Assembly: GCA_017309115.1 (NCBI GenBank)
Contig: JAFLEF010000021.1
Coordinates: forward strand, 46,807 to 110,806
From: Verrucomicrobiota bacterium
GTDB taxonomy: Bacteria > Verrucomicrobiota > Verrucomicrobiia > Limisphaerales > UBA9464
DNA: 64,000 bases
Direction: 5' to 3'
The first letter of the stretch is position 1. Each line of letters begins with the position of its first letter. The position numbers were made by a program, and so were the translations under genes. Under the pieces are notes generated by a model that saw only the letters and a program-made list of their open reading frames with translations, was not told the origin of the DNA and searched no databases. Positions 1-64,000 of the stretch are shown one piece after another.

Positions 1-239
1 TGCGAGTCGTCCGAGGGGTAGATGTCGTCAATCAGCCGCACCTCGACGGTGGGGAAAAGTTCCTGGAGCCACGCGCGCCGGAGTTGGCCATCGGGAGCTT
101 CACCCGCGCGACCGCAGACGATGACCACCACCTGAGAGCAGTGGCGAAGCGCGGTCTGAATGACCGACTCGTGGCCGCGGTGGGGTGGGTAAAACTTCCC
201 GATTACGAGGCCGAGGGAGAGTTGAGGGAGCGGTTCCAT
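1..239 (-). CDS. NadR-like nicotinamide-nucleotide adenylyltransferase, partial
   Basis: First 79 residues of a gene that reads leftwards and leaves the window. Residues 14-23 read GKFYPPHRGH, the GxFxPxHxGH signature of the nucleotidyltransferase superfamily, which binds ATP and a nucleotide substrate. An alternating hydrophobic stretch after it (VVVIVCGRAG) fits the second Rossmann strand. The ATG at 239 lies inside the end of pnuC (37-base overlap), so the two are probably cotranslated. With an NR transporter next door, NMN adenylyltransferase (NadR type, NAD salvage) is the best guess. The substrate is inferred, and any C-terminal NR kinase domain lies outside the window. Confidence 0.8.
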   Translation of the reverse strand, partial: MEPLPQLSLGLVIGKFYPPHRGHESVIQTALRHCSQVVVIVCGRAGEAPDGQLRRAWLQELFPTVEVRLIDDIYPSDDS

Positions 240-880
240 TGAGTTCGCCACGAGCGGTAGCCGATCACGCACATCAGGAGAAACACGCCGTAGAGCAGAG
301 CGGTGAGGGGAAGTTGGCGACTTAGATATAGCGGTATGTAGATCAGGTCGGCCAGGATCCAGAAGAACCAATTCTCCAGGCGTTTCTGGCAGAGCAAATA
401 CTGGGCACCGAGGCTCAGCGCGGTGGTGATGGCGTCACCCCACGGCGCGGCTCCATTCACCGCGAGGAGCACGGTGCGCAGCAGCCAGGTCACGGAGGGA
501 ATCAGGATCAGCAGCGCCAGCCATTCGGACGGTGTCGTTCGGCTGATCGTGAGTCGGGATTGCTCCGGGCCGCCCCGGAGCCAGCGCCACCAACCCCAGA
601 CGCCCAAGCCGAAGTAAATCACCTGGAGTCCCATGTCGGCGTAAAGCCGGCTTTGCCAGAACAACACCCCGAACACGACGTTGTTGGCGAGGCCGACCGG
701 CCAGTTGGCGAGATGTTCGCGGACCACCAGCCAGACACAGACTCCGCCCGAGACAAACCCCAGGGATTCGGTGAGTGAGATGGACCAAACGCGGGTCAGC
801 GACGCCCCCAGCAGTAGCACCGATACAGCGAACATCAGCGCCCATTCGCGCGGGGCGACTGGCGAAGGCGGCGAAGACAT
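203..880 (-). CDS. pnuC: PnuC-type nicotinamide riboside transporter
   Basis: 225 residues with about seven hydrophobic segments, the usual PnuC length. Family blocks are visible: NWPVGLANNVVFGVLFWQ near residue 60, LYADMGLQVIYFGLGVWGWW near 80-98, WGDAITTALSLGAQYLL near 147, then ENWFFWILADLIYIPLYL and LTALLYGVFLLMCVIGYRSW. These conserved Trp/Asn/Gln residues line the NR path in known PnuC proteins. It should import nicotinamide riboside across the inner membrane for the adjacent, overlapping NadR-like enzyme. The DUF4301 gene lies 70 bases upstream on the same strand and may share the transcript. There is no ATPase or other energy-coupling partner, as expected for facilitated transport. 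Confidence 0.9.
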   Translation of the reverse strand: MSSPPSPVAPREWALMFAVSVLLLGASLTRVWSISLTESLGFVSGGVCVWLVVREHLANWPVGLANNVVFGVLFWQSRLYADMGLQVIYFGLGVWGWWRWLRGGPEQSRLTISRTTPSEWLALLILIPSVTWLLRTVLLAVNGAAPWGDAITTALSLGAQYLLCQKRLENWFFWILADLIYIPLYLSRQLPLTALLYGVFLLMCVIGYRSWRTQWNRSLNSPSAS

Positions 881-950
881 CCGAGTCAGTTTGAGCGGGT
901 CGTTCGAAGGGTGTCGAACGGAGATTCCGAGCGGATCCAGAACGAGTGAA

Positions 951-2267
951 CTACGGCTGATGCGCCGCCTTCAGCAGGTCGACCACTGTCTTGACCGGGT
1001 TGAAGGTCTCCAAGGGCACCTCGACGAAGACGGTCTTCCAGTGGGCCATGGCGCCGTTCCAGAGGCCGGGCAGTTCCAGCGCTTGCAAGGGTCGGCCGTT
1101 AAAGCTCTTTTGTGACAGGAAGACCGCCTTGGGATCGCGGAACTCGGCGAGGTCAAACGGTCGGTCTTGGGCGTCGGTGAGACGACAGGCGAGGTCCACC
1201 GGATTGAAGTGGGTGCTGGCGTTGAAGAGGGCTTTTTGGCTCGGGTCCTTCAGGTTCACCTGCGCGCTTTCGACAATCTGTAACCGGCCATCCACCCAGA
1301 AGGGGCCGCCGCCCGGTTCGCCGGTGTTGGGGACCACGCCAGCGACGCGGACGGGACAATCCTGCGGGCCGAGTTCGTGTAGCAGACCGAGCAGGATGCG
1401 CTTCCACCGCAGGGCGACGGGCCACATTCGGGGATGGGCGATGTTGTCGATGTTCTTGAGGATGACGTGTCCGTGTCCGCCCTGGACCAGCGCTTGCAAA
1501 TTGTGCAGTAGCGCGCCGTGTCCGCCGGGACGGAACACCAGTCGACCGTGGGTGTCGCGGAAGGGCGAACCATCGGCTTCAGCGGCCAGCGTGTCCGTGC
1601 TCGGGGACTGTTCGCTCAGGCTCGTCGGCAAAGGCAGGCCAAGCGCCGCCAACTGGGTTTCAAAGCCGGAGCGATGTTCCGTGGAAACCGTGAAGTGCGC
1701 GTGGCGGGTGCCCAGTTCGAGGCCTTCGCGCAGCTGTTCCTCGAGCGAGGTGCGCACCTGACCGTCGATGCGGTGAAACGCCAGCAGGGCTTTGGGCAGA
1801 CTGGCGTAGTTGAGTCCAGGGGCGTGGAGCAGGGCGGTGAGCGCGTTCCGCCACTGATCCGAATTCAGCAGCGCGGCAAAGGCTTCGTTGGAAGCGACGC
1901 CGGCGGCCTTTTTCCAGGCCTCGTAGAAGGCGAAGTGCTCGGCTCGGGTCAGGGTCTCTGCCACCGCACCTTCCGGCCGGCCGCTGGAGCCCGACTGGGC
2001 CGCCAGCAGATCCTTGAACATGCGCGTCGCGGCACCGGAAGCCGGGACCATTTTGGTGACCTTGCCCTGATCCAGCAGGGACCGACCGAGTTGTTCGTAC
2101 TTGGACTGGTCGGCGTCGCTGAGGCGCAGGATGCCATCGCCCACGAGGGCCGGTCGATCCAACCGGGCCGGAGCGGGGGGCTCTCGGAACAATCCGAGTT
2201 GGCGCTCGGCTTCGGATGGGGTGATCCCGCGGAGGTTGAGGTCTTGGAGGTCTTGGGCGGTCAGCAT
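951..2267 (-). CDS. DUF4301 family protein
   Basis: 438 residues. It begins MLTAQDLQDLNLRGITPSE and has the family hallmark VGDGILRLSDADQSKYEQL followed near residue 80 by KMVPASGAATRMFKDLL, which looks like a nucleotidyltransferase-type phosphate-binding loop (G-A-A-T-R-M). Further blocks (FRPGGHGALLHNLQAL, then HVILKNIDNIAHP) also resemble NDP-sugar pyrophosphorylase-like folds. No activity is established that I know of. It sits 70 bases upstream of pnuC on the same strand, but a link to NAD salvage is not shown by the sequence. The start was chosen because the family N-terminus begins here. Confidence 0.8.
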   Translation of the reverse strand: MLTAQDLQDLNLRGITPSEAERQLGLFREPPAPARLDRPALVGDGILRLSDADQSKYEQLGRSLLDQGKVTKMVPASGAATRMFKDLLAAQSGSSGRPEGAVAETLTRAEHFAFYEAWKKAAGVASNEAFAALLNSDQWRNALTALLHAPGLNYASLPKALLAFHRIDGQVRTSLEEQLREGLELGTRHAHFTVSTEHRSGFETQLAALGLPLPTSLSEQSPSTDTLAAEADGSPFRDTHGRLVFRPGGHGALLHNLQALVQGGHGHVILKNIDNIAHPRMWPVALRWKRILLGLLHELGPQDCPVRVAGVVPNTGEPGGGPFWVDGRLQIVESAQVNLKDPSQKALFNASTHFNPVDLACRLTDAQDRPFDLAEFRDPKAVFLSQKSFNGRPLQALELPGLWNGAMAHWKTVFVEVPLETFNPVKTVVDLLKAAHQP

Positions 2268-2398
2268 GATCGTGTCGGGAGCTTGGGAAGTTCGTTCGAG
2301 GCAGGGTCGTGCCAGTGGTTAGACGAGGGCAAGAGACGGCCCCGAGGCAAGGTTGATTATCAAAGGAGCCCCCCGTCGGAGACTTTGCGAAGCAGACG

Positions 2399-2550
2399 AA
2401 CCGCGAATGAACGCGAATGAACGCGAATCGAGACTGGAGTTTGCCCCGAAAAAAAATCGGCGTTCATCGGTGCTTAATCTGCGGTTAACCCCTCCCCGGC
2501 CCGACGGCAGTTGGGAACCGCAGATTAAGCGGATTAAGCGCAGATTCTGG
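2399..2550. repeat. Degenerate short tandem repeats in the metH/DUF4301 gap
   Basis: The 365-base gap 2268-2632 has no convincing gene. It holds a run of GCGAATGAAC-type units (about 2399-2430), a copy of a TTAATCTGCGGTTAA-type unit (2473-2490) and a run of CGCAGATTAAG-type units (about 2518-2550) in the opposite orientation, so the latter two could pair. A closely similar CGCAGATT run occurs inside the prophage at 57327-57356, which marks it as a dispersed family and not a local accident. No function can be read from the sequence. Confidence 0.7.
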
Positions 2551-2632
2551 TTTCGTTTGCAGAGCCGAAAAAGCGGACCAAGCCCAGCACTCAACAACGC
2601 TCAGCCCAAAAGCCGAGGTGTTTCTGGTTGCG

Positions 2633-6535
<3,903 letters not shown>

Positions 6536-6684
6536 GCCGCGAGGCTAACGAACACACCAAACGGCTCAAGTTTCAAATCAACGCATCGGGATGTTTTGAT
6601 TTCAAATCTTCCTTTCCGGGAAATGGCCGCGAGAAGTCACTCGAGCGTCATGAGTCTGTAACGTGCCAAGCGTTGGATGATCCC

Positions 6685-7158
6685 ATGGGAACGGGATCCT
6701 TCAACCAAGCGGCAAAGAACGCGGCCATTCCGGCGGATTTGGCGGAGTGGCTCGGAGCGGTTCGACTGACCCATTTCGCGCTCGAAGCGGTGCAGGGGGT
6801 CGATGCTCCTTTGACGGAGTTCCGATTGGCGCCGGATCGGCCCGGGCACGGATTTCGGATGCTCCTGACCCTGCTGACGTATGCCTATGCGCGGGGAGCG
6901 GCGGGTTCGGAGGAGATTCAGGAACGGTGCCGGACTGATTTGGACTTCCGATATTTGTCGACGGCGGAGTTTCCGGATACAGCAACCTTGCGGCGATTTC
7001 GGCAGCGGGAGTGGGCGCGGCTGCAGGTATCCTTGGCTGGGTTGCTCCGATTGGCAGTCAGCGGTCCCGGGGAAGAAACGGACTTTGATGCGGAGTTGGA
7101 GGCGGCCCGGCGTTTGGAAGCGGCCGCGGCGGCGGACAGCTTGGCGTTGGATTGCTGA
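6685..7158 (+). CDS. Stand-alone DUF772 (IS1182/IS5-type transposase N-terminal) protein
   Basis: 157 residues from the ATG at 6685. The block GFRMLLTLLTYAYARGAAGS, then EEIQERCRTDLDFRYLS and PDTATLRRFRQREW matches the DUF772 domain that opens IS1182- and IS5-family transposases, normally followed by a DDE domain. Here the frame stops after an Ala/Glu-rich tail with no DDE domain in any frame downstream and no obvious terminal inverted repeats. It is either a transposase remnant or a domesticated DNA-binding domain. The intact frame and acidic tail (EETDFDAELEAARRLE) hint at the latter. An earlier in-frame start exists near 6502 but overlaps the metH start and looks non-coding. Confidence 0.55.
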   Translation: MGTGSFNQAAKNAAIPADLAEWLGAVRLTHFALEAVQGVDAPLTEFRLAPDRPGHGFRMLLTLLTYAYARGAAGSEEIQERCRTDLDFRYLSTAEFPDTATLRRFRQREWARLQVSLAGLLRLAVSGPGEETDFDAELEAARRLEAAAAADSLALDC

Positions 7159-7240
7159 AAGCAAACCAAGCCGGGGGACAGGTACGCATTGCGTCCTCAA
7201 ACCTGTCTGCACTTCTACCGAGTTGGATTCCTTGGTTTTT

Positions 7241-7270
7241 CTCTCAACCCTCAACTTTCAACTCTCAACT
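7241..7270. repeat. Heptad array type 1 (CTCTCAA), chromosomal copy
   Basis: About four units of CTCTCAA/CTTTCAA in the 223-base gap between the DUF772 gene and the LysM gene. This is outside the prophage and matches the arrays found repeatedly within it. Nothing else was recognised in this gap. Confidence 0.85.
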
Positions 7271-7381
7271 GGTTTGTGGGTAGGCCGGAGTGGGGTGAAT
7301 TTTGGGGAGAGTCACCCAAACGCTCCGATTCTCCGACAAACGCTTGCCGCTCTCGGCCGCGATTTCTAGTTTGCGCTCGCG

Positions 7382-7993
7382 ATGAAGCGACGTGTTGCGG
7401 TGGTCTCGGGTCTGTGTCTGGCGCTGTGGTGGCCGCTCCAGGGGCAGGTGGATGTCGAGGATGTCCGGCGGTTAAACGGCACAGTGGAGGCCTTGACCGA
7501 AGGGCAGGAAAGCATGCGCCGTCAACTTCAGGAGTTGCGGGAGGCAGTTGTCCAATTGCGCCAGGAAAACACCCAACTAAAGCAGCAGCTTCTGAATAGC
7601 GGGGAATTTGTCACCCGGGACCAACTCAAGGAACTGGTGAAGTCGATCCAGTTGGTCGACGAAAAGCGAGCCGCCGATGCCGACTTTGTGCGACGTCAGC
7701 TCGAGGATATCGCCCGGGACATCAACAAAACCTTGGCGGCCCCGCCGCCGGAGAAGGCCAAGCCGGCACCCCGTACTCCCACGGTTCCTCCAGAGGCCGT
7801 TGCCAACCTCCCGGACAAGCAATACGTCCACAAAGTGGGATCGGGCGAGACCTTGGGCGCCATCATAGCCGCCTACAACAAGGAGTACGGCCTGAAGGTC
7901 AAAGTGTCCGATGTCCTGGCCGCCAATCCCACCCTGAAGGATCCCAAGCGCATCCGGGTGGGGCAGGAACTCAATATTCCCGCGGTGAAATAA
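7382..7993 (+). CDS. Exported coiled-coil protein with C-terminal LysM domain
   Basis: 203 residues. A signal peptide (MKRRVAVVSGLCLALWWPLQGQ) is followed by a heptad-patterned coiled coil from about 28 to 120 rich in Leu, Gln and Glu, a Pro/Lys-rich linker (about 125-145), and a LysM domain from about 150 (YVHKVGSGETLGAIIAAYN to LNIPAVK). LysM binds N-acetylglucosamine-containing glycans, so it probably tethers to peptidoglycan in the periplasm. The architecture recalls YbgF/CpoB-like organisers, but there is no TPR domain. It stands alone on the plus strand. Confidence 0.75.
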   Translation: MKRRVAVVSGLCLALWWPLQGQVDVEDVRRLNGTVEALTEGQESMRRQLQELREAVVQLRQENTQLKQQLLNSGEFVTRDQLKELVKSIQLVDEKRAADADFVRRQLEDIARDINKTLAAPPPEKAKPAPRTPTVPPEAVANLPDKQYVHKVGSGETLGAIIAAYNKEYGLKVKVSDVLAANPTLKDPKRIRVGQELNIPAVK

Positions 7994-8020
7994 CGGACGG
8001 CGATCCCGCCGACGATTCGG

Positions 8021-8743
8021 TCAGAACATTCGCCGTTGGAGCACCCGGGTGCCGGCAATGAGATCGTGTAGGGCTCGCTTTTCAGGGTGAAAGGCGATCA
8101 TCACGTAGCCAGCTCCAAAAGTGAGTAGCGTGACCAGTTCCGCCAGATAGCGGGCAGCCGCCTGACCGTATCCAAGCTTTGTTCCATCTTCCCGGACAAC
8201 CCTCAGACCCAACAGCTGTTTGCCCGGGGTCGCTCCGCGGCGTCCGAGAAAAAAAGTGTTATACGCCAAAGCTAGAGGAAGACTGATAGCAAGGGAGATG
8301 AGGAAGAACCGCGCGAGCAGATCGTAGTCCGGCGAGGGCGACTGAAGTTCCGTCCGGGCCGCTTCCTGCAGCTTTCCCAGGGGTTCGGTCCACGGAAGGG
8401 TCAGCAGGGTCAAGAGGGCCTGAAGAATCACCCAATCGAGAATGTAGGCCCCCAACCGGATCCAGAAGCCCGCGGGGGCCGTGTCAGCGTTGGGGGCTGG
8501 GTTCGAAGCGGGGACGGTATCAGAGCGCAGTGGCGGTGGGGCAGGCGGGGCCGGCGTGAAGGTCGGCAAATCCCACTTGAGTTCGTCCCAGCCGCCCGCG
8601 GGCTGCCAGCGCTGTTCATCGCTGCGCCAGACTGGGGTGCCGGCGGCGACGCGGCCATCTTCACACCATTGCCTGATTTCCTCCAAAGTTACGGGTCCGT
8701 ATTCCCGTCCATCTCCGCCGATGATTTTGTATTCCGACGCCAT
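8021..8743 (-). CDS. GYF_2 domain-RDD family membrane protein
   Basis: 240 residues from the ATG at 8743, chosen because it immediately precedes the GYF_2 domain; a longer frame to 8782 exists. Residues ~2-50 are GYF_2 (GPVTLEEIRQWCEDGRVAAGTPVW, then WQP). A Pro/Ala linker leads to an RDD domain: GFWIRLGAYILDWVILQ, a second helix, then LGRRGATPGKQLLGLRVV and a final pair of helices. RDD proteins are integral membrane proteins of uncertain role; some affect ion or osmotic tolerance. GYF_2-RDD fusions are common in Verrucomicrobiota and Planctomycetota. A second GYF_2 domain occurs in the prophage (49849-50556). Confidence 0.85.
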   Translation of the reverse strand: MASEYKIIGGDGREYGPVTLEEIRQWCEDGRVAAGTPVWRSDEQRWQPAGGWDELKWDLPTFTPAPPAPPPLRSDTVPASNPAPNADTAPAGFWIRLGAYILDWVILQALLTLLTLPWTEPLGKLQEAARTELQSPSPDYDLLARFFLISLAISLPLALAYNTFFLGRRGATPGKQLLGLRVVREDGTKLGYGQAAARYLAELVTLLTFGAGYVMIAFHPEKRALHDLIAGTRVLQRRMF

Positions 8744-8835
8744 GAAGCGCGGGTGCATAGGCTCGAATGCCGACAATCGCAAACCAAAATCCCCTTGTCT
8801 TGAATCCTCCCGTTGCTAGCGTCCCCGCTCATTTT

Positions 8836-9132
8836 ATGAAGGCAGACACGCATCCGAAGAGCTATCGACCGATGATTTTCCGTGACTCGGCATCCGGCCA
8901 GTCGTTCTTGACCAAGTCCTGCGCCAGCACCCCGCTGACGGCCACTTGGGAAGACGGTAAGGAATATCCCCTGTACCTGATGGGCATTAGCGGGTTCACC
9001 CATCCGTTCTACACCGGTCAACAAAAGTTCGTCGATACTGCCGGTCGCGTCGACAAGTTCCAGCAACGCCAGGCCCGCACCGCCGAAATGCAGGCGGCCA
9101 AGGCGGCCACCAGCAAGAAGAAGAAGGCCTAG
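8836..9132 (+). CDS. rpmE: 50S ribosomal protein L31, type B
   Basis: 98 residues from the ATG at 8836 (MKADTHPKSYRPMIF), the normal L31 start; an upstream in-frame ATG at 8767 would add an atypical leader. The blocks FRDSASGQSFLTKS, WEDGKEYPLYLMGISGFTHPFYTGQQKFVDTAGRVDKF are diagnostic. The zinc-binding CxxC pair of type A L31 is absent, so this is the zinc-independent type B. The lysine-rich tail is usual. It is followed at once by a strong terminator and then prfA, a neighbourhood also seen in many bacteria. Confidence 0.93.
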   Translation: MKADTHPKSYRPMIFRDSASGQSFLTKSCASTPLTATWEDGKEYPLYLMGISGFTHPFYTGQQKFVDTAGRVDKFQQRQARTAEMQAAKAATSKKKKA

Positions 9133-9143
9133 TTCGATTTCCC

Positions 9144-9191
9144 AAAACCGCCCGCCACCCGGATTTCCCGGTCGGCGGGCGGTTTGTTTTT
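9144..9191 (+). terminator. Rho-independent terminator after rpmE
   Basis: A 12-base stem AAACCGCCCGCC pairs perfectly with GGCGGGCGGTTT around a ~17-base loop, followed by GTTTTT. It starts 12 bases after the rpmE stop and ends 38 bases before prfA. Confidence 0.88.
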
Positions 9192-9228
9192 GGTCTGGTC
9201 CCCCCTGCAGCTTCGCCCCCCGTCCGCC

Positions 9229-10308
9229 ATGAATCTCCATCCGTTCATCCAACGTTTTCGCCAGCGCTTTGGCGAGGTGGAGTCGTTGCTCAGTTCGCCA
9301 GATGCCTTTGCTCAGCCTCAGCGCGGACAGGAGCTGACCCGGGAACACTCCCGGTTGCGCGAGTTGGTGGCCGCGGGGGAACGCTATCTGAAGGCCGAAT
9401 CAGAACTGGCCGAGAATCAGGAACTGCTGAAGGCCGAGCCAGCGGGATCGGAAATGGCGGTGATGGCCAGCGAAGAGATCCAGCGGTTGAACGGGGAATT
9501 GAGCCGCCTGACGGATCAGCTGCGCGCGGGAATCCTGCCCCCTAACCCGACGGATTCCCGCAACTCCATTCTGGAACTGCGCGCGGCGGCGGGCGGAGCC
9601 GAGAGCGCCCTGTTCGCTGCCGATCTGCTGCGGATGTACCAGCGGTACGCGGAAACCCAGGGGTGGAAGTTTGAAGTGATGGATGCGAGTCCGTCGGATC
9701 TGGGTGGGTACAAGGAAGCCATTGTCAGTGTGACCGGACCCGATGTCTTCAAGCGTTTGAAGTACGAATCCGGAGTGCACCGGGTTCAGCGCGTGCCGGC
9801 CACCGAGGCACAGGGGCGGATTCACACCAGCACCATCACGGTCGCCGTCATGCCGGAAGCAGAGGAAGTGGACGTAGTGATCAAGCCGGAGGATCTGGAG
9901 ATCAATGTTTGCCGGGCGGGCGGGCACGGCGGTCAGGGCGTCAACACCACGGACTCCGCCGTTCGAATCTTTCACAAGCCTTCAGGACTGGAAGTGCGGT
10001 GTCAGGACGGTCGTTCCCAGCAGAAAAACAAGGCCCAGGCCATGACCGTTCTGCGTTCCCGGTTACTGGAACGAAAGGTGGCGGAGGAGAACGCCAAATA
10101 TGCCGCGGCGCGCAAGGAGCAGGTGGGAACTGGGGAGCGTAGTGAGAAGAGTCGAACGTACAATTTTCCGCAGAACCGGGTGACCGATCACCGGATCAAT
10201 CTGACACTCTACAATCTGGCTGCGGTGTTGGAGGGCGACTTGGATCCGCTGGTGCAACCGCTGATGACCGATGACGTGGAGCGGCGGTTAGCGGAATTGA
10301 ATCAGTAA
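9229..10308 (+). CDS. prfA: Peptide chain release factor 1
   Basis: 359 residues from the ATG at 9229 (MNLHPFIQRFRQRF), the usual RF1 length. The codon-recognition tripeptide PAT in RVPATEAQGRIHTS (near residue 190) marks RF1 (UAA/UAG), not RF2. The peptidyl-tRNA hydrolysis loop GGHGGQGVNTTDSAVRI is near residue 230. The N-terminal helical domain carries an EESRL-like coiled region. It acts on the ribosome to release finished chains. It sits just behind the rpmE terminator and so should have its own promoter in the short gap. Confidence 0.97.
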   Translation: MNLHPFIQRFRQRFGEVESLLSSPDAFAQPQRGQELTREHSRLRELVAAGERYLKAESELAENQELLKAEPAGSEMAVMASEEIQRLNGELSRLTDQLRAGILPPNPTDSRNSILELRAAAGGAESALFAADLLRMYQRYAETQGWKFEVMDASPSDLGGYKEAIVSVTGPDVFKRLKYESGVHRVQRVPATEAQGRIHTSTITVAVMPEAEEVDVVIKPEDLEINVCRAGGHGGQGVNTTDSAVRIFHKPSGLEVRCQDGRSQQKNKAQAMTVLRSRLLERKVAEENAKYAAARKEQVGTGERSEKSRTYNFPQNRVTDHRINLTLYNLAAVLEGDLDPLVQPLMTDDVERRLAELNQ

Positions 10309-10389
10309 CCCAGGGCCGAGTTAATTCGCTCCCAGGGGTGAGTTTCCTTTGGCGGTCTCGATCGGAGAATGGTTCGCTGGTGGCGGATC

Positions 10390-11502
10390 ATGCCCACGGA
10401 CCCCAACCTCGTTGAACTCGTTCAGGTCGATCCCACGACCGTCGAGTTTCAGGGCCGTCGGCTGGTCTACTTCGGCGGCAGTGATTATCTGCGGCTGGGC
10501 TGGCATCCGGAAGTCCGCCGGGCGGTGCAGCGGGGATTGCGTCGCTGGGGACTGAATGTGGCCGCGGGCCGGACCACCACCGGGAATCATCCGGTTTACG
10601 GTGAACTGGAACGAATCCTTGCCCAAGCCTTCCGTTTTCCGGCGGCGGTTCTGACTTCGGCCGGATACCTCGCTCCGCTGGTGGCGGCTCAAGGATTGGC
10701 GGGTCAGGTAACCCAGGTGTTTCTGGCCGACACGGCTCACGGCTGTTTGCGCGATGCGGCGCGCCTCCTGTCGGTTCCGATTCGGGAGTTTGGCGGTCGT
10801 TCCGGAGCCACCCTGCGGTTGGAACTGGGGAGCCTTCCACCGGGCGCGCGTCCACTCGTGATGGTGAACGGTCTTTCGCCCCTGGATGGCACCTTGTCGC
10901 CGGTGAAGGAATTGCTGGCGGAATTGCCGGAATCCGGCTGGTTGCTGGTGGATGATGCCCACGGGGTAGGGACGTTGGGGGGACGGGGCGGAGGAGTCTT
11001 GGAACTCGCCGGGGTGCGCGATCCTCGGGTGATTCTGACTGGGACGCTGAGCAAGGCGCTGGGGGCGTATGGGGGATTCGTGCTGGGTTCACGGGCGCTG
11101 CGGAACGCGATCGTCGATGGGAGTCGGGTGTTTCAGGGCAACACTCCGTTGCCGCCGCCGTGGGCGTTGGCGGCGGTCCGGTCGCTGGAATTGCTGGAAG
11201 TCCACGGAGCCGCCTGGCGGGCGCAACTGGACAAGAGCATTCGCTACGTCCGCGAAGCGTTTAAGCCGACCGATCCTCGGCGAGTGGCGGTAGGACCAGC
11301 CTTCACCCTGTCACCGAAACAGCCGCGCGAGGTGGCCCGTCTGACCCGTCGGTTCCTGGAGGTCGGCATCTATCCGTCCCGCATTCGTTATGCGCAGGGA
11401 CCAGCCGATCAGTTCTTCCGATTTGCGATTTCCCGACGGCATCGGCGGGGGGAACTGTACCGGTTGCGGGCCGTGGTGGCGGAGTTTGCTGAGGTTGCGT
11501 GA
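10390..11502 (+). CDS. BioF-like PLP-dependent acyltransferase (alpha-oxoamine synthase family)
   Basis: 370 residues from ATG 10390; a start at 10369 is also possible. Alpha-oxoamine synthase landmarks: the GSDYLRLGWHPEVRRA entry loop, GRTTTGNHPVYGELE, LVDDAHGVGTLG with the PLP-contacting DDAHG near 194, and TGTLSKALGAYGGFVLGS with the Schiff-base lysine in TLSKALG near 229. The reaction is a decarboxylating condensation of an amino acid with an acyl-CoA. 8-amino-7-oxononanoate synthase (biotin) is the closest match by motif, but no other biotin genes are adjacent and glycine C-acetyltransferase cannot be excluded. proC follows 68 bases later. Confidence 0.8.
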   Translation: MPTDPNLVELVQVDPTTVEFQGRRLVYFGGSDYLRLGWHPEVRRAVQRGLRRWGLNVAAGRTTTGNHPVYGELERILAQAFRFPAAVLTSAGYLAPLVAAQGLAGQVTQVFLADTAHGCLRDAARLLSVPIREFGGRSGATLRLELGSLPPGARPLVMVNGLSPLDGTLSPVKELLAELPESGWLLVDDAHGVGTLGGRGGGVLELAGVRDPRVILTGTLSKALGAYGGFVLGSRALRNAIVDGSRVFQGNTPLPPPWALAAVRSLELLEVHGAAWRAQLDKSIRYVREAFKPTDPRRVAVGPAFTLSPKQPREVARLTRRFLEVGIYPSRIRYAQGPADQFFRFAISRRHRRGELYRLRAVVAEFAEVA

Positions 11503-11570
11503 GCTGTTTGCCGGGGGTTTTGGCCGGTTTTGCTTGGTGGTACGGGGTGGCATTGCTAACAAACCGGGCG

Positions 11571-12383
11571 ATGTCGAATCCGAGCATCGGTTTCCTGGGA
11601 GCAGGCAAGATGGCGACGGCCCTGGCGCAGGGGTTTCTTCGGGCCAATCTGGTCCAGGTGGACCATTTGTACGCCAGCGATGTGGTGCCGGCGGCGGCGG
11701 AAGCCTTTGCCCGCGCGACGGGAGGACGGGTCCTGGCTGGCAATACTGAGGTGGCGGCGGCGGCGGACATCCTGTTTCTCGCGGTTAAGCCCGATCAGGT
11801 AGCGGGCGTGCTCAAGGGCTGCCAGTCGTTTCTGGAACCGCAGCGACATGTTCTGATTTCCATTGCCGCGGGGGTACCGTTAGCCGCGTTGGAAGCGGCC
11901 GCCCCGGGTCAGCGCTTCATCCGCGTTATGCCCAATACACCCGCCTTGGTGGGGGCGTCGGCTTCGGCCTTCGCCCTGGGATCCGCCGCCCGGCCGGCGG
12001 ATGCCTCCCTGGCTTATCGACTCTTGGGCAGTGTGGGATTGGCGCTGGAAGTGAAGGAACGGTTGCTGGATGCGGTGACGGGACTGAGCGGGAGTGGACC
12101 GGCGTACGTGTTTCTGATGATTGAAGCGCTGGCGGATGGCGGGGTGGCGGCGGGCTTGCCCCGGGATATCGCCCAGAAGCTGGCGGCTCAGACCCTTCTG
12201 GGAGCAGCCCGAATGGTTCTGGAAACGGGGCAACATCCAGGCGCGTTGAAGGATGCTGTGTGCAGTCCGGGAGGAACGACCATCGAAGCCATGCACGAAC
12301 TCGAAAAGGGCGGAGTGCGGGCCGCCCTGATCTCGGCGGTGCGAGCTTCGGCGGATAAATCCCGACGGTTGGGTCAATCCTGA
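11571..12383 (+). CDS. proC: Pyrroline-5-carboxylate reductase
   Basis: 270 residues, standard length. The start at 11571 places the Rossmann motif IGFLGAGKMATALAQGF at residues 5-21. Further hallmarks are the VKPDQVAGVL strand, RVMPNTPALVGASASAF, and the C-terminal substrate-binding signature TGLSGSGPAYVFLMIEALADGGVAAGLPRDIA with CSPGGTTIEAMHELEKGGVRAALISAV. It catalyses the last step of proline synthesis with NAD(P)H. A longer frame to 11499 lacks family similarity. It ends 8 bases before the next gene, so the two are probably cotranscribed. Confidence 0.95.
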   Translation: MSNPSIGFLGAGKMATALAQGFLRANLVQVDHLYASDVVPAAAEAFARATGGRVLAGNTEVAAAADILFLAVKPDQVAGVLKGCQSFLEPQRHVLISIAAGVPLAALEAAAPGQRFIRVMPNTPALVGASASAFALGSAARPADASLAYRLLGSVGLALEVKERLLDAVTGLSGSGPAYVFLMIEALADGGVAAGLPRDIAQKLAAQTLLGAARMVLETGQHPGALKDAVCSPGGTTIEAMHELEKGGVRAALISAVRASADKSRRLGQS

Positions 12384-12391
12384 GACTGCGT

Positions 12392-13720
12392 ATGGACTTT
12401 CCCCCGCCCTCTGAACGTCAGGCCCGGATTATCTGGACGTCCCTGACCAGCCTGTCGCTGGTGCTTGGACTGGCCTTGATTGGAGTGGTCTTCTGGGGAC
12501 TCGGTCTTCTGATCCAACTGCTCTCGCCGGTGCTGTGGCCTTTGGCAGTGGCCGTCGTGCTGGCGTACTTGTTGTCCCCGGTCGTGAATTGGTTGGAGAC
12601 CCGGGGAATTTCTCGGGTCCGGGCGTTGTCGATGGTGTTTGTCGGCGCCGGATTAATCTTGCTCGGAGCGCTGGGGAGTATCGTTCCCCAGGCCATTTTC
12701 CAGGCGCGCGATTTGGCGAGTCAGGTCCCGACCTTTGTTTCGAAGCTTCAGACCAAGGTCCAATCGTGGCTGGATCATCCGCCGGCTCCTCTCCGGAGCC
12801 TTTTGCCGAGTGATTTTCAGAAACGGCTGGACGATTTTCAGGATCGGCGGGGGCCAGGGCGCACCAATGCCCAGGTGGACCTCACCAACGCGGTGCTGAT
12901 TTCCCAACCGTTGGTGCTGACCAATGCGGAGCCTGTGCTCACCAACCTCTTCGGCGGCACCAACGCTGCGGATCCGGCGGCGCCTTGGTGGGTCAAGGCG
13001 GTCAATCCCAACTCGCTCCGGTCCGTGGGAACCTGGTTCGCCGCCGTGACCCCGGATGTGCTTCGCTGGGCGCTGGGGCAGGTGGGGCGGGTGGCATCCT
13101 GGTTCGGCTTGCTGGCAGGACTGTTCCTGATTCCGGTCTACGCCTTCTTCCTGCTGCTCGAGGAGAAGAGTATTGCCCGCACCTGGACGGACTATCTGCC
13201 GGTGGCGGATGAGCAGATCAAGAAAGAGGCGGTGTTTGTGCTCCGGAGCATCAATGACGCCCTGATTGTCTTCTTTCGTGGGCAGGTGTTGGTCGCGATG
13301 TGCGACGGGGTCATGTATGCGGTGGGGTTTTTGCTGATCGGACTTCCGTACGCGCTGCTGATCGGTCTGCTGGCCTGTTTCGTGACCATTATCCCGTTCC
13401 TGGGAGCGGCGGTGACCTGCGGTCTGGCGCTGATCATTGCCATTGTCCAGTTTGGCGACTGGCAACATCCGCTCCTCGTGCTGGTCGTGTTTGGCGTGGT
13501 GCAGTTCATTGAGGGATTCGTGCTCCAGCCCAAGATTGTGGGTGATCGGGTGGGGTTGCATCCGTTGATGGTGATCATCGCCCTGATGGTGGGAACGACC
13601 CTGCTGGGGGGCATTTTGGGAGGCATCCTAGCGATTCCTCTGACCGCTGCCTTGAAGGTTTTGATGGCCCATTATGTGTGGAAAACGGGATCAATCAGCC
13701 CGGTCGATTCGAAGACTTGA
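12392..13720 (+). CDS. AI-2E family (PerM/YdiK) membrane transporter
   Basis: 442 residues with about eight hydrophobic segments: two near the N-terminus, one near 75-95, then after a long soluble insert (about 100-225) a cluster of helices containing the family blocks VRSINDALIVFFRGQVLVAMCDGVMYAVGFLLIGLPYALLIGLLAC, ITIIPFLGAAV-like and GFVLQPKIVGDRVGLHPLMVIIALMVG. The Asn-rich insert with repeated LTNA/LTNLFGGTNA is unusual. Family members export autoinducer-2 or act as ion exchangers; the substrate here is unknown. It follows proC by 8 bases. Confidence 0.88.
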   Translation: MDFPPPSERQARIIWTSLTSLSLVLGLALIGVVFWGLGLLIQLLSPVLWPLAVAVVLAYLLSPVVNWLETRGISRVRALSMVFVGAGLILLGALGSIVPQAIFQARDLASQVPTFVSKLQTKVQSWLDHPPAPLRSLLPSDFQKRLDDFQDRRGPGRTNAQVDLTNAVLISQPLVLTNAEPVLTNLFGGTNAADPAAPWWVKAVNPNSLRSVGTWFAAVTPDVLRWALGQVGRVASWFGLLAGLFLIPVYAFFLLLEEKSIARTWTDYLPVADEQIKKEAVFVLRSINDALIVFFRGQVLVAMCDGVMYAVGFLLIGLPYALLIGLLACFVTIIPFLGAAVTCGLALIIAIVQFGDWQHPLLVLVVFGVVQFIEGFVLQPKIVGDRVGLHPLMVIIALMVGTTLLGGILGGILAIPLTAALKVLMAHYVWKTGSISPVDSKT

Positions 13721-13868
13721 ACGGGTGGGATCGGGTTCGGTCCTACTGGGCGCCGGTCCGACGCGAGCCTTTAGACCCCAGTTTGGGACGTTCCGGCCGA
13801 ATAAAATCGATGCTGCGATCCTTACTTCCCCGCTGGCGTCCTAGCCCAAGCCGTCCATATTTCCGCCA

Positions 13869-16454
13869 ATGAAGCTGCGCCTTCTTACCCTGATCGCCCT
13901 AATTCCCCTTTGGCTGCGTGCGGCGGACCCGGCGCCAAACACGCCTCCTCCGGCCCGAACCGAGGCGCGCTCGGAGAACTCGCTGGTGTTGTCCGCCAAG
14001 TACACCAATGCCCTCACGCTGGAGCCCAAAGAGGAATACGGTCAGGTCGCCAAGACCTTTGGTTGGGCACTGCAGCGCAGCCACTATTCCCGCAGCAAGT
14101 TTAACGACGAGATCTCAGGCAAGTTTTTTGACCGTTACTTGGAGGTGTTGGATCCCCAGAAGGTCTTTTTCCTGCAGTCGGATTACGACGAGTTCGCCCC
14201 TCTGCGTCTGGAGTTGGATGAGTTGACCATGCGCCACGGAAATACCCAGCCGGCCTATGATATCTTCAATCGCTTTCTGAAGCGCTTCGACCAGCAGTAC
14301 GCCTACGTCACCGAGTTCCTTCAGACCAATCAGTTCGTTTTCGAGACGGACGAGAAGTTCCAGTTGGATCGCAAGGAAGCGAATCGGCCCAAGGATTTGG
14401 AGGAAGCCCGCAAGCTCTGGCGGGATCGGGTGCGATCGGAGTACCTGGCGGAGAAGCTCACGGTGGGTGACCGCGAAGAGTTGCTCGGAAAATTCCGGAC
14501 CATCGGGAAATTCCAGTTCCAGACCAATCAGCCGGCGGATAACTGGGATCAATTGACCCGGTTCCTGACCAACAAGTTCAGCGCGGAGAAGGCGGCAGAA
14601 TTGACCCAGTTTGCCCGGACGGAACTGGAAGGCGCCCAAGCCAAGAACAGTGATACCAAGGTGGACGCGTTGGTGGACGGCGTTGTGGCCAAGGTGGACG
14701 CCCGGTTGGCTACCGATACCCACGGGGAAATCGTGAAGAAGTTGACCCGGCGTTACAACCGGACCATGCGGAACCTCAAGCAGTTTGAGTCCGACGAAGT
14801 CCTGCAGTTTTGGCTAAGTGCGTTGGGGCATGCCTACGACCCGCACACCGATTACTTCGGCAAGCGCGAGTTGGATTCCTTCTCGATCAACATGAACCTG
14901 TCGCTCTTCGGCATCGGAGCGACCCTGCAAAGTGATGACGGCTATACGGTGATTCGTTCCCTGGTGGCCGGGGCTCCGGCCGAAGTGAGTAAGCAGGTTA
15001 AGGTGGGCGACCGGATCATTGCGGTGGCCCAGGGCGATGGTGAATTTGTGGACGTTCAGGATGAAAAGCTGTCCAAAGTCGTGGACCAGATTCGCGGCCC
15101 CAAGGGCTCAAAGGTTCGCTTGGAGATCATTCCGGCGGGAGCCGATCTGTCGGTGCGAAAGATTGTCTCGCTCGTTCGGGATGAAGTGAAGCTGGAGGAC
15201 TCTGAAGCCAAGGCGAAGTTGATCGAGTTTTCCCAGGATGGCCGGACGAATCGGATTGGGGTCATCGATTTGCCGTCGTTCTACGCCAATTTCCCGGTAG
15301 CCGGCCGCCGTGGTTCTGGCAAGACCACCACGGGTGACGTTTCGAAGCTGCTCAAGAAACTGCTGGAGGAAGGAGCCGAAGGCATCGTGCTCGACCTGCG
15401 TCGAAACGGGGGCGGCTCGCTTGAGGAGGCCATCAACCTGACCGGACTCTTCATCAAGTCGGGTCCGGTGGTGCAGGTGCGGAATCCGGATGGTCGGGTG
15501 AATGTGGATACTTCCCCGGAGGAGAACCCCGCCTACGAGGGGCCGTTGGTGGTCCTCACCTCGCGGTTCAGTGCTAGTGCCAGTGAGATCTTGGCGGGCG
15601 CCTTGCAGGACCATGACCGCGCGGTGATCGTGGGCGACAATTCCACGCACGGCAAAGGCACCGTACAGACCGTTCAAGAGTTGGGGTCATTCCTGGCCGA
15701 TCAGCGGGATGTCGGCGCGGCCAAGGTAACGATTCGCAAGTTCTACCGGCCAAGCGGGTCGAGCACCCAACTCAAAGGGGTGGTTCCCGACATCATTTTG
15801 CCCAGTGTTGAGAACTACATGGATGTCGGTGAGTCCTCCCTCGAGAACGCCCTGCCGTGGGACACGATTGATTCCTCAAAGTACAGCAAGGATGGCGAGA
15901 TCAGCCGCCTGGTGGCCGATCTAAACCGGCGCTCAAGCGACCGGATCGCGAAAGACCCGGATTTTGATTATGTCCGGGAGGACGTCGAGCGGTACCGCAA
16001 GGCCAAGGCCGACAAGACCGTGTCCCTTAACGAAACGGCTCGACGGACGGAGATTGCAGAAAACAAGGCGCGCATGGAGGCCCGCAAGAAGGAGCAACTG
16101 GCCCGTAAGGATACCCAGCCCACCACGTGGGAGATCACCCTGAAATTGGTGGATCAACCTGGCCTTCCTCCTGCCATGACGAATCTGTGGGCGAACTCGG
16201 TTCAGGTTCCGCTGATTTCCGCTTCGGTCCCGACCAATGGAGTTTCGGTCAACGTGAACGCGGCCCCTCCGGTCAATTCCACCGCAGGGACCGACCCGGT
16301 TGCGGATCCGCATGGGCTGGATGCCGATGACGAGTTTGGCGACGAAGGTCCCGCCCGGCCGCCGCGTGACCCGCATCTGCGCGAAGCCGAGCGCATCTTG
16401 CTCGATCTACTTCGCCTGAATCCCCGTAAAGGGATGTCGGCAAGTCGCGAATAG
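13869..16454 (+). CDS. prc: Carboxy-terminal processing (tail-specific) protease, S41A
   Basis: 861 residues. A Sec signal peptide (MKLRLLTLIALIPLWLRAAD) precedes the tail-specific protease N-terminal helical domain (about 55-330). A PDZ domain follows (about 345-430; GIGATLQSDDGYTVIRSLVAGAPAEVS). The S41 core has GIVLDLRRNGGGSL, VLTSRFSASASEILAGAL with the catalytic Ser near residue 569, and THGKGTVQ with the catalytic Lys near 596. A Prc-type C-terminal domain with a Lys/Glu-rich helix ends the protein. It degrades or trims periplasmic proteins at their C-termini. It converges on apbE with only 11 bases between stops. Confidence 0.95.
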   Translation: MKLRLLTLIALIPLWLRAADPAPNTPPPARTEARSENSLVLSAKYTNALTLEPKEEYGQVAKTFGWALQRSHYSRSKFNDEISGKFFDRYLEVLDPQKVFFLQSDYDEFAPLRLELDELTMRHGNTQPAYDIFNRFLKRFDQQYAYVTEFLQTNQFVFETDEKFQLDRKEANRPKDLEEARKLWRDRVRSEYLAEKLTVGDREELLGKFRTIGKFQFQTNQPADNWDQLTRFLTNKFSAEKAAELTQFARTELEGAQAKNSDTKVDALVDGVVAKVDARLATDTHGEIVKKLTRRYNRTMRNLKQFESDEVLQFWLSALGHAYDPHTDYFGKRELDSFSINMNLSLFGIGATLQSDDGYTVIRSLVAGAPAEVSKQVKVGDRIIAVAQGDGEFVDVQDEKLSKVVDQIRGPKGSKVRLEIIPAGADLSVRKIVSLVRDEVKLEDSEAKAKLIEFSQDGRTNRIGVIDLPSFYANFPVAGRRGSGKTTTGDVSKLLKKLLEEGAEGIVLDLRRNGGGSLEEAINLTGLFIKSGPVVQVRNPDGRVNVDTSPEENPAYEGPLVVLTSRFSASASEILAGALQDHDRAVIVGDNSTHGKGTVQTVQELGSFLADQRDVGAAKVTIRKFYRPSGSSTQLKGVVPDIILPSVENYMDVGESSLENALPWDTIDSSKYSKDGEISRLVADLNRRSSDRIAKDPDFDYVREDVERYRKAKADKTVSLNETARRTEIAENKARMEARKKEQLARKDTQPTTWEITLKLVDQPGLPPAMTNLWANSVQVPLISASVPTNGVSVNVNAAPPVNSTAGTDPVADPHGLDADDEFGDEGPARPPRDPHLREAERILLDLLRLNPRKGMSASRE

Positions 16455-16465
16455 GTCGGGGAAGC

Positions 16466-17533
16466 TCAGCGGGGTGCTAGCCATCGTCGAAACCCGGGAG
16501 AGAGGGTTTCTTCGACCACTGATCCGGGCTGACGCAGGACGAAGACATCCGCGTCATAGTGGCGGGCGAGGTCGATTCCGGCGTCGGGTCCGAGCACGCT
16601 AATCACCTTCGACAAGGCATCGGCTATCATCCCGGTAGGAGCGACTACCGTGACGAGGCTGTGGTCGGTGAGCCCCAGTCCGGTTTGAGGATTCACAATG
16701 TGGGAGTAGCGAACGCCGCCGATTTCAGCCCTTTGGAAGGTGTCGCCGGAAGTGGCCAGGCCCACATTGCGCAGCGAGAGGAAGCGGGGCGCCGGAGCGT
16801 TGGGAGCATCGAAGACCCCGGCCTGAATTCGCCAACCGTCCTGGCCGGGAGGCGGATCGCCCACGACGAGATCACCGCCACCGCTCACTAGGAAACGGGA
16901 GATCTGATGTTGGCGAAACACCTCCGCCGCTTCGTCGAGCGCATAGCCTTTGGCGATGCCGCCCAGATCGAGCCGCATGAGAGGTTGGAACAGGCGGGCC
17001 TCCCAGCCGGAGCTCGAACGGCGTAGTTCCAAATGAGTCCAGCCGGTGGCCTGTCGGGCGGCGGCGAGGGCTTCAGGAGCAGGAAGTTCCCGTTGGCGCC
17101 GGGCGCGACGCCAAAGGAGTACTTCGGGTCCCACGGTGACATCAAAGGAGCCCTGGCTACGCCGGGAAACGTCCTGGGCAGTGACCAAGACAGCGGCCAG
17201 ATCCGGGCCCAATGGCACCCAGCGTCCGGAACCGCTGGAGCGCGATAGGTGGCTCAATTCCGACTCCGCTTCGTAGTCGCTCAGACTGGCGTTCAGTTCG
17301 GCAATTCGCGCCCAGACGGCCTCGGCCACGTTGGTGGCGGTGTTCGCTTCGGCAGCGTAGAAAACCAGCCGGAAGGGCAGACCCATCTGGGGTCGCTCGA
17401 ACTCAAAGCGGGTGAGGGAAGGGGAGGCCGGCGTTTTCTGCGGTGTCGTGCAACCGGCCAGCAACCCGAAGAGCAGCCCAATCGCCCAGGCGGTCACGGG
17501 GCCGGCATTGAGGTGAACGGCTCGGGGCGTCAT
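16466..17533 (-). CDS. apbE: FAD:protein FMN transferase lipoprotein
   Basis: 355 residues from the ATG at 17533. A lipoprotein signal peptide ends in the lipobox LLAG-C (Cys28), so it is anchored to the periplasmic face of a membrane. ApbE blocks: AELNASLSDYEAESELSHLSRS, GSFDVTVGPEVLLWRR, LDLGGIAKGYALDEAAEV near 189-206, FLVSGGGDLVVGD, and VNPQTGLGLTDHSLVTVVAPTGMIADALSKVISVLG with the Mg-binding region. It covalently attaches FMN to a Thr of target flavoproteins such as NqrB/C or RnfG, none of which is in the window. The start overlaps the kinase stop as ATGA, so translation is coupled. Confidence 0.93.
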   Translation of the reverse strand: MTPRAVHLNAGPVTAWAIGLLFGLLAGCTTPQKTPASPSLTRFEFERPQMGLPFRLVFYAAEANTATNVAEAVWARIAELNASLSDYEAESELSHLSRSSGSGRWVPLGPDLAAVLVTAQDVSRRSQGSFDVTVGPEVLLWRRARRQRELPAPEALAAARQATGWTHLELRRSSSGWEARLFQPLMRLDLGGIAKGYALDEAAEVFRQHQISRFLVSGGGDLVVGDPPPGQDGWRIQAGVFDAPNAPAPRFLSLRNVGLATSGDTFQRAEIGGVRYSHIVNPQTGLGLTDHSLVTVVAPTGMIADALSKVISVLGPDAGIDLARHYDADVFVLRQPGSVVEETLSPGFRRWLAPR

Positions 17534-18549
17534 CGCCACAACAGGTTCCGGATCTGGGCGACACTGGCGGTCCCGGTGGTTCCCAATTGATGAATCACCA
17601 GACTCGCTGCGGCCATGGCCAGTTCCATGGCTTCGGCCAGGGTGGCGCCGGCGGCGAGAGCGGCCGTCAGATTGGCGGTCACGGAGTCGCCTGCTCCGAC
17701 GATGTCGATCGGGCCTCGCAGGGGCAGGGAAGGGACGTGGGACACATCCCCGTTGGGGGTGGCGCCCACCATGCCGCGCTCGGCGAGGGTGACAAAGGCG
17801 GGCTGCTGATTGGCCCGGGCCATCTCCAAACACGCCGACTGAATCTCCGCCAAGGAATCCACCGGCCGACCCGACCAGGCGCCCAGTTCGCGGGCATTCA
17901 TTTTGAAGATCAGGGGCGGCCAACCGCGCAGTCCGCGGCGGCTGTCGGCCACGATCCAGCGCCCCGGTTTCTCGCGAACCAAGTCCCGGAACGTCTCCAA
18001 CATGGGACCGGTTACCACACCCGTTCCCTCGAGATCCACTTGATCGAGCACGATTGCCCCGTCGCAAGCGTTCACCGCATCGCGGGCGGAGGCTGCCAGG
18101 CGTTCGCGCAGGACAGGAGGCGTGGGAGTCCAGTTCTTCAGATCCAGTCGGCTGAGCTCCTCCGGCGGGCGATCCTGATGATGCACCAGCGGCTTGGAGT
18201 AGGTGAAGGTGTGGCGCTCAGAAGAGGTGAGGAACGACTTCAAGCTGACCCCAGGCAAGGCGGCCAGCGCGCGTCGAAGTTCCCAGCCTTCGCCGTCGTC
18301 GCCGCTGAGGCCTACGGGCACCAGTTGACCGATTCCCAGTGCGACCAGATTGTTGAGAATCGTTCCGGCTGCCCCGGGCTGGCATCGGACCCGGGTCACG
18401 TTGTGGACGGGAAGTCCGGTCTCCAGCGATGTCTCGGCCCGGGTGGGATCAATGTCGAAGTAGCGGTCGAGACAGAAGTCTCCCACAACGGCCAAGCGGA
18501 GCGACGGATAGCGGGAGGTCAGGGTGTCGAAGCGGTCAGGAGTCATCAT
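17530..18549 (-). CDS. PfkB-family sugar kinase (HldE/RfaE1-like)
   Basis: 339 residues. The N-terminal ribokinase signature is VVGDFCLDRYFDIDPTRAETSLETGLPVHNV, followed by PGAAGTILNNLVALG, and the C-terminal ATP/anion-hole motif is IDIVGAGDSVTANLTAALAAG with the catalytic Asp near residue 292. HldE-like heptose-7-phosphate kinases share the (E)xS.E.PV pattern near the start. The neighbouring HAD phosphatase and oxidoreductase suggest a nucleotide-activated sugar route, but the substrate is not proven. Its stop overlaps apbE by 4 bases; the upstream gene ends 21 bases before its start. Confidence 0.78.
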   Translation of the reverse strand: MMTPDRFDTLTSRYPSLRLAVVGDFCLDRYFDIDPTRAETSLETGLPVHNVTRVRCQPGAAGTILNNLVALGIGQLVPVGLSGDDGEGWELRRALAALPGVSLKSFLTSSERHTFTYSKPLVHHQDRPPEELSRLDLKNWTPTPPVLRERLAASARDAVNACDGAIVLDQVDLEGTGVVTGPMLETFRDLVREKPGRWIVADSRRGLRGWPPLIFKMNARELGAWSGRPVDSLAEIQSACLEMARANQQPAFVTLAERGMVGATPNGDVSHVPSLPLRGPIDIVGAGDSVTANLTAALAAGATLAEAMELAMAAASLVIHQLGTTGTASVAQIRNLLWR

Positions 18550-18570
18550 GACACAGCGCGGTCGAAGATT

Positions 18571-19680
18571 TCAGGCAGCGGACTGGAGTTGGTGATACAC
18601 GTGCTGGATAAACGTCAGATTGTCGCACTGGAGATAGCGCATCTGGCCACCCATTCGGGAGAAGCTCTTGCAAAACCGCAGGTAATACGCCGGATTGGTT
18701 TTGGGAGGTTCGCCCTGGGTCCAATCCCAGCCGCCCCCGTCCTGCAGATCGACGACGTAAATGCTATGTCCACTGACTGCGGGCCGGCCCTTTTGGAAGC
18801 GCAGGTTGTGCACGCAGCTGAGGCTTTTCTCGAAGACTTGAGGCGCCATGATGGCGGAACCGACGGAAAGCACGACACCTTGGTCGAGACCTTCGACGGC
18901 GCCGGCAAACCAGCGGAAGTCTTCGCCAGCGGCTCGTCCGATCACTGCGCCATTGAACATCGGATGACACGAAATGATGTCGTAACCAATGCCTGGATGA
19001 ATGGTGACGGGAACCTGGAGTCGCCACGCCTGGGCCAGAATGCTGGCGGACTTCCAGTCGTGCCGGACCTCGTGCCGACCTTCGGCCAATTCAAACCGGC
19101 GCATCATGGTCAGGAGTTCGGCGGCAGCCACCGCTAGCGGATCCCCGGGGAACTGCGTGACGGCGGCTTCGAGTTGGTCATCCGAAGGCAGCAGGCAGCC
19201 GTCCTCGGCGATGAACTTCCCGAGAGCCCGGCCATAGCCCAGTCGTTCCAGAGCGCCGGCGAGCAGGGCCAGGTGCAGATTGCGGCCGGTTTCGTCCCAG
19301 GTGCCGAACGAGCCGGTGGCCACATTCTCTTCCACACTTTCCGTGGAGCGGCCCAGCCAGGCGTACTCCCAATCGTGAATCGTGCCGGCGCCGTTGGTGG
19401 CCAGGTGAGTGATCCAGCCTTGTTCCATCAGGGCGGTGACTAGGGGCGCGGCGCCGTTGCGCAGCAGATGTGCCCCGTACATCAGGATGACCGAGGCACC
19501 CTTAGCCCGAGCGCGACGGATTCGCTCCGCCGTCTCCGCCACCACGGGCTGAAGTTCCGGGGCGAGCGGACGGCGGGCGGCATTTACGGGCACGGCGATG
19601 TCGTCCGCCCGGGTCAAGCTCTTGCGCTCCGCCAGCGGCCGGACCCGGAGTTGGCTGAGATCGAGGGGAGCAAAGGGCAT
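18571..19680 (-). CDS. Conserved protein of unknown function, weakly deoxyhypusine-synthase-like
   Basis: 369 residues, no signal peptide, cytoplasmic. Visible blocks: GASVILMYGAHLLRNGAAPLV, THLATNGAGTIHDWEYA, FGTWDETGRNLHLAL, VTIHPGIGYDIISCHP, VVLSVGSAIMAPQVFEKSLS and AYYLRFCKSFSRMGGQMRYLQCDN. The alternation of short Gly-rich loops with strands suggests a Rossmann-like NAD-binding fold, and the ATNGAGTIHDxE segment resembles deoxyhypusine synthase, but I cannot confirm homology. It lies between the kinase (21 bases away) and the HAD phosphatase (7 bases away), so it probably works on the same metabolite. Confidence 0.5.
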   Translation of the reverse strand: MPFAPLDLSQLRVRPLAERKSLTRADDIAVPVNAARRPLAPELQPVVAETAERIRRARAKGASVILMYGAHLLRNGAAPLVTALMEQGWITHLATNGAGTIHDWEYAWLGRSTESVEENVATGSFGTWDETGRNLHLALLAGALERLGYGRALGKFIAEDGCLLPSDDQLEAAVTQFPGDPLAVAAAELLTMMRRFELAEGRHEVRHDWKSASILAQAWRLQVPVTIHPGIGYDIISCHPMFNGAVIGRAAGEDFRWFAGAVEGLDQGVVLSVGSAIMAPQVFEKSLSCVHNLRFQKGRPAVSGHSIYVVDLQDGGGWDWTQGEPPKTNPAYYLRFCKSFSRMGGQMRYLQCDNLTFIQHVYHQLQSAA

Positions 19681-19687
19681 GATCCGC

Positions 19688-20521
19688 TTACGGGAAGAGG
19701 GTTTGCAGCAGCGGATCCAGTTCGCGGTAGTCGGGAATGCACAGGTCGGCCCCTACGCCCATGAGCCGTTGATGCTTCCATTCGTCGAAATTCCCGGAGC
19801 CGTTGTGGGCCTCATCGCTGGCCACGGCGACCGCGAAGCCGCCGACCTGTTTGGTGTTCTCGATCTCGACGTAGCCGTCACCGAACGCCAGGAGGGACTG
19901 CCCGGGAATCCGGTTCTCCGCCAGGATCCGGTCGATCACCATTTTCTTGCTGAACTTCCGGTAATCGTCCTGCGCGCCGTAGATGTGGCCCTTGAAGTAG
20001 CCGGTCAAACCGAGGGCCTCGGCTTCGGCCTTTACGAATTGTTCGTCCGTGCCACTCGCCAGATAAAGCGCCAATCCGCGGGCCGTGAGGGCTTCCAGCA
20101 GGGCTCGGGTGCCGAACACGGTGAGTTCGTCGCGGGGGATCGAACCGTTCCGGATGCCAGCCACGCGGTGCTGAATTCGGGCCTCGAGGCGCCGCAGATA
20201 CTCGTGCTTGTACTCGAGTGGTTCTCCCGGAGTGCCGCCGCGTTCCTTCACCCGTTCGGCGAGTTGGATCATCTGATAGATCGTCTGCTTGCCGTTCAGA
20301 CGCATGATGTCTTCAAAGGCCAGTTGGCGACGCTGTTCCTCGGTTTCTCCGGGAATGGCGGGAATGATTTCGGCGAACATCGGCACCATGACGTCAGGCC
20401 AGCCCTGACGGATCAGCGACAGCGTGCCGTCAAAGTCGAACAGAACGTGACTGAGGCCCGGACGAGGTTGTAAACCGGCGGCGTAATCAACGCGTCCGGC
20501 GAAACGAGGATGTGCGTGCAT
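19688..20521 (-). CDS. HAD-superfamily phosphatase
   Basis: 277 residues. Motif I is LFDFDGTLSLIRQGW (nucleophile Asp near 29), motif II is the SGT in LYLASGTDEQF, motif III a Lys in KFSKKMVIDRIL, and motif IV is LLAFGDGYVEIENT. A long helical cap sits between motifs I and II. It should dephosphorylate a small phosphate ester; a sugar phosphate is likely given the kinase two genes downstream. It begins the compact leftward block that continues to apbE. The 79 bases upstream to the oxidoreductase stop hold nothing recognisable. Confidence 0.8.
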   Translation of the reverse strand: MHAHPRFAGRVDYAAGLQPRPGLSHVLFDFDGTLSLIRQGWPDVMVPMFAEIIPAIPGETEEQRRQLAFEDIMRLNGKQTIYQMIQLAERVKERGGTPGEPLEYKHEYLRRLEARIQHRVAGIRNGSIPRDELTVFGTRALLEALTARGLALYLASGTDEQFVKAEAEALGLTGYFKGHIYGAQDDYRKFSKKMVIDRILAENRIPGQSLLAFGDGYVEIENTKQVGGFAVAVASDEAHNGSGNFDEWKHQRLMGVGADLCIPDYRELDPLLQTLFP

Positions 20522-20600
20522 GAAAAAAATGAAGCGCCGAAACGCTACCGCAAGTGGGCGACGGCATCAGTTGGAATCTGGCGAAGGGCGGCTCGGGGGC

Positions 20601-21632
20601 TCAGGGCAATCCCACACCCTGACCCGTGCGGATGGAATGTTCTTCGGCCTCACACAGGTTGAGCGCCTCGGCGGCGTCGCGGGCGGTGACGACGGTTGGG
20701 GGCAGGCCGGAACTGACTCGTTCCACGAAGTGGCGCAGTTCTCCGACATAGCCATCGGGCTCCGTGAGGCGGAGGACTTCCGTCTTTCCTCCCTGACTGA
20801 TCCGGAACGCCTGTTCGCCCCGGGACAAATCGAAATCCACCGTGGCCTGCTCGAAGTTGACGGTGAAGGCCATGTTGAATCCGTAGCCTTCGGCCATAGC
20901 CCAGCTGCCCTCGGCGCTGACGACCGGGCCGCCGGCGTACTGGAACAACGCCATTACGTGATCGATGGCGCCGCTGACCTTGGAGTAGCCGGCGGCGAAG
21001 ATCGCATGCGGACGGCCGAAGCAGTACTGCACGAAATCGACGTCATGCACGTGCAGATCCAACAGGGCTCCCCCGGAATCACGCCCCTGAAGGAAGTGGC
21101 TGTGACCCCACGCCGGAGCCGAGGCCACCCGGCGGAATCGGGCATCGAGAACCCGACCAAACTCACCAGAAACGATCCGTTGTTTGACCCACGCGTATTC
21201 CGGCCAGAAGCGAATGCACATGGCCGGCATGAGGAAAATGCCCCGGGCGGCGGCGGTTTCGGCGGCGGCGGCGATGCGCAGGGCGTCGGCACTGGATCGG
21301 GCCAGGGGTTTCTCCACAAGCACATGCTTCCCGGCGGCCAAGGCGGCGAGCGTGAGATCGAGATGGGTTTTGGTCGGCGTGCAAATGTCGACGATCTGGA
21401 TGTCGGGATCAGCGAAGAGTGCGGCGGGATCGCGGTAGGCCTTCACCTGGGTCATGTCGAGCCGCAGCGGATTGGCGTCACCCACGTTGCCCGCAACCTG
21501 GGAGAAGTCGCCGTCCAGGTTTTTTCCGCTGGGATTACAGAGAGCGGCGATGCGCGCCCCGGGAACCTGTCGATAGGCCTTCAAGTGTTGCACCGTCATG
21601 AAGCCAGTGCCGATGATGCCGACGTTGAGCAT
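20601..21632 (-). CDS. Gfo/Idh/MocA family oxidoreductase
   Basis: 343 residues from the ATG at 21632, which puts the NAD(P)-binding motif VGIIGTGFMTVQHLKAY at residues 4-20. EKPLARS near 107 is the conserved EKP that contacts cofactor and substrate. WGHSHFLQGRDSGGALLDLHVHDVDFVQYCFG near 175-205 holds the active-site His/Asp region. Family members oxidise or reduce sugars and inositols; the substrate is unknown. Its upstream region is only ~100 bases before the inferred left end of the prophage, so prophage insertion could have changed its expression. Confidence 0.88.
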   Translation of the reverse strand: MLNVGIIGTGFMTVQHLKAYRQVPGARIAALCNPSGKNLDGDFSQVAGNVGDANPLRLDMTQVKAYRDPAALFADPDIQIVDICTPTKTHLDLTLAALAAGKHVLVEKPLARSSADALRIAAAAETAAARGIFLMPAMCIRFWPEYAWVKQRIVSGEFGRVLDARFRRVASAPAWGHSHFLQGRDSGGALLDLHVHDVDFVQYCFGRPHAIFAAGYSKVSGAIDHVMALFQYAGGPVVSAEGSWAMAEGYGFNMAFTVNFEQATVDFDLSRGEQAFRISQGGKTEVLRLTEPDGYVGELRHFVERVSSGLPPTVVTARDAAEALNLCEAEEHSIRTGQGVGLP

Positions 21633-21733
21633 GCCGGCAGCATGGAAAGATTCGGTCGGCGAATAAACTGCAATTCGCGCTTCCCGGTCGGGTGGGTAGG
21701 GATGGGCCGGACGCGGCTCGGTGTCGCGAGGCC

Positions 21734-21785
21734 TGGGAAAGGTGTAAAACCGCGCGAGGTTGGGTACGGGGACGCAGAGGTCGGG
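21734..21785. repeat. Left prophage end with transposase-binding-like sites
   Basis: Three similar sites occur in a row, read inwards: AAAGGTGTAAAACC, GAGGTTGGGTA and CAGAGGTCGGGTAAACC. The last two are spaced 21 bases apart, about two helical turns. The innermost ends 6 bases before the stop of the last late gene. The GAGGTTGGGTA core is repeated exactly, in inverted orientation, at the right end. Confidence 0.7.
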
Positions 21786-21790
21786 TAAAC

Positions 21791-22102
21791 CTAGGCCCCA
21801 CCCCTCCCCTTCGGGTGGTCTGCGCGGGAGGGGCAGACGCAGATCCTGCTCCAGGGGTGCAGGCGGGTTGCACTGGAGGTGCAGACGACCCGGGCAGAGG
21901 GGTAGGCGCATCGCCCCTCCCAGGGGGTCCCGGGCATGGGGTGGTACCAGGGGCAGGCCTGGCAGTCGGCTTGGGTGGGTCGGGGGCCGATCGGGATGCG
22001 GATGGTCTGGGTGCCCTGGGGGGCGGAGCGGCCTAGGGGGCGGATCCGGGAGGTGATGCTGAAGGCCCGGGCGGAATGGCGGGTTGGGGGGATCCGGCTC
22101 AC
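21791..22102 (-). CDS. Small cysteine-rich phage protein at the end of the tail operon
   Basis: 103 residues from a GTG at 22102 whose GTGA overlaps the stop of the large tail gene; a GAGGAG just upstream is a good ribosome site. Six cysteines (47, 50, 65, 74, 88, 90) include a CxxC (DCQACPWY) and a final CVC, and the C-terminus is basic. That pattern suggests a zinc- or disulfide-stabilised fold. Pro and Arg are abundant in the N-terminal half. It is the last gene before the left end. Function unknown; tail tip, host-interaction and moron roles are all possible. Confidence 0.6.
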   Translation of the reverse strand: MSRIPPTRHSARAFSITSRIRPLGRSAPQGTQTIRIPIGPRPTQADCQACPWYHPMPGTPWEGRCAYPSARVVCTSSATRLHPWSRICVCPSRADHPKGRGGA

Positions 22103-25100
22103 TCCTCGTAGGGGACGGTGGGGATGCGGATGAGGGCGGTGCCGTTCTGGTAGATTTGGGCGCTGGCACCACTGCTGCCGCCGGCGCCGGTTTCGGTGCC
22201 AGGGCCTCCCCCAGTCACGCGGGCGGTGACTACGGCTCCGGCAGGGACGGCGGGGGGGCGAATCCAGCGCCGGGCAAGGGTGCATTCCGACCAGGTGCGG
22301 GTGGTGATCTCGTACCAGGCGTACACGGAATTGCAGAGGCCCACGCTGGCTACGGGATCACCACTGGCGGGGGCGGCTAGGTAGACGACTTCGGCAGAGT
22401 CCACGGAGTAGTCCACGGACATGGCGGCGACGCCGTCGGTCTCCAGGTAGGACCGGAACGAAGGGGGAATGGCGTATTGGCTTTCTGGGTCGGTCAGGAC
22501 CCAGCGGAATTCTTGCTCGTTGTATTCGGCGGTGACCTTCCAGAGGTCGCCGGTGCAGGCGGCTCCGGAAGTGCTGCCGCCGTCCAGGAAATAGCCGGCG
22601 TTGGCGCCGCCGGAATCGTCCAGCGGCGTCCAGGATCCGGTGGTGGTCGGGGAGGCGGAAAGTCCGGTCCGACCAGCAGCGAAGTAGCTGCCGGACACGT
22701 GGCCGGGACAGGTGACCGGGGTGCCGCATTCGTCGACGGCAGAAATGGCCCCGGTCGCCACGCCTTGGTGGCTCCTGCCCTCGAACTGGGCGGGCAGCAT
22801 AATCCTCACGTCCGTGAGCAGATTCACGGCGCGGGCAAGGTGGTTGTAGAGGGCGGCGTTGAGGTCGGTGTTGGGGACGGGGCCGAAGCCTTGCGGGTTG
22901 TCCGGTCGGAGGCTCTCAGGCTGCCAGGGGATCCACCGGTTTCCGGAGGCGGCATAGTGGAGGTTGGCCTCGTTGAAATCGTAGGCGTCGGCGATGCCGT
23001 ATTCGCAGGCTTGCTCGGCGCTGGTGACGCCGTCCACGTAGCCTTCGCACATCGCCCGAAGGACGAGTTCGAAGTGGCGAAGTTGGTCGTGGTAAATCGG
23101 GCTATCGCTGGCGTCTTGGTCGTCGTTGTCGTCCCGGTAGGGCTCGGGGATGAGCTGGACCAAGAACACGGTCGGCATGACCGAGGCCAAGGGTGCGTCG
23201 GTCTCAAATTCCAAGCCAGAATTGAGCGCCCAATCGCCAACCTTGAACGACGGGGCGCCGAGGCCGTTTTGGTACACCAGATACTCCCGGATTCCGTTCT
23301 CGGCGGTGCGGTAGGTTTCGTCCTCTTTCAGGGCGGTCAGGTCCCAGTCGCCAGGGTCGGCGCTGATGGTGGCGGGGGCGTTGACTTCGTCATGGTGGAG
23401 GCGTCCGGTGAGGGTGAGTTTCACCACGGTTCGGCCGCCGAATTCGACCTCCTCGGCTTTCTCGATTTCGACCGGGGGTTCGCCGATCCGGCAGCTGCGG
23501 TAAAACGCTGCTTTTTCGGCCAGACAGGCGTCGTCGTCTTCAGCGCAGTTGCGGCGGTTGGCGTGGGTGTAGCCGTAGACGTTGGGGCCAATTTTAGCGT
23601 AGCGCAGGGCGGTTAAAGACGCCTCGGGAATCTGGGCCACGTTTTCGCCAAAGGTGATGTGTGCCTTCAACGGTCCGTCGACGACGATCTCGGGGCCGTA
23701 CACGTGGCAGCGGTCAACGAACGGGGTGACCTGGTCGGCGTAGGCTTCAGGCTTCCAGACCGAGCTGCTCGACGGGTGAAACGGCTTCAGGGTTAGGTCC
23801 AGGAGCCAGCGGTTGGAGAAGCCTTGGGGCTCGGCAGTTTGACGGATGCCGTTGACCTCGCGGACGTCCCCGCCGCCCTGGTATTCGGTGATGCCTTCCA
23901 GGCCTATGAATTCCTGCCCGGTGAGGTAGTCCACGGCATTGTAGGTGGCGCGTCCGCTCTTCACCCGGTAGCGCCGCCCCCAGACGATCTGGCCGGATTC
24001 GATGGGGTTTGGATTCGGGCCAATGTTCTTGAACAGATCGATGGGCGTGTCGCGTCCAGATCCGAGGGCGAAGCGGTCGAAGTAGAGGATGGATTTCCCC
24101 CCGGCCACCTCGTAGCCGGCGAGCTGCCAGCGGGAGACAATCCGAGCGTGTTGGCTGAAGCGACGGGCGGCGTCAAAAACGGCGTTCTGGTTGATGGGCA
24201 CGTCGAGGCCGGCGGCTCCAAAAGCGCTGGCTTCCACGATGGGAATCACACACCCCGAATCAAACAGGCCGTCGGAGATCTGGCGGGCGGCGGTGACCTG
24301 GGTGCCGAGGCCATCGGGACGGTCAAAGGCGGCGTTGTAACTGGCCAGGCGCGTGACGAAGGCCCAGTCGTGGATGTTGGGCTGGTAATCCAGGAGGGTG
24401 CTGGCCTCCACGACGAGGTTGCCGGCGGGGTCGGACTCGAGTCCGTCGGGCAGGCGGACGGCGAGCACGCCCGGGCCCAGAGCGGCTTCAAAGATCTGGA
24501 TCGCTTCGGCGTGTCCGTCGGTAGGTTCTAGGGTGAATTCGCCCTTCACGTCCCCATCGAGCAGGAGTTGCACCCGGCAGGCGCGTTGCAGGCCGTCGGC
24601 GGTAGCGGCCCAGCCGTGGCATTTTGTGCCGGGGCGGACCGTCGGATCCCCGTTCACTGGGCTCAGGACCGTGGCCGGGGCGAGGTAGTCGGCAGAGGTC
24701 TCCCAGCTGGGGTAAATGGCTAGGACCGCCCCTTCCCCGATCTGCTGGCCCAGCTGGGGCGCGAGGGCGTACTGGCGGGTGCAGAATTCCTGCAACGCAA
24801 ACGCATCGTCCATCCAGCCGGCGGCCCGTTGTTCCTCGGTGCCCCGGAAGTCGGCGGCAAAGGCGTTCAGGACCCGCCCCAAGGCGCCCGACTGCGTCTT
24901 GGAAAGGCGCGGGTTGCCGGTGTATTTGCCTTCAAACCATTGGTTGACCGGGAGGAGCACCGTGGCGCCCGAGTAAAAGACCAGGAAGTAGAACACGGGC
25001 CCATAACCGATTCCGGCCAGATCGCCGGGGTTTTCGGGGCACGTTCCGTAGGTCCGGACCTCCCCAGTTTTGCGGTTCGTGAACTTGATGACGTAGTCGA

Positions 25101-25704
25101 TGAATGGCTCGGTGGAACACGGGCCTGTGACATCCGGTCCGGGCAGGTATCCGCCGGCGGCATTGCCGTGGGGCGAGGTGAGCGCGGACCGCACCCAGGT
25201 GTAGGCGCGGGCGACGGTAAAGGCCGGGCTGCCCACCACGCCGCTGTAGGGGTCGAAGGCCCCCCGCTGGGCCGATCCCAAGAGCCATTGCCGCCACGGC
25301 GTCAGGGGCTGGTCGTCATCGAATCCGACCGGCACGGAGGCGAGGCGAACGCGCTCGCTTTCCAGGTCAATGGCCTCGGCGCCCTGGAGGTAGGCCACGA
25401 TCGGGTTGGCGACGTTAGTTCCCTCGGGATCCCCCGGGCCGGACACGGGCCACTGAGCGTCCGTGGGCTCCAGCATTTGGTAGAACTGATGGAACTCCGC
25501 CTGGGCCGGGTACAGCAGAAACGAGGCGTCGGGGTTCCGGATCTGGCGGAACAGGCCGCCAAACCAGTAATAGATCACCCGCCTGCACCCATCGCCAGCG
25601 CCACCCGCCAGACGGTCATTGGCCGCGGCCGCGAGGGATGCGAGGTGCCGGGACTTGACCGGCTCGTCGACAGCGACGAGCAGCGCCTGGCGGTAGGTGA
25701 GCAC
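22099..25704 (-). CDS. Large late protein, probably tail tip/receptor region
   Basis: 1201 residues, no signal peptide and no domain I recognise. Trp, Tyr and Asp are abundant, and Cys residues are scattered in loops (for example CAEDDDACLAEKAAFYRSCRIGE). The last ~300 residues are Gly/Ser-rich with fibre-like segments (SGSYFAAGRTGLSASPTTTG). It follows the tape-measure gene by three genes, the place of the tail tip or central fibre in siphovirus-like transposable phages. Several segments contain YYWFGGLFRQIRNPDASFLLYP-like aromatic clusters. A structural role is inferred from position and size only. Confidence 0.6.
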   Translation of the reverse strand: MLTYRQALLVAVDEPVKSRHLASLAAAANDRLAGGAGDGCRRVIYYWFGGLFRQIRNPDASFLLYPAQAEFHQFYQMLEPTDAQWPVSGPGDPEGTNVANPIVAYLQGAEAIDLESERVRLASVPVGFDDDQPLTPWRQWLLGSAQRGAFDPYSGVVGSPAFTVARAYTWVRSALTSPHGNAAGGYLPGPDVTGPCSTEPFIDYVIKFTNRKTGEVRTYGTCPENPGDLAGIGYGPVFYFLVFYSGATVLLPVNQWFEGKYTGNPRLSKTQSGALGRVLNAFAADFRGTEEQRAAGWMDDAFALQEFCTRQYALAPQLGQQIGEGAVLAIYPSWETSADYLAPATVLSPVNGDPTVRPGTKCHGWAATADGLQRACRVQLLLDGDVKGEFTLEPTDGHAEAIQIFEAALGPGVLAVRLPDGLESDPAGNLVVEASTLLDYQPNIHDWAFVTRLASYNAAFDRPDGLGTQVTAARQISDGLFDSGCVIPIVEASAFGAAGLDVPINQNAVFDAARRFSQHARIVSRWQLAGYEVAGGKSILYFDRFALGSGRDTPIDLFKNIGPNPNPIESGQIVWGRRYRVKSGRATYNAVDYLTGQEFIGLEGITEYQGGGDVREVNGIRQTAEPQGFSNRWLLDLTLKPFHPSSSSVWKPEAYADQVTPFVDRCHVYGPEIVVDGPLKAHITFGENVAQIPEASLTALRYAKIGPNVYGYTHANRRNCAEDDDACLAEKAAFYRSCRIGEPPVEIEKAEEVEFGGRTVVKLTLTGRLHHDEVNAPATISADPGDWDLTALKEDETYRTAENGIREYLVYQNGLGAPSFKVGDWALNSGLEFETDAPLASVMPTVFLVQLIPEPYRDDNDDQDASDSPIYHDQLRHFELVLRAMCEGYVDGVTSAEQACEYGIADAYDFNEANLHYAASGNRWIPWQPESLRPDNPQGFGPVPNTDLNAALYNHLARAVNLLTDVRIMLPAQFEGRSHQGVATGAISAVDECGTPVTCPGHVSGSYFAAGRTGLSASPTTTGSWTPLDDSGGANAGYFLDGGSTSGAACTGDLWKVTAEYNEQEFRWVLTDPESQYAIPPSFRSYLETDGVAAMSVDYSVDSAEVVYLAAPASGDPVASVGLCNSVYAWYEITTRTWSECTLARRWIRPPAVPAGAVVTARVTGGGPGTETGAGGSSGASAQIYQNGTALIRIPTVPYEE

Positions 25705-25708
25705 CCGC

Positions 25709-25741
25709 TAGTTGAAAGTTGAAAGTTGAGAGTTGAGAGAC
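25709..25741. repeat. Heptad array type 1
   Basis: About four TTGAAAG/TTGAGAG units (plus strand) between the starts of the 1201-residue gene and the stop of the gene before it. On the coding (minus) strand it reads in the open CTCTCAA direction. Confidence 0.85.
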
Positions 25742-25752
25742 TCTGCAACTGA

Positions 25753-26136
25753 TCAGCCGGCGAGGACGGCGATGCGGGCGCCGGCGCCGATGGCTTTGAC
25801 GTAGATGGTGGTGCCGAGTTTGGGAGTCCAAAGGGCCACGTCGTTCTGCTTGGTCAGCACGGCAAAGCGGTAGGTGTCGAAGTCGGGGCTGTTCTTCAGC
25901 GAGACTTCCACGTTGGTGCCGCTGGTCGGGGTGATCAACTTCAGGAGGATCTTGCCGCAGGGCAATTCCACGTCGCCCAGGACCAGGGCCTCGCTCGTGT
26001 CGGCCGTGAGGTCCTGGGTCTGGCTGAGGCCGTCGCCGTCGGAGCTGTCCAGCGTGAACGTGATGTCGCCAGAGGTGGGGGTGAAGCCGACTTTGTTGAG
26101 GGCCAATCGGACCGTTCCAGTGAGTTCGCCTGCCAT
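25753..26136 (-). CDS. Phage structural protein of unknown function, 127 aa
   Basis: 127 residues, mostly beta-strand pattern, no signal peptide (MAGELTGTVRLALNKVGFTP). It ends with alternating hydrophobic residues (GTTIYVKAIGAGARIAVLAG). It lies in the distal tail block between the 70-residue protein and the large tail protein, with a heptad array on each side. No family recognised; a small tail-tip or collar component is the most natural reading. Confidence 0.55.
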   Translation of the reverse strand: MAGELTGTVRLALNKVGFTPTSGDITFTLDSSDGDGLSQTQDLTADTSEALVLGDVELPCGKILLKLITPTSGTNVEVSLKNSPDFDTYRFAVLTKQNDVALWTPKLGTTIYVKAIGAGARIAVLAG

Positions 26137-26147
26137 GGTGAGGGATT

Positions 26148-26178
26148 AGTTGAGAGTTGAAGGTTATGAGTTGAGAGG
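26148..26178. repeat. Heptad array type 1, degenerate
   Basis: TTGAGAG units with one unit decayed to TTATGAG, between the 127-residue and 70-residue genes. Confidence 0.8.
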
Positions 26179-26179
26179 C

Positions 26180-26392
26180 TCAGCCCCAGCGGGGGATCGT
26201 CGTTTCCTGCGTGGGCTTGGTGGTGATGTTGACGGAGGCCCCGTCGGGCTGGATGAGAGTGCCGCGGGCGGTCTGGGAGACGAGGGCGCCGGGAACGCGA
26301 CCGGTGATTGAGCGGCTCACAACCGTCTGCAGCTCGCGGATGGCGCGGGGGTATTTTCCGTTACCGGTCACAGCAGTGAAATTGGGGACCAT
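26180..26392 (-). CDS. Small phage tail-region protein, 70 aa
   Basis: 70 residues starting MVPNFTAVTGNGKYPRAIR with a basic middle and no membrane segment. It is flanked by heptad arrays and keeps the orientation of the tail genes. Nothing recognisable. A gene is supported by length, by start placement right after the upstream array, and by the absence of other coding frames here. Confidence 0.45.
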   Translation of the reverse strand: MVPNFTAVTGNGKYPRAIRELQTVVSRSITGRVPGALVSQTARGTLIQPDGASVNITTKPTQETTIPRWG

Positions 26393-26394
26393 CG

Positions 26395-26422
26395 GAGTTG
26401 AGAGTTGAGAGTTGAAAGACTC
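26395..26422. repeat. Heptad array type 1
   Basis: Four TTGAGAG/TTGAAAG units between the 280-residue gene stop (26421) and the 70-residue gene start; the array just touches the stop codon of the former. Confidence 0.85.
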
Positions 26423-27263
26423 AGACCGGACTGCCGAAGAGGAACAGGGAGTAGCTTTCGGTCCAGACGTAGTCGGTGGTGACTTCGCGGTTGCCGTCGC
26501 CGACGGGGCGATCGAAGGGGGCTTTCTTCAGCCAGTAGCCGCCGCTCGGCAGGGCGCTGCGCAGGAGGTTCGAGCTGAATCCCTCGTTGCCGAGGCTGGC
26601 CGGGGTGAGCATCCGGCCTACGTTGGTCACTGACTCCTGGAAGGTGTTGGCGAAGGGGATCCGGCGCGTGCGGCGGAGGTTCCAGGAGTTGGGCGTGAAA
26701 CTGGTGACCCCGGCCAGCAGATCCGACAGGAAGGCGGCCATTACGGCCCGGTCGAGGCCCACCCCGGCCACCAGATCCAGGAAGATCTTGGGGGTGAGTG
26801 GGAGCGTTTTCTTGGGGTCGGTGGTGTCCGGGACGGTGCTGTCTCCTCGCACCAAGGCATCGGCGTAGTTGCGGATTCGTTGTCGGGTTTGAAGGGCGGT
26901 GTCGTCGGTGCCCAGCTTGTTCAGTTCGGTGACGACGGCAGGGAAATCCCAGATGCTTTTCGCGAACTCCACGGGCTCCAGGGTCCAGTCGGTCAGGACC
27001 GGCGTGATCGTGGGGTCGATGGTGCCGTTGCTGCCCACCGTGCCGGGGTAATCCCCGGTGAGTTCGAAGGCGATGCCATCGGCCAGCTCGGTGATGCGCA
27101 TCGACTGCACGCCCTGGCCTTTGAGCTCGGCAAACTTGGCCAAGATCAACGCGGGCGGGCCGCGAAACCGGCGCTGGGCCTGCTCCCCTCGAAGGTTGTC
27201 GTAGGTGGGCAAGGCGGGCAGCTCCACCAGCGCCGTGCCGTCGTGGGCGACAAAGCTGCTCAT
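26421..27263 (-). CDS. Phage tail protein following the tape measure, 280 aa
   Basis: 280 residues starting MSSFVAHDGTALVELPALP, soluble, mixed alpha/beta. It overlaps the tape-measure stop by 4 bases (ATGA), so it is translated with it. In siphovirus-like tails the gene directly after the tape measure encodes a distal tail protein, which fits the position, but I see no diagnostic motif. The C-terminus is aromatic (DYVWTESYSLFLFGSPV). Confidence 0.55.
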   Translation of the reverse strand: MSSFVAHDGTALVELPALPTYDNLRGEQAQRRFRGPPALILAKFAELKGQGVQSMRITELADGIAFELTGDYPGTVGSNGTIDPTITPVLTDWTLEPVEFAKSIWDFPAVVTELNKLGTDDTALQTRQRIRNYADALVRGDSTVPDTTDPKKTLPLTPKIFLDLVAGVGLDRAVMAAFLSDLLAGVTSFTPNSWNLRRTRRIPFANTFQESVTNVGRMLTPASLGNEGFSSNLLRSALPSGGYWLKKAPFDRPVGDGNREVTTDYVWTESYSLFLFGSPV

Positions 27264-28396
27264 CCCCAGTTCCTCTCGTTTTCGGAGCGTGATTGCTCCA
27301 GGACGTGTTTGACCTCGCGAAGCAAATTGACCTGTTGCTCCTGGAGGGTCACACCGCGCCCACCTCCGATGAACAGGCCCATGCGAGCAAATTGGTCGAC
27401 GTCGCGGGGGGAGTTGCTCAACGCGGAGACGTTGGGCACCCGGGCTGCTTCCTGGCTGAGGCGGAGTCCCTCGGCGTCCAGACTGATCAGATCCGAGCGC
27501 AAGCGCTCGCGGCGGACCACGTCGCTGGTCGCGTCCATCTGTTGCTGGATCCGGGCCCGCTCCTCCGCCACCGCGCGGATCTGCTCCTCCACCGAAAGAA
27601 CGGCTCGCTTGTTGGCCAGCTCCCGTTGGTCGTTCTCTTGGCGCAGCCGGGCGGCGCGGACTTCGTCGCCGACGCCGTAGGATCCGGGGAGCTCGAAATC
27701 TTGCTTGAAGCCGGCGCGGATCCGGGGGTTGTCGGCGAGCAATGACGCCATCAGTTCGCCACTATCGCCGAACAGGCGTCGTTCGCGGAAAAGACCTCCG
27801 CGGGCAAAGGCGGTCAGATCTCCGGCAGTCGCACGTCCGCCCAGCACAGCGGCCAGGGCAGCGAAGTTCTCCTTGGCGTTTTCGGCGGCCGGGTCGAATT
27901 GCTCCATGGCATCCACCAGGCGGTAGAACAAGGTCGCGGGATCTACGTCCTTGATGCTTTGGAGCGAAATGCCCAGCCGTTCGAAGGCTTTGACGAAGTT
28001 GGGATCGCCGGCCAGGGCCTCGGAACGTGCCGACCGCGCGGCCTGAATGGCGGCCGCCACGTCTACCCCGGAGGCGGATCCCAGGTTGCGGATGCCCTGG
28101 GCGGTCCCCGGATCCACGTTGAGCCGATCGGCGTCCTCCAGGAGTTCGCGGGCCTCGCGAATCTTGGTGGACACAATGTTCACCACGGCCTGCACGGCGC
28201 CGGCCACGCCGCCGCCAATGAGCCCGCCGGTGAATCCGGAGATCAGCGCCAGCGCGGCCTGTTTGACCTCGTTCAGCTGCCCCACCGCTTGCTTGGTCGC
28301 GGCCCCCAGCTGCGTCGCGTCGGCTTGGATCGAGACCTTCAGGGCCTTGTCGGCCCCGGCGATCGCTGCCTTCCGTCCTGCGTCGAAGTCGGCCAT
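27260..28396 (-). CDS. Tail tape-measure-like protein
   Basis: 378 residues. An Ala-rich helix precedes a hydrophobic Gly-rich segment (ALISGFTGGLIGGGVAGAVQAVVNIV, about 50-77). A segment typical of tape measures follows (ANFVKAFERLGISLQSIKDVDPATLFYRLVDAME-like, about 140-170), then a long charged coiled coil (about 245-330). At roughly 1.5 angstrom per residue the tail would be only about 55-60 nm. Its start overlaps the chaperone-like gene stop by one base (TGATG). No peptidase or lysozyme domain is inserted. Confidence 0.75.
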   Translation of the reverse strand: MADFDAGRKAAIAGADKALKVSIQADATQLGAATKQAVGQLNEVKQAALALISGFTGGLIGGGVAGAVQAVVNIVSTKIREARELLEDADRLNVDPGTAQGIRNLGSASGVDVAAAIQAARSARSEALAGDPNFVKAFERLGISLQSIKDVDPATLFYRLVDAMEQFDPAAENAKENFAALAAVLGGRATAGDLTAFARGGLFRERRLFGDSGELMASLLADNPRIRAGFKQDFELPGSYGVGDEVRAARLRQENDQRELANKRAVLSVEEQIRAVAEERARIQQQMDATSDVVRRERLRSDLISLDAEGLRLSQEAARVPNVSALSNSPRDVDQFARMGLFIGGGRGVTLQEQQVNLLREVKHVLEQSRSENERNWG

Positions 28397-28983
28397 CAGT
28401 TGCGGCGGATAACGGTTCCAGGAGCGGGGAGTTCGCCGGCGGCGAGCATGGCCTCGTAGTGAGCCTGAAGCGCTCGGTCGCGGTCACTGACCAGGCTGAC
28501 GGCGCCGTTCTCCTCAGCCACGGCGGCAAGGTCCCACAAGGCGACTCCCAGGGGCACGTTCATGGCGTCCTCCAGCGTGAGGCCCATGCGTCGCTGGGTC
28601 AGCACGAGCCGGTGCATGAAGTCGGCGCCCAGTTGGCGGGTGGGGACTTGTTGCTGCTTCCACCAGCTCATCTCGGGCCAGTGGGCTTGCAGGTAGGCGA
28701 TCAGTTCGCCTTCGGCCTTTTCCAAGCCGTAGCGGTTCACTCGCCAGGCGACCCAGCCAAGATCCCGGGGGGAACGGGTGCGCTGAAGTCGGGAGAGCGC
28801 GGAATCGGGAGAGCGCCCGCAGATCCAGACGGCCAAGGCGACATCGCCTAGCTGAGAGCTGAGAGCTGAGAGCTGAGAGGTCGGACGTTCGCCGAAGGGG
28901 CTGCCGAGGCGTTGCAGGAGGAGTGCGTGGCCTAGGCGGAGGGTTTGCAGGCGGAAGCGGGCGACGCGGTAGGCGTCGGGCAT
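28396..28983 (-). CDS. Tail assembly chaperone-like protein carrying an in-frame heptad array
   Basis: 195 residues from the ATG at 28983 (MPDAYRVARFRLQTLRLGHALLLQRLGSPF). The N-terminal block and the later GDVALAVWICGRS match a phage protein family usually found just before the tape measure. Between them, residues ~35-45 read TSQLSALSSQL, which is a type 2 heptad array (28850-28880) translated in frame. The array thus sits in a surface loop between two conserved blocks. An alternative start at 29010 would add nine residues. The role is inferred from position. Confidence 0.65.
   Translation of the reverse strand: MPDAYRVARFRLQTLRLGHALLLQRLGSPFGERPTSQLSALSSQLGDVALAVWICGRSPDSALSRLQRTRSPRDLGWVAWRVNRYGLEKAEGELIAYLQAHWPEMSWWKQQQVPTRQLGADFMHRLVLTQRRMGLTLEDAMNVPLGVALWDLAAVAEENGAVSLVSDRDRALQAHYEAMLAAGELPAPGTVIRRN
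28850..28880. repeat. Heptad array type 2 inside a coding sequence
   Basis: About four CTGAGAG units on the plus strand, read as CTCTCAG by the gene and translated as cyclic LSALSSQ. Confidence 0.9.
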
Positions 28984-29009
28984 CACGGCTGATTGAAAGC
29001 TCGCTTTCA

Positions 29010-29040
29010 AAGTTGAGAGCTGAGAGCTGAGAGCTGAGAG
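29010..29040. repeat. Heptad array type 2 between tail genes
   Basis: One TTGAGAG and three CTGAGAG units, next to a GAAAGC..GCTTTC dyad at 28994-29009, in the gap upstream of the chaperone-like gene. Confidence 0.85.
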
Positions 29041-29048
29041 GTCGGACC

Positions 29049-29495
29049 TTAGGAGGCCGGGACGGCGGTCATGGCGGCGGGCGTGCCGTTGCTGGCTTCG
29101 GAGCGGCTCAGCTGGAGGGTGGCCTTCTGGTAGCCGTCGGTGCTGCTGGCGATCGAGCCGCCTTCGTAGTTCCAGGTGCCGTCGTAGAGGGCATTGCCGA
29201 AGTTGGCCAGGGTGACGATGCCGAACATCGTGGGCAGTGCAGCCTTGCCCTTGGCGCCGGCCTGGGTGGGAGAGCCGCTGGTGTCTTTGAAGAAGACCTC
29301 CACGGTCAGGTTGTGGCGGCGGTTTGCGGCCCCGCGAGCGACGGTACGTCCGCCGGCTCCCTTGAGGTCCGCCTTATCGAAACTGTCCGAGAGGCTCACG
29401 CCGCCACTGAGTTCGTTGTCGGTGGTGGCGATGCCGGAAAACGCGACGGTGGCGTTGTCATGGGTGAAGACCACAGCGAGGCCGGTGAGGTTCAT
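29049..29495 (-). CDS. Tail tube-like structural protein
   Basis: 148 residues of mainly beta pattern: FTHDNATVAFSGIAT, FDKADLKGAGGRTVARGAANRRHNLTVEVFFKDTSG, then ALYDGTWNYEGGSIASSTDGYQKATLQLSRSEA. The layout of strands with a conserved Gly/Tyr core resembles tail-tube or major tail proteins. Its position between the tail-completion-like gene and the chaperone/tape-measure pair is exactly that of a tube protein. It starts four bases after the preceding stop. Confidence 0.6.
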   Translation of the reverse strand: MNLTGLAVVFTHDNATVAFSGIATTDNELSGGVSLSDSFDKADLKGAGGRTVARGAANRRHNLTVEVFFKDTSGSPTQAGAKGKAALPTMFGIVTLANFGNALYDGTWNYEGGSIASSTDGYQKATLQLSRSEASNGTPAAMTAVPAS

Positions 29496-29498
29496 AGT

Positions 29499-29999
29499 TT
29501 AACGGAGGGTGAGGGTGGTGCGAGTGGTAAAGGTGGTCTCGAAGACGACTTGATCGGGGCTGCTGAAGACTGGACGGAGGCCGCCAAATTGGAGGTTGGT
29601 CCAGACGGCAGATGGGCTCCAGCCCTCGCTGAATTCGCTCCCAAATTGGGTGAACATCAGACGGGCCATGAGGTTTTCCCCAACGTCTTCGGGGCTGCGT
29701 TGGGGGCCTTTAGCGGACCAGTTCTGGAGCGGATGCTCGTAGATCTGGACAGAGATGGTGACCTCCAGGCTGCGGACTTCGCTGGAGGGGCGAACGCGGG
29801 GCGTGGTGACGACCAGGCACAGCCCGCCGGCGCGAATCGTCAGGGCGTCGGAGACGGCTTTGGCCAGGTCGGTCTGGCCACCGTCGATGATGGGAATGGA
29901 GACGGGGTCAATGAAGGCGGGATCGGCTTGGAGATACTCCACAACCTCGCGGCGGAGGGTGGCGAGCAGGCCCGTGCTGGCGTTGAGTGGGTTGCTCAT
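29499..29999 (-). CDS. Tail completion/terminator-like protein
   Basis: 166 residues starting MSNPLNASTGLLATLRREVVEYLQ. An N-terminal helix is followed by LCLVVTTPRVRPSSEVRSLEVTISVQIYEHPL, a beta sheet pattern common to tail-terminator/minor tail proteins, and a C-terminal strand pair (VVFETTFTTRTTLTLR). Its start overlaps the upstream gene stop by 4 bases. The function is inferred from position between head-joining and tube genes. Confidence 0.55.
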   Translation of the reverse strand: MSNPLNASTGLLATLRREVVEYLQADPAFIDPVSIPIIDGGQTDLAKAVSDALTIRAGGLCLVVTTPRVRPSSEVRSLEVTISVQIYEHPLQNWSAKGPQRSPEDVGENLMARLMFTQFGSEFSEGWSPSAVWTNLQFGGLRPVFSSPDQVVFETTFTTRTTLTLR

Positions 30000-30547
30000 A
30001 CCGGGAGGTTGGCCAGGCCTTCGACGGCGGCGGCGCGGAGTTCGTCGTCGGTGGGCAGCACCGTCGGATCCGGGTCCTGCTTCACTTGCTTCACCAGCAC
30101 AAAGAGGACGGGGGCCGCGGCGTCTTCGCCGGCTTTGAGCAGGCCGACGAGGTTGCCTCGGTTGAGGGCGACAAAACGGAGTTCGCCACCGAATTCGCGG
30201 GCGGTCTTGCCGTGCGCCGCCGGGTGAACCGGAATGGTCAGGGCTTTCGCTTTGACCGGATTGATGGTGCCGCCGTAGTAGCGCTGTCGCATGCCGTCCT
30301 TGGCGATGAAGATGACGGCATCGCTGTCGCTGACTTCGGTGAAGGTGGCGTCGCGGGCTTGGGCGTAGAAGTTGGTCTTGGGCGCGTTGAGCTTGTTGGG
30401 CTCTTGGTTCTTCACCCGGAGGTGCTCGCGGATGCGTTCGGCCACGAATTCCGCCATGGCAGCGTTGGCGGTGCGTCCGCCGAAGCGCTCGCGGGCAGCC
30501 GTCAGTGCCGGGGTGGCGGTGTCGGCGATCGTTACGTTCAAGCGCAT
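29996..30547 (-). CDS. Head-tail joining / virion morphogenesis-like protein (Mu gpG / HK97 gp10 position)
   Basis: 183 residues from the ATG at 30547, which follows a late-promoter-like motif by 7 bases; the longer frame to 30619 runs back through the promoter and a repeat and is rejected. It starts MRLNVTIADTATPALTAARERFGG. A central AQARDATFTEVSDSDAVIFIAKDGMRQRYYGGTINPVK block resembles Mu-type virion morphogenesis and gp10-like proteins. It is the first gene of the tail transcription unit and overlaps the next by 4 bases. The likely role is completing the head-tail joint. Confidence 0.6.
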   Translation of the reverse strand: MRLNVTIADTATPALTAARERFGGRTANAAMAEFVAERIREHLRVKNQEPNKLNAPKTNFYAQARDATFTEVSDSDAVIFIAKDGMRQRYYGGTINPVKAKALTIPVHPAAHGKTAREFGGELRFVALNRGNLVGLLKAGEDAAAPVLFVLVKQVKQDPDPTVLPTDDELRAAAVEGLANLPV

Positions 30548-30554
30548 CGGTCCG

Positions 30555-30586
30555 GTTTTACCACAGGTTTTCCGGGATGCTCGTGC
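30555..30586 (-). promoter_or_regulatory. Late-promoter-like motif A
   Basis: Reading leftwards: GCACGAGCATCC, 11 bases, then TGGTAAAAC (an extended -10-like TGN element), then 7 bases to the ATG at 30547. It has the same layout and spacing as the motifs at 35376-35407, 43733-43764 and 49767-49798. The very short distance to the start codon suggests leaderless mRNA. Confidence 0.65.
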
Positions 30587-30599
30587 GGGGGGAACGGAA

Positions 30600-30700
30600 G
30601 GGTAAGGGGTAAGGGGCAAGCGGTAAGGGGTAAACGCATCCCGCCTGCTCGACTGCTTCGAGCGCTGCTGTTTTCTTACCGCTTGCCGCTTGCCGCTTAG
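30600..30700. repeat. Inverted pair of type 3 heptad arrays
   Basis: GGGGTAA/GGGGCAA/GCGGTAA units at 30600-30634 face TTACCGC/TTGCCGC units at 30674-30700 across a ~40-base spacer, so the transcript could fold into a long hairpin. The left edge of the right arm contains the TAA stop of the next gene. A near copy with a similar spacer lies at 43782-43871. Confidence 0.85.
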
Positions 30701-31527
30701 CTGGCCCTCAGCAGGCCGTCAGCGAGCTGGAGTCCGAGGGATTGCAGGGCTTGGGCGAGGAACGGGCTGAGTTCGGGCGCGGGGACTTGGGCGGGGAATT
30801 CTTCGGGGGTCTGCGGCGGGACGCGTTCGCCGGGTTCAATGACGCCGAGGCGCTCGGCTTCGCGGCGGCCGATGCGGCGGGTGCCCATGCCGCTGTTGAA
30901 ATCGAACGGAGGGTGGGGGACGCCGAAGCGCGAGAGCTTTTCCCACACGGGATCGCTGACGGGGGCGATCATGCGGTCGTCGTACAGCTGGCCGCCGGCT
31001 TCGCGCCAGCGGCGTTGCCAGTAGTTGCGCTCGATCTCGATCAGCTGGTCCTTCCGACGGATGAAGCCGCGCGGGGTGCGGCGGGGTTCGGTGCGGATGA
31101 GCTCCAGGCAGGGGTAGACCAGAATGGCGTCGGGATCGTTCTGCTGGACGTATTGGCCGTAGCCGCGGGCGAGTTTGGTCTCGGTGTCGATGACTAGGTT
31201 GAGCCGCGCGTCGGTGCGCAGATCCGAGATGGTCCCTTCCCGTCCGGCCTCGGGGAGGTAGTTGATCGAGTCGAGCAGTTCCTTCCAACCGGTGCGGACA
31301 CTGGCGGGGTTGGCGTAATCGCCGGGCCCGGAGGAGACGCCGGAGACCAGGCGTTGCACGTCGCGATCGATACGATCGAGGATCTCGGCCTGGGAGACGC
31401 GGGCGAGGACCAAGGCGCGGCGCCGGAGGATGGCGGGGAGGCGCTGCTCCAGCTCGGCATGACCCATCTCGGTGGGCAGCCGGGCGCGGCCCCGGAGGGC
31501 GGAGAGTGCTTCGGAGAAGGGTTTCAC
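30697..31527 (-). CDS. Mu F-like phage head morphogenesis protein
   Basis: 276 residues from a GTG at 31527 overlapping the preceding stop. An N-terminal helical part is followed by the block ILVYPCLELIRTEPRRTPRGF, AGGQLYDDRMIAPVSDPVWEKLSRFGVPHPPFDFNSGMGTRRIGRREAERLGV. The PPFDFNSGM end resembles the HPPY.C.C-type end of Mu gpF/SPP1 gp7-type head proteins. The same block occurs in the GYF_2 fusion at 49849-50556. Its TAA stop is supplied by a heptad unit (GCTAAGC). It probably acts in capsid assembly or as a minor head protein. It is separated from the portal by the fibre block, unlike in Mu. Confidence 0.65.
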   Translation of the reverse strand: MKPFSEALSALRGRARLPTEMGHAELEQRLPAILRRRALVLARVSQAEILDRIDRDVQRLVSGVSSGPGDYANPASVRTGWKELLDSINYLPEAGREGTISDLRTDARLNLVIDTETKLARGYGQYVQQNDPDAILVYPCLELIRTEPRRTPRGFIRRKDQLIEIERNYWQRRWREAGGQLYDDRMIAPVSDPVWEKLSRFGVPHPPFDFNSGMGTRRIGRREAERLGVIEPGERVPPQTPEEFPAQVPAPELSPFLAQALQSLGLQLADGLLRAS

Positions 31528-31790
31528 TTCTCCATTATGATCAAATTGGCTCCGTTCACGAAGTTGGAGCGGAAATACTCCATTGAAGTCTCTGGCGGAT
31601 GACCACCCTTCAACATCGCATTGACTGCCCTAACCGCATCGAGCGCCCCCTGGTCGTAAGCGGCCAGCCTGCCACCTGAAACGGCAGATCCGGAACGTCG
31701 GGAGACTTTGGCGCCGATAGTTACCCCCGATAAGAACGTGGCCAACCCCATCAGGGCCACTATCACTGGTTTGATGATACTTCGTTTCAT
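31524..31790 (-). CDS. Small membrane-anchored phage protein, 88 aa
   Basis: 88 residues: a basic N-terminus and one hydrophobic helix (IIKPVIVALMGLATFLSGVTIGA, about 5-27), then a soluble part ending GHPPETSMEYFRSNFVNGANLIIMEK. It overlaps the F-like gene (GTGA) and starts one base after the stop of the large beta-helix gene. No family recognised. A membrane anchor in this place could serve fibre chaperoning, lysis or exclusion. Confidence 0.5.
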   Translation of the reverse strand: MKRSIIKPVIVALMGLATFLSGVTIGAKVSRRSGSAVSGGRLAAYDQGALDAVRAVNAMLKGGHPPETSMEYFRSNFVNGANLIIMEK

Positions 31791-34700
31791 TCAATTGGGG
31801 ATTCGGAGTACTTTGAAGCCCGTTCCGCCGGAGTCGGCCGCGCCCACCGTCACCGGCTCCAGCGTGGCGTTGTCGACGTCGTACAGGAAAAGGGAGGTCC
31901 TGCCTGCGATGGTCGGCATCACTATGCGGCCAACCTCTGAGCCGTTGAGGGTGGTGTTGTTCGTCGCTCCGAAAAAAGAAATCTGTGTGGCGGCAACAGA
32001 AGCAGACGTTCCACCCCCTAACCAAAGGGCGTTTGCAGTGCTGGTCGTTTGCGCTCCGTAGCCGTAGAACGGGGCATTGGCAATGTTGTAGCTCAACGGC
32101 CCGATCCCAAAAGGCTTGTTCACGGCATCGGTCCCTGAGTCGGTGAACGTAAGCCGGCCCTGGGTACCCAAAATATTGGGCCGCGTGTTCCCAAGGTTGA
32201 TTGAAAACTCCGCAATGGGAGTACCGCCCGATGTCCGCCGAAGAGTGTACCCAGCCGCTCCAGACTCCTGAGTTACGACCATCGGCCCAGTAAAAGTGTC
32301 CCCAGACTTCTTCGCGAATAGACTAACCAGATTGGCGCTCCTGACGTTGGCGACCCAGCGCCCACCTGTATAGCACAGGTCAACAATGTCTCGGTTTGAA
32401 AGTAGGTAGTTCTCGGTGGTGGGACCGTAAATCGAACTGGCGGTGAAGGCTATCGTGGTGTTCGTGTCGTTGGCGATGAGCCGAACCGACCGGCCTTCGA
32501 ATCCTCCCGAGAAGTTGGTAATCAACGTCGCCGCTGTATTCGCAAGCCGGTAAACCTCGCCGATTCCGATGGCCGGGTAAGTCGAATTGACGGCCAATCG
32601 CGGGATGGGCGCATCAGGAGAGTCCGCCGAGCTGTACGTTCCGGTGAGGTTCCCATCCGTCTCGGTGACCCCCTGCAAATGGATCTTCCCGTCGAACCGC
32701 AGGAAGTTCATTGCGTAGGCTTGGGTCGGAACCAGGTTTCCGGTGAATCGGTAGATAGAGAACGGTTGGTTCGAGAAGTTCGCACTGAACGGGGTGGATA
32801 CCGCGAGCCGCGTGTCGCTCTGGGTGTGCAGGATTCGCCGCCACTCCGACCCGACTTTGATCCACCAGTGGGCATCCGCCTCGACTCCGAACACCGTTCC
32901 CGTTCCTGTGATGATCAGCTGGTCTTGGAGGTCGTAGGGATTGGCGCCTGCGGTCCACGATACCGTGCCGGTTCCCGCGGTCACCACCGGCGAGTTGGTG
33001 TTGAACGCCCCGCTCGTGGGGCTGACCGCCGTGACGTAGATCGAGTCAGGATCCGTTTCATGGAACTTTTGAACCCGAACCAACAGGTTTGACCCGCCAG
33101 AAAGAACGCCCTGAAGGTTCACCAGTTGATTAACCGACAACGACTGAGCATGGCGGCAGGAGACGATAAACTGATCGGATGCGCTGGCGAACGTTTGAGT
33201 GGGATCTAGCGAAAATTCGCCAGTCAACTCCTCGGTTTGGGTGTCCCGCATTGAGGAATTCCGGAACACCACATCTCCCGTGGGCCCGCCCACGATTGAG
33301 AAGAACTGTCCTGAGGTTGGATTGACGGACCAAGCGGGCGTGACCGTGAACGAGTTGGTGGTGTGCGCCGTGATCAACCTCGTGTCTCCGGTCGCCGGGA
33401 AGTAGAGAAAGAAATTCTTCCACTGGTTTGCCGTGAAGGTGGTGGACGTCGTCACCGTGGTGGAAGTGGAACCCGACGCGGTGCCAACCGCTTGAGAGTG
33501 GGAACCGACCGCGCCGTAGGTGAGCTGCAGCTGGTTGTTGTTTCCCAGGTCGCAATCCACAAAGTAGTTTCGATCTCCTCCAGACAAGGCAACTCCATTG
33601 AGACCGTTGAATTTCGCCTCGCACCCGATGAACCAATTGTCATTCGGCTGATCGATCACGGGGTTGACGGTGAAGATATCACCACCGGCCAAGACATTCT
33701 GGAGCCGGATTCCATACTGGGAGTTTCCGTTGAACACCGAGTTCACCACCCTGATTTTTGAAGCCCCCACGCGAATGCCGTCTCGGTAGCCAGTTACCCG
33801 GACGTTGGACAGCAGCGTCTCGGCCGCCGTCGATCTGCTCCGTTCCTGCCATGGGCCACTCCAGACGTAACCGCCCGAGTCGGATGAATAGATGCCCCAG
33901 CTATGGATCAAAATGCCGGAACCGCCGTTTCCGGTGGCGTTCGGATACCGGGTGCCGTCGCAGTTGATATTCGAAAGTGTTACCCCGCGAGTTCCTGATA
34001 TCTCGATGGCGATGGCCGATCCGACGTTCCACCCGTACACCGTAGCATTATCGACAACGATACCCTCGCCGCCGTCGATCAGCAGAGCCATTCCGAAATC
34101 CACCGAAGAGGTCATCCGGTCGAACATGAGCTGGCTGAACGAGCTATACATTTCGCCGCAGATCAAAGCCCCGGAGACAGCGTAACTTGGGGCGTTGGTC
34201 CCTGACTTCGGATTGATCACCCGCAACCCATTCACCTTGGTGCCGTGATTGTAGGCCGCCGTGAACGCCACCTGCCCGATGCCGGCGGTATTGCTGTCCA
34301 TTTCCTCAACAGCCAGGTCATTGATGGTCAAATTCCTGTTGTGAAAAAAACCTGGCCCCTGGCCACCGCCAAAGGTGGAGCAGTTACGCACCACCGCATT
34401 GGTGGTGTACCTCATGAAAATGGGGTGGTGCCACGAATTCACAAACCGAACGCCGTCCACGACGACGTTGGTCTTCCCAAATGCCGAGATCCCGTAGAAG
34501 TAGTTGTCGTTTCCACTCGGAGCCGAAAGACGCCCAAGGCCGAGGTCGAATTTGCCCCCTTGGATTTTTGCGCCGTCGCCCAGCTCGATCACCGATGTGT
34601 AGTCTCGCTCGTTTGGCTGGTCGGCCAACCAGGTTGACGCGTAGATTGTGGCGTCGCGATCCAAGGACAGCGTAACCCCGGCGGGGACCGTGAACCGGCT

Positions 34701-35369
34701 GACCTTGAACACCCCGGCGGGGACGCGCAGCTCCTTGGATGGCGAGGCTGAGGCAAACGCGAGGGCGGACGTGAATGAAGTTGTTTCGTCAGTTGTTCCG
34801 TCGCCCTTGGCGCCGTAGTTGCGCACGTCAATGGCCGAGACCTTACCGGCCAAAAGGGTGTCGACGGTGGTCTTCAGATACACCACTGGGTCGTTGGTGC
34901 TGCTGTCGGTCTTGACCAAGCCGCTCGTGCCGACTGCCGCCTTGGGCACATTGGTGGCGTTCCCCAACACCATCGCGGCCGGTGTGTAGGTCAGCGCCGA
35001 GGTGATCCGGCTGTTGATGAGGTAGCTGTTGGTGCCGTCGGGGACGGAGATGACGAAGCCGCGGGAGTCGAGGCGGGAGAAGACGCGGTAGTCGCCGGCC
35101 TGGAGGTTGATCGTGAAGTCGCCGTTGGTGTTCGGGGTCACCCGAAAGTCGCCGCCGGCGATGATGCGCGGGTGGGCGTTGAGCGGGGTGGAGAGCGCTC
35201 GGAACAACACCTCGTTGGTGTACGGGGTGGAGTTTGCGTTCAGGAACTGGCCGTAGAGCTCGGCGCCGAGCAGCTGAGAGCTGAGAGCTGAGAGCTGAGA
35301 GGCCAGCAGGATCCAAAGCAGCTGAGAGCTGAGAGCTGAGAGCTGAGAGAACGGGCGCCGGGCAGTCAC
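31791..35369 (-). CDS. Pectate-lyase-3/parallel beta-helix fibre-like protein with signal-like N-terminus
   Basis: 1192 residues from the GTG at 35369, seven bases after late motif D. Residues 8-35 hold two translated type 2 arrays (SQLSALSSQL) flanking LWILLA, together a signal-peptide-like segment ending LGAELYG. A beta-rich domain to about 110 is shared with the 641-residue fibre. SAIDVRNYGAKGDGTTDETTSF near 180 is the classic start of a pectate-lyase-3 beta-helix, and Asn/Gly-rich rungs continue to about 700. The C-terminal half is Ser/Thr-rich and fibre-like. It could be a tailspike with depolymerase activity, or an exported carbohydrate-binding protein if the N-terminus is a true signal. 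Confidence 0.7.
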   Translation of the reverse strand: MTARRPFSQLSALSSQLLWILLASQLSALSSQLLGAELYGQFLNANSTPYTNEVLFRALSTPLNAHPRIIAGGDFRVTPNTNGDFTINLQAGDYRVFSRLDSRGFVISVPDGTNSYLINSRITSALTYTPAAMVLGNATNVPKAAVGTSGLVKTDSSTNDPVVYLKTTVDTLLAGKVSAIDVRNYGAKGDGTTDETTSFTSALAFASASPSKELRVPAGVFKVSRFTVPAGVTLSLDRDATIYASTWLADQPNERDYTSVIELGDGAKIQGGKFDLGLGRLSAPSGNDNYFYGISAFGKTNVVVDGVRFVNSWHHPIFMRYTTNAVVRNCSTFGGGQGPGFFHNRNLTINDLAVEEMDSNTAGIGQVAFTAAYNHGTKVNGLRVINPKSGTNAPSYAVSGALICGEMYSSFSQLMFDRMTSSVDFGMALLIDGGEGIVVDNATVYGWNVGSAIAIEISGTRGVTLSNINCDGTRYPNATGNGGSGILIHSWGIYSSDSGGYVWSGPWQERSRSTAAETLLSNVRVTGYRDGIRVGASKIRVVNSVFNGNSQYGIRLQNVLAGGDIFTVNPVIDQPNDNWFIGCEAKFNGLNGVALSGGDRNYFVDCDLGNNNQLQLTYGAVGSHSQAVGTASGSTSTTVTTSTTFTANQWKNFFLYFPATGDTRLITAHTTNSFTVTPAWSVNPTSGQFFSIVGGPTGDVVFRNSSMRDTQTEELTGEFSLDPTQTFASASDQFIVSCRHAQSLSVNQLVNLQGVLSGGSNLLVRVQKFHETDPDSIYVTAVSPTSGAFNTNSPVVTAGTGTVSWTAGANPYDLQDQLIITGTGTVFGVEADAHWWIKVGSEWRRILHTQSDTRLAVSTPFSANFSNQPFSIYRFTGNLVPTQAYAMNFLRFDGKIHLQGVTETDGNLTGTYSSADSPDAPIPRLAVNSTYPAIGIGEVYRLANTAATLITNFSGGFEGRSVRLIANDTNTTIAFTASSIYGPTTENYLLSNRDIVDLCYTGGRWVANVRSANLVSLFAKKSGDTFTGPMVVTQESGAAGYTLRRTSGGTPIAEFSINLGNTRPNILGTQGRLTFTDSGTDAVNKPFGIGPLSYNIANAPFYGYGAQTTSTANALWLGGGTSASVAATQISFFGATNNTTLNGSEVGRIVMPTIAGRTSLFLYDVDNATLEPVTVGAADSGGTGFKVLRIPN
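35271..35349. repeat. Two heptad arrays type 2 inside the fibre N-terminus
   Basis: Arrays at 35271-35301 and 35320-35349 (CTGAGAG on plus), 18 bases apart, both translated in frame as SQLSALSSQL. Confidence 0.9.
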
Positions 35370-35375
35370 GGCGGC

Positions 35376-35407
35376 ATCGTTTCACACGATTTTCAGAATG
35401 CCCGTGC
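35376..35407 (-). promoter_or_regulatory. Late-promoter-like motif D
   Basis: Leftward GCACGGGCATTC, 11 bases, TGAAACGAT, then 6 bases to the GTG of the beta-helix gene. The -10-like half deviates most from the other three copies. Confidence 0.6.
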
Positions 35408-35484
35408 GGGACGCACGAGATGCGGCTGCGCGGAGCGTCGCCCTACCGGTTTTACCTCTCAGCTCTCAGCTCTCAGCTCTCAGC
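35408..35484. repeat. REP-like segment plus heptad array type 2 in reversed orientation
   Basis: A GC-rich segment (35408-35455, CACGAGATGCGGCTGCGC..) is followed by four CTCTCAG units (35456-35484). This array is the only type 2 copy whose stop-containing strand runs with the late genes. It sits 4 bases after the stop of the cytochrome gene and before late motif D. Confidence 0.75.
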
Positions 35485-35488
35485 TTCC

Positions 35489-37441
35489 TCAATGAAACAG
35501 ATTCGTCTTTAGGGAGCCCACTCGGTTCACGATGTTGGTGTCGACGCCGAGGGTCGGGAGCCAAACCAGGTTGTACGCGAGGAGATTCGACATGCTCTGG
35601 AATTTCACGGAGTCGACGTCCAGCTGGGAGCGGCTGAAGGTCTCGGCGTGGCGGAGCCAGGGGACCATAACGGCTTCGGCGACGGCGCGGCGGAGTTCGA
35701 CGGGGATCAGGGCGTAGCGGGCGCCGAGGTATTGATTGGCCAGGCGCCATTGGTCGGCTTTGGTGGGGTGCCAGCTGTGGGTGGTGCCAATGGGGATGCC
35801 GTTCACGCCCACTTCGGTACCTTTGATCACGTTCAACACCAAGGTGCCGTAGGTGACGAAGTTGGTGGGGTTGCGCCAGGTGTCTTGATTGAGGGCGTGT
35901 TGGTAGCCCCAGTCGATCGGGACGATGGAGCCGTTGCGACGGTTGCCGTCGTTGAGGACCAGCTGCAGCTGGTACCATTGCGCAGACTCGGGGGCGAAGG
36001 CCTCGGTCTTGGGAGTGCCGACGACGTGGGGGCCGAGGCGGAAGACTTCGCCGTGGAACCAGCGGCGCTTGCTTTGGGAGGCTCCGTTGGGAACGGCGGG
36101 GAAGATGGTCAGGTTGTCGCCGTACTCTTCCAGGGCCCAGTCCTGCATGATCTCCCAGACCTTCACCACGCGCCAGTGGCGGCGGTCGCGTTCCCATTGC
36201 GCCCAGGTGGCGTAGAGGGGGTCGCTGGTGGCGGGCTTGGCGAGGGGGACGTGTTTGCCGGCGGCGTCCCAGGGGGAGGATTGGCCTTCGAAGTAGGCGG
36301 CGGCGATGGCTCCGGATTTTCCGGCGAGATTGCTGCGGATGGTGGGGTAGATCGTGTGAAACGCGTTGGTGGCGTAGAAGGCGGGGTCCTGATCGAGCGG
36401 ATGAATCTTGGGCAACCACTTGTTCCACGACGGGAATTGAATCCCGAGGGGAATCTCGCGGGCGTTGATGCCGTTGGTGAGGTCGAGGGCGTTGGTGGTG
36501 ATGCCGCTGGGGAAGATGTAGCTGAGCGCGTTGGTGTCATCGTCGAGCACCCAGGCGAGGGTGCCACCGGCGGCCCAGCTGCGCACGGGCAAGGCGTCGA
36601 GACCCGGCGCAGGCTGGTAGGGCGGATTCCAGGGGCGGGCGTTGGCCTCGTAGGGGATGTTGAGGCTGCGGATGTAGGCGGCGAGGTTGGTGCTGGTCTC
36701 GCGGGTGAGGCCGTGGAAAACGCTGCGCTCGATGATGCTCTTGTCGGAGAAGTTGAAGTATTTTAGGTCGCGGCCGGTGCGGTGGTGGCAGTCGGTGCAT
36801 TTGGCGAACAGGTTGGTGCCGCGCTCCATGATGGTGCCGTAGAACCAAGCGTTGGATCCGGCGTTGATCGCGGCGGGATCGGAGGTCAGCGGGGTCCAGA
36901 GAGCGGGATTGTCGGCCGGGAGGGCGCGGAGGCGGTTGGTGGTGCCCTGCCGGATCTGGAGGTCGAGGATGCGGTAGCCGATGGTCTTCTGGTCGGCGTC
37001 GTTGAAGCGGAAGCTGAGGGTGTTGGTGCCGTCGACGAAGTTGGTGGCGGCAACGGTGAAGCGGAGGGTGTCGAAGGCGCTGCCCATGCCGAAGAAGGCA
37101 GCCTCCAGGCGGGGATAGGTGACGTTGTCGTCGGTGAGGGAAACCCAGTCGCCGCCGTTGATCTGGATGCTGGCCTTGCCCTCATACGACAAGTTGTAGG
37201 CCTGGAGGTAGAGGGTGTCGGCGGTGGAACCGTTGGTGACGTAGGCGGTGACGGTGGCGATGGTCCCAGGCTCGCCCAGGACCTCGATCGGCAGCATGGA
37301 GGCGGCGACCTCGGTGCCGTTGGTGGAGGGCGGAGCCACCGGACCTCCCGGGGCAGTCGGGATCGTCAGGCAGATGGCCAATGCTGCTGCGGGGAACAGC
37401 AGCAAGCTGAGTGCTGAGAGCTGAGAGCTGAGAGAACGCAT
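35489..37441 (-). CDS. Secreted mono-heme cytochrome c-like protein in the prophage late region
   Basis: 650 residues. The signal peptide is MRSLSSQLSALSLLLFPAAALA, whose first half is a translated heptad array. Residues ~50-170 form a beta domain (IATVTAYVTNGSTADTLYLQAYN, LSFRFNDADQKTIGYRILDLQI). A single heme motif KCTDCHHRTGRDLKYFNFSD has Cys215, Cys218 and His219, followed by a helix (LAAYIRSLNIPYEANARPWNPPYQPAPG) as in small c-type cytochromes. The remaining ~380 residues are Trp-rich and unassigned. It should be exported and heme-loaded in the periplasm. Such a gene is foreign to phage morphogenesis; it may be cargo for lysogenic conversion. No distal Met ligand is obvious. Confidence 0.7.
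   Translation of the reverse strand: MRSLSSQLSALSLLLFPAAALAICLTIPTAPGGPVAPPSTNGTEVAASMLPIEVLGEPGTIATVTAYVTNGSTADTLYLQAYNLSYEGKASIQINGGDWVSLTDDNVTYPRLEAAFFGMGSAFDTLRFTVAATNFVDGTNTLSFRFNDADQKTIGYRILDLQIRQGTTNRLRALPADNPALWTPLTSDPAAINAGSNAWFYGTIMERGTNLFAKCTDCHHRTGRDLKYFNFSDKSIIERSVFHGLTRETSTNLAAYIRSLNIPYEANARPWNPPYQPAPGLDALPVRSWAAGGTLAWVLDDDTNALSYIFPSGITTNALDLTNGINAREIPLGIQFPSWNKWLPKIHPLDQDPAFYATNAFHTIYPTIRSNLAGKSGAIAAAYFEGQSSPWDAAGKHVPLAKPATSDPLYATWAQWERDRRHWRVVKVWEIMQDWALEEYGDNLTIFPAVPNGASQSKRRWFHGEVFRLGPHVVGTPKTEAFAPESAQWYQLQLVLNDGNRRNGSIVPIDWGYQHALNQDTWRNPTNFVTYGTLVLNVIKGTEVGVNGIPIGTTHSWHPTKADQWRLANQYLGARYALIPVELRRAVAEAVMVPWLRHAETFSRSQLDVDSVKFQSMSNLLAYNLVWLPTLGVDTNIVNRVGSLKTNLFH
37406..37436. 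repeat. Heptad array type 2 inside the cytochrome signal peptide
   Basis: Four CTGAGAG-like units (one CTGAGTG) on plus, forming residues 2-12 of the secreted cytochrome-like protein. Confidence 0.9.
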
Positions 37442-37442
37442 G

Positions 37443-38624
37443 TCAGTAGGCGAAGGCCTTTTGGCCGCCGCCGCTGGCGGCCGTCTGGTCGCGTTGGAGG
37501 GCGCCGATGGAGGAGTACGCGGGTAGGCCTGCGGATGTCGCGGGCGACAGTCGGATCAGGGAGAAATCAAGGGAGCCGGCATCGACGTAGTCTGTCTCGT
37601 CTCCCCCTGTGTCTGTAGTAACAACCCCAAATCCAGTGGCCGAGTTCCAGTCCGTGGCCCCGTTTACGGAGCCGGCTGCGTTGTCACGATACCGATTGTA
37701 AGCTGAGAAAATTGCGACCGACGAGGCGTTTCCGTCGATCGCGTACCCAGAGTTGTCGGTGATGCAGTTCCCGATGATTCGCTGCAAGAGCGTAACGGTC
37801 GAAATGACATCTATCCCGTCACTGCAACCAGTGATGGTGTTGTTGCGGATGTAAGGGCGCCCAGTGGAGGATGTCATTGCTATCCCAACACCGCCGTTTC
37901 CGAGGATCGTGTTGAATGTAACAACGGCTGAATTTGCACAGGTAATACCCGGCGCTGTTGTTGACGTGACCGAAACCCTGCAAGAATCCGCTGTTGCACT
38001 AGCATTTGAGACATTGATGGCTGTTGATCCACCACTTGCCCCTGACAGAATTGCGTCGCAGTTGAACGCCATCGACCCCAGGTTATTCGCTGAGATGGCC
38101 GTAGCTCCACCAGCGGTAGATGTATTCTCACTCCTGACAGCAACCGCGAAACTGTCCGCCGCCAAGGTCAAAACAGCGCCAGAAAGCGCTCCAAGAAGGT
38201 TTAAACTCTCCACCACAATAAACGACCCCGTGACGTTGAGGCGACCGGTGGTGTAAGTGATAGACGGGAAATTTGTGGTAATCAGCCAGCCGTTTCCATT
38301 GGTGCGTCCGGCATACGCCGTCGTTCCGCCGGCAGTCCAACCTCGCACCACCACCGGCGAGGTCGAGCTTCCGCCATTGACCCAGGTGTCTGTGGTTGTC
38401 CCTCGCGAGCTGATCGCTCCAATGATGTTGAAGCGGTCCCCGGCGGCGGCGGTAAAGCTCCCACCCGTCACCATGTAGTCGGTAAACGTCGAAAAGCTCA
38501 TCGCGTTGGCGATTGAGCTGCCGTCGCCGGAGCCGGCGCCAGCGTCGGTCACGTAACGGTCGGTGATTGCCGCAAGCCCGGATACCGCAAGCCAGAGGCT
38601 CAGGATAAAGCTGAAGATTCTCAT
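37443..38624 (-). CDS. Secreted right-handed beta-helix protein
   Basis: 393 residues with a clear Sec signal (MRIFSFILSLWLAVSGLAAI). Then DRYVTDAGAGSGDGSSIANAMSFSTF, a typical entry to secreted beta-helix proteins of the DUF1565 type. A long series of short Ser/Thr/Ala/Asn rungs follows (VSNASATADSCRVSVTSTTAPGITCANS, RPYIRNNTITGCSDGIDVIS). Predicted to bind or cleave polysaccharide outside the cytoplasm. It starts inside the stop of the fibre gene (ATGA overlap) and is followed by the cytochrome-like gene one base later, so the three are co-translated. A signal peptide is unusual for a virion protein. Confidence 0.7.
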   Translation of the reverse strand: MRIFSFILSLWLAVSGLAAITDRYVTDAGAGSGDGSSIANAMSFSTFTDYMVTGGSFTAAAGDRFNIIGAISSRGTTTDTWVNGGSSTSPVVVRGWTAGGTTAYAGRTNGNGWLITTNFPSITYTTGRLNVTGSFIVVESLNLLGALSGAVLTLAADSFAVAVRSENTSTAGGATAISANNLGSMAFNCDAILSGASGGSTAINVSNASATADSCRVSVTSTTAPGITCANSAVVTFNTILGNGGVGIAMTSSTGRPYIRNNTITGCSDGIDVISTVTLLQRIIGNCITDNSGYAIDGNASSVAIFSAYNRYRDNAAGSVNGATDWNSATGFGVVTTDTGGDETDYVDAGSLDFSLIRLSPATSAGLPAYSSIGALQRDQTAASGGGQKAFAY

Positions 38625-40546
38625 GGAGGGGTGATGGTCAAAACGAGAGTCAAACGAGTGACGGTCGATGCGGAATCAACCCGGAATTGCAGGACGTCCC
38701 CGGCGGTGACGGATGTGGTCCATCCGGTCAGTGTGGTGTCGGATGCTTTCTGTGCGGCGCTGAGGGTCGGCTTGGCGCTGGCCGCAATGGATGACGTGGT
38801 GGGAAATCCGGAGTACGTGGACTTGCGGACGTCCACCACAGCGCTGCCGGACACATCGGCCAGCAGGACGGCCTTGGTGATCGTCCCGGTCACTTCCACA
38901 GGTACGCTCGCAATCGTTGAATCGCCGGCGGTGATTGCGCTCCCGGAATTGTCGACCACGTAGGTCACGGGTCGCCCGGGGCTCGGCAGGCGGGCCGAAG
39001 CGACGGTGCCGGTCGTGATGTTCCCGGCGTCGATCCCGGTGCCGACCTTGCTGCCGGACAGGCTGCCGTCGGCGAGATCCGCCAGATCGGCATCGTAGGC
39101 TTGGACGTCGGTGCCGATCACGACTCCAAGCGTGGTGCGACCGGCGGCAGCATCGGCGTCGTCGAGTAGGCCTCGGCCGAAGCTGGTCGTGGTGAGGGCG
39201 GCGATGGAGGTCAGATCCGAATCCACCGGCTGGAAGGCGGCGGAGCTTTGGCCGTCGAGGGTGTCGGCGTCCAATCCGCTGCCAGATCCGTCGACGGTCA
39301 GGAGCTTGGTGAGGATGCCGGAGGCGGTTTCGTCGCCGGTGTTGGTGCCGCTGCTCGTGCCGCTGAAGATGCCGTTCTGAGTGGCCAGCGTGCCGAGGCC
39401 AGCGCTTGAGCGAAGGGCGGCGGCATCGGCGTCGTCAAGGAGACCTCGGCCGTAGCTGGTCGTGGTGAGGGCGGCGATCGAGGTCAGATCCGAATCGGCG
39501 GGCTGGAAGGCGGCGGAGCTTTGGCCGTCGAGGGTGTCGGCATCCAGGCCGCTGCCGGCGCCGTCGACGGTTAGGAGTTTGGTGAGGATGCTGCTCGCGG
39601 TTTCCTCGGTGCCGCTGCCGCTCGCGGCGGGGATCTTTTCCCAGCGTCCCGGACTCGAGTCGCTGACGATGATATTGGGGCGAACGACGTTGGTGCCATT
39701 GCTGGCCGTGGTGCTCTCGGGGCAATAGACCCAGTGACCGATGGGGTCGCCGGTCTGGACGTAGGCCCAGCGGCTCACCTGGTAGACGGTGGCGGCTTGG
39801 AGGTCTTCCAGGGTCGCAGCGATCGCCGGGGTGAGTTCTTTGACGAAGCCGACCTGGGCGAGGGTTTCGGGCAGCTCGGCGCCGGTGAACGGGGTGCTGC
39901 TGGTGAACAGGCCGGCGGTGATGCCCTGGGCGCTGATGTCTTCGCCGGTCAACGTTCCTTCCCAAACGCCGTTGGTGCGGATGATGCCTTGGTTGGCGGC
40001 CAGTTCGGTGAGGTCGGCGTCGAGGGGTTGCAGCGACGGTGCAGAGGTGATGCCGGACCAGGGCACGGAGTCCGCAGTGACGGCGCTGCTCACCTTTCCG
40101 TCGCCGTTGGGGTCGTAGACGGACTGGAGCATGTCGCCGGCGCCGGTGACGGGGACGAAGTCGGGGGCCTGATTCAATCCGCCGGTCACGAGGCTGAGGA
40201 TGTCGTAGGATCCGTCGGTGTCGGGGACGGTGAAGCGGATGCCGTTGATGGTGGCGGCGGTGAGCCGATAGCGGCCGGCCTCCAGGGTGGCGCTGAATTG
40301 GCCGCTGGGGTTGGTGCTGCTGATGACTTTGGTCTGCACCACGACCTGGCCGGGAGCGACGACGAGGGGCGCATCGAGCGGGTCGAAGGTGATCTGGCCG
40401 ACGAAGGGTTGGCCGTCGGGACGCAACAAGCTGCCGGTGACGGTAGCAGCTGAGAGCTGAGAGCTGAGAGCTGAGAGGAAAAGCCCAAGCAAAGCTGAGA
40501 GCTGAGAGCTGAGAGCTGAGAGGTAAAGGCGACGGAACATGATCAA
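38621..40546 (-). CDS. Tail fibre-like protein with repeats and array-built leader
   Basis: 641 residues. Residues 9-33 are two translated type 2 arrays around LLGLF, giving a hydrophobic leader ending LSA-ATV. A domain of ~95 residues (VTGSLLRPDGQPFVG to SYDILSLVTG) is shared with the 1192-residue protein. Two near-identical ~60-residue blocks (ILTKLLTVDG, LDADTLDGQSSAAFQ, DLTSIAALTTTS, GRGLLDDADAAA) lie around 305-365 and 395-455, coded by near-identical DNA. The C-terminus (TYVVDNSGSAITAG to TLVLTITPP) is typical of phage fibre tips. Fibre repeats like these favour recombinational length change. Confidence 0.7.
   Translation of the reverse strand: MIMFRRLYLSALSSQLSALLGLFLSALSSQLSAATVTGSLLRPDGQPFVGQITFDPLDAPLVVAPGQVVVQTKVISSTNPSGQFSATLEAGRYRLTAATINGIRFTVPDTDGSYDILSLVTGGLNQAPDFVPVTGAGDMLQSVYDPNGDGKVSSAVTADSVPWSGITSAPSLQPLDADLTELAANQGIIRTNGVWEGTLTGEDISAQGITAGLFTSSTPFTGAELPETLAQVGFVKELTPAIAATLEDLQAATVYQVSRWAYVQTGDPIGHWVYCPESTTASNGTNVVRPNIIVSDSSPGRWEKIPAASGSGTEETASSILTKLLTVDGAGSGLDADTLDGQSSAAFQPADSDLTSIAALTTTSYGRGLLDDADAAALRSSAGLGTLATQNGIFSGTSSGTNTGDETASGILTKLLTVDGSGSGLDADTLDGQSSAAFQPVDSDLTSIAALTTTSFGRGLLDDADAAAGRTTLGVVIGTDVQAYDADLADLADGSLSGSKVGTGIDAGNITTGTVASARLPSPGRPVTYVVDNSGSAITAGDSTIASVPVEVTGTITKAVLLADVSGSAVVDVRKSTYSGFPTTSSIAASAKPTLSAAQKASDTTLTGWTTSVTAGDVLQFRVDSASTVTRLTLVLTITPP
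39170..39595. repeat. Direct repeat within the tail-fibre gene
   Basis: DNA at about 39150-39320 is nearly the same as about 39420-39595 (shared runs such as GGTGAGGGCGGCGAT and GGTCAGATCCGAATC), coding two copies of the fibre block. Confidence 0.8.
40449..40522. repeat. Two heptad arrays type 2 at the fibre N-terminus
   Basis: Arrays at 40449-40479 and 40494-40522, 14 bases apart, read in frame as LSALSSQLSA. Confidence 0.9.
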
Positions 40547-41043
40547 AGGCCTTTCAGATTGCTGCGGGTAAATTGGCGGGTCTCGGTGGTGAGGTTCTGC
40601 ACACCGGGGCCGGCGGGGGTCATGCTTTGCTCGCTCTCGGGATCGTCGGGGGCGGTCACGGCGAGTTCACCTTTGGCCACCATGTCGAGGTCCTTCTCCA
40701 GCTGGGTGAGGCGGGTGCGCTGGTCTTCGGTGAGGGCGAGCGAATCGGATCCGCCTTGGCCGCCGAGGCCGGAGGTGGGGCCGAGGCGTCCGAGGATCTG
40801 GACGAGGATGCGCAGGGCGGCGAGTTCTAGGAACTCGGGCGGGATGCGGGCGGGATCGTCGTCGAGGGCGTTCGTCCCGCGGGCGCTGGCCTTGGCGCGG
40901 ATCTGGGCGACGACGGTGTCGCGGATGACGCCGAACCAGCGGTCGCTTTCGAGCGAGTCATCGGCGGCCCACGCGGTTTCGAGGCGTTCGTTGCGGGCGA
41001 AGGCGAGGACGTCGCTGAGTTCTACGTTTTTCCAGGCGGCCAC
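40543..41043 (-). CDS. Head-completion-like protein (DUF1320/gp36 position)
   Basis: 166 residues starting MAAWKNVELSDVLAFARNERLETAW, mostly helical: DTVVAQIRAKASARGTN, RIPPEFLELAALRILVQILGRLG, LTEDQRTRLTQLEKDLDMVAKGEL. Mu-like phages carry a helical gp36/DUF1320 connector directly after the capsid gene, and this matches in place, size and pattern. It overlaps the fibre gene by 4 bases. It lies behind the capsid terminator, so it needs read-through or its own promoter. Confidence 0.6.
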   Translation of the reverse strand: MAAWKNVELSDVLAFARNERLETAWAADDSLESDRWFGVIRDTVVAQIRAKASARGTNALDDDPARIPPEFLELAALRILVQILGRLGPTSGLGGQGGSDSLALTEDQRTRLTQLEKDLDMVAKGELAVTAPDDPESEQSMTPAGPGVQNLTTETRQFTRSNLKGL

Positions 41044-41048
41044 GGGGA

Positions 41049-41078
41049 AGTTGAGAGTTGAAAGTTGAGAGTTGAGAG
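41049..41078. repeat. Heptad array type 1
   Basis: Four TTGAGAG/TTGAAAG units between the capsid terminator and the head-completion-like gene. Confidence 0.85.
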
Positions 41079-41083
41079 ACCGG

Positions 41084-41122
41084 AGAAGAAAACGGCCGCG
41101 AGCTGGGGAGCCCGCGGCCGTC
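41084..41122 (-). terminator. Rho-independent terminator after the capsid gene
   Basis: On the minus strand a ~12-base stem ACGGCCGCGGGC..GCTCGCGGCCGT (one mismatch, 6-base loop) is followed by TTTCTTCT. It lies 41 bases past the capsid stop and would close the protease-decoration-capsid unit. Confidence 0.8.
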
Positions 41123-41162
41123 GTGTGTCAGGGGCCCGGTATTACGGGAGGGGAGAAAACGC

Positions 41163-42131
41163 TTACGAGTATTGCGTGGTGATGAGGGTGCCAGAGGTGC
41201 CGTCGACCACTTTCTCAGCGGTGTTCTGGCGCACGCGGACCATGGTGGAGCGGCGGTTCTCGTTGCGGTAGGTCTCGGAGACAAACACGCCGCCCTCTTG
41301 GTTCCAGTAGAGGGTGAAGCCAGCGCCGCCATCCTGCGCCATGCTGGCGTTCGGGTTGACGTTGCCCACCCAGACGTAGGTGTTGCCCCAGATCTGGGAG
41401 ACGCTCTTGGCGGCTCCTTTCTTGGCGGTGTTCTGCCGGGCGCGACCGACGAGCACGCGGGTGATGCCGTAGTCGGCAAAGCTCGCGGCGATGTTGGCCG
41501 CGTTCATGGGCATGTCGCCGTTGCCCTTCAGCTGGCCGCGCACCCAGTTCTGCAACTTGGTGGAGAGCGCCAGGCGGGTGAGGACCGCCTTGCTGAGTAC
41601 AATCGTGTTGACCTGAACGGCGTTGTCTTCCACTCGATCAATCGCGGCCAGGACGTCCTGGGCGAAGTCGATGGTGGCGAGGTTGGCCGCAGTGTAGGCC
41701 ACGGCGGAGTTGGTGCCCGAACCGAAGTTCGAGGTGTTCATGATCGCCGCCGCGACCCGGACCTCGTGGGCGAGGCGCATGTTGCGCAGCGTGAGGCGGG
41801 CGGCGGTGAGTTCGGCGTTGAAGTACCGGGCCAAGTCGCGAGCCTCGGCATCGTCCACGGCTTCCTCGAGACCGCGATCGACGCAATCGTAGGTGTCGGT
41901 GCCCCACTTGCGGGAGACCTCGCCATACGAGCCGGAGGCAGCGCGTTCAGTGGCGACGGCATCGAGCAACGCGCCACCGGCGATGTCGATCTTGGGGTAG
42001 GTGCCAGATTTGGCGGACACCCCGAGCGGGGGCATCACGAGGGCGCCAATGTGGAACGTGTCGGCTGCGCTGGCCTCTTCGACCACCGCGTTGATGTCGG
42101 CGCGGATCGTCGCGCCACCAGAAGGGTACAT
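41163..42131 (-). CDS. Major capsid protein
   Basis: 322 residues. After an extended N-arm (MYPSGGATIRADINAVVEEASAADTFHIGALVMPPLGV) comes a helix-rich block DDAEARDLARYFNAELTAARLTLRNMRLAHEVRVAAAIMN, which is typical of this capsid family, and later strands (ITRVLVGRARQNTAKKG, VWVGNVNPNAS, TLYWNQEGGVFVSETYRNENRRSTMVRVRQ). An HK97-like fold is expected. It follows the protease/scaffold and decoration genes, as in other phages of this class, and precedes a terminator. The identification rests on position, length and pattern. Confidence 0.8.
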   Translation of the reverse strand: MYPSGGATIRADINAVVEEASAADTFHIGALVMPPLGVSAKSGTYPKIDIAGGALLDAVATERAASGSYGEVSRKWGTDTYDCVDRGLEEAVDDAEARDLARYFNAELTAARLTLRNMRLAHEVRVAAAIMNTSNFGSGTNSAVAYTAANLATIDFAQDVLAAIDRVEDNAVQVNTIVLSKAVLTRLALSTKLQNWVRGQLKGNGDMPMNAANIAASFADYGITRVLVGRARQNTAKKGAAKSVSQIWGNTYVWVGNVNPNASMAQDGGAGFTLYWNQEGGVFVSETYRNENRRSTMVRVRQNTAEKVVDGTSGTLITTQYS

Positions 42132-42172
42132 GTGTCAGTCCTTAGTTTAGGGATTGCTGGAGGTGGGGACGC

Positions 42173-42535
42173 TTACGCGCCTTTCTCAATACGAGCGCAC
42201 TCGATGAGATTGTTGTCGGCCGCGGCCGCTTCGAGGGCGACCAGGTTGATCGCCGTGGTGCCGGTATCGTCCACTTCGCCGGCGGCGGTGGGATACAGCT
42301 GGGCGCCCGCCGCGATGGGGGCACTGGCGCGACAGATGAAGGTACCGGGCGCGGACCAGAGCTTGACGGTGACGACGCCACCGGAGGCGGCATCATGGAT
42401 CGCGACGCCGATCGCGGCGTCGGTGGCCGCTGCGATGTCGGCCTGGCCCGAAGAGATCTTGATGCGCTGGCCCTGGGAGATGGCCGCCGCCGTGACGAGG
42501 CCCTTGAAGCCCATGCTGTTTTCGGTCGTGTTCAT
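42173..42535 (-). CDS. DUF2190-type capsid decoration protein
   Basis: 120 residues: GLVTAAAISQGQRIKISSGQADIAAATDAAIGVAIHDAASGGVVTVKLWSAPGTFICRASAPIAAGAQLYPTAAGEV. This beta-rich pattern with G-V-A and a late LYP is characteristic of DUF2190 decoration or head-fibre proteins, which stabilise the capsid at the threefold axes. It sits between protease/scaffold and capsid, the usual place. Confidence 0.75.
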   Translation of the reverse strand: MNTTENSMGFKGLVTAAAISQGQRIKISSGQADIAAATDAAIGVAIHDAASGGVVTVKLWSAPGTFICRASAPIAAGAQLYPTAAGEVDDTGTTAINLVALEAAAADNNLIECARIEKGA

Positions 42536-42540
42536 TTAGG

Positions 42541-42572
42541 GAGTTGAGAGTTCGAAGTTGAGAGTTGAGAGA
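42541..42572. repeat. Heptad array type 1
   Basis: Four units with one decayed (TTCGAAG) between the decoration gene and the protease/scaffold stop. Confidence 0.85.
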
Positions 42573-42578
42573 CCGGGA

Positions 42579-43721
42579 TCAGCTGAGAGCAGGCTTCTGA
42601 CCGGCGTGGAGCCAAGCGGTGTAGCCGCCGCGGTTGAGGCGCACGGCTTCCATGACGGCGGTGCCCTTGGGCTTTCCGGCCGTGGCCAAGCGATTGACGG
42701 TGGCGACGAATCCTTCGGGCGATTCGTTTTCGACGGTGGCATCGGCCGCAGGCGCGGGCCGGTCGGTGGTCTTCACCTTCGCGGGGAGCTTGGCGAGGAC
42801 GGGGGATTCGTTGGCGAAGTCGGCGGCCAGTCGGCGCTTCCACACTTCGGACTCGGCAGCAGTGATGCGGCCATCGGCCACGGCTCCGGCGATCAACGCG
42901 GAGTGGTGGGCCTTCACTTCGTTGGCCAGGTCACCGGCGAGCTTGGTCTTCTCGGTGGTGGCGGCGTCCAACTGGGTCTTCAGTTGGTCGCGTTCGGTGA
43001 GGAGGCTGGTCTTCTCATTGGCCAGCGTGGCGGCACCCTGGAGCTTCGGGGCGAGCCCGGCCAGAGCGGTGAGGATGGCGTCGTCACTGGCACTGTTGTC
43101 CAGCGTGACACCGAGGGCGGCCATGGCGGCCACGAGTTTCAGTTTGTCCATTTGAGGTGTGGTGTTGAGCAGCTCGCTGGAGAGGTTGGGCGACGGCGTA
43201 AGGCCGGCAGAGATGTAGGCGGTGGGCTCGTACACCAAGCGGCCAGCGTCTTCGCCCGTGGGTTGCCCCGACAGGCGAACGCTGAAGAACAACTTGGAAT
43301 CGCCGTTGAGCAGATCGGCCCCGGCGGCGTTGAACACCGGCAGCCCATACAAGCCATCGTCGCGGGCTTCGAGGCGCTGCATGAGTCCCTTCTCAGCCTT
43401 GTCGGGATAGCGTGAGCCATTGACCGGGCTGTCGGGGTGACCCAGGTAAATGGGCGCACCTCGCTGGAATCGCTTAATCTTCCCCAACACTCCGTTGAAC
43501 TGATCCGCCAGGCGGCGGGAGTTTTCCAGGGTGATCCGCTGAATCACCTGCACGCAGCCCTGATCGTCCACGGCGACTTGAGGGAACGCAGCCTTGAAGG
43601 CGTCCACGTTTTCCAGCACGGCGGCATTGGGGGCATCGCCGTAGGGGGCGAGGAGGACCCAACCTTCGTGGTCGCGGGAAAGATCGTTGCTGACTGTGAG
43701 GATGACGTCGGGCGGATTCAC
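42579..43721 (-). CDS. Mu I-like prohead protease with C-terminal scaffold
   Basis: 380 residues from the GTG at 43721, 11 bases after late motif C. Residues ~1-200 form the protease part (IKRFQRGAPIYLGHPDSPVNG, GLMQRLEARDDGLYGLPVFNAAGADLLNGDSKLFFSVRLSG, YEPTAYISAGLTPSPN); GHPD and the later Ser match Mu I-like proteases. A Thr/Leu/Lys-rich coiled coil (about 240-300) is the scaffold, as in Mu where I and Z share a frame. An internal Met (MDKLKLVAAMAALGV, near 190) could start a scaffold-only product. It matures the prohead. Confidence 0.78.
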   Translation of the reverse strand: MNPPDVILTVSNDLSRDHEGWVLLAPYGDAPNAAVLENVDAFKAAFPQVAVDDQGCVQVIQRITLENSRRLADQFNGVLGKIKRFQRGAPIYLGHPDSPVNGSRYPDKAEKGLMQRLEARDDGLYGLPVFNAAGADLLNGDSKLFFSVRLSGQPTGEDAGRLVYEPTAYISAGLTPSPNLSSELLNTTPQMDKLKLVAAMAALGVTLDNSASDDAILTALAGLAPKLQGAATLANEKTSLLTERDQLKTQLDAATTEKTKLAGDLANEVKAHHSALIAGAVADGRITAAESEVWKRRLAADFANESPVLAKLPAKVKTTDRPAPAADATVENESPEGFVATVNRLATAGKPKGTAVMEAVRLNRGGYTAWLHAGQKPALS

Positions 43722-43732
43722 TGTGCGCCGTT

Positions 43733-43764
43733 GTCATACCATCCGGCGGGGCGAATGCCCGTGC
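43733..43764 (-). promoter_or_regulatory. Late-promoter-like motif C
   Basis: Leftward GCACGGGCATTC, 11 bases, TGGTATGAC, then 11 bases to the GTG of the protease gene. The upstream flank (CTTTCGGTCGCGGC) also resembles those of motifs A and B. Confidence 0.65.
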
Positions 43765-43781
43765 GCCGCGACCGAAAGGCG

Positions 43782-43871
43782 AAGGGGTAAGCGGTAAGCG
43801 GTAAGGGGTAAACGCGCTACCCCTGCTCGCCTGCTGGCCGTTCGCTTACCGCTTGCCGCTTCCCGCTTACC
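43782..43871. repeat. Inverted pair of type 3 heptad arrays
   Basis: GGGGTAA/GCGGTAA units at 43782-43812 face TTACCGC/TTGCCGC/TTCCCGC units at 43843-43871 across a ~30-base spacer. The portal stop TAA is the first unit of the array read leftwards. Architecture and spacer (TGCTCGCCTGCTGG-like) match 30600-30700. Confidence 0.85.
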
Positions 43872-45444
43872 GTTTCCCCGTGAACCCTTGCGCCATGGCA
43901 GTGCCGAGGGCGCCTTCGACGGCGCGGACTAGGGCTGCGTCGGCGCGGGCGGTGCGGCGGAGCCAGTCGGGGATTTCGCGCCGGAAGATTTCCAGGGCGC
44001 GGGCTTGGGCTTCGGGATCTTCGATCTGGGCGATGTTCTCCAAGCGGGCGCGGACGGGGGTGAGCACGCCGGCGAGTTGCTCGGCCACGTCGTCGAGGGC
44101 GGCGGCGGTGAACTGACGGGCGGATTCGTTGGCCAGGTCGGCGGCGCCCGGGGCGGCGTTGGGATCCTGCTGCGCCGGATCTGCGGCGGGCTTGCTGGGC
44201 GGTTGCAGGAGTTCGTCGTCGTCGTCGGGCGCGGGGCGTCCGTAGCGCTCGCGGGCGTCGTCCACGCTGAGGGGCACGCCAGCGGCGAGGAAGAATTGAT
44301 CGACCAGCAGTTCCTTGGTGGCGTCGATGCGCTTGGGCGGAGTGATCTGGACGTAGGCCAACGGGGTGACGCCTTCGCCGAAGAGGTACTCGATCACCTG
44401 CGGGTCGATGCGGGTGTTGAGGATGTCGGAGACGAATTGGGCGTCGTCGGATTCCAGCAGATTGGACTCGGCACCCTGGAGGCTGGCGCCGGATCCGTCG
44501 CCTTGGCCGGCAGACATGGTGCTGAGATCGGCTCCGCGCCAGAGGGCGGAAATCCAGCGGTCGCAGAATTCCACCAGGCCGGGCTGGGGTCCGCTGGATC
44601 CGCCGCCGGCGCCGGCGGCTTGGACCAGCTCGACCATGGCGTCGGTGTTCATTACGGCGCCACCGTCGGAGATCAAGTTCTTCACCACTTCGGTCAGGGC
44701 GATCCATTCGGGGCTGCCTTGGGCGGCGGACGTTTTGCCGATGACGAAGGGCAGTCCGAACTTTTCGGAGAACATGGCCCAGTCTTGCAGGCCCAGCTGC
44801 TGGAGGCAGACGAGCACGGCGGTGGCGCGCATGAGGCCATCGCCCACCGAGACCAGCCATTCGTTGCGGGGCATTTCGTCGCCGGTCGTGGCGATGGCGT
44901 TGGGCCGCCAGCGGAGGCGCCCGGTCTCATTCTCGAAACACTCCAGGGGCCAGAGGGTGAACAACGCGGAGAACGGCCGATCGCCCACGGGCGGGCGCCA
45001 GGTGATCTCGTGAACGCTGAACCGCATTCCCTGGGCGTCGAGGATCTGCTGGGCGAGCAGACGGAATCCCCCGCCCTGGTCGCGATCCAGGAGGCTGGTG
45101 GCTTCGACGTGATTGTAGAACTGGGAGAGCGCTTCCTGGTGGGCCTTGGCTTCCTCCTTCTTTTCGTCGGGGATGTCGGAGCGGGTCAGGACGGTCCAGG
45201 GCATTCGGCCGAGGGCCTTCTCGCGTTTGCGGGCGACGGAGGCGACGGAGTAGTTGCGGTCCTTGAGCTTTCGCCAGAGGCGCGGGGCGTTGGTGAACCG
45301 GCCGCGTTCGAACTCGTCGAGCGAGGAGGCGAGACGCTCGGGATCGAGGGCGCTGCTGGACGGCAGGCGCTGCTGGATGAGCTGCTTGACCTGCTGGGCA
45401 TCGACCCGCTGGGTGACTTCGACGGTGGGGGATTCGGGCGTCAT
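43867..45444 (-). CDS. Mu gp29-like portal protein (DUF935)
   Basis: 525 residues, the DUF935 length. Blocks: LWRKLKDRNYSVASVARKREKALGRMPWTVL, AQQILDAQGMRFSVHEITWRP, then LMRATAVLVCLQQLGLQDWAMFSEKFGLPFVIGKTSA, LISDGGAVMNTDAMVELVQAAGAGGGSSG, FCDRWISALWRGADLSTMSAGQGDGSGASLQGAES. All are typical of Mu gp29-like portals. The portal ring is the DNA gate and terminase dock. The C-terminal ~130 residues are acidic then helical. Its TAA stop is contributed by a heptad unit. Confidence 0.88.
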   Translation of the reverse strand: MTPESPTVEVTQRVDAQQVKQLIQQRLPSSSALDPERLASSLDEFERGRFTNAPRLWRKLKDRNYSVASVARKREKALGRMPWTVLTRSDIPDEKKEEAKAHQEALSQFYNHVEATSLLDRDQGGGFRLLAQQILDAQGMRFSVHEITWRPPVGDRPFSALFTLWPLECFENETGRLRWRPNAIATTGDEMPRNEWLVSVGDGLMRATAVLVCLQQLGLQDWAMFSEKFGLPFVIGKTSAAQGSPEWIALTEVVKNLISDGGAVMNTDAMVELVQAAGAGGGSSGPQPGLVEFCDRWISALWRGADLSTMSAGQGDGSGASLQGAESNLLESDDAQFVSDILNTRIDPQVIEYLFGEGVTPLAYVQITPPKRIDATKELLVDQFFLAAGVPLSVDDARERYGRPAPDDDDELLQPPSKPAADPAQQDPNAAPGAADLANESARQFTAAALDDVAEQLAGVLTPVRARLENIAQIEDPEAQARALEIFRREIPDWLRRTARADAALVRAVEGALGTAMAQGFTGKR

Positions 45445-45666
<222 letters not shown>

Positions 45667-47166
45667 TCATACGATGCGCCTCCCGCGGGCGGCTCGGCCG
45701 GTGTTGACGGGTTCGTACCTAAACGGGCCGCCGCCGGTGCTGGCGGCACGCACGGCCAAGGCTAACGCGGTGCAGCGGTCGGCGTGGCCGTCGGGGCTGT
45801 GGGGGGCGCGGTAGGTGATGTTACCACCCGGGGTGGTGATGCGGTGGACGCTGTGGAGGTCTTCCCGCAGGACGCGATCGGCCGGGATGCCGAGGGTCTT
45901 TTGGTCGGCGATCATCCGGAGCTTGCTGAAGATGTCCTGCTTCAGATCCTGGGTGAAGGTGCAGAGCTCGATCTTTCCGAACTTGTCTTTCTGCGGATCC
46001 CACTCGCCGAATTCTTTCACGAGGAAATCGCCGAGGCCGACGCCGGGACCGGTGTAGTCGAAGCACACGCGACGGGCGCGGCGGATCCGAGGCCGGAGCA
46101 TGTCGAGTTGGTCGGGGGTGCTCATGCCCTGGACGGCGTGGACCTCGCGGGTCATGCGGTAGGCGCCGGCGATGACGGACAAGGCCCAGCAGACGGTGAG
46201 GTCCTTTTTCCGGCCGAAGTCGATACCGAGGTGGAGGGGCTCACTGTCGCGGGTGTCGGTCCAGAATTCGGGCGGGACGCCGAGGGTGGCGAGGGGATTC
46301 TCGATCGCGGCCAGGACTTCGTAGGGGAGAAGGACGGCGGCGGTGTCGAGAAACTCGCAGAGAAACTCCTGAGCCCAGCCTTCGGGATCGTCGATGGCGG
46401 CGCGGAGTTCCTCCAGGTTGACGGGGAGTCCGTCGCGGACGGCATCCTCAATGGTGACCTTGTGGCAACTCCACTTGGCGCCCGGGACCTGAAAATTCTT
46501 TTCCCAGAGGTCGGCGAACTTGTTGCCGCGTCCGTTGGGGGTGGAGATGAGGCGGACCTTCTTCTCGCCACCTCGGAGCGGGTTGGTGATGGAGGGGAGG
46601 ACGGCGCGCCACGTTTTGTCGGGATCGTCGAAGAAGGCGAACTCGGTGAGCAGGAGATTGGCGGAGAATCCCCGGACGGTGTCGGGACGCCCGGGCACGG
46701 CGATGACGCGGGTGCCGTGCGGAAAGGTCATCGTCGCGGACTTGAGCAGCGCCTCGGAGCTGTCGCGGTCTTCGACGTAATCGGCAATGGAGACCTGGAA
46801 CGCTTCGGCCCATTCCTTCCATTTCTCGAAGGACTCCAGGGCCTGACGTTCGGAGGGGGCGCCGACGAGCCAGGTGGTTTTCTCTTTGCGGAGTTCAGCG
46901 GCGAAGCAATCGGCAATGCCCTCTCCACCGCTGGAGAAGTCTTTGCCGACCTGGCGGGCCATGAGGCCGATCTTCCACCGGGCCTTGTCGTTCACCCAGC
47001 GGCGCTGGTACGGCAGGAGGAGATCCAGGGGGCTGGAGATGGAGGCAATAGTGGGGCCAGCGGCCGGAGTTGGGTTCTCCTTCGGTCCGCGAGTGCGCGC
47101 GTCCCGTTGGGACTTTCCTCCGGGCACTCCGCTGGCCCCGGTTTGCTTTATGGGGGAATTGGTCAT
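45667..47166 (-). CDS. Terminase large subunit (Mu gp28-like)
   Basis: 499 residues. ATPase part: adenine/Walker A region KIGLMARQVGKDFSSGGEGI (about 66-85, a deviant P-loop typical of terminases), Walker B NLLLTEFAFFDDPDKTWRA (about 168-186), coupling segment RLISTPNGRGNKF. Nuclease part: LGIDFGRKKDLTVCWAL (about 312) and SPDGHADRCTALALAVRA (about 455-472) with the metal-binding Asp residues. It packages DNA by headful into the prohead together with gp27. It overlaps gp27 by 4 bases. Confidence 0.92.
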   Translation of the reverse strand: MTNSPIKQTGASGVPGGKSQRDARTRGPKENPTPAAGPTIASISSPLDLLLPYQRRWVNDKARWKIGLMARQVGKDFSSGGEGIADCFAAELRKEKTTWLVGAPSERQALESFEKWKEWAEAFQVSIADYVEDRDSSEALLKSATMTFPHGTRVIAVPGRPDTVRGFSANLLLTEFAFFDDPDKTWRAVLPSITNPLRGGEKKVRLISTPNGRGNKFADLWEKNFQVPGAKWSCHKVTIEDAVRDGLPVNLEELRAAIDDPEGWAQEFLCEFLDTAAVLLPYEVLAAIENPLATLGVPPEFWTDTRDSEPLHLGIDFGRKKDLTVCWALSVIAGAYRMTREVHAVQGMSTPDQLDMLRPRIRRARRVCFDYTGPGVGLGDFLVKEFGEWDPQKDKFGKIELCTFTQDLKQDIFSKLRMIADQKTLGIPADRVLREDLHSVHRITTPGGNITYRAPHSPDGHADRCTALALAVRAASTGGGPFRYEPVNTGRAARGRRIV

Positions 47167-47768
47167 GCCATCCCAAACACGGCGCGGATCTTCGCGGCCT
47201 TGTCTTCGGGGGTGAGGGTGTCGTCGTTGACGACCTTCTCGGCTTTCTCAGCCTGCTCGGCTTTGCGCTGGAGGATGGCCAGCTTGGCTTCGTCGATCGC
47301 GAGGCTGCGTTCGTCTTGCTGGACCTTCATCGCAGCCAACGCGGTGCGCACGAGGTCGGGCAGCTGCTCGATCTGCTGGGGGAGCTCACCCCTGACGCTG
47401 ACCTGGACGATCAGTCGCTCGATGAGTTTCACCAACACGCCGACTTGGGTGGGTGCTTCGGCGGCGAGGGCCTCAACCTGCTTGGCGACGCGGGCGCCGT
47501 TGGCGACATCGGCAAAGAGTTTTGCTTCGAGGTCGGCTTGCTGCTGCTGCTCCCACCATTCGCTGAGGCGGGCGAGGCTGACGCTGACGCCGGCGGCCGC
47601 GAGGCGCTTGCGGGCTTCCTCCAAGGTGACCTTCTCCGCGCCGAACCAGCGGCGGAGATCGTCGGCGTAGGAGTCGAGTTTGGAGGGGCGGGATTTCAAG
47701 TTGAGAGTTGAAAGTTGAGAGTTGAGAGACTCAGACCTCGCTATCCAACGCGGCTTGTTGTTCGGCAC
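47163..47768 (-). CDS. Mu gp27-like protein (DUF3486, small terminase position)
   Basis: Up to 201 residues. The DUF3486 core starts near SRPSKLDSYADDLRRWFGAEKVTLEEARKRLAAAGVSVSLARLSEWWEQQQQ and continues with helices to KAAKIRAVFGMA. The first ~25 residues from the GTG at 47768 include a translated type 1 array (SLNSQLSTLNLKS) and overlap the upstream 63-residue gene. A TTG at about 47700, just after the array, may be the real start. It probably recognises pac DNA as the small terminase partner. Confidence 0.78.
   Translation of the reverse strand: MPNNKPRWIARSESLNSQLSTLNLKSRPSKLDSYADDLRRWFGAEKVTLEEARKRLAAAGVSVSLARLSEWWEQQQQADLEAKLFADVANGARVAKQVEALAAEAPTQVGVLVKLIERLIVQVSVRGELPQQIEQLPDLVRTALAAMKVQQDERSLAIDEAKLAILQRKAEQAEKAEKVVNDDTLTPEDKAAKIRAVFGMA
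47699..47728. repeat. Heptad array type 1 at the gp27-like N-terminus
   Basis: Four TTGAGAG/TTGAAAG units (plus strand), open and in frame with the gp27-like gene. Confidence 0.88.
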
Positions 47769-47922
47769 CGACGAGGGCTAGGGCCAAGGCTCCGGGGATC
47801 TGCTCGGCCAAAACCAAGGCGCGGATCTGGCCGGCGATCTGGAGGCAGCGCTGCGCCTGGTCCGGCGGGAGATCGGAGATCGCTCCTTTGATGAGGAGCA
47901 CGGTGGTCTCGGCTTCGGTCAT
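47731..47922 (-). CDS. Small helical phage protein, 63 aa
   Basis: 63 residues (MTEAETTVLLIKGAISDLPPDQAQRCLQIAGQIRALVLAEQIPGALALALVGAEQQAALDSEV), predicted all-helical and mildly acidic. It overlaps its upstream neighbour by 4 bases (ATGA) and lies between the winged-helix and gp27-like genes, so it is translated in the packaging operon. Family not recognised. Confidence 0.55.
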   Translation of the reverse strand: MTEAETTVLLIKGAISDLPPDQAQRCLQIAGQIRALVLAEQIPGALALALVGAEQQAALDSEV

Positions 47923-48173
47923 CGGAGGGATTGGGCGGCGGCGGTGCCTTTGGCGGTGAGGGTGTAGACGATGCCCTGCAGCTCGACGGTCGTTCCCTGG
48001 ACGTGGCCGCTGGCTTCGAGATCCTTCACGGCTTCTTCGACGTCGGCACGGGTGGGTCGCGGGGTGAAGCGGATGGTGACGGCGTCCACCAGGATGTCCT
48101 GCTCCATGGGCTGGCCATCCAGTTGGCGGAGGACTAGGAGGACGCGGCGTTGAAGAAGTTGGCGACTGCTCAC
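47919..48173 (-). CDS. Winged-helix phage protein (VpaChn25_0724-type)
   Basis: 84 residues from the GTG at 48173, directly after a type 3 array; longer frames run back through the array. SSRQLLQRRVLLVLRQLDGQPMEQDILVDAVTIRFTPRPTRADVEEAVKDLEASGHVQGTTVELQGIVYTLTAKGTAAAQ is a winged-helix pattern. Small winged-helix proteins of this kind sit just before gp27/gp28 in Mu-like phages. Role in packaging or regulation unknown. Confidence 0.65.
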   Translation of the reverse strand: MSSRQLLQRRVLLVLRQLDGQPMEQDILVDAVTIRFTPRPTRADVEEAVKDLEASGHVQGTTVELQGIVYTLTAKGTAAAQSLR

Positions 48174-48176
48174 TTG

Positions 48177-48205
48177 GGTAAGGGGTAAGAGGTAAGGGGT
48201 AAGGA
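48177..48205. repeat. Heptad array type 3
   Basis: GGGGTAA/GAGGTAA units between the DUF6527-like gene stop and the winged-helix GTG start. Confidence 0.85.
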
Positions 48206-48207
48206 AA

Positions 48208-48507
48208 TCAGTCGTACTGCGGGAGCGGCACGGTCTGGCCCGCGAGGTGGTGCGTGCTGTCGGGCAGGAACTGAATCTTGCCGTCGGTGACATAGGAATG
48301 GCAGCGCGGGTAGCCGCCCAGATTCTGCGCGTTCACAAAAACCGATGGTGTGAAGGTTGGGCTTTCAAGTGAGCCGTTCCATTGCCACAACGGATCGCGA
48401 CTTCCTTCGGGAATTCGGACGTTGACGTGGTGCCCATACCGGCAGCCGGGACAGTCGAAGACCACGATAGTCCTCTCCTCTGTTTCGATGGTGGCGGCGA
48501 CGATCAC
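48208..48507 (-). CDS. DUF6527-like zinc-ribbon protein
   Basis: 99 residues from a GTG at 48507 that overlaps the preceding stop (GTGA). FDCPGCRYGHHVNV provides a CxxC and His pair; WQWNGSLESPTFTPSVFV, then PRCHSYVTDGKIQFLPDSTHHLAGQTVPLPQY match the DUF6527 pattern with a third Cys and a further His. A zinc-bound fold is likely. Members occur mostly in phages; function unknown. Confidence 0.75.
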   Translation of the reverse strand: MIVAATIETEERTIVVFDCPGCRYGHHVNVRIPEGSRDPLWQWNGSLESPTFTPSVFVNAQNLGGYPRCHSYVTDGKIQFLPDSTHHLAGQTVPLPQYD

Positions 48508-48584
48508 CGGAGGATGGGTTGCTCTTTGTCGCGGCCGCCTTGGGGTTCGAGGATGCCGAGGAAGATGAGGAGGGTTTCGATCAT
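48504..48584 (-). CDS. Candidate 26-residue hydrophobic protein
   Basis: ATG at 48584 overlaps the stop of the coiled-coil gene (ATGA), and its own stop overlaps the next gene (GTGA). The product has a hydrophobic head (METLLIFLGIL-like) and a charged tail. The perfect chain of overlaps is the main support; such tiny membrane peptides are common in lysis blocks. Confidence 0.5.
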   Translation of the reverse strand: MIETLLIFLGILEPQGGRDKEQPILR

Positions 48585-48967
48585 TTGTGGGTGTCTACGC
48601 CGAAGCGTCCGGCAAGATTGGAGACGGCGGAGAGGACGTCGTTGATGCGGTCGTGGGTCTGGACGGCGCGTTCTTCGGAGTTCGAATTCAGCCGGCGTTC
48701 CATTTCGCCCATTTCGTGGCGGGCTTGGGCCAGCTCCGCAGTGAGTTCCTTGCGGGTGGCGGCAAGTTCGGCGCGGGTTTCGCCGAGGCGCTTTTCAAGG
48801 CTTTCCACTTCGCGGCGGGTGGCAAACAATGCGGCCAGGTTGATGACGGCGGTCACGCCGCCGGCGGCAGCGAAGGCTCCCGTGAGCCAGATCGCGCCAG
48901 CAGCGCTGGATCCGTCGGCGACATGCGCGGCTTGGTCGGCGAAGAAAGCCAGCGTGACGAGGGTCAT
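48581..48967 (-). CDS. Membrane-anchored coiled-coil protein (DUF2730/gp25 position)
   Basis: 128 residues. Two hydrophobic stretches (MTLVTLAFFADQAA and AIWLTGAFAAAGGVTAVINLAALFA) precede a long coiled coil (REVESLEKRLGETRAELAATRKELTAELAQARHEMGEMERRLNS). Mu-like phages have a DUF2730 protein of this build just before the packaging genes. It may be a spanin-like or lysis-associated component. The 109-base gap upstream is GC-rich with no recognised element. Confidence 0.65.
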   Translation of the reverse strand: MTLVTLAFFADQAAHVADGSSAAGAIWLTGAFAAAGGVTAVINLAALFATRREVESLEKRLGETRAELAATRKELTAELAQARHEMGEMERRLNSNSEERAVQTHDRINDVLSAVSNLAGRFGVDTHK

Positions 48968-49076
48968 GGGCGGGGGCGTGGTGGGGTTGTGGGTTTGGGT
49001 CGGGGCGGTCGCGGATCACGGGGAGCGCGCGGCGGGCGCGGCTCACGCGGGCGTCGCGGTGGGCGGGGACTGCGGC

Positions 49077-49757
49077 TCACGGGGCGATTCCCTTCGTGCC
49101 GAGGAGCGCGGCGAGCTTCAGGAGGATTTCGAGTTGCTCGGTAATGTTCGTTGAGGTGGTCGACTGGTACAGCGCTCCGAGGCTCGCAGACTGGGACTTG
49201 TCCGTTTGCATGGCCTTGGAGTTCGCCAGCTGACTGTCGCTGTCCCAGAACGTTCTCACCCGCACCTCGGTCTCGATGGTGCGCTCAGGGCTGACGTCGC
49301 GCTGGGTGGTCGTGTAGGTGGCGCAGCCGGTCAGCAGCAGAAGCAAGCTGAGAGCTGAGAGCTGAGAGCTGAGCGACCGAGTCTGCCGGGCGCGGACGGC
49401 GGCGCGGACGGTGTCGATCTTGATGGACGCGACCATGTCGAGGAGCCAGCCGAAGGCGGAGAACAGAGGGTGCGCCTCGACCTTGGTGAGGAATTGGTCG
49501 TCGGTCTGGGACGGGGTGGACCGGACAAACATCCACAGCAGGGCCATGCCCGGCTTGAAGACGATCCGAAGCGAGCCCATGAGGGCCAACGCGGCCAGCA
49601 CCCAGGGATACTGGACGGCCAGGTTGATCACGTGAGCCGTGAGCGGGTCGACGGGATCGGACGGGGTGACGATGAGATCAGGCGGGACCTGACCGACCGC
49701 CGGGACCAGGCAGAGACACCAGGCGAAGAGTAGTCCGAGGAGTTGGGCGCGATTCAT
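49077..49757 (-). CDS. Lysis-region membrane protein with internal lipoprotein-like segment
   Basis: 226 residues, nine bases after late motif B. The N-terminus is a signal or anchor (MNRAQLLGLLFAWCLCLVPAVGQ). A further membrane helix is at about 48-75 (VLAALALMGSLRIVFKPGMALLWMFV). Residues ~126-148 hold a translated type 2 array running straight into LLLLLTGCATYTTTQ, a perfect lipobox context. This looks like a membrane protein joined to an Rz1-like lipoprotein through the repeat. An internal non-ATG start in the array could also release the lipoprotein alone. Holin/spanin functions are plausible but unproven. Confidence 0.55.
   Translation of the reverse strand: MNRAQLLGLLFAWCLCLVPAVGQVPPDLIVTPSDPVDPLTAHVINLAVQYPWVLAALALMGSLRIVFKPGMALLWMFVRSTPSQTDDQFLTKVEAHPLFSAFGWLLDMVASIKIDTVRAAVRARQTRSLSSQLSALSLLLLLTGCATYTTTQRDVSPERTIETEVRVRTFWDSDSQLANSKAMQTDKSQSASLGALYQSTTSTNITEQLEILLKLAALLGTKGIAP
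49345..49375. repeat. Heptad array type 2 forming a lipoprotein signal core
   Basis: Four CTGAGAG units, in frame as SLSSQLSALS just before the LLLLLTGC lipobox. Confidence 0.9.
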
Positions 49758-49766
49758 GCGCCCGCA

Positions 49767-49798
49767 GTCGTATCACGGAAAAACCGGAACTCCCGTTC
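49767..49798 (-). promoter_or_regulatory. Late-promoter-like motif B
   Basis: Leftward GAACGGGAGTTC, 11 bases, TGATACGAC, then 9 bases to the ATG at 49757. The upstream flank (CTTCCGTTCCCC) is shared with motif A. Confidence 0.65.
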
Positions 49799-49814
49799 GC
49801 GGGGAACGGAAGCG

Positions 49815-49844
49815 GGTTGAGAGTTGAAAGTTGAGAGTTGAGAG
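49815..49844. repeat. Heptad array type 1
   Basis: Four TTGAGAG/TTGAAAG units between the GYF_2 fusion stop (49849) and late motif B. Confidence 0.88.
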
Positions 49845-49848
49845 ACCG

Positions 49849-50556
49849 CTACACGATGGCCACCAGGCGGGGCTCCAGGATCCCGTATCCACGCGGCGGG
49901 ATTGCCGGCCCTTTGGGGACTCTCAGTTTCTCACATTCTCGGCGGTTGACCCCGCGTGTGCCCATGCTGAGGTCGACGCCGAATGGTGGGAACGGAACTC
50001 CAAAATCACTGAGTGCGTACCAGACCTCGTCGTTGATCGCCGCGATCATGCGTCCGTCGTATCTTCTCCCGCCTGCTCGTTCCCAATCCTTCTCCCAGTC
50101 GCGAAAGCTCTCGTCTGTCCGGGTCCGGATCAACTCCATTGCGGGAAACACCAAAAGAGCATCTTTGTCCATGCGGTCTCGAAGCTGCCTTTGACCGCAT
50201 CGGAGATCGATGTTGACGGCCAGAAGTCGCTCAATCCCGGTTCGGTGTTCGAACGGGGGAAGATTGGAGCGTCCCCAAATTGCCTCCCCGAGTTCGCATC
50301 GGAGTTCCGCACGGTTTTTTCCCTCCTTGCCGCGCTGAACCAAGGCTTCAAACAAATCCAAATGCGGGTGCAGGAGCAAAGATTGAGCCCACACGGTAGT
50401 TTCATCCAGGGGCCTCCACGTCGGCATGCCTTCAATAGCCGACAAGGTTCCCCATGTGACCTCTCCGAGACGGATCCGGCCTTCGACGTCTTCTAAGGTG
50501 AAGGGGCCTGTTTCAATTCCACCCTCAAGAATCCAAATTGGATGGGCCAGCCTCAT
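49849..50556 (-). CDS. GYF_2 domain fused to an F-like phage head domain
   Basis: 235 residues. Residues ~6-55 form a GYF_2 domain (WILEGGIETGPFTLEDVEGRIRLGEVTWGT, then PTWRPL). Residues ~145-225 repeat the core of the F-like head protein: LLVFPAMELIRTRTDESFRDWEKDWERAGGRRYDGRMIAAINDEVWYALSDFGVPFPPFGVDLSMGTRGVNRRECEKLRV. The paralogy is clear by eye. GYF_2 is otherwise a bacterial domain, present in the host gene at 8021-8743. The product may be a decoy or modifier of head assembly, or a superinfection factor; this is inference. Confidence 0.7.
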   Translation of the reverse strand: MRLAHPIWILEGGIETGPFTLEDVEGRIRLGEVTWGTLSAIEGMPTWRPLDETTVWAQSLLLHPHLDLFEALVQRGKEGKNRAELRCELGEAIWGRSNLPPFEHRTGIERLLAVNIDLRCGQRQLRDRMDKDALLVFPAMELIRTRTDESFRDWEKDWERAGGRRYDGRMIAAINDEVWYALSDFGVPFPPFGVDLSMGTRGVNRRECEKLRVPKGPAIPPRGYGILEPRLVAIV

Positions 50557-50560
50557 GGGG

Positions 50561-51031
50561 CTATTCCCGTTGACTGGTCTGGAAACCGGGGTGGCGTTCG
50601 GCGAGTTTGGCTTCGGTTTCTTTGAGCGCCTTGATCTTGCTGTCGTACATCTCTTCGGCGGTCCGATTCTCTACTCGCATCCTCTCTTCATCTGCCTCGA
50701 TCTCCGCCAGCTTGGTGCGCCGGTATGGGCTTGGATCCATCGCCCAAACATTCCCCTTTAGGTCGATCAGCTTTCGCCGATTTTCCTGAATCAGGACCCG
50801 GAACTCTGCTCGCTCATCCAAGACTTTCCGGAGCGATTCCTGGTTCAGTCGGTTGGCGATCTCCCACGCTCGCACCTCCTGGTCGAACTTCTCTTGAGCC
50901 GCAGCAATCCGTTCCATCTCCAATCGCACCTTTTGAGATGTCAGGTACGCGTTGACGCTGAATGCCACCACGCCGCCAATCGCCATGAAAATCCCAAGCG
51001 CGATCGGCAGCCAAATTTTTCGTGAGTTCAT
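50561..51031 (-). CDS. Membrane-anchored coiled-coil protein, 156 aa
   Basis: 156 residues from the ATG at 51031 (MNSRKIWLPIALGIFMAIGGVVAFSVNAYL): one N-terminal membrane helix then about 110 residues of charged heptads (LEMERIAAAQEKFDQEVRAWEIANRLNQ to KIKALKETEAKLAERHPGF). A longer frame to 51085 is less likely. It is 4 bases upstream of the GYF_2 fusion gene. Topology resembles an i-spanin or membrane tether. No family recognised. The 171 bases between it and the repressor stop hold only a GCGAAGCTTCGC dyad. Confidence 0.55.
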   Translation of the reverse strand: MNSRKIWLPIALGIFMAIGGVVAFSVNAYLTSQKVRLEMERIAAAQEKFDQEVRAWEIANRLNQESLRKVLDERAEFRVLIQENRRKLIDLKGNVWAMDPSPYRRTKLAEIEADEERMRVENRTAEEMYDSKIKALKETEAKLAERHPGFQTSQRE

Positions 51032-51202
51032 GATCTGTAGATTTGTCGAGCGGTTCGCCCCTTTGGTAACGGGTTGGTCCGCCAATGTCTGACGTAGGAT
51101 CTAAAGTTTCGCCCGCAGTTCCCACCTGTTTTCAGATTATGGCGAAGCTTCGCTTTACCCCTCAAGAGTTTGATCAACTTCTCGTCGCCCTTCGAAATCA
51201 AC

Positions 51203-51652
51203 CTAGTTTTTCGGAGGCTCTCCGCCGGCTTCATCCTCGGAGGAATCGACCGGCCCGCTTGCCGTGGTGCCGGGTGTGTCGTCGCCGTGCCCAATAGCCA
51301 ACGCGTCCATGACGCTGTGAAGGGTCAGGAGGACGGCCTGCCTGCGTTCGGGCGTTAGACCTACCAAGCGGGAAAGGATCTGCTGGCTCCACTCGGGAGC
51401 GTTGGCGATGACCTGATAGGGCGGTGCCCTCTCTTTCAACTCGCCGGGATCACCGATGGGAGCGAGCAGCTCATCCACAGTTTTACCCAACTTTCCTGCG
51501 ATTTTCTTCAACGGCCCTGGGTGTGGAAAATTACGCCCTGACTCCCAGTTCGCGATCGCGCCCGTCGAAACCTCCAAGAAATCAGCATATTGCACCTGAT
51601 TCAGCCCTCGGTCTAACCGATCGGCCTTAAGGCGCATTGCAAGATTTCTCAC
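51203..51652 (-). CDS. Phage repressor (XRE-type helix-turn-helix)
   Basis: 149 residues from a GTG at 51652; the ATG at 51640 is an alternative. A frame extending to 51916 overlaps the divergent gene and is rejected. The HTH is MRLKADRLDRGLNQVQYADFLEVSTGAIANWESGRNFPHPGPLKKIAGKLGKTVDELL, close to cI-like/XRE repressors. The acidic C-terminal tail (SGPVDSSEDEAGGEPPKN) is unusual. It is divergent from the early operon across a 30-base gap, the classic layout of a lysogeny repressor. No LexA-like peptidase domain is visible, so induction is probably not by self-cleavage. Confidence 0.82.
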   Translation of the reverse strand: MRNLAMRLKADRLDRGLNQVQYADFLEVSTGAIANWESGRNFPHPGPLKKIAGKLGKTVDELLAPIGDPGELKERAPPYQVIANAPEWSQQILSRLVGLTPERRQAVLLTLHSVMDALAIGHGDDTPGTTASGPVDSSEDEAGGEPPKN

Positions 51653-51677
51653 TTTCGCTGCGTTTTGCTGTTGCAAG

Positions 51678-51697
51678 GTTGAGTGAAGTTGAGTAAA
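51678..51697. promoter_or_regulatory. Candidate operator in the divergent switch
   Basis: Tandem direct repeat GTTGAGTGAA/GTTGAGTAAA, exactly 10 bases apart (one helical turn), overlapping the GTG start of the Ner-like gene. The repressor-early gene gap is only 30 bases, so operator sites must lie here or in the flanking starts. Confidence 0.45.
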
Positions 51698-51910
51698 CAA
51701 CACCCAATGAATCGCAGGATGCACGCGAATCTGACAGGCAAAAATTACCGCCAGCTTAAGGCGGCGCTGCTCTTGAGAGGTCACACCCTCCGCAGCTGGG
51801 CAATCGCCCACGGCTACAACCCGAATACGGTCTACAACGCCGCACGTGGAATTCGCCACGGGAAGAAGAGCGCGCCCATCGCTCGGGAGCTGGCCAGCTT
51901 CACTGCCTGA
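51683..51910 (+). CDS. Ner/Cro-like small DNA-binding regulator
   Basis: 75 residues from a GTG at 51683 with AAGG 5 bases upstream; an ATG at 51707 is also possible. NYRQLKAALLLRGHTLRSWAIAHGYNPNTVYNAARGIRHGKKSAPIARELASFT has the layout of Ner-type or Cro-type HTH proteins. As the first gene of the early operon facing the repressor, it should repress both promoters after induction, as Ner does in Mu. Confidence 0.7.
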   Translation: MKLSKQHPMNRRMHANLTGKNYRQLKAALLLRGHTLRSWAIAHGYNPNTVYNAARGIRHGKKSAPIARELASFTA

Positions 51911-51939
51911 CCCCATTCGTCGCTGAACCCATACCTACT

Positions 51940-52206
51940 ATGAATACTGTCCTTGATCCCATGCACCGGGCGCTCGTGGTGAGTGCGCTGGTGTTCCTGC
52001 TGCCGGCGGGCAAGACCGCGCCGGTGGATCGCTCCTCCTGGTTGAAGGGGTACCTCGTCGGATGCCGCGCGGCGGCGCGCCAGATCTTTCAAGATCTGCG
52101 CCGGCATTGCACCGATGACCAATGGCGGGCCGCGCTCGATTTCGCGCGGCGGCATAGTGTCGATCGCCGCCTCTCTGCCACCCGTCGCGCTGGGGGTGCC
52201 CGATGA
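51940..52206 (+). CDS. Early phage protein of unknown function, 88 aa
   Basis: 88 residues: ALVVSALVFLLPAGKTAPVDRSSWLKGYLVGCRAAARQIFQDLRRHCTDDQWRAALDFARRHSVDRRL. Basic and helical with a hydrophobic N-terminal third. It overlaps the next gene by 4 bases. No family recognised. Confidence 0.5.
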   Translation: MNTVLDPMHRALVVSALVFLLPAGKTAPVDRSSWLKGYLVGCRAAARQIFQDLRRHCTDDQWRAALDFARRHSVDRRLSATRRAGGAR

Positions 52207-52439
52207 ATCTCCTGGCGGCTGTGTGGGCGCTGATCGAGCGGCACTCGGACCAGATCATCACGGTGCTGATCTGGATCGCGGGCGGTCTCTTCATCGCGCT
52301 GGTGTGGGTGGGGCTGGCGCTGCTGATGGCGCGGTTCTGCGGGATGAATGAGCGTCCGGTAGATCGCCCGAACATGGGTCCGGGCCGGCGGGTGAAGGGC
52401 AACTCGAAGCTCATCGAACAGGGGAGCACGCCGGTATGA
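52203..52439 (+). CDS. Small early membrane protein, 78 aa
   Basis: 78 residues with a long hydrophobic segment (IITVLIWIAGGLFIALVWVGLALLMARFCG, about 18-47) and a basic C-terminal tail. Overlaps both neighbours by 4 bases. The topology suggests an inner-membrane peptide such as an exclusion or signalling factor, but nothing specific is recognised. Confidence 0.55.
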   Translation: MNLLAAVWALIERHSDQIITVLIWIAGGLFIALVWVGLALLMARFCGMNERPVDRPNMGPGRRVKGNSKLIEQGSTPV

Positions 52440-52711
52440 ATGAGCCCCGGACTTTGCCCAGTGAGCGGCCGGAGATGCCGTTGCAACCGTTGAACGGTCC
52501 GCGCACGGATGCCTGGCGGATTCGGCACGTCTCCGAGTCGGCTTGGCACCACCTGGAGGACATCCGACATCGGGCGCGGCAGCACGCCGGGGCCGACCCC
52601 GAGTGGGCGCTGATTCTCCGCGAGATCAATCTGGCCCAAAGCCACCTCGCGATCGTGAGGCGGCTGGCGGACGAGAAGCGCAAGGCCATCGGGCTGCGAG
52701 CTGAGGCCTAA
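52436..52711 (+). CDS. Early phage protein of unknown function, 91 aa
   Basis: 91 residues, helical (RHVSESAWHHLEDIRHRARQHAGADPEWALILREINLAQSHLAIVRRLADEKRKAIGL), soluble. It overlaps the preceding gene by 4 bases. No family recognised. Confidence 0.5.
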   Translation: MNEPRTLPSERPEMPLQPLNGPRTDAWRIRHVSESAWHHLEDIRHRARQHAGADPEWALILREINLAQSHLAIVRRLADEKRKAIGLRAEA

Positions 52712-52740
52712 ATAGGCGGGACCCGGAACCCTAACCCACC

Positions 52741-53199
52741 ATGGCATCGCTACCCCTCAATCAACCGCAACGGCTGCTGGCACTGCAAGTGTCGGTCGAG
52801 GTGACTCTGGTCACAGTCGATGTGGCGCGGGCGGTCTTGGGGTGTGACAGCGAGTCGGTATCGGCTCGCGTGGATTGTGGACAGCTGATCTGGGTTTGGG
52901 ATGTAGCGGCGCCGGGAGCGAATCACCGGCGGGAGTTGCGCTTCTGGACTGCCGAACTGCGGTCGCTGCCGGAAGGACGGCAGACGGCTGATCCCCAGAA
53001 GGTGATTAGTCAGGTGATCGGCAACACGCCGGAAGGGCGGCAACGGAGCGCCCTGCTGGAGGTGCGGTTTTCCATGTCTCCGCAGCACGTGCGCACGCTG
53101 TGCGATGCGGGCGAGCTGGACGGCCCGATCGCGGGTCACACGCGGTATATTTCGCGGGCTTCGCTGGAGGGGTTTCTCCTGCGGCGGTTGGTGCGGTGA
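52741..53199 (+). CDS. Putative DNA-binding protein with excisionase-like C-terminus
   Basis: 152 residues. The first half has LVTVDVARAVLGCDSESVSARVDCGQLIWVWDV, and the last third reads RFSMSPQHVRTLCDAGELDGPIAGHTRYISRASLEGFLLRRLV. The latter is the winged-helix pattern of excisionase/MerR-like DNA-binding domains (helix, S-x-x-H-V-R-x-L, then R-Y-I-S-R-x-S-L). It may be an early regulator or accessory factor for transposition. Confidence 0.6.
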   Translation: MASLPLNQPQRLLALQVSVEVTLVTVDVARAVLGCDSESVSARVDCGQLIWVWDVAAPGANHRRELRFWTAELRSLPEGRQTADPQKVISQVIGNTPEGRQRSALLEVRFSMSPQHVRTLCDAGELDGPIAGHTRYISRASLEGFLLRRLVR

Positions 53200-53210
53200 G
53201 GCCGTCGCGA

Positions 53211-53239
53211 GCTGATAGCTGAGAGCTGAGAGTTGAGAG
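53211..53239. repeat. Heptad array type 2/1 mixed
   Basis: CTGATAG, CTGAGAG, CTGAGAG, TTGAGAG units with the stop strand on the coding side, just upstream of the 271-residue gene; the final GAGAGG may serve as its ribosome site. Confidence 0.85.
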
Positions 53240-53252
53240 GAAATACACGAAA

Positions 53253-54068
53253 ATGAACACGGAACTGATGAAGGCGCCCTCCGGGGCTGTGGCGGAATCC
53301 CAAGTGCTGGCGGTCTTGAAGCCGGCCTGGGCGGAGTTGGCGCGGGAAGAAGATTCCTACGTGCGCAAGTGCGCGGTGGTAGGGCTCATGTTGAACGCGG
53401 TGTCGGATCAGCTGGGTCACGGTGAGCTGGGTCCTTGGCTTCACCGGAATGTGTTTCCGGAAGTGGTGGTGCCAGAAGGCAAGCGGTTGGACGATCTACC
53501 CCACTGGCGTCGAGCCCGTCGATGGATGGAAGCGGGCCGCAACGTGGTCCAGTTGGCCCAAATCGGACACGTGTCCGATTTGGCAGCGGTGGAGCTGGCT
53601 AACGCGGTTTTGGGACGTGACCAGAAGCCCCTCTCGGAATCGTCCGCCGCGATGCTGGACCGGTTCGTGGCGGCGGTGGATGGGAAGACCCTGGCCCAGC
53701 TGACCTTCAAGTTTGCCGGCCTGGAATTGGCCAAGGGTGGGGACAAGGAATGGGAGGCCTTCATTCGCGCGAAGCACCCGGAGATGATCGTCGACGGCAA
53801 GGTCCCGAGTCGGGGCAAAGCGGGGAAGGTCTCCAAGGACGTCATCGGGGAATTTGCGAAGTGGCTGGAGGCAAAAGCCAAGCCCCGCACGGCGAAGGAA
53901 AAGCAGGAGGCCGCCCGGGTGCTGCTGGCCGGATTGGTCGATGTGCTGGAAGGGGCCGTGAAGAGCCCGCTCCTGATGGTGTTGGATCCCGTCGAGTTCG
54001 CTCCGGTGGAATCCCTGACAAAGCTGTGGGCGGAACGCCTCCGCCAGTTGAGCGACTCCCGCCGCTGA
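53253..54068 (+). CDS. Early phage protein upstream of the transposase, 271 aa
   Basis: 271 residues, helical: AWAELAREEDSYVRKCAVVGLMLNAVSDQLGHGELGPWL, LDDLPHWRRARRWMEAGRNVVQLAQIG. A Lys-rich middle (SRGKAGKVSKDVIGEFAKWLEAKAKPRTAKEKQEAARVLLAGLVDVLEG) follows. The N-terminal layout resembles DUF3102-like phage proteins. It is 18 bases upstream of the transposase gene and probably co-transcribed. It has no enzymatic motif. Confidence 0.55.
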   Translation: MNTELMKAPSGAVAESQVLAVLKPAWAELAREEDSYVRKCAVVGLMLNAVSDQLGHGELGPWLHRNVFPEVVVPEGKRLDDLPHWRRARRWMEAGRNVVQLAQIGHVSDLAAVELANAVLGRDQKPLSESSAAMLDRFVAAVDGKTLAQLTFKFAGLELAKGGDKEWEAFIRAKHPEMIVDGKVPSRGKAGKVSKDVIGEFAKWLEAKAKPRTAKEKQEAARVLLAGLVDVLEGAVKSPLLMVLDPVEFAPVESLTKLWAERLRQLSDSRR

Positions 54069-54086
54069 TCCCTGGAACCCTGACCC

Positions 54087-56189
54087 ATGACCGCTCCTCT
54101 CCAACTCACCTCGTCGGTGCAGATCGACCCTCGGGTGATCCAATCGCTGAGCCGGACTGCTGCCACACAGCTGCTGTTGATCGCGGAGGAGTTGCCCCGC
54201 CTGCTCGCCGCACCGTCGATGCGGGCCGCGTGCAACCGGGCGGCGCAGGGTATCCCCGGCGTGACCGGACGCGCCTTGTACAATCGGGTGCGTCGGTTCG
54301 CGCGGACGCATGATCCGCTCGACCTGGTGGACCGGCGGGACAGTTCCAAATTGTGGACCGCCACGGTGCGTCCGGTCGGGCTGCCGGCGGCGTTCCGGGA
54401 ATTCTACCGGGGACTGCGGGAGAAGCATCAGCGAGTGGCCACCATGGCCCACGCGGAGTTGATCGAGATCTGGCGATCGCACTACGACGTTTCCGGGAAG
54501 TATTACGACAAGATCCCAGGCTACGATCGCTGGCCGGAAGCGAGCCCGACCACCGGGATGCCGGTGGGGTGGTCCTACGATTCGCTCCAGCGCTCGGTGC
54601 CGGAACATCCGTGGGACACGGCGGCCGCCCGCCAGGGCCTGGCGGCGGCGAGTGGGTATCGGCCGCCGGTGCGGACGACTCGGGTGGGACTGCGGATCGG
54701 GGAGCGGGTGGAGTTCGACGATCACCAGTTCGATACGAAGGTTCACTTTGCAGGGCAATCGCGGGCGATGCGACCGGTGTGTTTCGGTGGGGTAGACGGG
54801 TTGTCATCGTTCGTGTCGCTCGCGGTTCGCCCGACGTTGTGGGATGATGCGGCGGAACAGAAACGGACGCTCACGGAGTTTCAGTTTCGCTGCTTCGTGC
54901 TGTGGTGGCTCTCGGAGCACGGCTACCGCAATGACGAAGCAGGAACCACGCTCTTCACGGAGCGCGGGACGGCGGTGATCCGGGCGGACTTTGAGGCTCG
55001 GCTGCGGGCCTTCACGGGCGGACGGGTGCGGGTGAGCGCGGGCTCGATGTTCTCGGAGTCGGCTCACCCGGGACAGTACGCGCCCAGGGGCAAGGGTAAC
55101 TTTCGCCACAAGGCGGCGATCGAAGGGTTTTGGAGCATCCTGGAAAACGTGCTGGATCGGCTGCCGGGCCGGATGGGGTCCAATCAACGGTTGAATGGGC
55201 CGGCTGAGCTACACGGGCGGGAGATGGTGCTGGCGAAGACCCTCGATCTCGCGCGGACGTTGCCGCCGGCGCTGGCGGAGCAACTGATGTTTCCGGTGCT
55301 GCCGTTCGGCACCTTCTCGAAGCTGACTTACGCGGCGCTGGATGCGGTGCTGGCGGATCAGGACCACGACCTGGAAGGCTGGGAGGACTTGGGCTTCGTG
55401 CGGATGGAATGGCGATCGGACGCGGGGTCGCACTTGTGGTTGCCGCAGCAGGCGCTCACCCAGTTGCCGGACGCGGAGCGGATGGCACTGGCGTCGCGGA
55501 TCTCCTCGGAGGAGGGGCTGACGCGGTGCGTGCGGCTTTCGCGGCGGGACGTGTGGGAGAGCCACAAGGGGCAGCTGACGCAGCTGGCGCCCTCGGCGCT
55601 GTGTCGCCTGATGGATCCGGAGGACGCGATCGAGGTGACGGTGACGCGGCAATCGCTGGTGGAGTTTCAGGACACGGCGCGCTTCGGGCCGGGGACGTTC
55701 CGGTTTCTGGCGCAGAGCCGCCAACGTGAACTGCACCCGGGCGACAAGTTTGCGGCGTTCTTCAATCCGCTCACGCCCCGCTGGCTCCAGCTGGTGGACA
55801 GCAAGGGCGCGCCGGTGGCGCTGCTGGAGTCCTGGGAGGCGCCCAGCCGAAACGATCTCGACGGGATCAAGCGGCAGATGGGCAAGCAAGCGGCCTGGGA
55901 AGCGGATCGCAAAGTCCGGCTGGCGGGTCGGCACTTCGACGAAGCCGAACAGCGGGCGCACCTGGCGGAGCACAATCGACTCGTCGCCGAGGCGGCGGGT
56001 AAGGGGCAAGGGGTAAGGGGTAAGGAAGCGGAGGCGCTGGCGCGGCGGGCGGCGGAGGTGGGGCGGGCGATGTTGCCCGCGGAGGACGTGGAGGTCGCGG
56101 AGGTGATCGACGAACGGATCACGATGGAGCGCCAGGCCGAAGAGACTTTGGAGCCGGATGAGGTAATCCAGCTGAGAGCTGAGAGCTGA
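54087..56189 (+). CDS. MuA-like DDE transposase
   Basis: 700 residues. N-terminal helical DNA-binding part to ~200. Catalytic core: VGLRIGERVEFDDHQFDTKVHF (first Asp near 211), FTERGTAVIRADFEARL (where many DDE enzymes have Asp there is Glu), and GNFRHKAAIEGFWSILENVLDRLPGRMG with the third acidic residue. A Mu-transposase C-terminal beta domain follows, then a basic/acidic tail. Residues ~638-646 (KGQGVRGK) are a type 3 array (55998-56026) in frame, with CAA in place of the TAA that would stop this frame. The last residues QLRAES and the TGA come from a type 2 array. It integrates and replicates the phage with MuB. Confidence 0.9.
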   Translation: MTAPLQLTSSVQIDPRVIQSLSRTAATQLLLIAEELPRLLAAPSMRAACNRAAQGIPGVTGRALYNRVRRFARTHDPLDLVDRRDSSKLWTATVRPVGLPAAFREFYRGLREKHQRVATMAHAELIEIWRSHYDVSGKYYDKIPGYDRWPEASPTTGMPVGWSYDSLQRSVPEHPWDTAAARQGLAAASGYRPPVRTTRVGLRIGERVEFDDHQFDTKVHFAGQSRAMRPVCFGGVDGLSSFVSLAVRPTLWDDAAEQKRTLTEFQFRCFVLWWLSEHGYRNDEAGTTLFTERGTAVIRADFEARLRAFTGGRVRVSAGSMFSESAHPGQYAPRGKGNFRHKAAIEGFWSILENVLDRLPGRMGSNQRLNGPAELHGREMVLAKTLDLARTLPPALAEQLMFPVLPFGTFSKLTYAALDAVLADQDHDLEGWEDLGFVRMEWRSDAGSHLWLPQQALTQLPDAERMALASRISSEEGLTRCVRLSRRDVWESHKGQLTQLAPSALCRLMDPEDAIEVTVTRQSLVEFQDTARFGPGTFRFLAQSRQRELHPGDKFAAFFNPLTPRWLQLVDSKGAPVALLESWEAPSRNDLDGIKRQMGKQAAWEADRKVRLAGRHFDEAEQRAHLAEHNRLVAEAAGKGQGVRGKEAEALARRAAEVGRAMLPAEDVEVAEVIDERITMERQAEETLEPDEVIQLRAES
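55998..56026. repeat. Heptad array type 3 inside the transposase gene
   Basis: Units GGGTAAG, GGGCAAG, GGGTAAG, GGGTAAG; the second carries C for T exactly where the reading frame would meet TAA. Confidence 0.9.
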
Positions 56190-56199
56190 GAGCTGAGAG
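56169..56199. repeat. Heptad array type 2 ending the transposase gene
   Basis: Four CTGAGAG units on the coding strand; the TGA of the third supplies the transposase stop, and the array ends 12 bases before the MuB-like start. Confidence 0.92.
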
Positions 56200-56210
56200 A
56201 AAGAACTAAT

Positions 56211-57326
56211 ATGGAAACATTGGAAACGGAAGCAGTGGGCCCGGTGACCTTGTCGGCACCGAGGCGGTGGTCGATCGCCACAAATGTGGTGACCCAGGAA
56301 ACGGCGACGTTGCCCGACTTTGAGCGGGAACAGTTGCGCTGGCTCCAGCACTACGGGCTGGGGGCGAACCTAACGCTGAAGGAACTGGCAGCGCAGATTT
56401 TGCAACCCGACGGGACGGCCTATTCCCAGGATTCGCTGTACCAGACGCTCACGGGGAAGCGCATTCGCGAGGGGGTGAATCTGCGGCCGCTGGCGGAAGC
56501 AATCGCCCGGTTTCGCCGGCGGGTGGAAGAAGTCTCGGCGAAGAGTGCCACGGCGTTCATCAGCACGCCGCAGTCGCGAAAGTTGTTCCGCATTTTCAAA
56601 CTCGCGCTGGAGAAGCATCGGTTGGCGTTCGTTTTCGGCGAGGCGCAGATCGGCAAGACCTCGGCAGCGGCGGAGTTTCAGCGGCTGCACAATCACGGGC
56701 AGACCCACCTGTTCCGGTTGCCCACGCGGGGGACGATGGGGGACACGCTGATGGAGGTGGGGTTGCGGTTGGGAATTCCGTCGCGGGCGCGGGTGACGGA
56801 TCTGCGGCGGCGGATCATCGAATCGTTCGACGAGAACAATCTGATCATCGTCGATGAGGCGCACCAATGCCTGTACGGGCGGTACCACGACACCACGGCG
56901 ATGGTCCTGGAATTCTTCCGGGAGATTCATGATCGCCGGGGGTGTGGGGTGGTCTTCATGGGCACGGACGTGCTGCGCTCGGGGATTCTGCACAACAAGG
57001 TGCTCTCGCAGTTGTGGCGGCGACGGTCGCCGGGGCTGACGGTGCAGTTGCCGGCGATGGTGCCGGACGAGGACCTGAATGTGTTTGCCGATGCCTTCGG
57101 CCTGGAGCCGGCGCCGGACAAGGAGCGGCGGATCTCGTTTGACGCGGGCGGGACCTTTGCAGCGAACCCGAAGAAGTTGCAGACGGACATCGTGCGGGAG
57201 GAAGGCCTGGGATCCTGGATCCGACTGCTGGAGGACGCGCGAGATCTGGCCAAGGAAACGTCGAGCGGGATGAGCTGGGGCCGGGTGCTGGCGGCGTACT
57301 GCCAGGCGCAGGCGATGGAGATGTGA
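56211..57326 (+). CDS. MuB-like AAA ATPase (transposition target-delivery protein)
   Basis: 371 residues. An N-terminal helix-turn-helix region (LKELAAQILQPDGTAYSQDSLYQTLTGKRIREG) as in MuB is followed by an AAA core with Walker A FGEAQIGKTSAAAEF (about 143-157), Walker B LIIVDEAHQ (about 210-218), sensor 1 region VVFMGTDVLRSG and arginine-rich WRRRSPG. The C-terminal domain is helical. It binds target DNA with ATP, stimulates MuA and gives target immunity. It lies 21 bases after the transposase, separated by a heptad array. Confidence 0.88.
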   Translation: METLETEAVGPVTLSAPRRWSIATNVVTQETATLPDFEREQLRWLQHYGLGANLTLKELAAQILQPDGTAYSQDSLYQTLTGKRIREGVNLRPLAEAIARFRRRVEEVSAKSATAFISTPQSRKLFRIFKLALEKHRLAFVFGEAQIGKTSAAAEFQRLHNHGQTHLFRLPTRGTMGDTLMEVGLRLGIPSRARVTDLRRRIIESFDENNLIIVDEAHQCLYGRYHDTTAMVLEFFREIHDRRGCGVVFMGTDVLRSGILHNKVLSQLWRRRSPGLTVQLPAMVPDEDLNVFADAFGLEPAPDKERRISFDAGGTFAANPKKLQTDIVREEGLGSWIRLLEDARDLAKETSSGMSWGRVLAAYCQAQAMEM

Positions 57327-57357
57327 TCCGCAGATTCAACGCAGATTTTCACAGATT
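57325..57357. repeat. CGCAGATT-type repeat between MuB-like and MazG-like genes
   Basis: TCCGCAGATTCAACGCAGATT plus a CACAGATT unit fill the whole gap; same family as the chromosomal 2518-2550 array. Confidence 0.75.
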
Positions 57358-57705
57358 ATGGACAAAACGTTTCAATTCAAAGTGTGGCCGGTGCTCTTAG
57401 AAGCCTGCGGCGAACTGGATCGCGCGACTTCCAAGTTTCCAACCTGGCCAACTGACCCGCTTCACGCTGTCGGAGTCGTGGCCGAAGAAATGGGTGAGCT
57501 GCAACGGGAGGTGCTGCAACTAACCTACGAGCCCACCAAATCCACCAAAGAAAGCGTGCGGAAGGAGGCTATCCAACTCGCCGCTATGTCGCTGCGTTTT
57601 CTGATGAGCCTCGACCAATACGAGTATTCTCCAGGCCCGCAGCATCAGCAAATCATGAACCCGACTGGTCACATCGTTTTCGACGACGTGGAGGGGGCGC
57701 GATGA
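57358..57705 (+). CDS. MazG-like NTP pyrophosphohydrolase
   Basis: 115 residues. LHAVGVVAEEMGELQREVLQLTYEP followed by KEAIQLAAMSLRFLMSL matches the all-alpha NTP-PPase pattern EExxE..ExxQ/D, with an E-E-x-x-E metal site near residues 43-47. It may clean the nucleotide pool or lower alarmones during lytic growth. The start directly abuts the CGCAGATT repeat. It overlaps the next gene by 4 bases. Confidence 0.72.
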   Translation: MDKTFQFKVWPVLLEACGELDRATSKFPTWPTDPLHAVGVVAEEMGELQREVLQLTYEPTKSTKESVRKEAIQLAAMSLRFLMSLDQYEYSPGPQHQQIMNPTGHIVFDDVEGAR

Positions 57706-57968
57706 ATACGCCCAGCCCCGACAGAAATGTCGAAGCGGTCCGGAACCTCCTGTTGGTTCGGTCCCAAGTCGGGCTCCAAAAGTACGGAGTCACCACCGAG
57801 CGCACGGATCTGGTGAGGCTTGATTGGTTGCGCCATGCGCAAGCCGAAGCGCTCGACTTCGCAGTGTATCTGCAACGGCTGATCTGCGACGAACTCGAAG
57901 CGGCCCAGAACACCAACCCGACCGTGGTCAACGGGCAGATCATTTTCGAGGTGGAGGGGGAACTGTGA
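57702..57968 (+). CDS. Small helical phage protein (KYG motif), 88 aa
   Basis: 88 residues: RNLLLVRSQVGLQKYGVTTERTDLVRLDWLRHAQAEALDFAVYLQRLICDELEAAQ. The VGLQKYG..T..R.DL....WL.HA..EALD..VYL pattern recurs in many phage proteins with a MazG-like helical build, possibly a sister NTP-PPase-fold protein. It overlaps both neighbours (ATGA, GTGA). Confidence 0.6.
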   Translation: MNTPSPDRNVEAVRNLLLVRSQVGLQKYGVTTERTDLVRLDWLRHAQAEALDFAVYLQRLICDELEAAQNTNPTVVNGQIIFEVEGEL

Positions 57969-58180
57969 CTGCCACACTTGCCCAGATCCGGGAATTGCAG
58001 GGGCTCGTGGCCAAGGCCAACGCCGCCCTCACTCCCCTGGCCGCCGACGGCGAAGGCCGGGATTGCCACGGGGGAACCATCCGGAATCCGGATGTCAACG
58101 CCGATTCACCCACCACCCCTGCCGTCCAGGCGGCCCTGATCTGCGTAAACGCCCTCAAGGGCGCAGCGGAGGAGCAGTAA
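57965..58180 (+). CDS. Small early phage protein, 71 aa
   Basis: 71 residues from a GTG at 57965 whose GTGA overlaps the preceding stop: TLAQIRELQGLVAKANAALTPLAADGEGRDCHGGTIRNPDVNADSPTTPAVQAALICVNALKG. Helical, no motif. Coupling to the preceding gene is the main support. Confidence 0.5.
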   Translation: MTATLAQIRELQGLVAKANAALTPLAADGEGRDCHGGTIRNPDVNADSPTTPAVQAALICVNALKGAAEEQ

Positions 58181-58211
58181 TCTTACCTCTTACCCCTTAC
58201 CCCTTACCCGC
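58181..58211. repeat. Heptad array type 3
   Basis: TTACCTC/TTACCCC units in open orientation filling the gap to the next GTG start. Confidence 0.88.
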
Positions 58212-58212
58212 T

Positions 58213-58467
58213 GTGAACCAAAAGACCTACCGCCGACGGAATCTGGGCCGCACTCAGTGTGAACGCATCGAGCGCTATCTCTCCAAATACGAGGGGCGCT
58301 GGATCGGGATGCCGACGCTGGCGCGGGTGGGTGCGGGGTCCCCGCAGGGGTTTTGCATCGTCCACTCGCGGATCTCGGATCTGCGCGAGCGCGGCCTGCG
58401 CATCGAGCAGGAATCGCGGCGGGTGGCAGGACGGTGCGCCAGCTTTTACCGGCTCGTGCCGGCGTGA
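58213..58467 (+). CDS. Winged-helix-like phage protein, 84 aa
   Basis: 84 residues from a GTG at 58213 directly after the array; longer frames pass through the repeat and are rejected. RTQCERIERYLSKYEGRWIGMPTLARVGAGSPQGFCIVHSRISDLRERGLRIEQESRRVAGRCASFYRLV is the winged-helix pattern of phage regulators (two helices then a beta wing). Probably DNA-binding. Confidence 0.65.
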   Translation: MNQKTYRRRNLGRTQCERIERYLSKYEGRWIGMPTLARVGAGSPQGFCIVHSRISDLRERGLRIEQESRRVAGRCASFYRLVPA

Positions 58468-58500
58468 ACTTCAACTGTCTCTCAACCTTCAACTACAACT
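58468..58500. repeat. Heptad array type 1, degenerate
   Basis: CTTCAACTGTCTCTCAACCT-like units with several changes between two early genes. Confidence 0.7.
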
Positions 58501-58615
58501 CACATGACACTACTCGACGAAGCGCCCCGGTTGATCGCCTGGGCCAAACTCAACGGACTGATGGGAGAAGTCGCGGCTTCCCGTCGGCCGCACTCCGGCA
58601 CCGAATCACCTGACG

Positions 58616-58849
58616 GTGCTGGTTCACGTGGAACTGCTGAACGGCGAATGGGTGGCCAAGGCCGAGGGCGTGCGGCGGTCAGGGCCGGACGCGGAATCGG
58701 CCGTGAGGCGGGCGGGCGTGGCCTTTCTCGGGAAGCGGAAGCGGACGCTGAGCATCCCGGGCGTTCTCCAGAATGACGACGCGATCGAGGCCGATCCGGT
58801 GGCCGGCGGCACGTGGAAGGTCTCCTGGAATCCGAACCGTGAAGCCTGA
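58616..58849 (+). CDS. Small early phage protein, possibly frameshifted, 77 aa
   Basis: 77 residues from a GTG at 58616: LVHVELLNGEWVAKAEGVRRSGPDAESAVRRAGVAFLGKRKRTLSIPGVLQND. Beta-alpha-beta pattern. No ribosome site precedes the GTG. A separate frame starts well at 58504 with MTLLDEAPRLIAWAKLNGLMGEV, then turns into Arg/Gly-rich sequence typical of an out-of-frame shadow. The two may be halves of one gene split by a single-base change near 58570-58610, or the first may be a short gene of its own. Confidence 0.5.
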   Translation: MLVHVELLNGEWVAKAEGVRRSGPDAESAVRRAGVAFLGKRKRTLSIPGVLQNDDAIEADPVAGGTWKVSWNPNREA

Positions 58850-58892
58850 GCCCTCCCCCTTCCCACACGAACACGACTACGACCTGAATCCT

Positions 58893-59198
58893 ATGAATGC
58901 GACTCAATCGGATACCTTGCCGCAGCGTAAAGAACGCTGCGCGCTGGAGATGGAAAACCAGATCCTCGGTGAGGAACTGCTGAAGGCCCGCGCGGAACAT
59001 GCGGGTATGCGAGCCATGATCTTTGGGCTCTATGTGGCTGTGTTCTTCCTCGGCGTCACCCATACGACCAAGTGGGTTCTGTGGACCGTCGCGATCGCCT
59101 TTATGGTGTTTGCCGCTCTGATGCTCATCGGCGGCGTGTGCTGGGCTGCCAAACGCGGCGACGAAGCCATGGGCATCGGCGACTCCCAGGGGCGCTGA
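58893..59198 (+). CDS. Early membrane protein, 101 aa
   Basis: 101 residues from the ATG at 58893 (a GTG at 58839 would add 18). A charged N-terminal helix (KERCALEMENQILGEELLKARAEHAGMRAM) leads into two membrane helices (IFGLYVAVFFLGVTH and VLWTVAIAFMVFAALMLIGGVCWA). No family recognised. Its place in the early operon suggests superinfection exclusion or membrane association of replication. Confidence 0.55.
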   Translation: MNATQSDTLPQRKERCALEMENQILGEELLKARAEHAGMRAMIFGLYVAVFFLGVTHTTKWVLWTVAIAFMVFAALMLIGGVCWAAKRGDEAMGIGDSQGR

Positions 59199-59202
59199 TC
59201 CG

Positions 59203-59234
59203 GTCTCTCAACTCTCAACTTTCAACTCTCAACT
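59203..59234. repeat. Heptad array type 1
   Basis: Four CTCTCAA/CTTTCAA units in open orientation just before the Gam-like start. Confidence 0.9.
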
Positions 59235-59243
59235 TCTTCCCCC

Positions 59244-60398
59244 ATGTCCCGAATCAAACTTCCCGACCCCTACGCCACGATCGAAACCAAAGCCCAAGCC
59301 GAGATCGTGCTGGGCGACATTCGCGAGCTCTCCATTCGCAAGGCCCGGCTGCTGGCCGACCGCGAGGAGGAACGTCAGCGGATCGAAGAATCCTGCAAGG
59401 AGGCCTTGGCCATCCTGGACGACGAGATCAACACCAAGAGCGAGGCGCTGCGCACTTGGGCGGAATTGAACCCGGAGGAATTTGGCAAACGGCGATCGCT
59501 GGAACTGACCCACGGCACGGTGGGCTGGCGGATCGGCATGCCGAAGCTGGTGAAGAAGTGCAAAGCGAAGTGGGATGATCTCGTCGGAGTCGTCGATGCT
59601 CGCTTGGGATCAGCCTTCATCCGAGTGAAGAAGGAGGTCAACCGCGAGGCCATCCTCGACGCCCGGGACACGCTGGATCCGGTGCAGGTGAAGGCCTGCG
59701 GGCTGGCGATCGAGCAGGGCGACGCCTTCTACGTCGAGCCGAAGATGGACCAGGTGGAGACGCGGACGGTCGTGGACACGGTGACGAAGTTGGCGGCGTT
59801 GTTCGTCTTCCTCCTCGGCGCGGTGTTCGGCCAAGCCGCCAACGTGGGACTCACCTGGGATCCGAACACGGAGGCCGATCTGGGCGGGTACCGGGTGTAC
59901 TACGGGCCGGCGAGCCGGAGCTACACCAACGTGGTGAACGTGGGCCGGACCAACGTCGCCCGGGTGACGGGCCTGCTGGATGGCGCGGCGTACTTCTTTG
60001 CCGTGACCGCGTACAACACGAACGGCCTGGAGAGCGACTACTCGAACGAGGTGCGGATCCAGACCGGCACGCGTCCGGCGGCGCCCGGCGGATTGGGCGG
60101 CAGCCAGGAGCGGGACGTGGTGCAGATCCAGTGGCGCGGCAAGACCAACAGCAACGGCACGATCACGCCGGTGGGCCAGGTGCTGGTGGCCGCGAATCTC
60201 CTGCCGGCCACGGTGGCGGCGACCATCGTGACGACTCCATCGGACGGCACGCTGACGACTCAGAATCGCACGGTCACCACGACCAACGGGCTGGCGGAGA
60301 TCGTGGGCAAATCCTTGCGCCCTCCCTTTGGCGCCTGGGTGGGCGTGAAGACGGTGACAATCCCCAGCGGGGAGATCTCCTCGGTCGTCTTCAACTGA
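59244..60398 (+). CDS. Gam-like host-nuclease inhibitor fused to a secreted FN3 domain
   Basis: 384 residues. Residues 1-165 match Mu Gam: a long coiled coil (AEIVLGDIRELSIRKARLLADREEERQRIEESCKEAL), HGTVGWRIGMPKLVKK, and FIRVKKEVNREAILDARDTL with CGLAIEQGDAFYVEP. Gam binds DNA ends like Ku. Residues ~178-199 form a membrane/signal segment (VTKLAALFVFLLGAVFGQAAN). An FN3 domain follows (about 199-275, LTWDPNTEADLGGYRVYYGPASRSYTNVVNVG to YSNEVRIQTG) and a beta tail. A cytoplasmic DNA-binder fused to an exported domain is paradoxical. Met168 (59745) could start a separate secreted FN3 protein in the same frame. Confidence 0.78.
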   Translation: MSRIKLPDPYATIETKAQAEIVLGDIRELSIRKARLLADREEERQRIEESCKEALAILDDEINTKSEALRTWAELNPEEFGKRRSLELTHGTVGWRIGMPKLVKKCKAKWDDLVGVVDARLGSAFIRVKKEVNREAILDARDTLDPVQVKACGLAIEQGDAFYVEPKMDQVETRTVVDTVTKLAALFVFLLGAVFGQAANVGLTWDPNTEADLGGYRVYYGPASRSYTNVVNVGRTNVARVTGLLDGAAYFFAVTAYNTNGLESDYSNEVRIQTGTRPAAPGGLGGSQERDVVQIQWRGKTNSNGTITPVGQVLVAANLLPATVAATIVTTPSDGTLTTQNRTVTTTNGLAEIVGKSLRPPFGAWVGVKTVTIPSGEISSVVFN

Positions 60399-60430
60399 GT
60401 CTCTCAACTTTCAACTTTCAACTCTCAACT
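60399..60430. repeat. Heptad array type 1
   Basis: Four CTCTCAA/CTTTCAA units filling the gap between the Gam fusion and the DnaA-like gene. Confidence 0.9.
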
Positions 60431-60436
60431 GCTGCC

Positions 60437-60907
60437 ATGACTTACTCCGCGCTGGATCCTCAAGCCAATCGGCCCGCCCTGAAACTGCGAGCCCCCGAAT
60501 TTCGCACGGTGTCGGAGATCGACGCCGAGATCGAGCGGCTGTATCGGCTGCGGGCGACGTTGGCCGCGGCGAGCGCGGGGCCGTCGCAGCGGCAGATGCT
60601 CGACGTGGTGGTGGAGGCAGTCTGCCAGGTCTGGGGAATCACGCGGGACGCTCTGCTCGGCCGGGGCCGTCTCCAACCGGTGTCGGATGCCCGACAGGCG
60701 GCGATGTACGTGATGTATCTGGACCGGGGACTGAGTTCCTCGGACGCCGGGGCGCTCTTCAATCGGGACCACGGCACGGTGCTGCATGCGGTCTTCCAAG
60801 TGGAGGCGAAGTGGAGCACGGAAATGGGCTTTCGCCGGAAGTTTGACGCGTTGCGCGCGCACCTGGGCCTGAAGCCCTGGCTGCTCAAAGCGGGGAGGGT
60901 GTCGTGA
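60437..60907 (+). CDS. DnaA domain IV-like DNA-binding protein
   Basis: 156 residues from the ATG at 60437. A heptad helix (SEIDAEIERLYRLRATLAAAS) precedes QRQMLDVVVEAVCQVWGITRDALLGRGRLQPVSDARQAAMYVMYLDRGLSSSDAGALFNRDHGTVLHAVFQVEAKW. This matches the DnaA C-terminal domain, including the R.A.MY......S....G..F.RDH.TVLHA signature that reads DnaA boxes. No AAA domain is present, so it cannot initiate alone; it may recruit host replication or bind host DnaA boxes. It overlaps the next gene (GTGA). Confidence 0.82.
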   Translation: MTYSALDPQANRPALKLRAPEFRTVSEIDAEIERLYRLRATLAAASAGPSQRQMLDVVVEAVCQVWGITRDALLGRGRLQPVSDARQAAMYVMYLDRGLSSSDAGALFNRDHGTVLHAVFQVEAKWSTEMGFRRKFDALRAHLGLKPWLLKAGRVS

Positions 60908-61629
60908 GCCATCGCTACCGTCGCCCGGAGGGCACGCTGATGACCGCGCCTCAGAAGCAGATGTTTTGGCGGGAATGGGCCAAGGCCGTGGCCTGGCAGC
61001 GCTGGGGTCGGGTGGAGGCCGAGACCGAGCGGAAGGCGATGCTGGCGCGGTGCGGATTTACTTCGCTGACTTTGGTGGATCGGATGGGGGGATTTGACCG
61101 GCTTTTGGCGCACGTGCGGTTTCTCCAGGACAACCTCAAAGGGGCCCGGGAAATGGACCATCCGGAGGACGGGGATCGGCGGCGTTTGCTGTGGGTGATC
61201 CGGGAGGAATTGCTGCCGGGATTGGCGCTCTACGTGGCGGATGCGGAGGCGTACATGCTGGGGATCATTCGGGACAAATTTCCCTGGCGCCTGGCGGTGC
61301 CGGCGGAGGGGGAGGAACCGAAGGCCTACCCGGCGATCTTGGACGAGCTGGAGGCGCGGCCCCAGCTGCGGCAGCGGGGCACGGAGGTGGAGAGCGTGCC
61401 GAGCGAATTGGATCAGCTGCGGATGACGCTGACGGGGCGGCTGGCGGATCTGAAACGGAAGGGGAAGAAGGTCGAGATTCCCTACAAAGAGCAGGTCCGG
61501 CGGCAGGACGAGTTCGACCAGCTGGTGGCGCTGCGGATGGAGTCGGGTGCGTCCCGGGAAGATGCGATTGGTTGGGCCTCGGGGAAACTGGCTGAGCCCG
61601 CGCTGGCGGGAGAGGGGGAACCGTTTTGA
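60904..61629 (+). CDS. GemA/gp16-like early regulatory protein (tentative)
   Basis: 241 residues from a GTG at 60904. The core MTAPQKQMFWREWAKAVAWQRW, RKAMLARCGFTSLTLVDRMGGFDRLLAHVRFLQDN recalls the Mu gp16/GemA family (DUF1018) pattern of Q..F....W......R......CGF.S...V....FD.LL..... The C-terminal half is Arg/Glu-rich and helical (LRMTLTGRLADLKRKGKKVEIPYKEQVRRQDEFDQL). GemA modulates host gene expression in Mu. The match is by eye only. Confidence 0.55.
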   Translation: MSHRYRRPEGTLMTAPQKQMFWREWAKAVAWQRWGRVEAETERKAMLARCGFTSLTLVDRMGGFDRLLAHVRFLQDNLKGAREMDHPEDGDRRRLLWVIREELLPGLALYVADAEAYMLGIIRDKFPWRLAVPAEGEEPKAYPAILDELEARPQLRQRGTEVESVPSELDQLRMTLTGRLADLKRKGKKVEIPYKEQVRRQDEFDQLVALRMESGASREDAIGWASGKLAEPALAGEGEPF

Positions 61630-61898
61630 AAGTGCGCCTGCCCAAGTCGGCCGGGAAGGCCGTGGATCTGCTGATTCAGGATCACCAGCGGATGGAGTTC
61701 ATGGAGAACTGGAAGGTGGAATTTCTAACCTCGGGCGGGGCGTTGACGGGATGGATTCCCGAGCCTCACTGCTTCCAGGAGTCGGGCAAGACCCGCCGGG
61801 AGGTAGTCGACAAGCTGAGGGCAACGGTGGAACAGCATGAACGGGAGAACCGACGGATGCGGGCGGTGGAGGTTTTGTTGAAAGGGAGGAAGGGATGA
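61626..61898 (+). CDS. Small early phage protein, 90 aa
   Basis: 90 residues from a TTG at 61626 overlapping the preceding stop; a GTG at 61632 is equally possible. RLPKSAGKAVDLLIQDHQRMEFMENWKVEFLTSGGALTGWIPEPHCFQESGKTRREVVDKLRATVEQHE: alpha/beta, acidic, no motif. It overlaps the methyltransferase gene by 4 bases. Confidence 0.5.
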   Translation: MKVRLPKSAGKAVDLLIQDHQRMEFMENWKVEFLTSGGALTGWIPEPHCFQESGKTRREVVDKLRATVEQHERENRRMRAVEVLLKGRKG

Positions 61899-62380
61899 TT
61901 CCCCCAGTTTTGGATGCCTGCTGTGGGCCCCGAATGTTCTGGTTTGACCGGAACGACGGGCGCGCTCTGTTCGTCGACAAGCGGAGGGAGCGTTGTGTTG
62001 CGGACACTCGGGAAGGACGCCGAGAGATCGTCGTGGATCCGGACCTCCTAGCGGACTTCCAAAAGCTACCGTTTCCGGACGGGACTTTCACGCTGGTCGT
62101 CTTCGATCCTCCCCACACGTTTGCTGGGCCCAATGGCTGGACGGCGAAGAAGTACGGACGCCTCCAGCCGGGTTGGGAAAATGAGATTCGGGCAGGCTTC
62201 TCCGAGTGCTTCCGGGTCCTGGCTCCGCTGGGAACTTTGATTTTCAAGTGGAACGAGCACCGGGTGCCCGTTTCGCGGGTGCTGGCTCTCACTCCCGAGA
62301 AGCCGCTTTTTGGCCAGCGCTGTGGCACCACGGCGAAGACGCATTGGATCGTTTTTCACAAGGCGGAGGCTCCGCGATGA
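61895..62380 (+). CDS. Phage SAM-dependent methyltransferase
   Basis: 161 residues. VLDACCGPRMFWFDRND is motif I (SAM binding), ALFVDKR supplies the acidic residue after strand 2, and TLVVFDPPHTF near 67-77 is the DPP(Y/H) catalytic motif of amino-methyltransferases. The family of ~160-residue phage enzymes with this DACCG start is widespread. It may methylate DNA or a small molecule. Translation is coupled to neighbours by ATGA overlaps on both sides. Confidence 0.8.
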   Translation: MIPPVLDACCGPRMFWFDRNDGRALFVDKRRERCVADTREGRREIVVDPDLLADFQKLPFPDGTFTLVVFDPPHTFAGPNGWTAKKYGRLQPGWENEIRAGFSECFRVLAPLGTLIFKWNEHRVPVSRVLALTPEKPLFGQRCGTTAKTHWIVFHKAEAPR

Positions 62381-62961
62381 GCGACAAGATCCGGTACTCA
62401 CGCGCGGACGCTTTGGCGGTGGCCCGGGATCTGTGCGAGGTCCTCGCCTACGAGTGCGAGCCGGACCTGTTAAAGGTCTGCGGATCGCTCCGCCGTCGGA
62501 AGGAATCGGTGGGCGACGTGGAGATCGTGTACGTGCCGCGGGTGGCTCTGATTCCGGAGGAAAAAGACCTTCTCGGGTCAACCGGGAAATTTCGCCAAGA
62601 AAACCGGGTGGACGTGCTCTTGGAACAGCTGTTGGCGGCTGGTCATTTGGCCAAACGCCCGAACAAACTGGGCCGGACTTCCTGGGGGGAATCCAACAAG
62701 CTCGCCGTGCATGTCGCGAGTGGCATTCCGGTGGACCTTTTTGCCACCACTCGCCGCGCCTGGTGGGGCTACGTTGTGTGCCGCACCGGGAGCGCCGAAA
62801 CCAACACGCGGATCGCGTCCCAAGCCCAGGCCAAAGGCTGGCAGTGGCACCCCTACGACGGGCACTTCACCGACGTGCTGGGCCGGCGGCATTGGATCGA
62901 GAATGAGCGGGATGCGTTTGCCCTGGTCGGCCTGCCGTATCGGGAACCTTGGGAGCGATGA
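62377..62961 (+). CDS. PolX-like nucleotidyltransferase
   Basis: 194 residues from the ATG at 62377. LLKVCGSLRRRKESVGDVEIVYVP contains the pol beta superfamily signature GS-x9-D-x-(D/E), here Gly36, Ser37, Asp47 and Glu49. A third acidic residue may be Asp in VDLFATTRRAWWGYVVCRTGS, where the WWGY loop matches PolX palm/nucleotide-selection regions. QAKGWQWHPYDGHF resembles the PolX C-terminal NLRLxAxxKGxxLxxxGL. There is no HhH thumb, so it is a minimal catalytic domain. A role in end repair or gap filling after transposition is plausible. Confidence 0.72.
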   Translation: MSDKIRYSRADALAVARDLCEVLAYECEPDLLKVCGSLRRRKESVGDVEIVYVPRVALIPEEKDLLGSTGKFRQENRVDVLLEQLLAAGHLAKRPNKLGRTSWGESNKLAVHVASGIPVDLFATTRRAWWGYVVCRTGSAETNTRIASQAQAKGWQWHPYDGHFTDVLGRRHWIENERDAFALVGLPYREPWER

Positions 62962-63245
62962 AAGCGCTGTTCATTCCGCTCAAGGGGGAGTTCTTCGACG
63001 CCTTCGCCCGGGGTGAAAAGCGGACGGAGTATCGGCTGCGCGGGAAGCGGTGGAATTTGGACACCTGCGCGCTCGGAAGAGCGGTGATTTTGAGCAGGGG
63101 ATACGGCAAGTCGAAACGGCTGACGGGGCGAATCGTCGGGTGCTGTTACGACAACCTTCCCAGCCGCCTGCCGGGCTGGCTGGAGTGCTACGGGTCGGGC
63201 GGGTGCGCGGTCTGCATTACTATCGAACTGGACCCCGCTCAATGA
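62958..63245 (+). CDS. ASCH/PUA-like RNA-binding domain protein
   Basis: 95 residues from the ATG at 62958 (ATGA overlap). ALFIPLKGEFFDAFARGEKRTEYRLRGKRWN and GRAVILSRGYGKSKRLTGRIVGC form the ASCH pattern (E-x-R, then G-beta-strand with K-x-x-R). ASCH domains bind RNA or act on modified nucleosides. Phage copies are common but undefined. Confidence 0.7.
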   Translation: MKALFIPLKGEFFDAFARGEKRTEYRLRGKRWNLDTCALGRAVILSRGYGKSKRLTGRIVGCCYDNLPSRLPGWLECYGSGGCAVCITIELDPAQ

Positions 63246-63790
63246 AGCGTCCTCCCCAATCCCGAGCCCGCCGAAAGCAGCAGACTTCGGAGGAGTTGAT
63301 CGCGACGATTTTGGGCTTCATCGGGAGGCACTGGTACCAGGGCGACACGGTGCGCCTGGCGAAGGATCGTCCGAGGCTTTTGCGGTGGGTCATTTTGAAG
63401 CCGGCGACCTTCCTGGACGAGCGAGCCGTGACGGTCAGTGCGGACACCTACCGGGACCTTTTCCTTGACACCCAAAACGGCGTCCTCCTGGAGGCCATCC
63501 GGCACGGCGCCCAGGAGACGATCCAGTACCCGCCCGCCTACCTCGGCACGGTGGTGGATTCCTGGCTCCGGATCCAAGGCGACCGCCTCTACGAGCGCGC
63601 CAAGAACGAGTCCGCCCGATCCGCCGGCGAGATCGCCGAGCAGCTGGCCCAAGCCCTGGCCGGACGCCCCCAGACCGGCGTGGATCCCGTCCGCCAAATG
63701 GCCCAAGCCGACGCCCTCCTGCGCCAGTCTGCGCGCCGCGTGCAGCGCCCCTGCAAGCCCGCCGCAGACTCCCAGCTGAGCCTCCTGTAG
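63242..63790 (+). CDS. Last early phage protein, unknown function, 182 aa
   Basis: 182 residues from the ATG at 63242 (ATGA overlap). Basic N-terminus (MKRPPQSRARRKQQTSEEL), then ATILGFIGRHWYQGDTVRLAKDRPRLLRWVILKPATFLDERAVTVSADTYRDLFLDTQNGVLLEAIRHG and a helical tail. Phage proteins of this place often act in replication or packaging-site binding; no motif proves that here. It ends 2 bases before the first right-end transposase-like site. Confidence 0.55.
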   Translation: MKRPPQSRARRKQQTSEELIATILGFIGRHWYQGDTVRLAKDRPRLLRWVILKPATFLDERAVTVSADTYRDLFLDTQNGVLLEAIRHGAQETIQYPPAYLGTVVDSWLRIQGDRLYERAKNESARSAGEIAEQLAQALAGRPQTGVDPVRQMAQADALLRQSARRVQRPCKPAADSQLSLL

Positions 63791-63792
63791 GT

Positions 63793-63883
63793 TTACCAAC
63801 CCTCTGCGGATCGGGGGTTTGGGCCGCCGGAGATTACCCAACCTCGGTTTCGGTCGCGCCAGACTCGTAAACCGTTGATTTCA
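63793..63883. repeat. Right prophage end with transposase-binding-like sites
   Basis: Read inwards on the minus strand: AACGGTTTACGAG, GAGGTTGGGTA and CAGAGGGTTGGTAAACC, the inverted counterparts of the left-end sites. The innermost starts 2 bases from the stop of the last early gene. The exact CA terminus at 63883 is tentative. Confidence 0.68.
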
Positions 63884-63893
63884 GGCCCCCTCT

Positions 63894-63912
63894 GGCGAGC
63901 TTCGCCGTTTTT
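63894..63912 (+). terminator. Possible terminator just outside the right end
   Basis: GGCGA..TCGCC stem with a 3-base loop followed by GTTTTTC. It would stop rightward transcripts leaving the prophage, or end a chromosomal gene in the uninserted locus. The remaining bases to 64000 hold no recognisable gene. Confidence 0.45.
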
Positions 63913-64000
63913 CACCCGTCCCCGACCTCGCGCGCAGACTCACTTACTGGTCAGCGCTGGAAGTCGTGCCGCTCCGACCTCCCGTGACGCTCTTGAAAAC

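Follow-up and report, generated by a model that had tools for sequence, protein, structure and literature searches.

The window (the whole 64,000-nt stretch analyzed here) contained 29 heptad arrays by a lenient scan, belonging to three types with the repeat units CTCTCAA (type 1), CTCTCAG (type 2) and CTTACCN (type 3) plus variants of these. All but one (28/29, from 25.7 to 60.4 kb) are inside a Mu-like (transposable) prophage at 22099..63790 (strand unspecified; its left boundary is an estimate, and the contig stops where the window does), which has PHROG/Pfam matches to major head, head protease, portal, terminase and tape measure proteins, and further matches to a Mu-type transposase, a DNA transposition protein and Gam. 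The arrays are listed below with genes from our in-house gene caller, the start positions of which are soft.

7241..7270, + strand: type 1, 4 units; sole array outside the prophage (lenient scan)
25710..25739, - strand: type 1, 4 units; stop on one side, called GTG start on the other
26148..26177, - strand: degenerate type 1, before the ATG of 25753-26136, 11 nt away
26389..26418, - strand: type 1, 3 clear units, intergenic; called ATG 3 nt after the array
28850..28879, - strand: type 2, 4 units; within the called N-terminal part of 28396-28983
29011..29040, - strand: type 2, intergenic; last unit type 1
30600..30627, - strand: type 3; predicted hairpin with 30675..30702
30675..30702, + strand: type 3, antisense; contains the stop codon of 30697-31527
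35272..35301, - strand: type 2, 4 units; in frame near the called start of 31791-35369
35320..35349, - strand: type 2, 4 units; in frame near the same called start (31791-35369)
35456..35485, + strand: type 2, antisense, 3 nt past the stop of 35489-37441; REP-like core on inner side
37405..37434, - strand: type 2; translated if 35489-37441 uses its first ATG (MRSLSSQLSALSLLLFPAAALA), one gene call giving a later start
40448..40477, - strand: type 2; in frame at the N-terminus of 38621-40540 provided that translation begins at the ATG at 40540, one call giving a later start
40493..40522, - strand: type 2; in frame at the N-terminus of 38621-40540 (MFRRLYLSALSSQLSALLGLFLSALSSQLSA)
41049..41078, - strand: type 1, third unit CTTTCAA; precedes the called GTG of 40543-41043
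42542..42571, - strand: degenerate type 1, before the ATG of 42173-42535, 6 nt away
43785..43812, - strand: type 3; predicted hairpin with 43845-43872
43845..43872, + strand: type 3, antisense; contains the stop codon of the portal gene 43867-45444
45622..45651, - strand: type 1, 4 perfect units; past the terminase gene
47699..47728, - strand: type 1, third unit CTTTCAA; intergenic
48176..48203, - strand: type 3 (lenient scan)
49346..49375, - strand: type 2; possible lipoprotein leader, in the frame from the ATG at 49436: LSSQLSALSLLLLLTGCA
49815..49844, - strand: type 1, third unit CTTTCAA (lenient scan)
53210..53239, - strand: mixed type 2/type 1; antisense to rightward genes, 10 nt past a called stop
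55997..56024, - strand: type 3; antisense, within the 3′ part of the transposase gene
56170..56199, - strand: type 2, antisense; contains the stop codon of the Mu-type transposase gene 54087-56189
58182..58209, + strand: type 3; 1 nt past the stop of 57965-58180
59205..59234, + strand: type 1, third unit CTTTCAA; 9 nt ahead of the ATG of the Gam gene 59244-60398
60401..60430, + strand: type 1; immediately past the Gam gene stop, next ATG 6 nt on

An earlier, sequence-only reading had placed three heptad types between 7241 and 60430, mainly at gene junctions, and our scan agrees, for most arrays as regards the junctions; the cyclic heptapeptides derived there (LSTLNSQ, LSALSSQ and LTPYPLP) are also arithmetically correct. 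That the types are unrelated in sequence is wrong for types 1 and 2, which are one base apart and are mixed within single arrays, for example 53210-53239. The Mu-like prophage around the dense array region went unrecognized in that reading, as did the probable coding-sequence location of some type 2 arrays.

Period 7 is prominent in this genome. A generic scan gave 26 period-7 runs in the window and none in 20/20 windows simulated with a first-order Markov model; other periods from 4 to 13 gave zero or one run each, and period 14, the double, gave 16. Outside the window, 1.16 Mb of the same genome had 143 period-7 arrays and at most six of any other period from 4 to 12. Our 1.22 Mb sample, out of a genome of 7.5 Mb, contained 220 arrays (47 type 1, 85 type 2 and 88 type 3), 194 of them outside the prophage, and this last count bears on whether the arrays are phage-borne, i.e., a property of Mu-like phages from which the chromosome was seeded. 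Their concentration in the prophage would fit such an origin, as would the presence in IMG/VR of a type 1 array in 19 stretches (18 contigs), of which one contig (L306) encodes a relative of the Mu-type transposase and three (L296, L303 and L309) share the CTTTCAA third unit. However, the type 1 excess in viral contigs is only about two- to five-fold, since control heptads with permuted bases turn up there too (4 and 9 stretches), and ten stretches around the nearest terminases of other Verrucomicrobiota lack types 1–3 while holding nine other heptad arrays. With most sampled arrays outside the prophage as well, we consider a phage origin highly improbable.

Gene-edge placement and the open/stop asymmetry

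Outside the prophage the placement of arrays relative to genes was far from random: in 76/79 array/gene-edge pairs (at most 50 nt apart or slightly overlapping) the purine strand reads away from the gene. Among antisense host arrays 30/75 are within 10 nt past a stop, compared to 3.7/84 for positions drawn at random from the same gap as it is today, although this excess is overstated, since the control uses today's gaps, inserted repeats included, and array-free gaps are short (median 50 nt if convergent, 59 nt if tandem). No sense host array (0/94) is so placed; one of the 194 host arrays is inside a called gene, and 17 overlap a gene 3′ end. Upstream of genes, 2/81 sense host arrays lie no more than 10 nt from the called start; SD-like words precede 24% of 795 host genes (21% in shuffles), so that an array beside a start would not necessarily disrupt a ribosome site. 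Within the prophage this measure gave no edge polarity (12 away vs. 12 towards), in part because the gaps are so short that both neighbors are counted, and the open strand was the sense strand in 20/26 sampled arrays.

The sequence-only reading had held that all families are open in every frame on one strand and stopped on the other, and that this shared property was selected. In our sample three-frame stops are indeed nearly universal in types 1 and 2 (46/47 and 83/85 arrays) but are found in 45/88 type 3 arrays, and 128/388 type 3 heptads are stop-free on both strands, so heptamers without the asymmetry are not depleted. The asymmetry is also common, being a property of 37% of all heptamers without weighting, of 24% when these are weighted to 63% GC, and of 47–67% of base permutations of the present ones. 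Relatives not chosen for heptads (616 kb) had 14 arrays, several sharing one locus or heptad, of which 8 were asymmetric, 5 were free of stops on either strand and 1 was stopped on both; the 8/14 is somewhat above the random share and mildly favors a selected property. In two relatives with stretches chosen for one heptad open on both strands, arrays of this open kind made up 27/46 in G047 (16/35, with 18 asymmetric, after subtracting the 11 arrays of the selecting heptad) and 6/6 in G017.

Selection for frame-neutral safe insertion, or for frame-independent translation barriers, would accord with the unselected relatives, with the purine strand lying past stops, where a stop codon inside an array ends 19 sampled genes (16 outside and 3 inside the prophage), and with a sense strand that is open, and may be translated, in several prophage genes. 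Nonetheless we judge this explanation very improbable, given how common the asymmetry is among heptamers and how many arrays of relatives, and a third of the type 3 heptads, do without it. The gene-end polarity is also unchanged without three-frame stops: type 3 arrays at gene 3′ ends read away in 8 cases and towards in 1 without such stops, and 13 and 0 with them. A stop-free Xanthomonas repeat has an equal gene-end bias, according to the part of PMC4692102 drawn on here. Finally, at two loci (C2:20250 and C30:23688) the stops are native, as homologs in four and two congeners, respectively, and one paralog end at the corresponding residue, and no array of types 1–3 was found anywhere in the fetched stretches of these homologs; the array therefore did not supply the stop, the comparison being above base level as the downstream neighbors were unmatched and give no empty site. 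We conclude that the open/stop asymmetry is probably a by-product and not a design.

Start-proximal arrays and possible leaders

Type 1 arrays lie 3–15 nt before the ATG of an ORF of at least 60 codons (ORFs unverified as genes) in 12/72 cases in sense and 1/72 in antisense orientation. The sense cases were spread over the prophage (3/8), viral contigs (5/25) and the host (4/39), and there were none among host type 2 (0/74), host type 3 (0/81) or prophage type 2 (0/11) arrays. No SD-like word precedes the six array-preceded prophage genes, vs. 14/38 array-free prophage genes that have one. These patterns suggest that the arrays could be functional RNA elements: a few bases ahead of a start, the pyrimidine form (CUCUCAA)4 would be a site bound by a protein or a translation element of non-Shine-Dalgarno kind, and past a stop the purine form would act in the 3′ UTR in termination, decay or a hairpin with an inverted partner. 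Also consistent with this are the matching start-proximal layout published for TAACTGA in Beggiatoaceae (PMC4679880, from the part drawn on here), the predicted hairpins of two inverted type 3 pairs (z −3.5 and −3.0, a stability partly expected as inverted repeats fold by construction), and the type 2 arrays of exactly four units in the prophage (11/11 vs. 25/74 elsewhere, p = 3e-5), which include ones outside coding sequence and show a uniformity that neutral insertion does not predict. The start-proximal layout is, however, confined to type 1 and rare among upstream host arrays (the 2/81 above), the unit number, type and distance are all variable, and homologous gene ends in relatives lack arrays; taken jointly, we regard these RNA roles as unlikely. 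Arrays near the N-termini of four prophage genes may be translated.

Unit number, block copying and REP-like cores

Among the 47 type 1 arrays 36 have four units, and in these 36 the variant CTTTCAA occupies the third position in 20, the second in 8, the fourth in 1 and the first in none; one 28-mer is common to 14 type 1 arrays. This shared internal variant indicates that copying involved entire blocks of about 30 bp. The alternative, local microsatellites that grew in place by polymerase slippage, with period 7 favored by the polymerase (a proposal of Mrazek, as recounted in the part of PMC4679880 drawn on here), finds some support in the variable unit number of host type 2 (3–7; three is commonest, 38/74, and four occurs in 25/74) and host type 3 (3–17), and in the relative G047, where period 7 leads with 46 arrays vs. 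at most 14 for other periods. In unselected relatives, though, the excess is modest (14 arrays, compared with 8 for period 8 and 7 for period 9), and the sharp 30-bp ends and fixed order with REP-like cores need whole-block copying. Slippage is contradicted for type 1, where arrays at unlinked places carry an identical variant at an identical unit, and as a general account it seems very improbable.

The REP-like cores, which neighbor the arrays without being part of them and are palindromic as read by eye, gave 238 matches in the sample (up to 2 mismatches). An array lies within 60 nt on the GTRG (5′) side of 89/238 and on the other side of 4. An inner-side core of the same polarity accompanies 39/74 host type 2 arrays; inner-side cores are missing from 35/74 type 2, 53/81 type 3 and 29/39 type 1 host arrays, and outer-side cores adjoin 10, 7 and 6, respectively. 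Just one of the 26 prophage arrays is paired with a REP-like core, which means that arrays without one must have some other means of spreading. There was no core within about 1.5 kb of five Y1-transposase (Y1_Tnp) matches, which thus identify no mobilizing enzyme, and inspection by eye revealed no target-site duplication at the arrays.

Both cores and heptads are concentrated in this genome. The core pattern has 505 matches here and 39 across 38 relatives combined; the type 3 pattern has 438 and none, respectively. For type 2 there were 262 matches (overlaps in long arrays counted), two in the congener G002, three at one place in G047 and none in the other 56 of 58 relatives.

Comparison with known repeats and a proposed history

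The closest published parallels are the heptameric repeats GGGAATC and GGGGA(T/C)T of Xanthomonas and Nostoc (Rehm et al. 2015, PMC4692102, of which part is drawn on here). These share the seven-base unit and the orientation, with repeats on the coding strand close to stops and on the non-coding strand ahead of ORFs (here 76/79 outside the prophage, 12/24 inside). Those repeats prefer four units; here the picture is mixed, with four units in 36/47 type 1 and 11/11 prophage type 2 arrays but in 25/74 of host type 2. The four-unit bias near genes in Xanthomonas was linked to G-quadruplexes; in contrast, the purine strands of types 1 and 2 (TTGAGAG and CTGAGAG) have no GG and so lack canonical G-runs for the quadruplex proposed for four units, G-runs being present, on direct reading, in some type 3 only (GGGTAAG). 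We computed that GGGAATC has no stop on either strand, and an equal edge polarity without G-runs and without three-frame stops suggests that neither explains the polarity. The same source describes those repeats as generally free of mobile-element association, whereas many arrays here adjoin REP-like cores and some are within a prophage.

Direct TAACTGA repeats of Beggiatoaceae, Cyanobacteria and Bacteroidetes (MacGregor 2015, PMC4679880, again in part) have a scattered lineage distribution and, like types 1 and 2, one strand stopped in all frames and the other open, a property discussed as limiting repeat sites. They are mostly directly ahead of start codons, a placement like that of several prophage type 1 arrays but rare in the host, where arrays favor gene 3′ ends; the sequence also differs, and the part of the article drawn on here mentions no REP-like partner. 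GTAG REPs are reported to be enriched in the verrucomicrobium O. terrae and to supply a TAG stop to flanking ORFs (PMC3733652, in part). The present cores resemble these REPs and REPINs in that a leading G is followed by GTAG or GTGG and that many lie past stop codons, although the heptad arrays are not palindromes and no Y1 transposase was found beside the core.

Based on the above, the reading we favor, and hold to be somewhat probable, is a dispersing family of heptad repeats, specific to this lineage and sorted at gene edges by selection. Heptanucleotide simple-sequence repeats would have multiplied and dispersed within one verrucomicrobial lineage, and at least for type 1 an enzyme would have copied entire blocks, each with about four units (30 bp), with no slippage per site. 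Outside the prophage, the many arrays adjoining the 5′ (GTRG) side of a REP-like core probably move, or stay, together with it. Insertions may persist, as largely neutral ones, mainly at sites of low harm, i.e., past a native stop, some distance ahead of a start or at the tight operon junctions of the prophage; N-terminal leaders of a few prophage genes may tolerate them too, because the pyrimidine strand is stop-free and 30 bp preserves the frame. The asymmetry would then shape where an insertion is tolerated, probably without itself being selected. The location of the arrays and their mode of spread are real features.

We also entertain a broader reading, which is distinctly unlikely: heptad arrays would be a general bacterial mobile class set by the 7-nt period and a block of about four units and not by sequence, with a fixed gene polarity independent of G-quadruplexes and stops, spreading between hosts by phages and beside REP-like elements and sometimes becoming translated leaders, such that the Xanthomonas, Beggiatoaceae and verrucomicrobial repeats would be independent states of one mechanism.

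Apart from that broader reading, a polarity without G-runs or stops points to a common, testable rule of insertion or retention, and the window is an instance in which tandem repeats have entered a prophage and may have turned into N-terminal leader peptides. By description the arrays also recall the STRR heptanucleotide repeats of filamentous cyanobacteria, which are likewise tandem heptamers in intergenic positions, in another phylum and with other sequences.

Dispersed heptad arrays and their precedents

The window contains 26 runs of period 7, versus 0 or 1 for the other periods between 4 and 13 (period 14, the double, gave 16), and 20 first-order Markov simulations of the window gave 0 period-7 runs. 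A lenient search for arrays of three consensus heptads identified 29 places, 28 of them between 25.7 and 60.4 kb, and the window had no Rfam family at gathering score. The consensus arrays are as follows:

Type 1: CTCTCAA x4 + CT, 30 nt, the third unit often CTTTCAA
Type 2: CTCTCAG x4 + CT, 30 nt
Type 3: CTTACC[C/G/T] x4, 28 nt, with numerous variants

The window belongs to a 7.53 Mb draft genome, of which we fetched a further 1.16 Mb, partly because a pattern search showed arrays there, so that densities are biased; in the resulting 1.22 Mb, window included, there were 220 arrays (47 type 1, 85 type 2, and 88 type 3). A stricter catalogue places 26 arrays in a prophage in the window and 194 elsewhere, the latter referred to here as host arrays.

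This phenomenon is real and in kind largely ordinary: heptad repeats dispersed near genes. Among long repeats, heptads are described as predominating in most genomes, 7 nt was proposed to reflect polymerase contact, and TAACTGA repeats with all frames stopped on one strand and open on the other were already discussed (PMC4679880); some 6–9 bp repeats are also described as enriched in prokaryotic phyla (PMC12699852). The GGGAATC repeats of Xanthomonas are reported to show a preference for four units, linked to quadruplexes, and a gene-edge placement like that of the arrays here (PMC4692102). A literature search, which covered few subscription papers, found nothing relevant on heptad repeats in Planctomycetes, Verrucomicrobia, or phage genomes. 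What is unusual is the link to a REP-like core, the load in a Mu-like prophage, and the presence of the known polarity in arrays that have no G-runs or, for some of type 3, lack three-frame stops.

Placement at gene edges, probable block copying, and the REP-like core

Of the 194 host arrays, 176 are intergenic, 17 overlap the 3' end of a gene (always antisense), and 1 lies within a gene. Among intergenic arrays facing a stop codon, 30 of 75 antisense arrays and 0 of 94 sense arrays lay within 10 nt of it; random placement and orientation in the present gap gives 3.7 of 84, a control that exaggerates the difference, since the gap as it stands already contains the inserted repeats (array-free gaps have a median of 50 nt when convergent and 59 nt when tandem). 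Within 50 nt of a host gene edge, the purine strand (the complement of the units listed) ran away from the gene in 76 array/gene-edge pairs versus towards it in 3, pairs that share one gap not being independent. The sequence-only reading had placed the arrays mostly at gene junctions, and their placement is clearly non-random. Arrays at either end of a gap usually read inwards, and 19 genes end on a stop codon that lies within an array. GTAG REPs are reported to supply stop codons and to be enriched in O. terrae (PMC3733652).

Two genes, ending at C2:20240 and C30:23678 (C2 and C30 being contig pieces of the same genome) and each followed by an array, were compared with their homologs. Those of the first in four congeners (G001, G002, G003, and G004) stop at the corresponding residue, as do those of the second in G003 and G004 and a paralog in the same genome, one further homolog running off its contig; the fetched homolog stretches of both loci contained no type 1–3 arrays. 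At these two loci only, with genes compared as homologs and downstream neighbors unmatched, the array stands after what is, judging by the homologs, the native stop.

Fourteen type 1 arrays, distributed over eight of the contig pieces sampled, have a 28-mer in common, CTCTCAACTCTCAACTTTCAACTCTCAA, and among 36 four-unit type 1 arrays the variant CTTTCAA was the third unit in 20, the second in 8, the fourth in 1, and the first in none. The shared 28-mer and the preferred position of CTTTCAA point to copying of the whole block in type 1; local slippage was rejected for this type on account of the shared internal variant. We consider it reasonably probable that the arrays belong to a lineage-specific, dispersing heptad-repeat family that selection filters at gene edges, type 1 at least spreading by whole-block copying, a mechanism that we infer.

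Many arrays adjoin a core, GGTRGGGCGASGCTCYGC, that is palindromic by eye. Its pattern had 505 matches in this genome versus 39 in 38 relatives combined, and for the 238 matches in the sample an array lay within 60 nt on the GTRG side in 89 cases and on the opposite side in 4. The core lay on the inner side, in the standard polarity, of 39/74 type 2, 26/81 type 3, and 9/39 type 1 host arrays; 10, 7, and 6 host arrays, respectively, had it on the outer side. The genome has five Y1-transposase matches, none with a REP-like core within about 1.5 kb.

The Mu-like prophage and viral contigs

A Mu-like prophage (22099–63790) occupies the window from roughly 22 kb up to the end of the contig; its tape measure, major head, head protease, portal, and terminase genes run leftwards and its Mu-type transposase, transposition protein, and Gam genes run rightwards; no second copy of the transposase was found in the genome. 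Among related loci in viral contigs, the portal protein had one weak relative and the Gam protein two, and the major head protein had no relative in the four congeners searched. The Gam-like protein (59244–60398) has a C-terminal fibronectin type III domain, and residues 201 on are the part matching the two viral contigs. A protease at 13869–16454 had best-segment identities of 75, 73, and 68% to proteins of three metagenome-assembled genomes titled Verrucomicrobiales or Verrucomicrobia.

The prophage arrays occupy gaps between co-directional genes, 20 of the 26 in sense, as are two further degenerate type 1 arrays found by the lenient search only. By the edge measure used for the host (≤50 nt), the purine strand ran away from the gene in 12 pairs and towards it in 12. 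Type 2 arrays had exactly four units in 11/11 prophage cases versus 25/74 elsewhere (p = 3e-5). If translation begins at in-frame starts lying upstream, type 2 arrays would be part of the N-termini of 35489–37441, 38621–40540, and 31791–35369, one gene call putting the starts of the first two downstream of the arrays, and another array would lie in a possible lipoprotein leader (start 49436); by eye, these array-bearing N-termini look like signal peptides. Three prophage genes, the transposase and portal genes among them, end on array stop codons.

In IMG/VR, the type 1 pattern (two spellings allowed) matched 19 stretches on 18 contigs, type 2 matched 2, and type 3 (16 spellings allowed) matched 6; as two permuted control heptads reached 4 and 9 stretches, we do not claim strong enrichment in viral contigs. 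Three viral type 1 matches (L296, L303, and L309) have CTTTCAA as the third unit, and one type 1 viral contig encodes a relative of the Mu-type transposase. With prophage, viral-contig, and host arrays taken together, type 1 lay 3–15 nt before an ATG-opened ORF of at least 60 codons in 12/72 cases in sense and 1/72 in antisense; by the same measure in sense, host type 2 gave 0/74, host type 3 0/81, and permuted controls 0/15. In the pattern searches, a reversed-pattern control is not independent for type 1, since the reversed word contains the identical repeat. Shine-Dalgarno-like words are near chance in this genome (before 24% of 795 genes versus 21% in shuffles). Separately, four viral stretches (L293, L295, L307, and L310) carry the type 1 heptad in frame, as QLSTLNSQL, within proteins that by eye resemble coiled coils.

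Distribution in relatives and the question of frame neutrality

The type 2 pattern had 262 matches in this genome (overlaps counted), 2 in the congener G002, 3 at one place in the related genome G047, and none in the remaining 56 of the 58 relatives; type 3 had 438 matches versus 0 in 38 relatives. The arrays were absent from ten stretches of related prophages, which are too diverged for a base-level empty-site comparison. Different heptads are arrayed in some relatives, e.g., GCCATTC with 22 matches in G017, another related genome, and 45 in G047. A partial survey of 616 kb of relatives not chosen for heptads gave 14 period-7 arrays, compared with 8 for period 8 and 7 for period 9, and a 269-kb subset from family and order members showed no excess (5 of period 7 versus 6 of period 8). 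We regard it as unlikely that heptad arrays form a general bacterial class of mobile sequence set by period and block size. The modest period-7 excess in relatives, the even split of polarity in the prophage, and the share of asymmetric arrays in relatives led us to put slightly less weight on this reading and on that of a lineage-specific dispersing family, and slightly more on the frame-neutral proposal.

From the sequence alone, the arrays had been proposed to be selected for safe, frame-neutral insertion or as translation barriers, one strand being open and the other stopped in all frames in three unrelated families. Types 1 and 2 differ by one base, leaving about two independent families. 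Such asymmetry is a property of 37% of all 16,384 heptamers (24% when weighted to 63% GC), and in type 3, 128 of 388 heptads are stop-free on both strands and 43 of 88 arrays lack a stop in at least one of the three frames; the asymmetry is too common to require selection, and selection for frame neutrality is not supported. Nor is the asymmetry common to all heptad families, as arrays open on both strands are frequent in relatives: 6/6 period-7 arrays in G017 and 27/46 in G047 (18 asymmetric, 1 stopped on both). The stretches of both genomes were picked for GCCATTC content, and removal of its 11 arrays from G047 leaves 16 open on both strands and 18 asymmetric of 35. Among the 14 arrays in the 616 kb not chosen for heptads, 8 were asymmetric, 5 open on both strands, and 1 stopped on both, an asymmetric share somewhat above random expectation that mildly favors the proposal and that we do not read as significant, because there are several arrays per locus. 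Against it, type 3 arrays keep their polarity at gene 3' ends whether they lack three-frame stops (8 away and 1 towards) or have them (13 and 0), and we judge the proposal very improbable.

Long arrays of several other heptads occur in G047 (L235, L246, L248, and L250), some exceeding 100 bp and some within called genes. In L202, a Mu-relative stretch of the related genome G163, AATTACG arrays in both orientations lie near a terminase gene (1794–1979 and 2508–2542).
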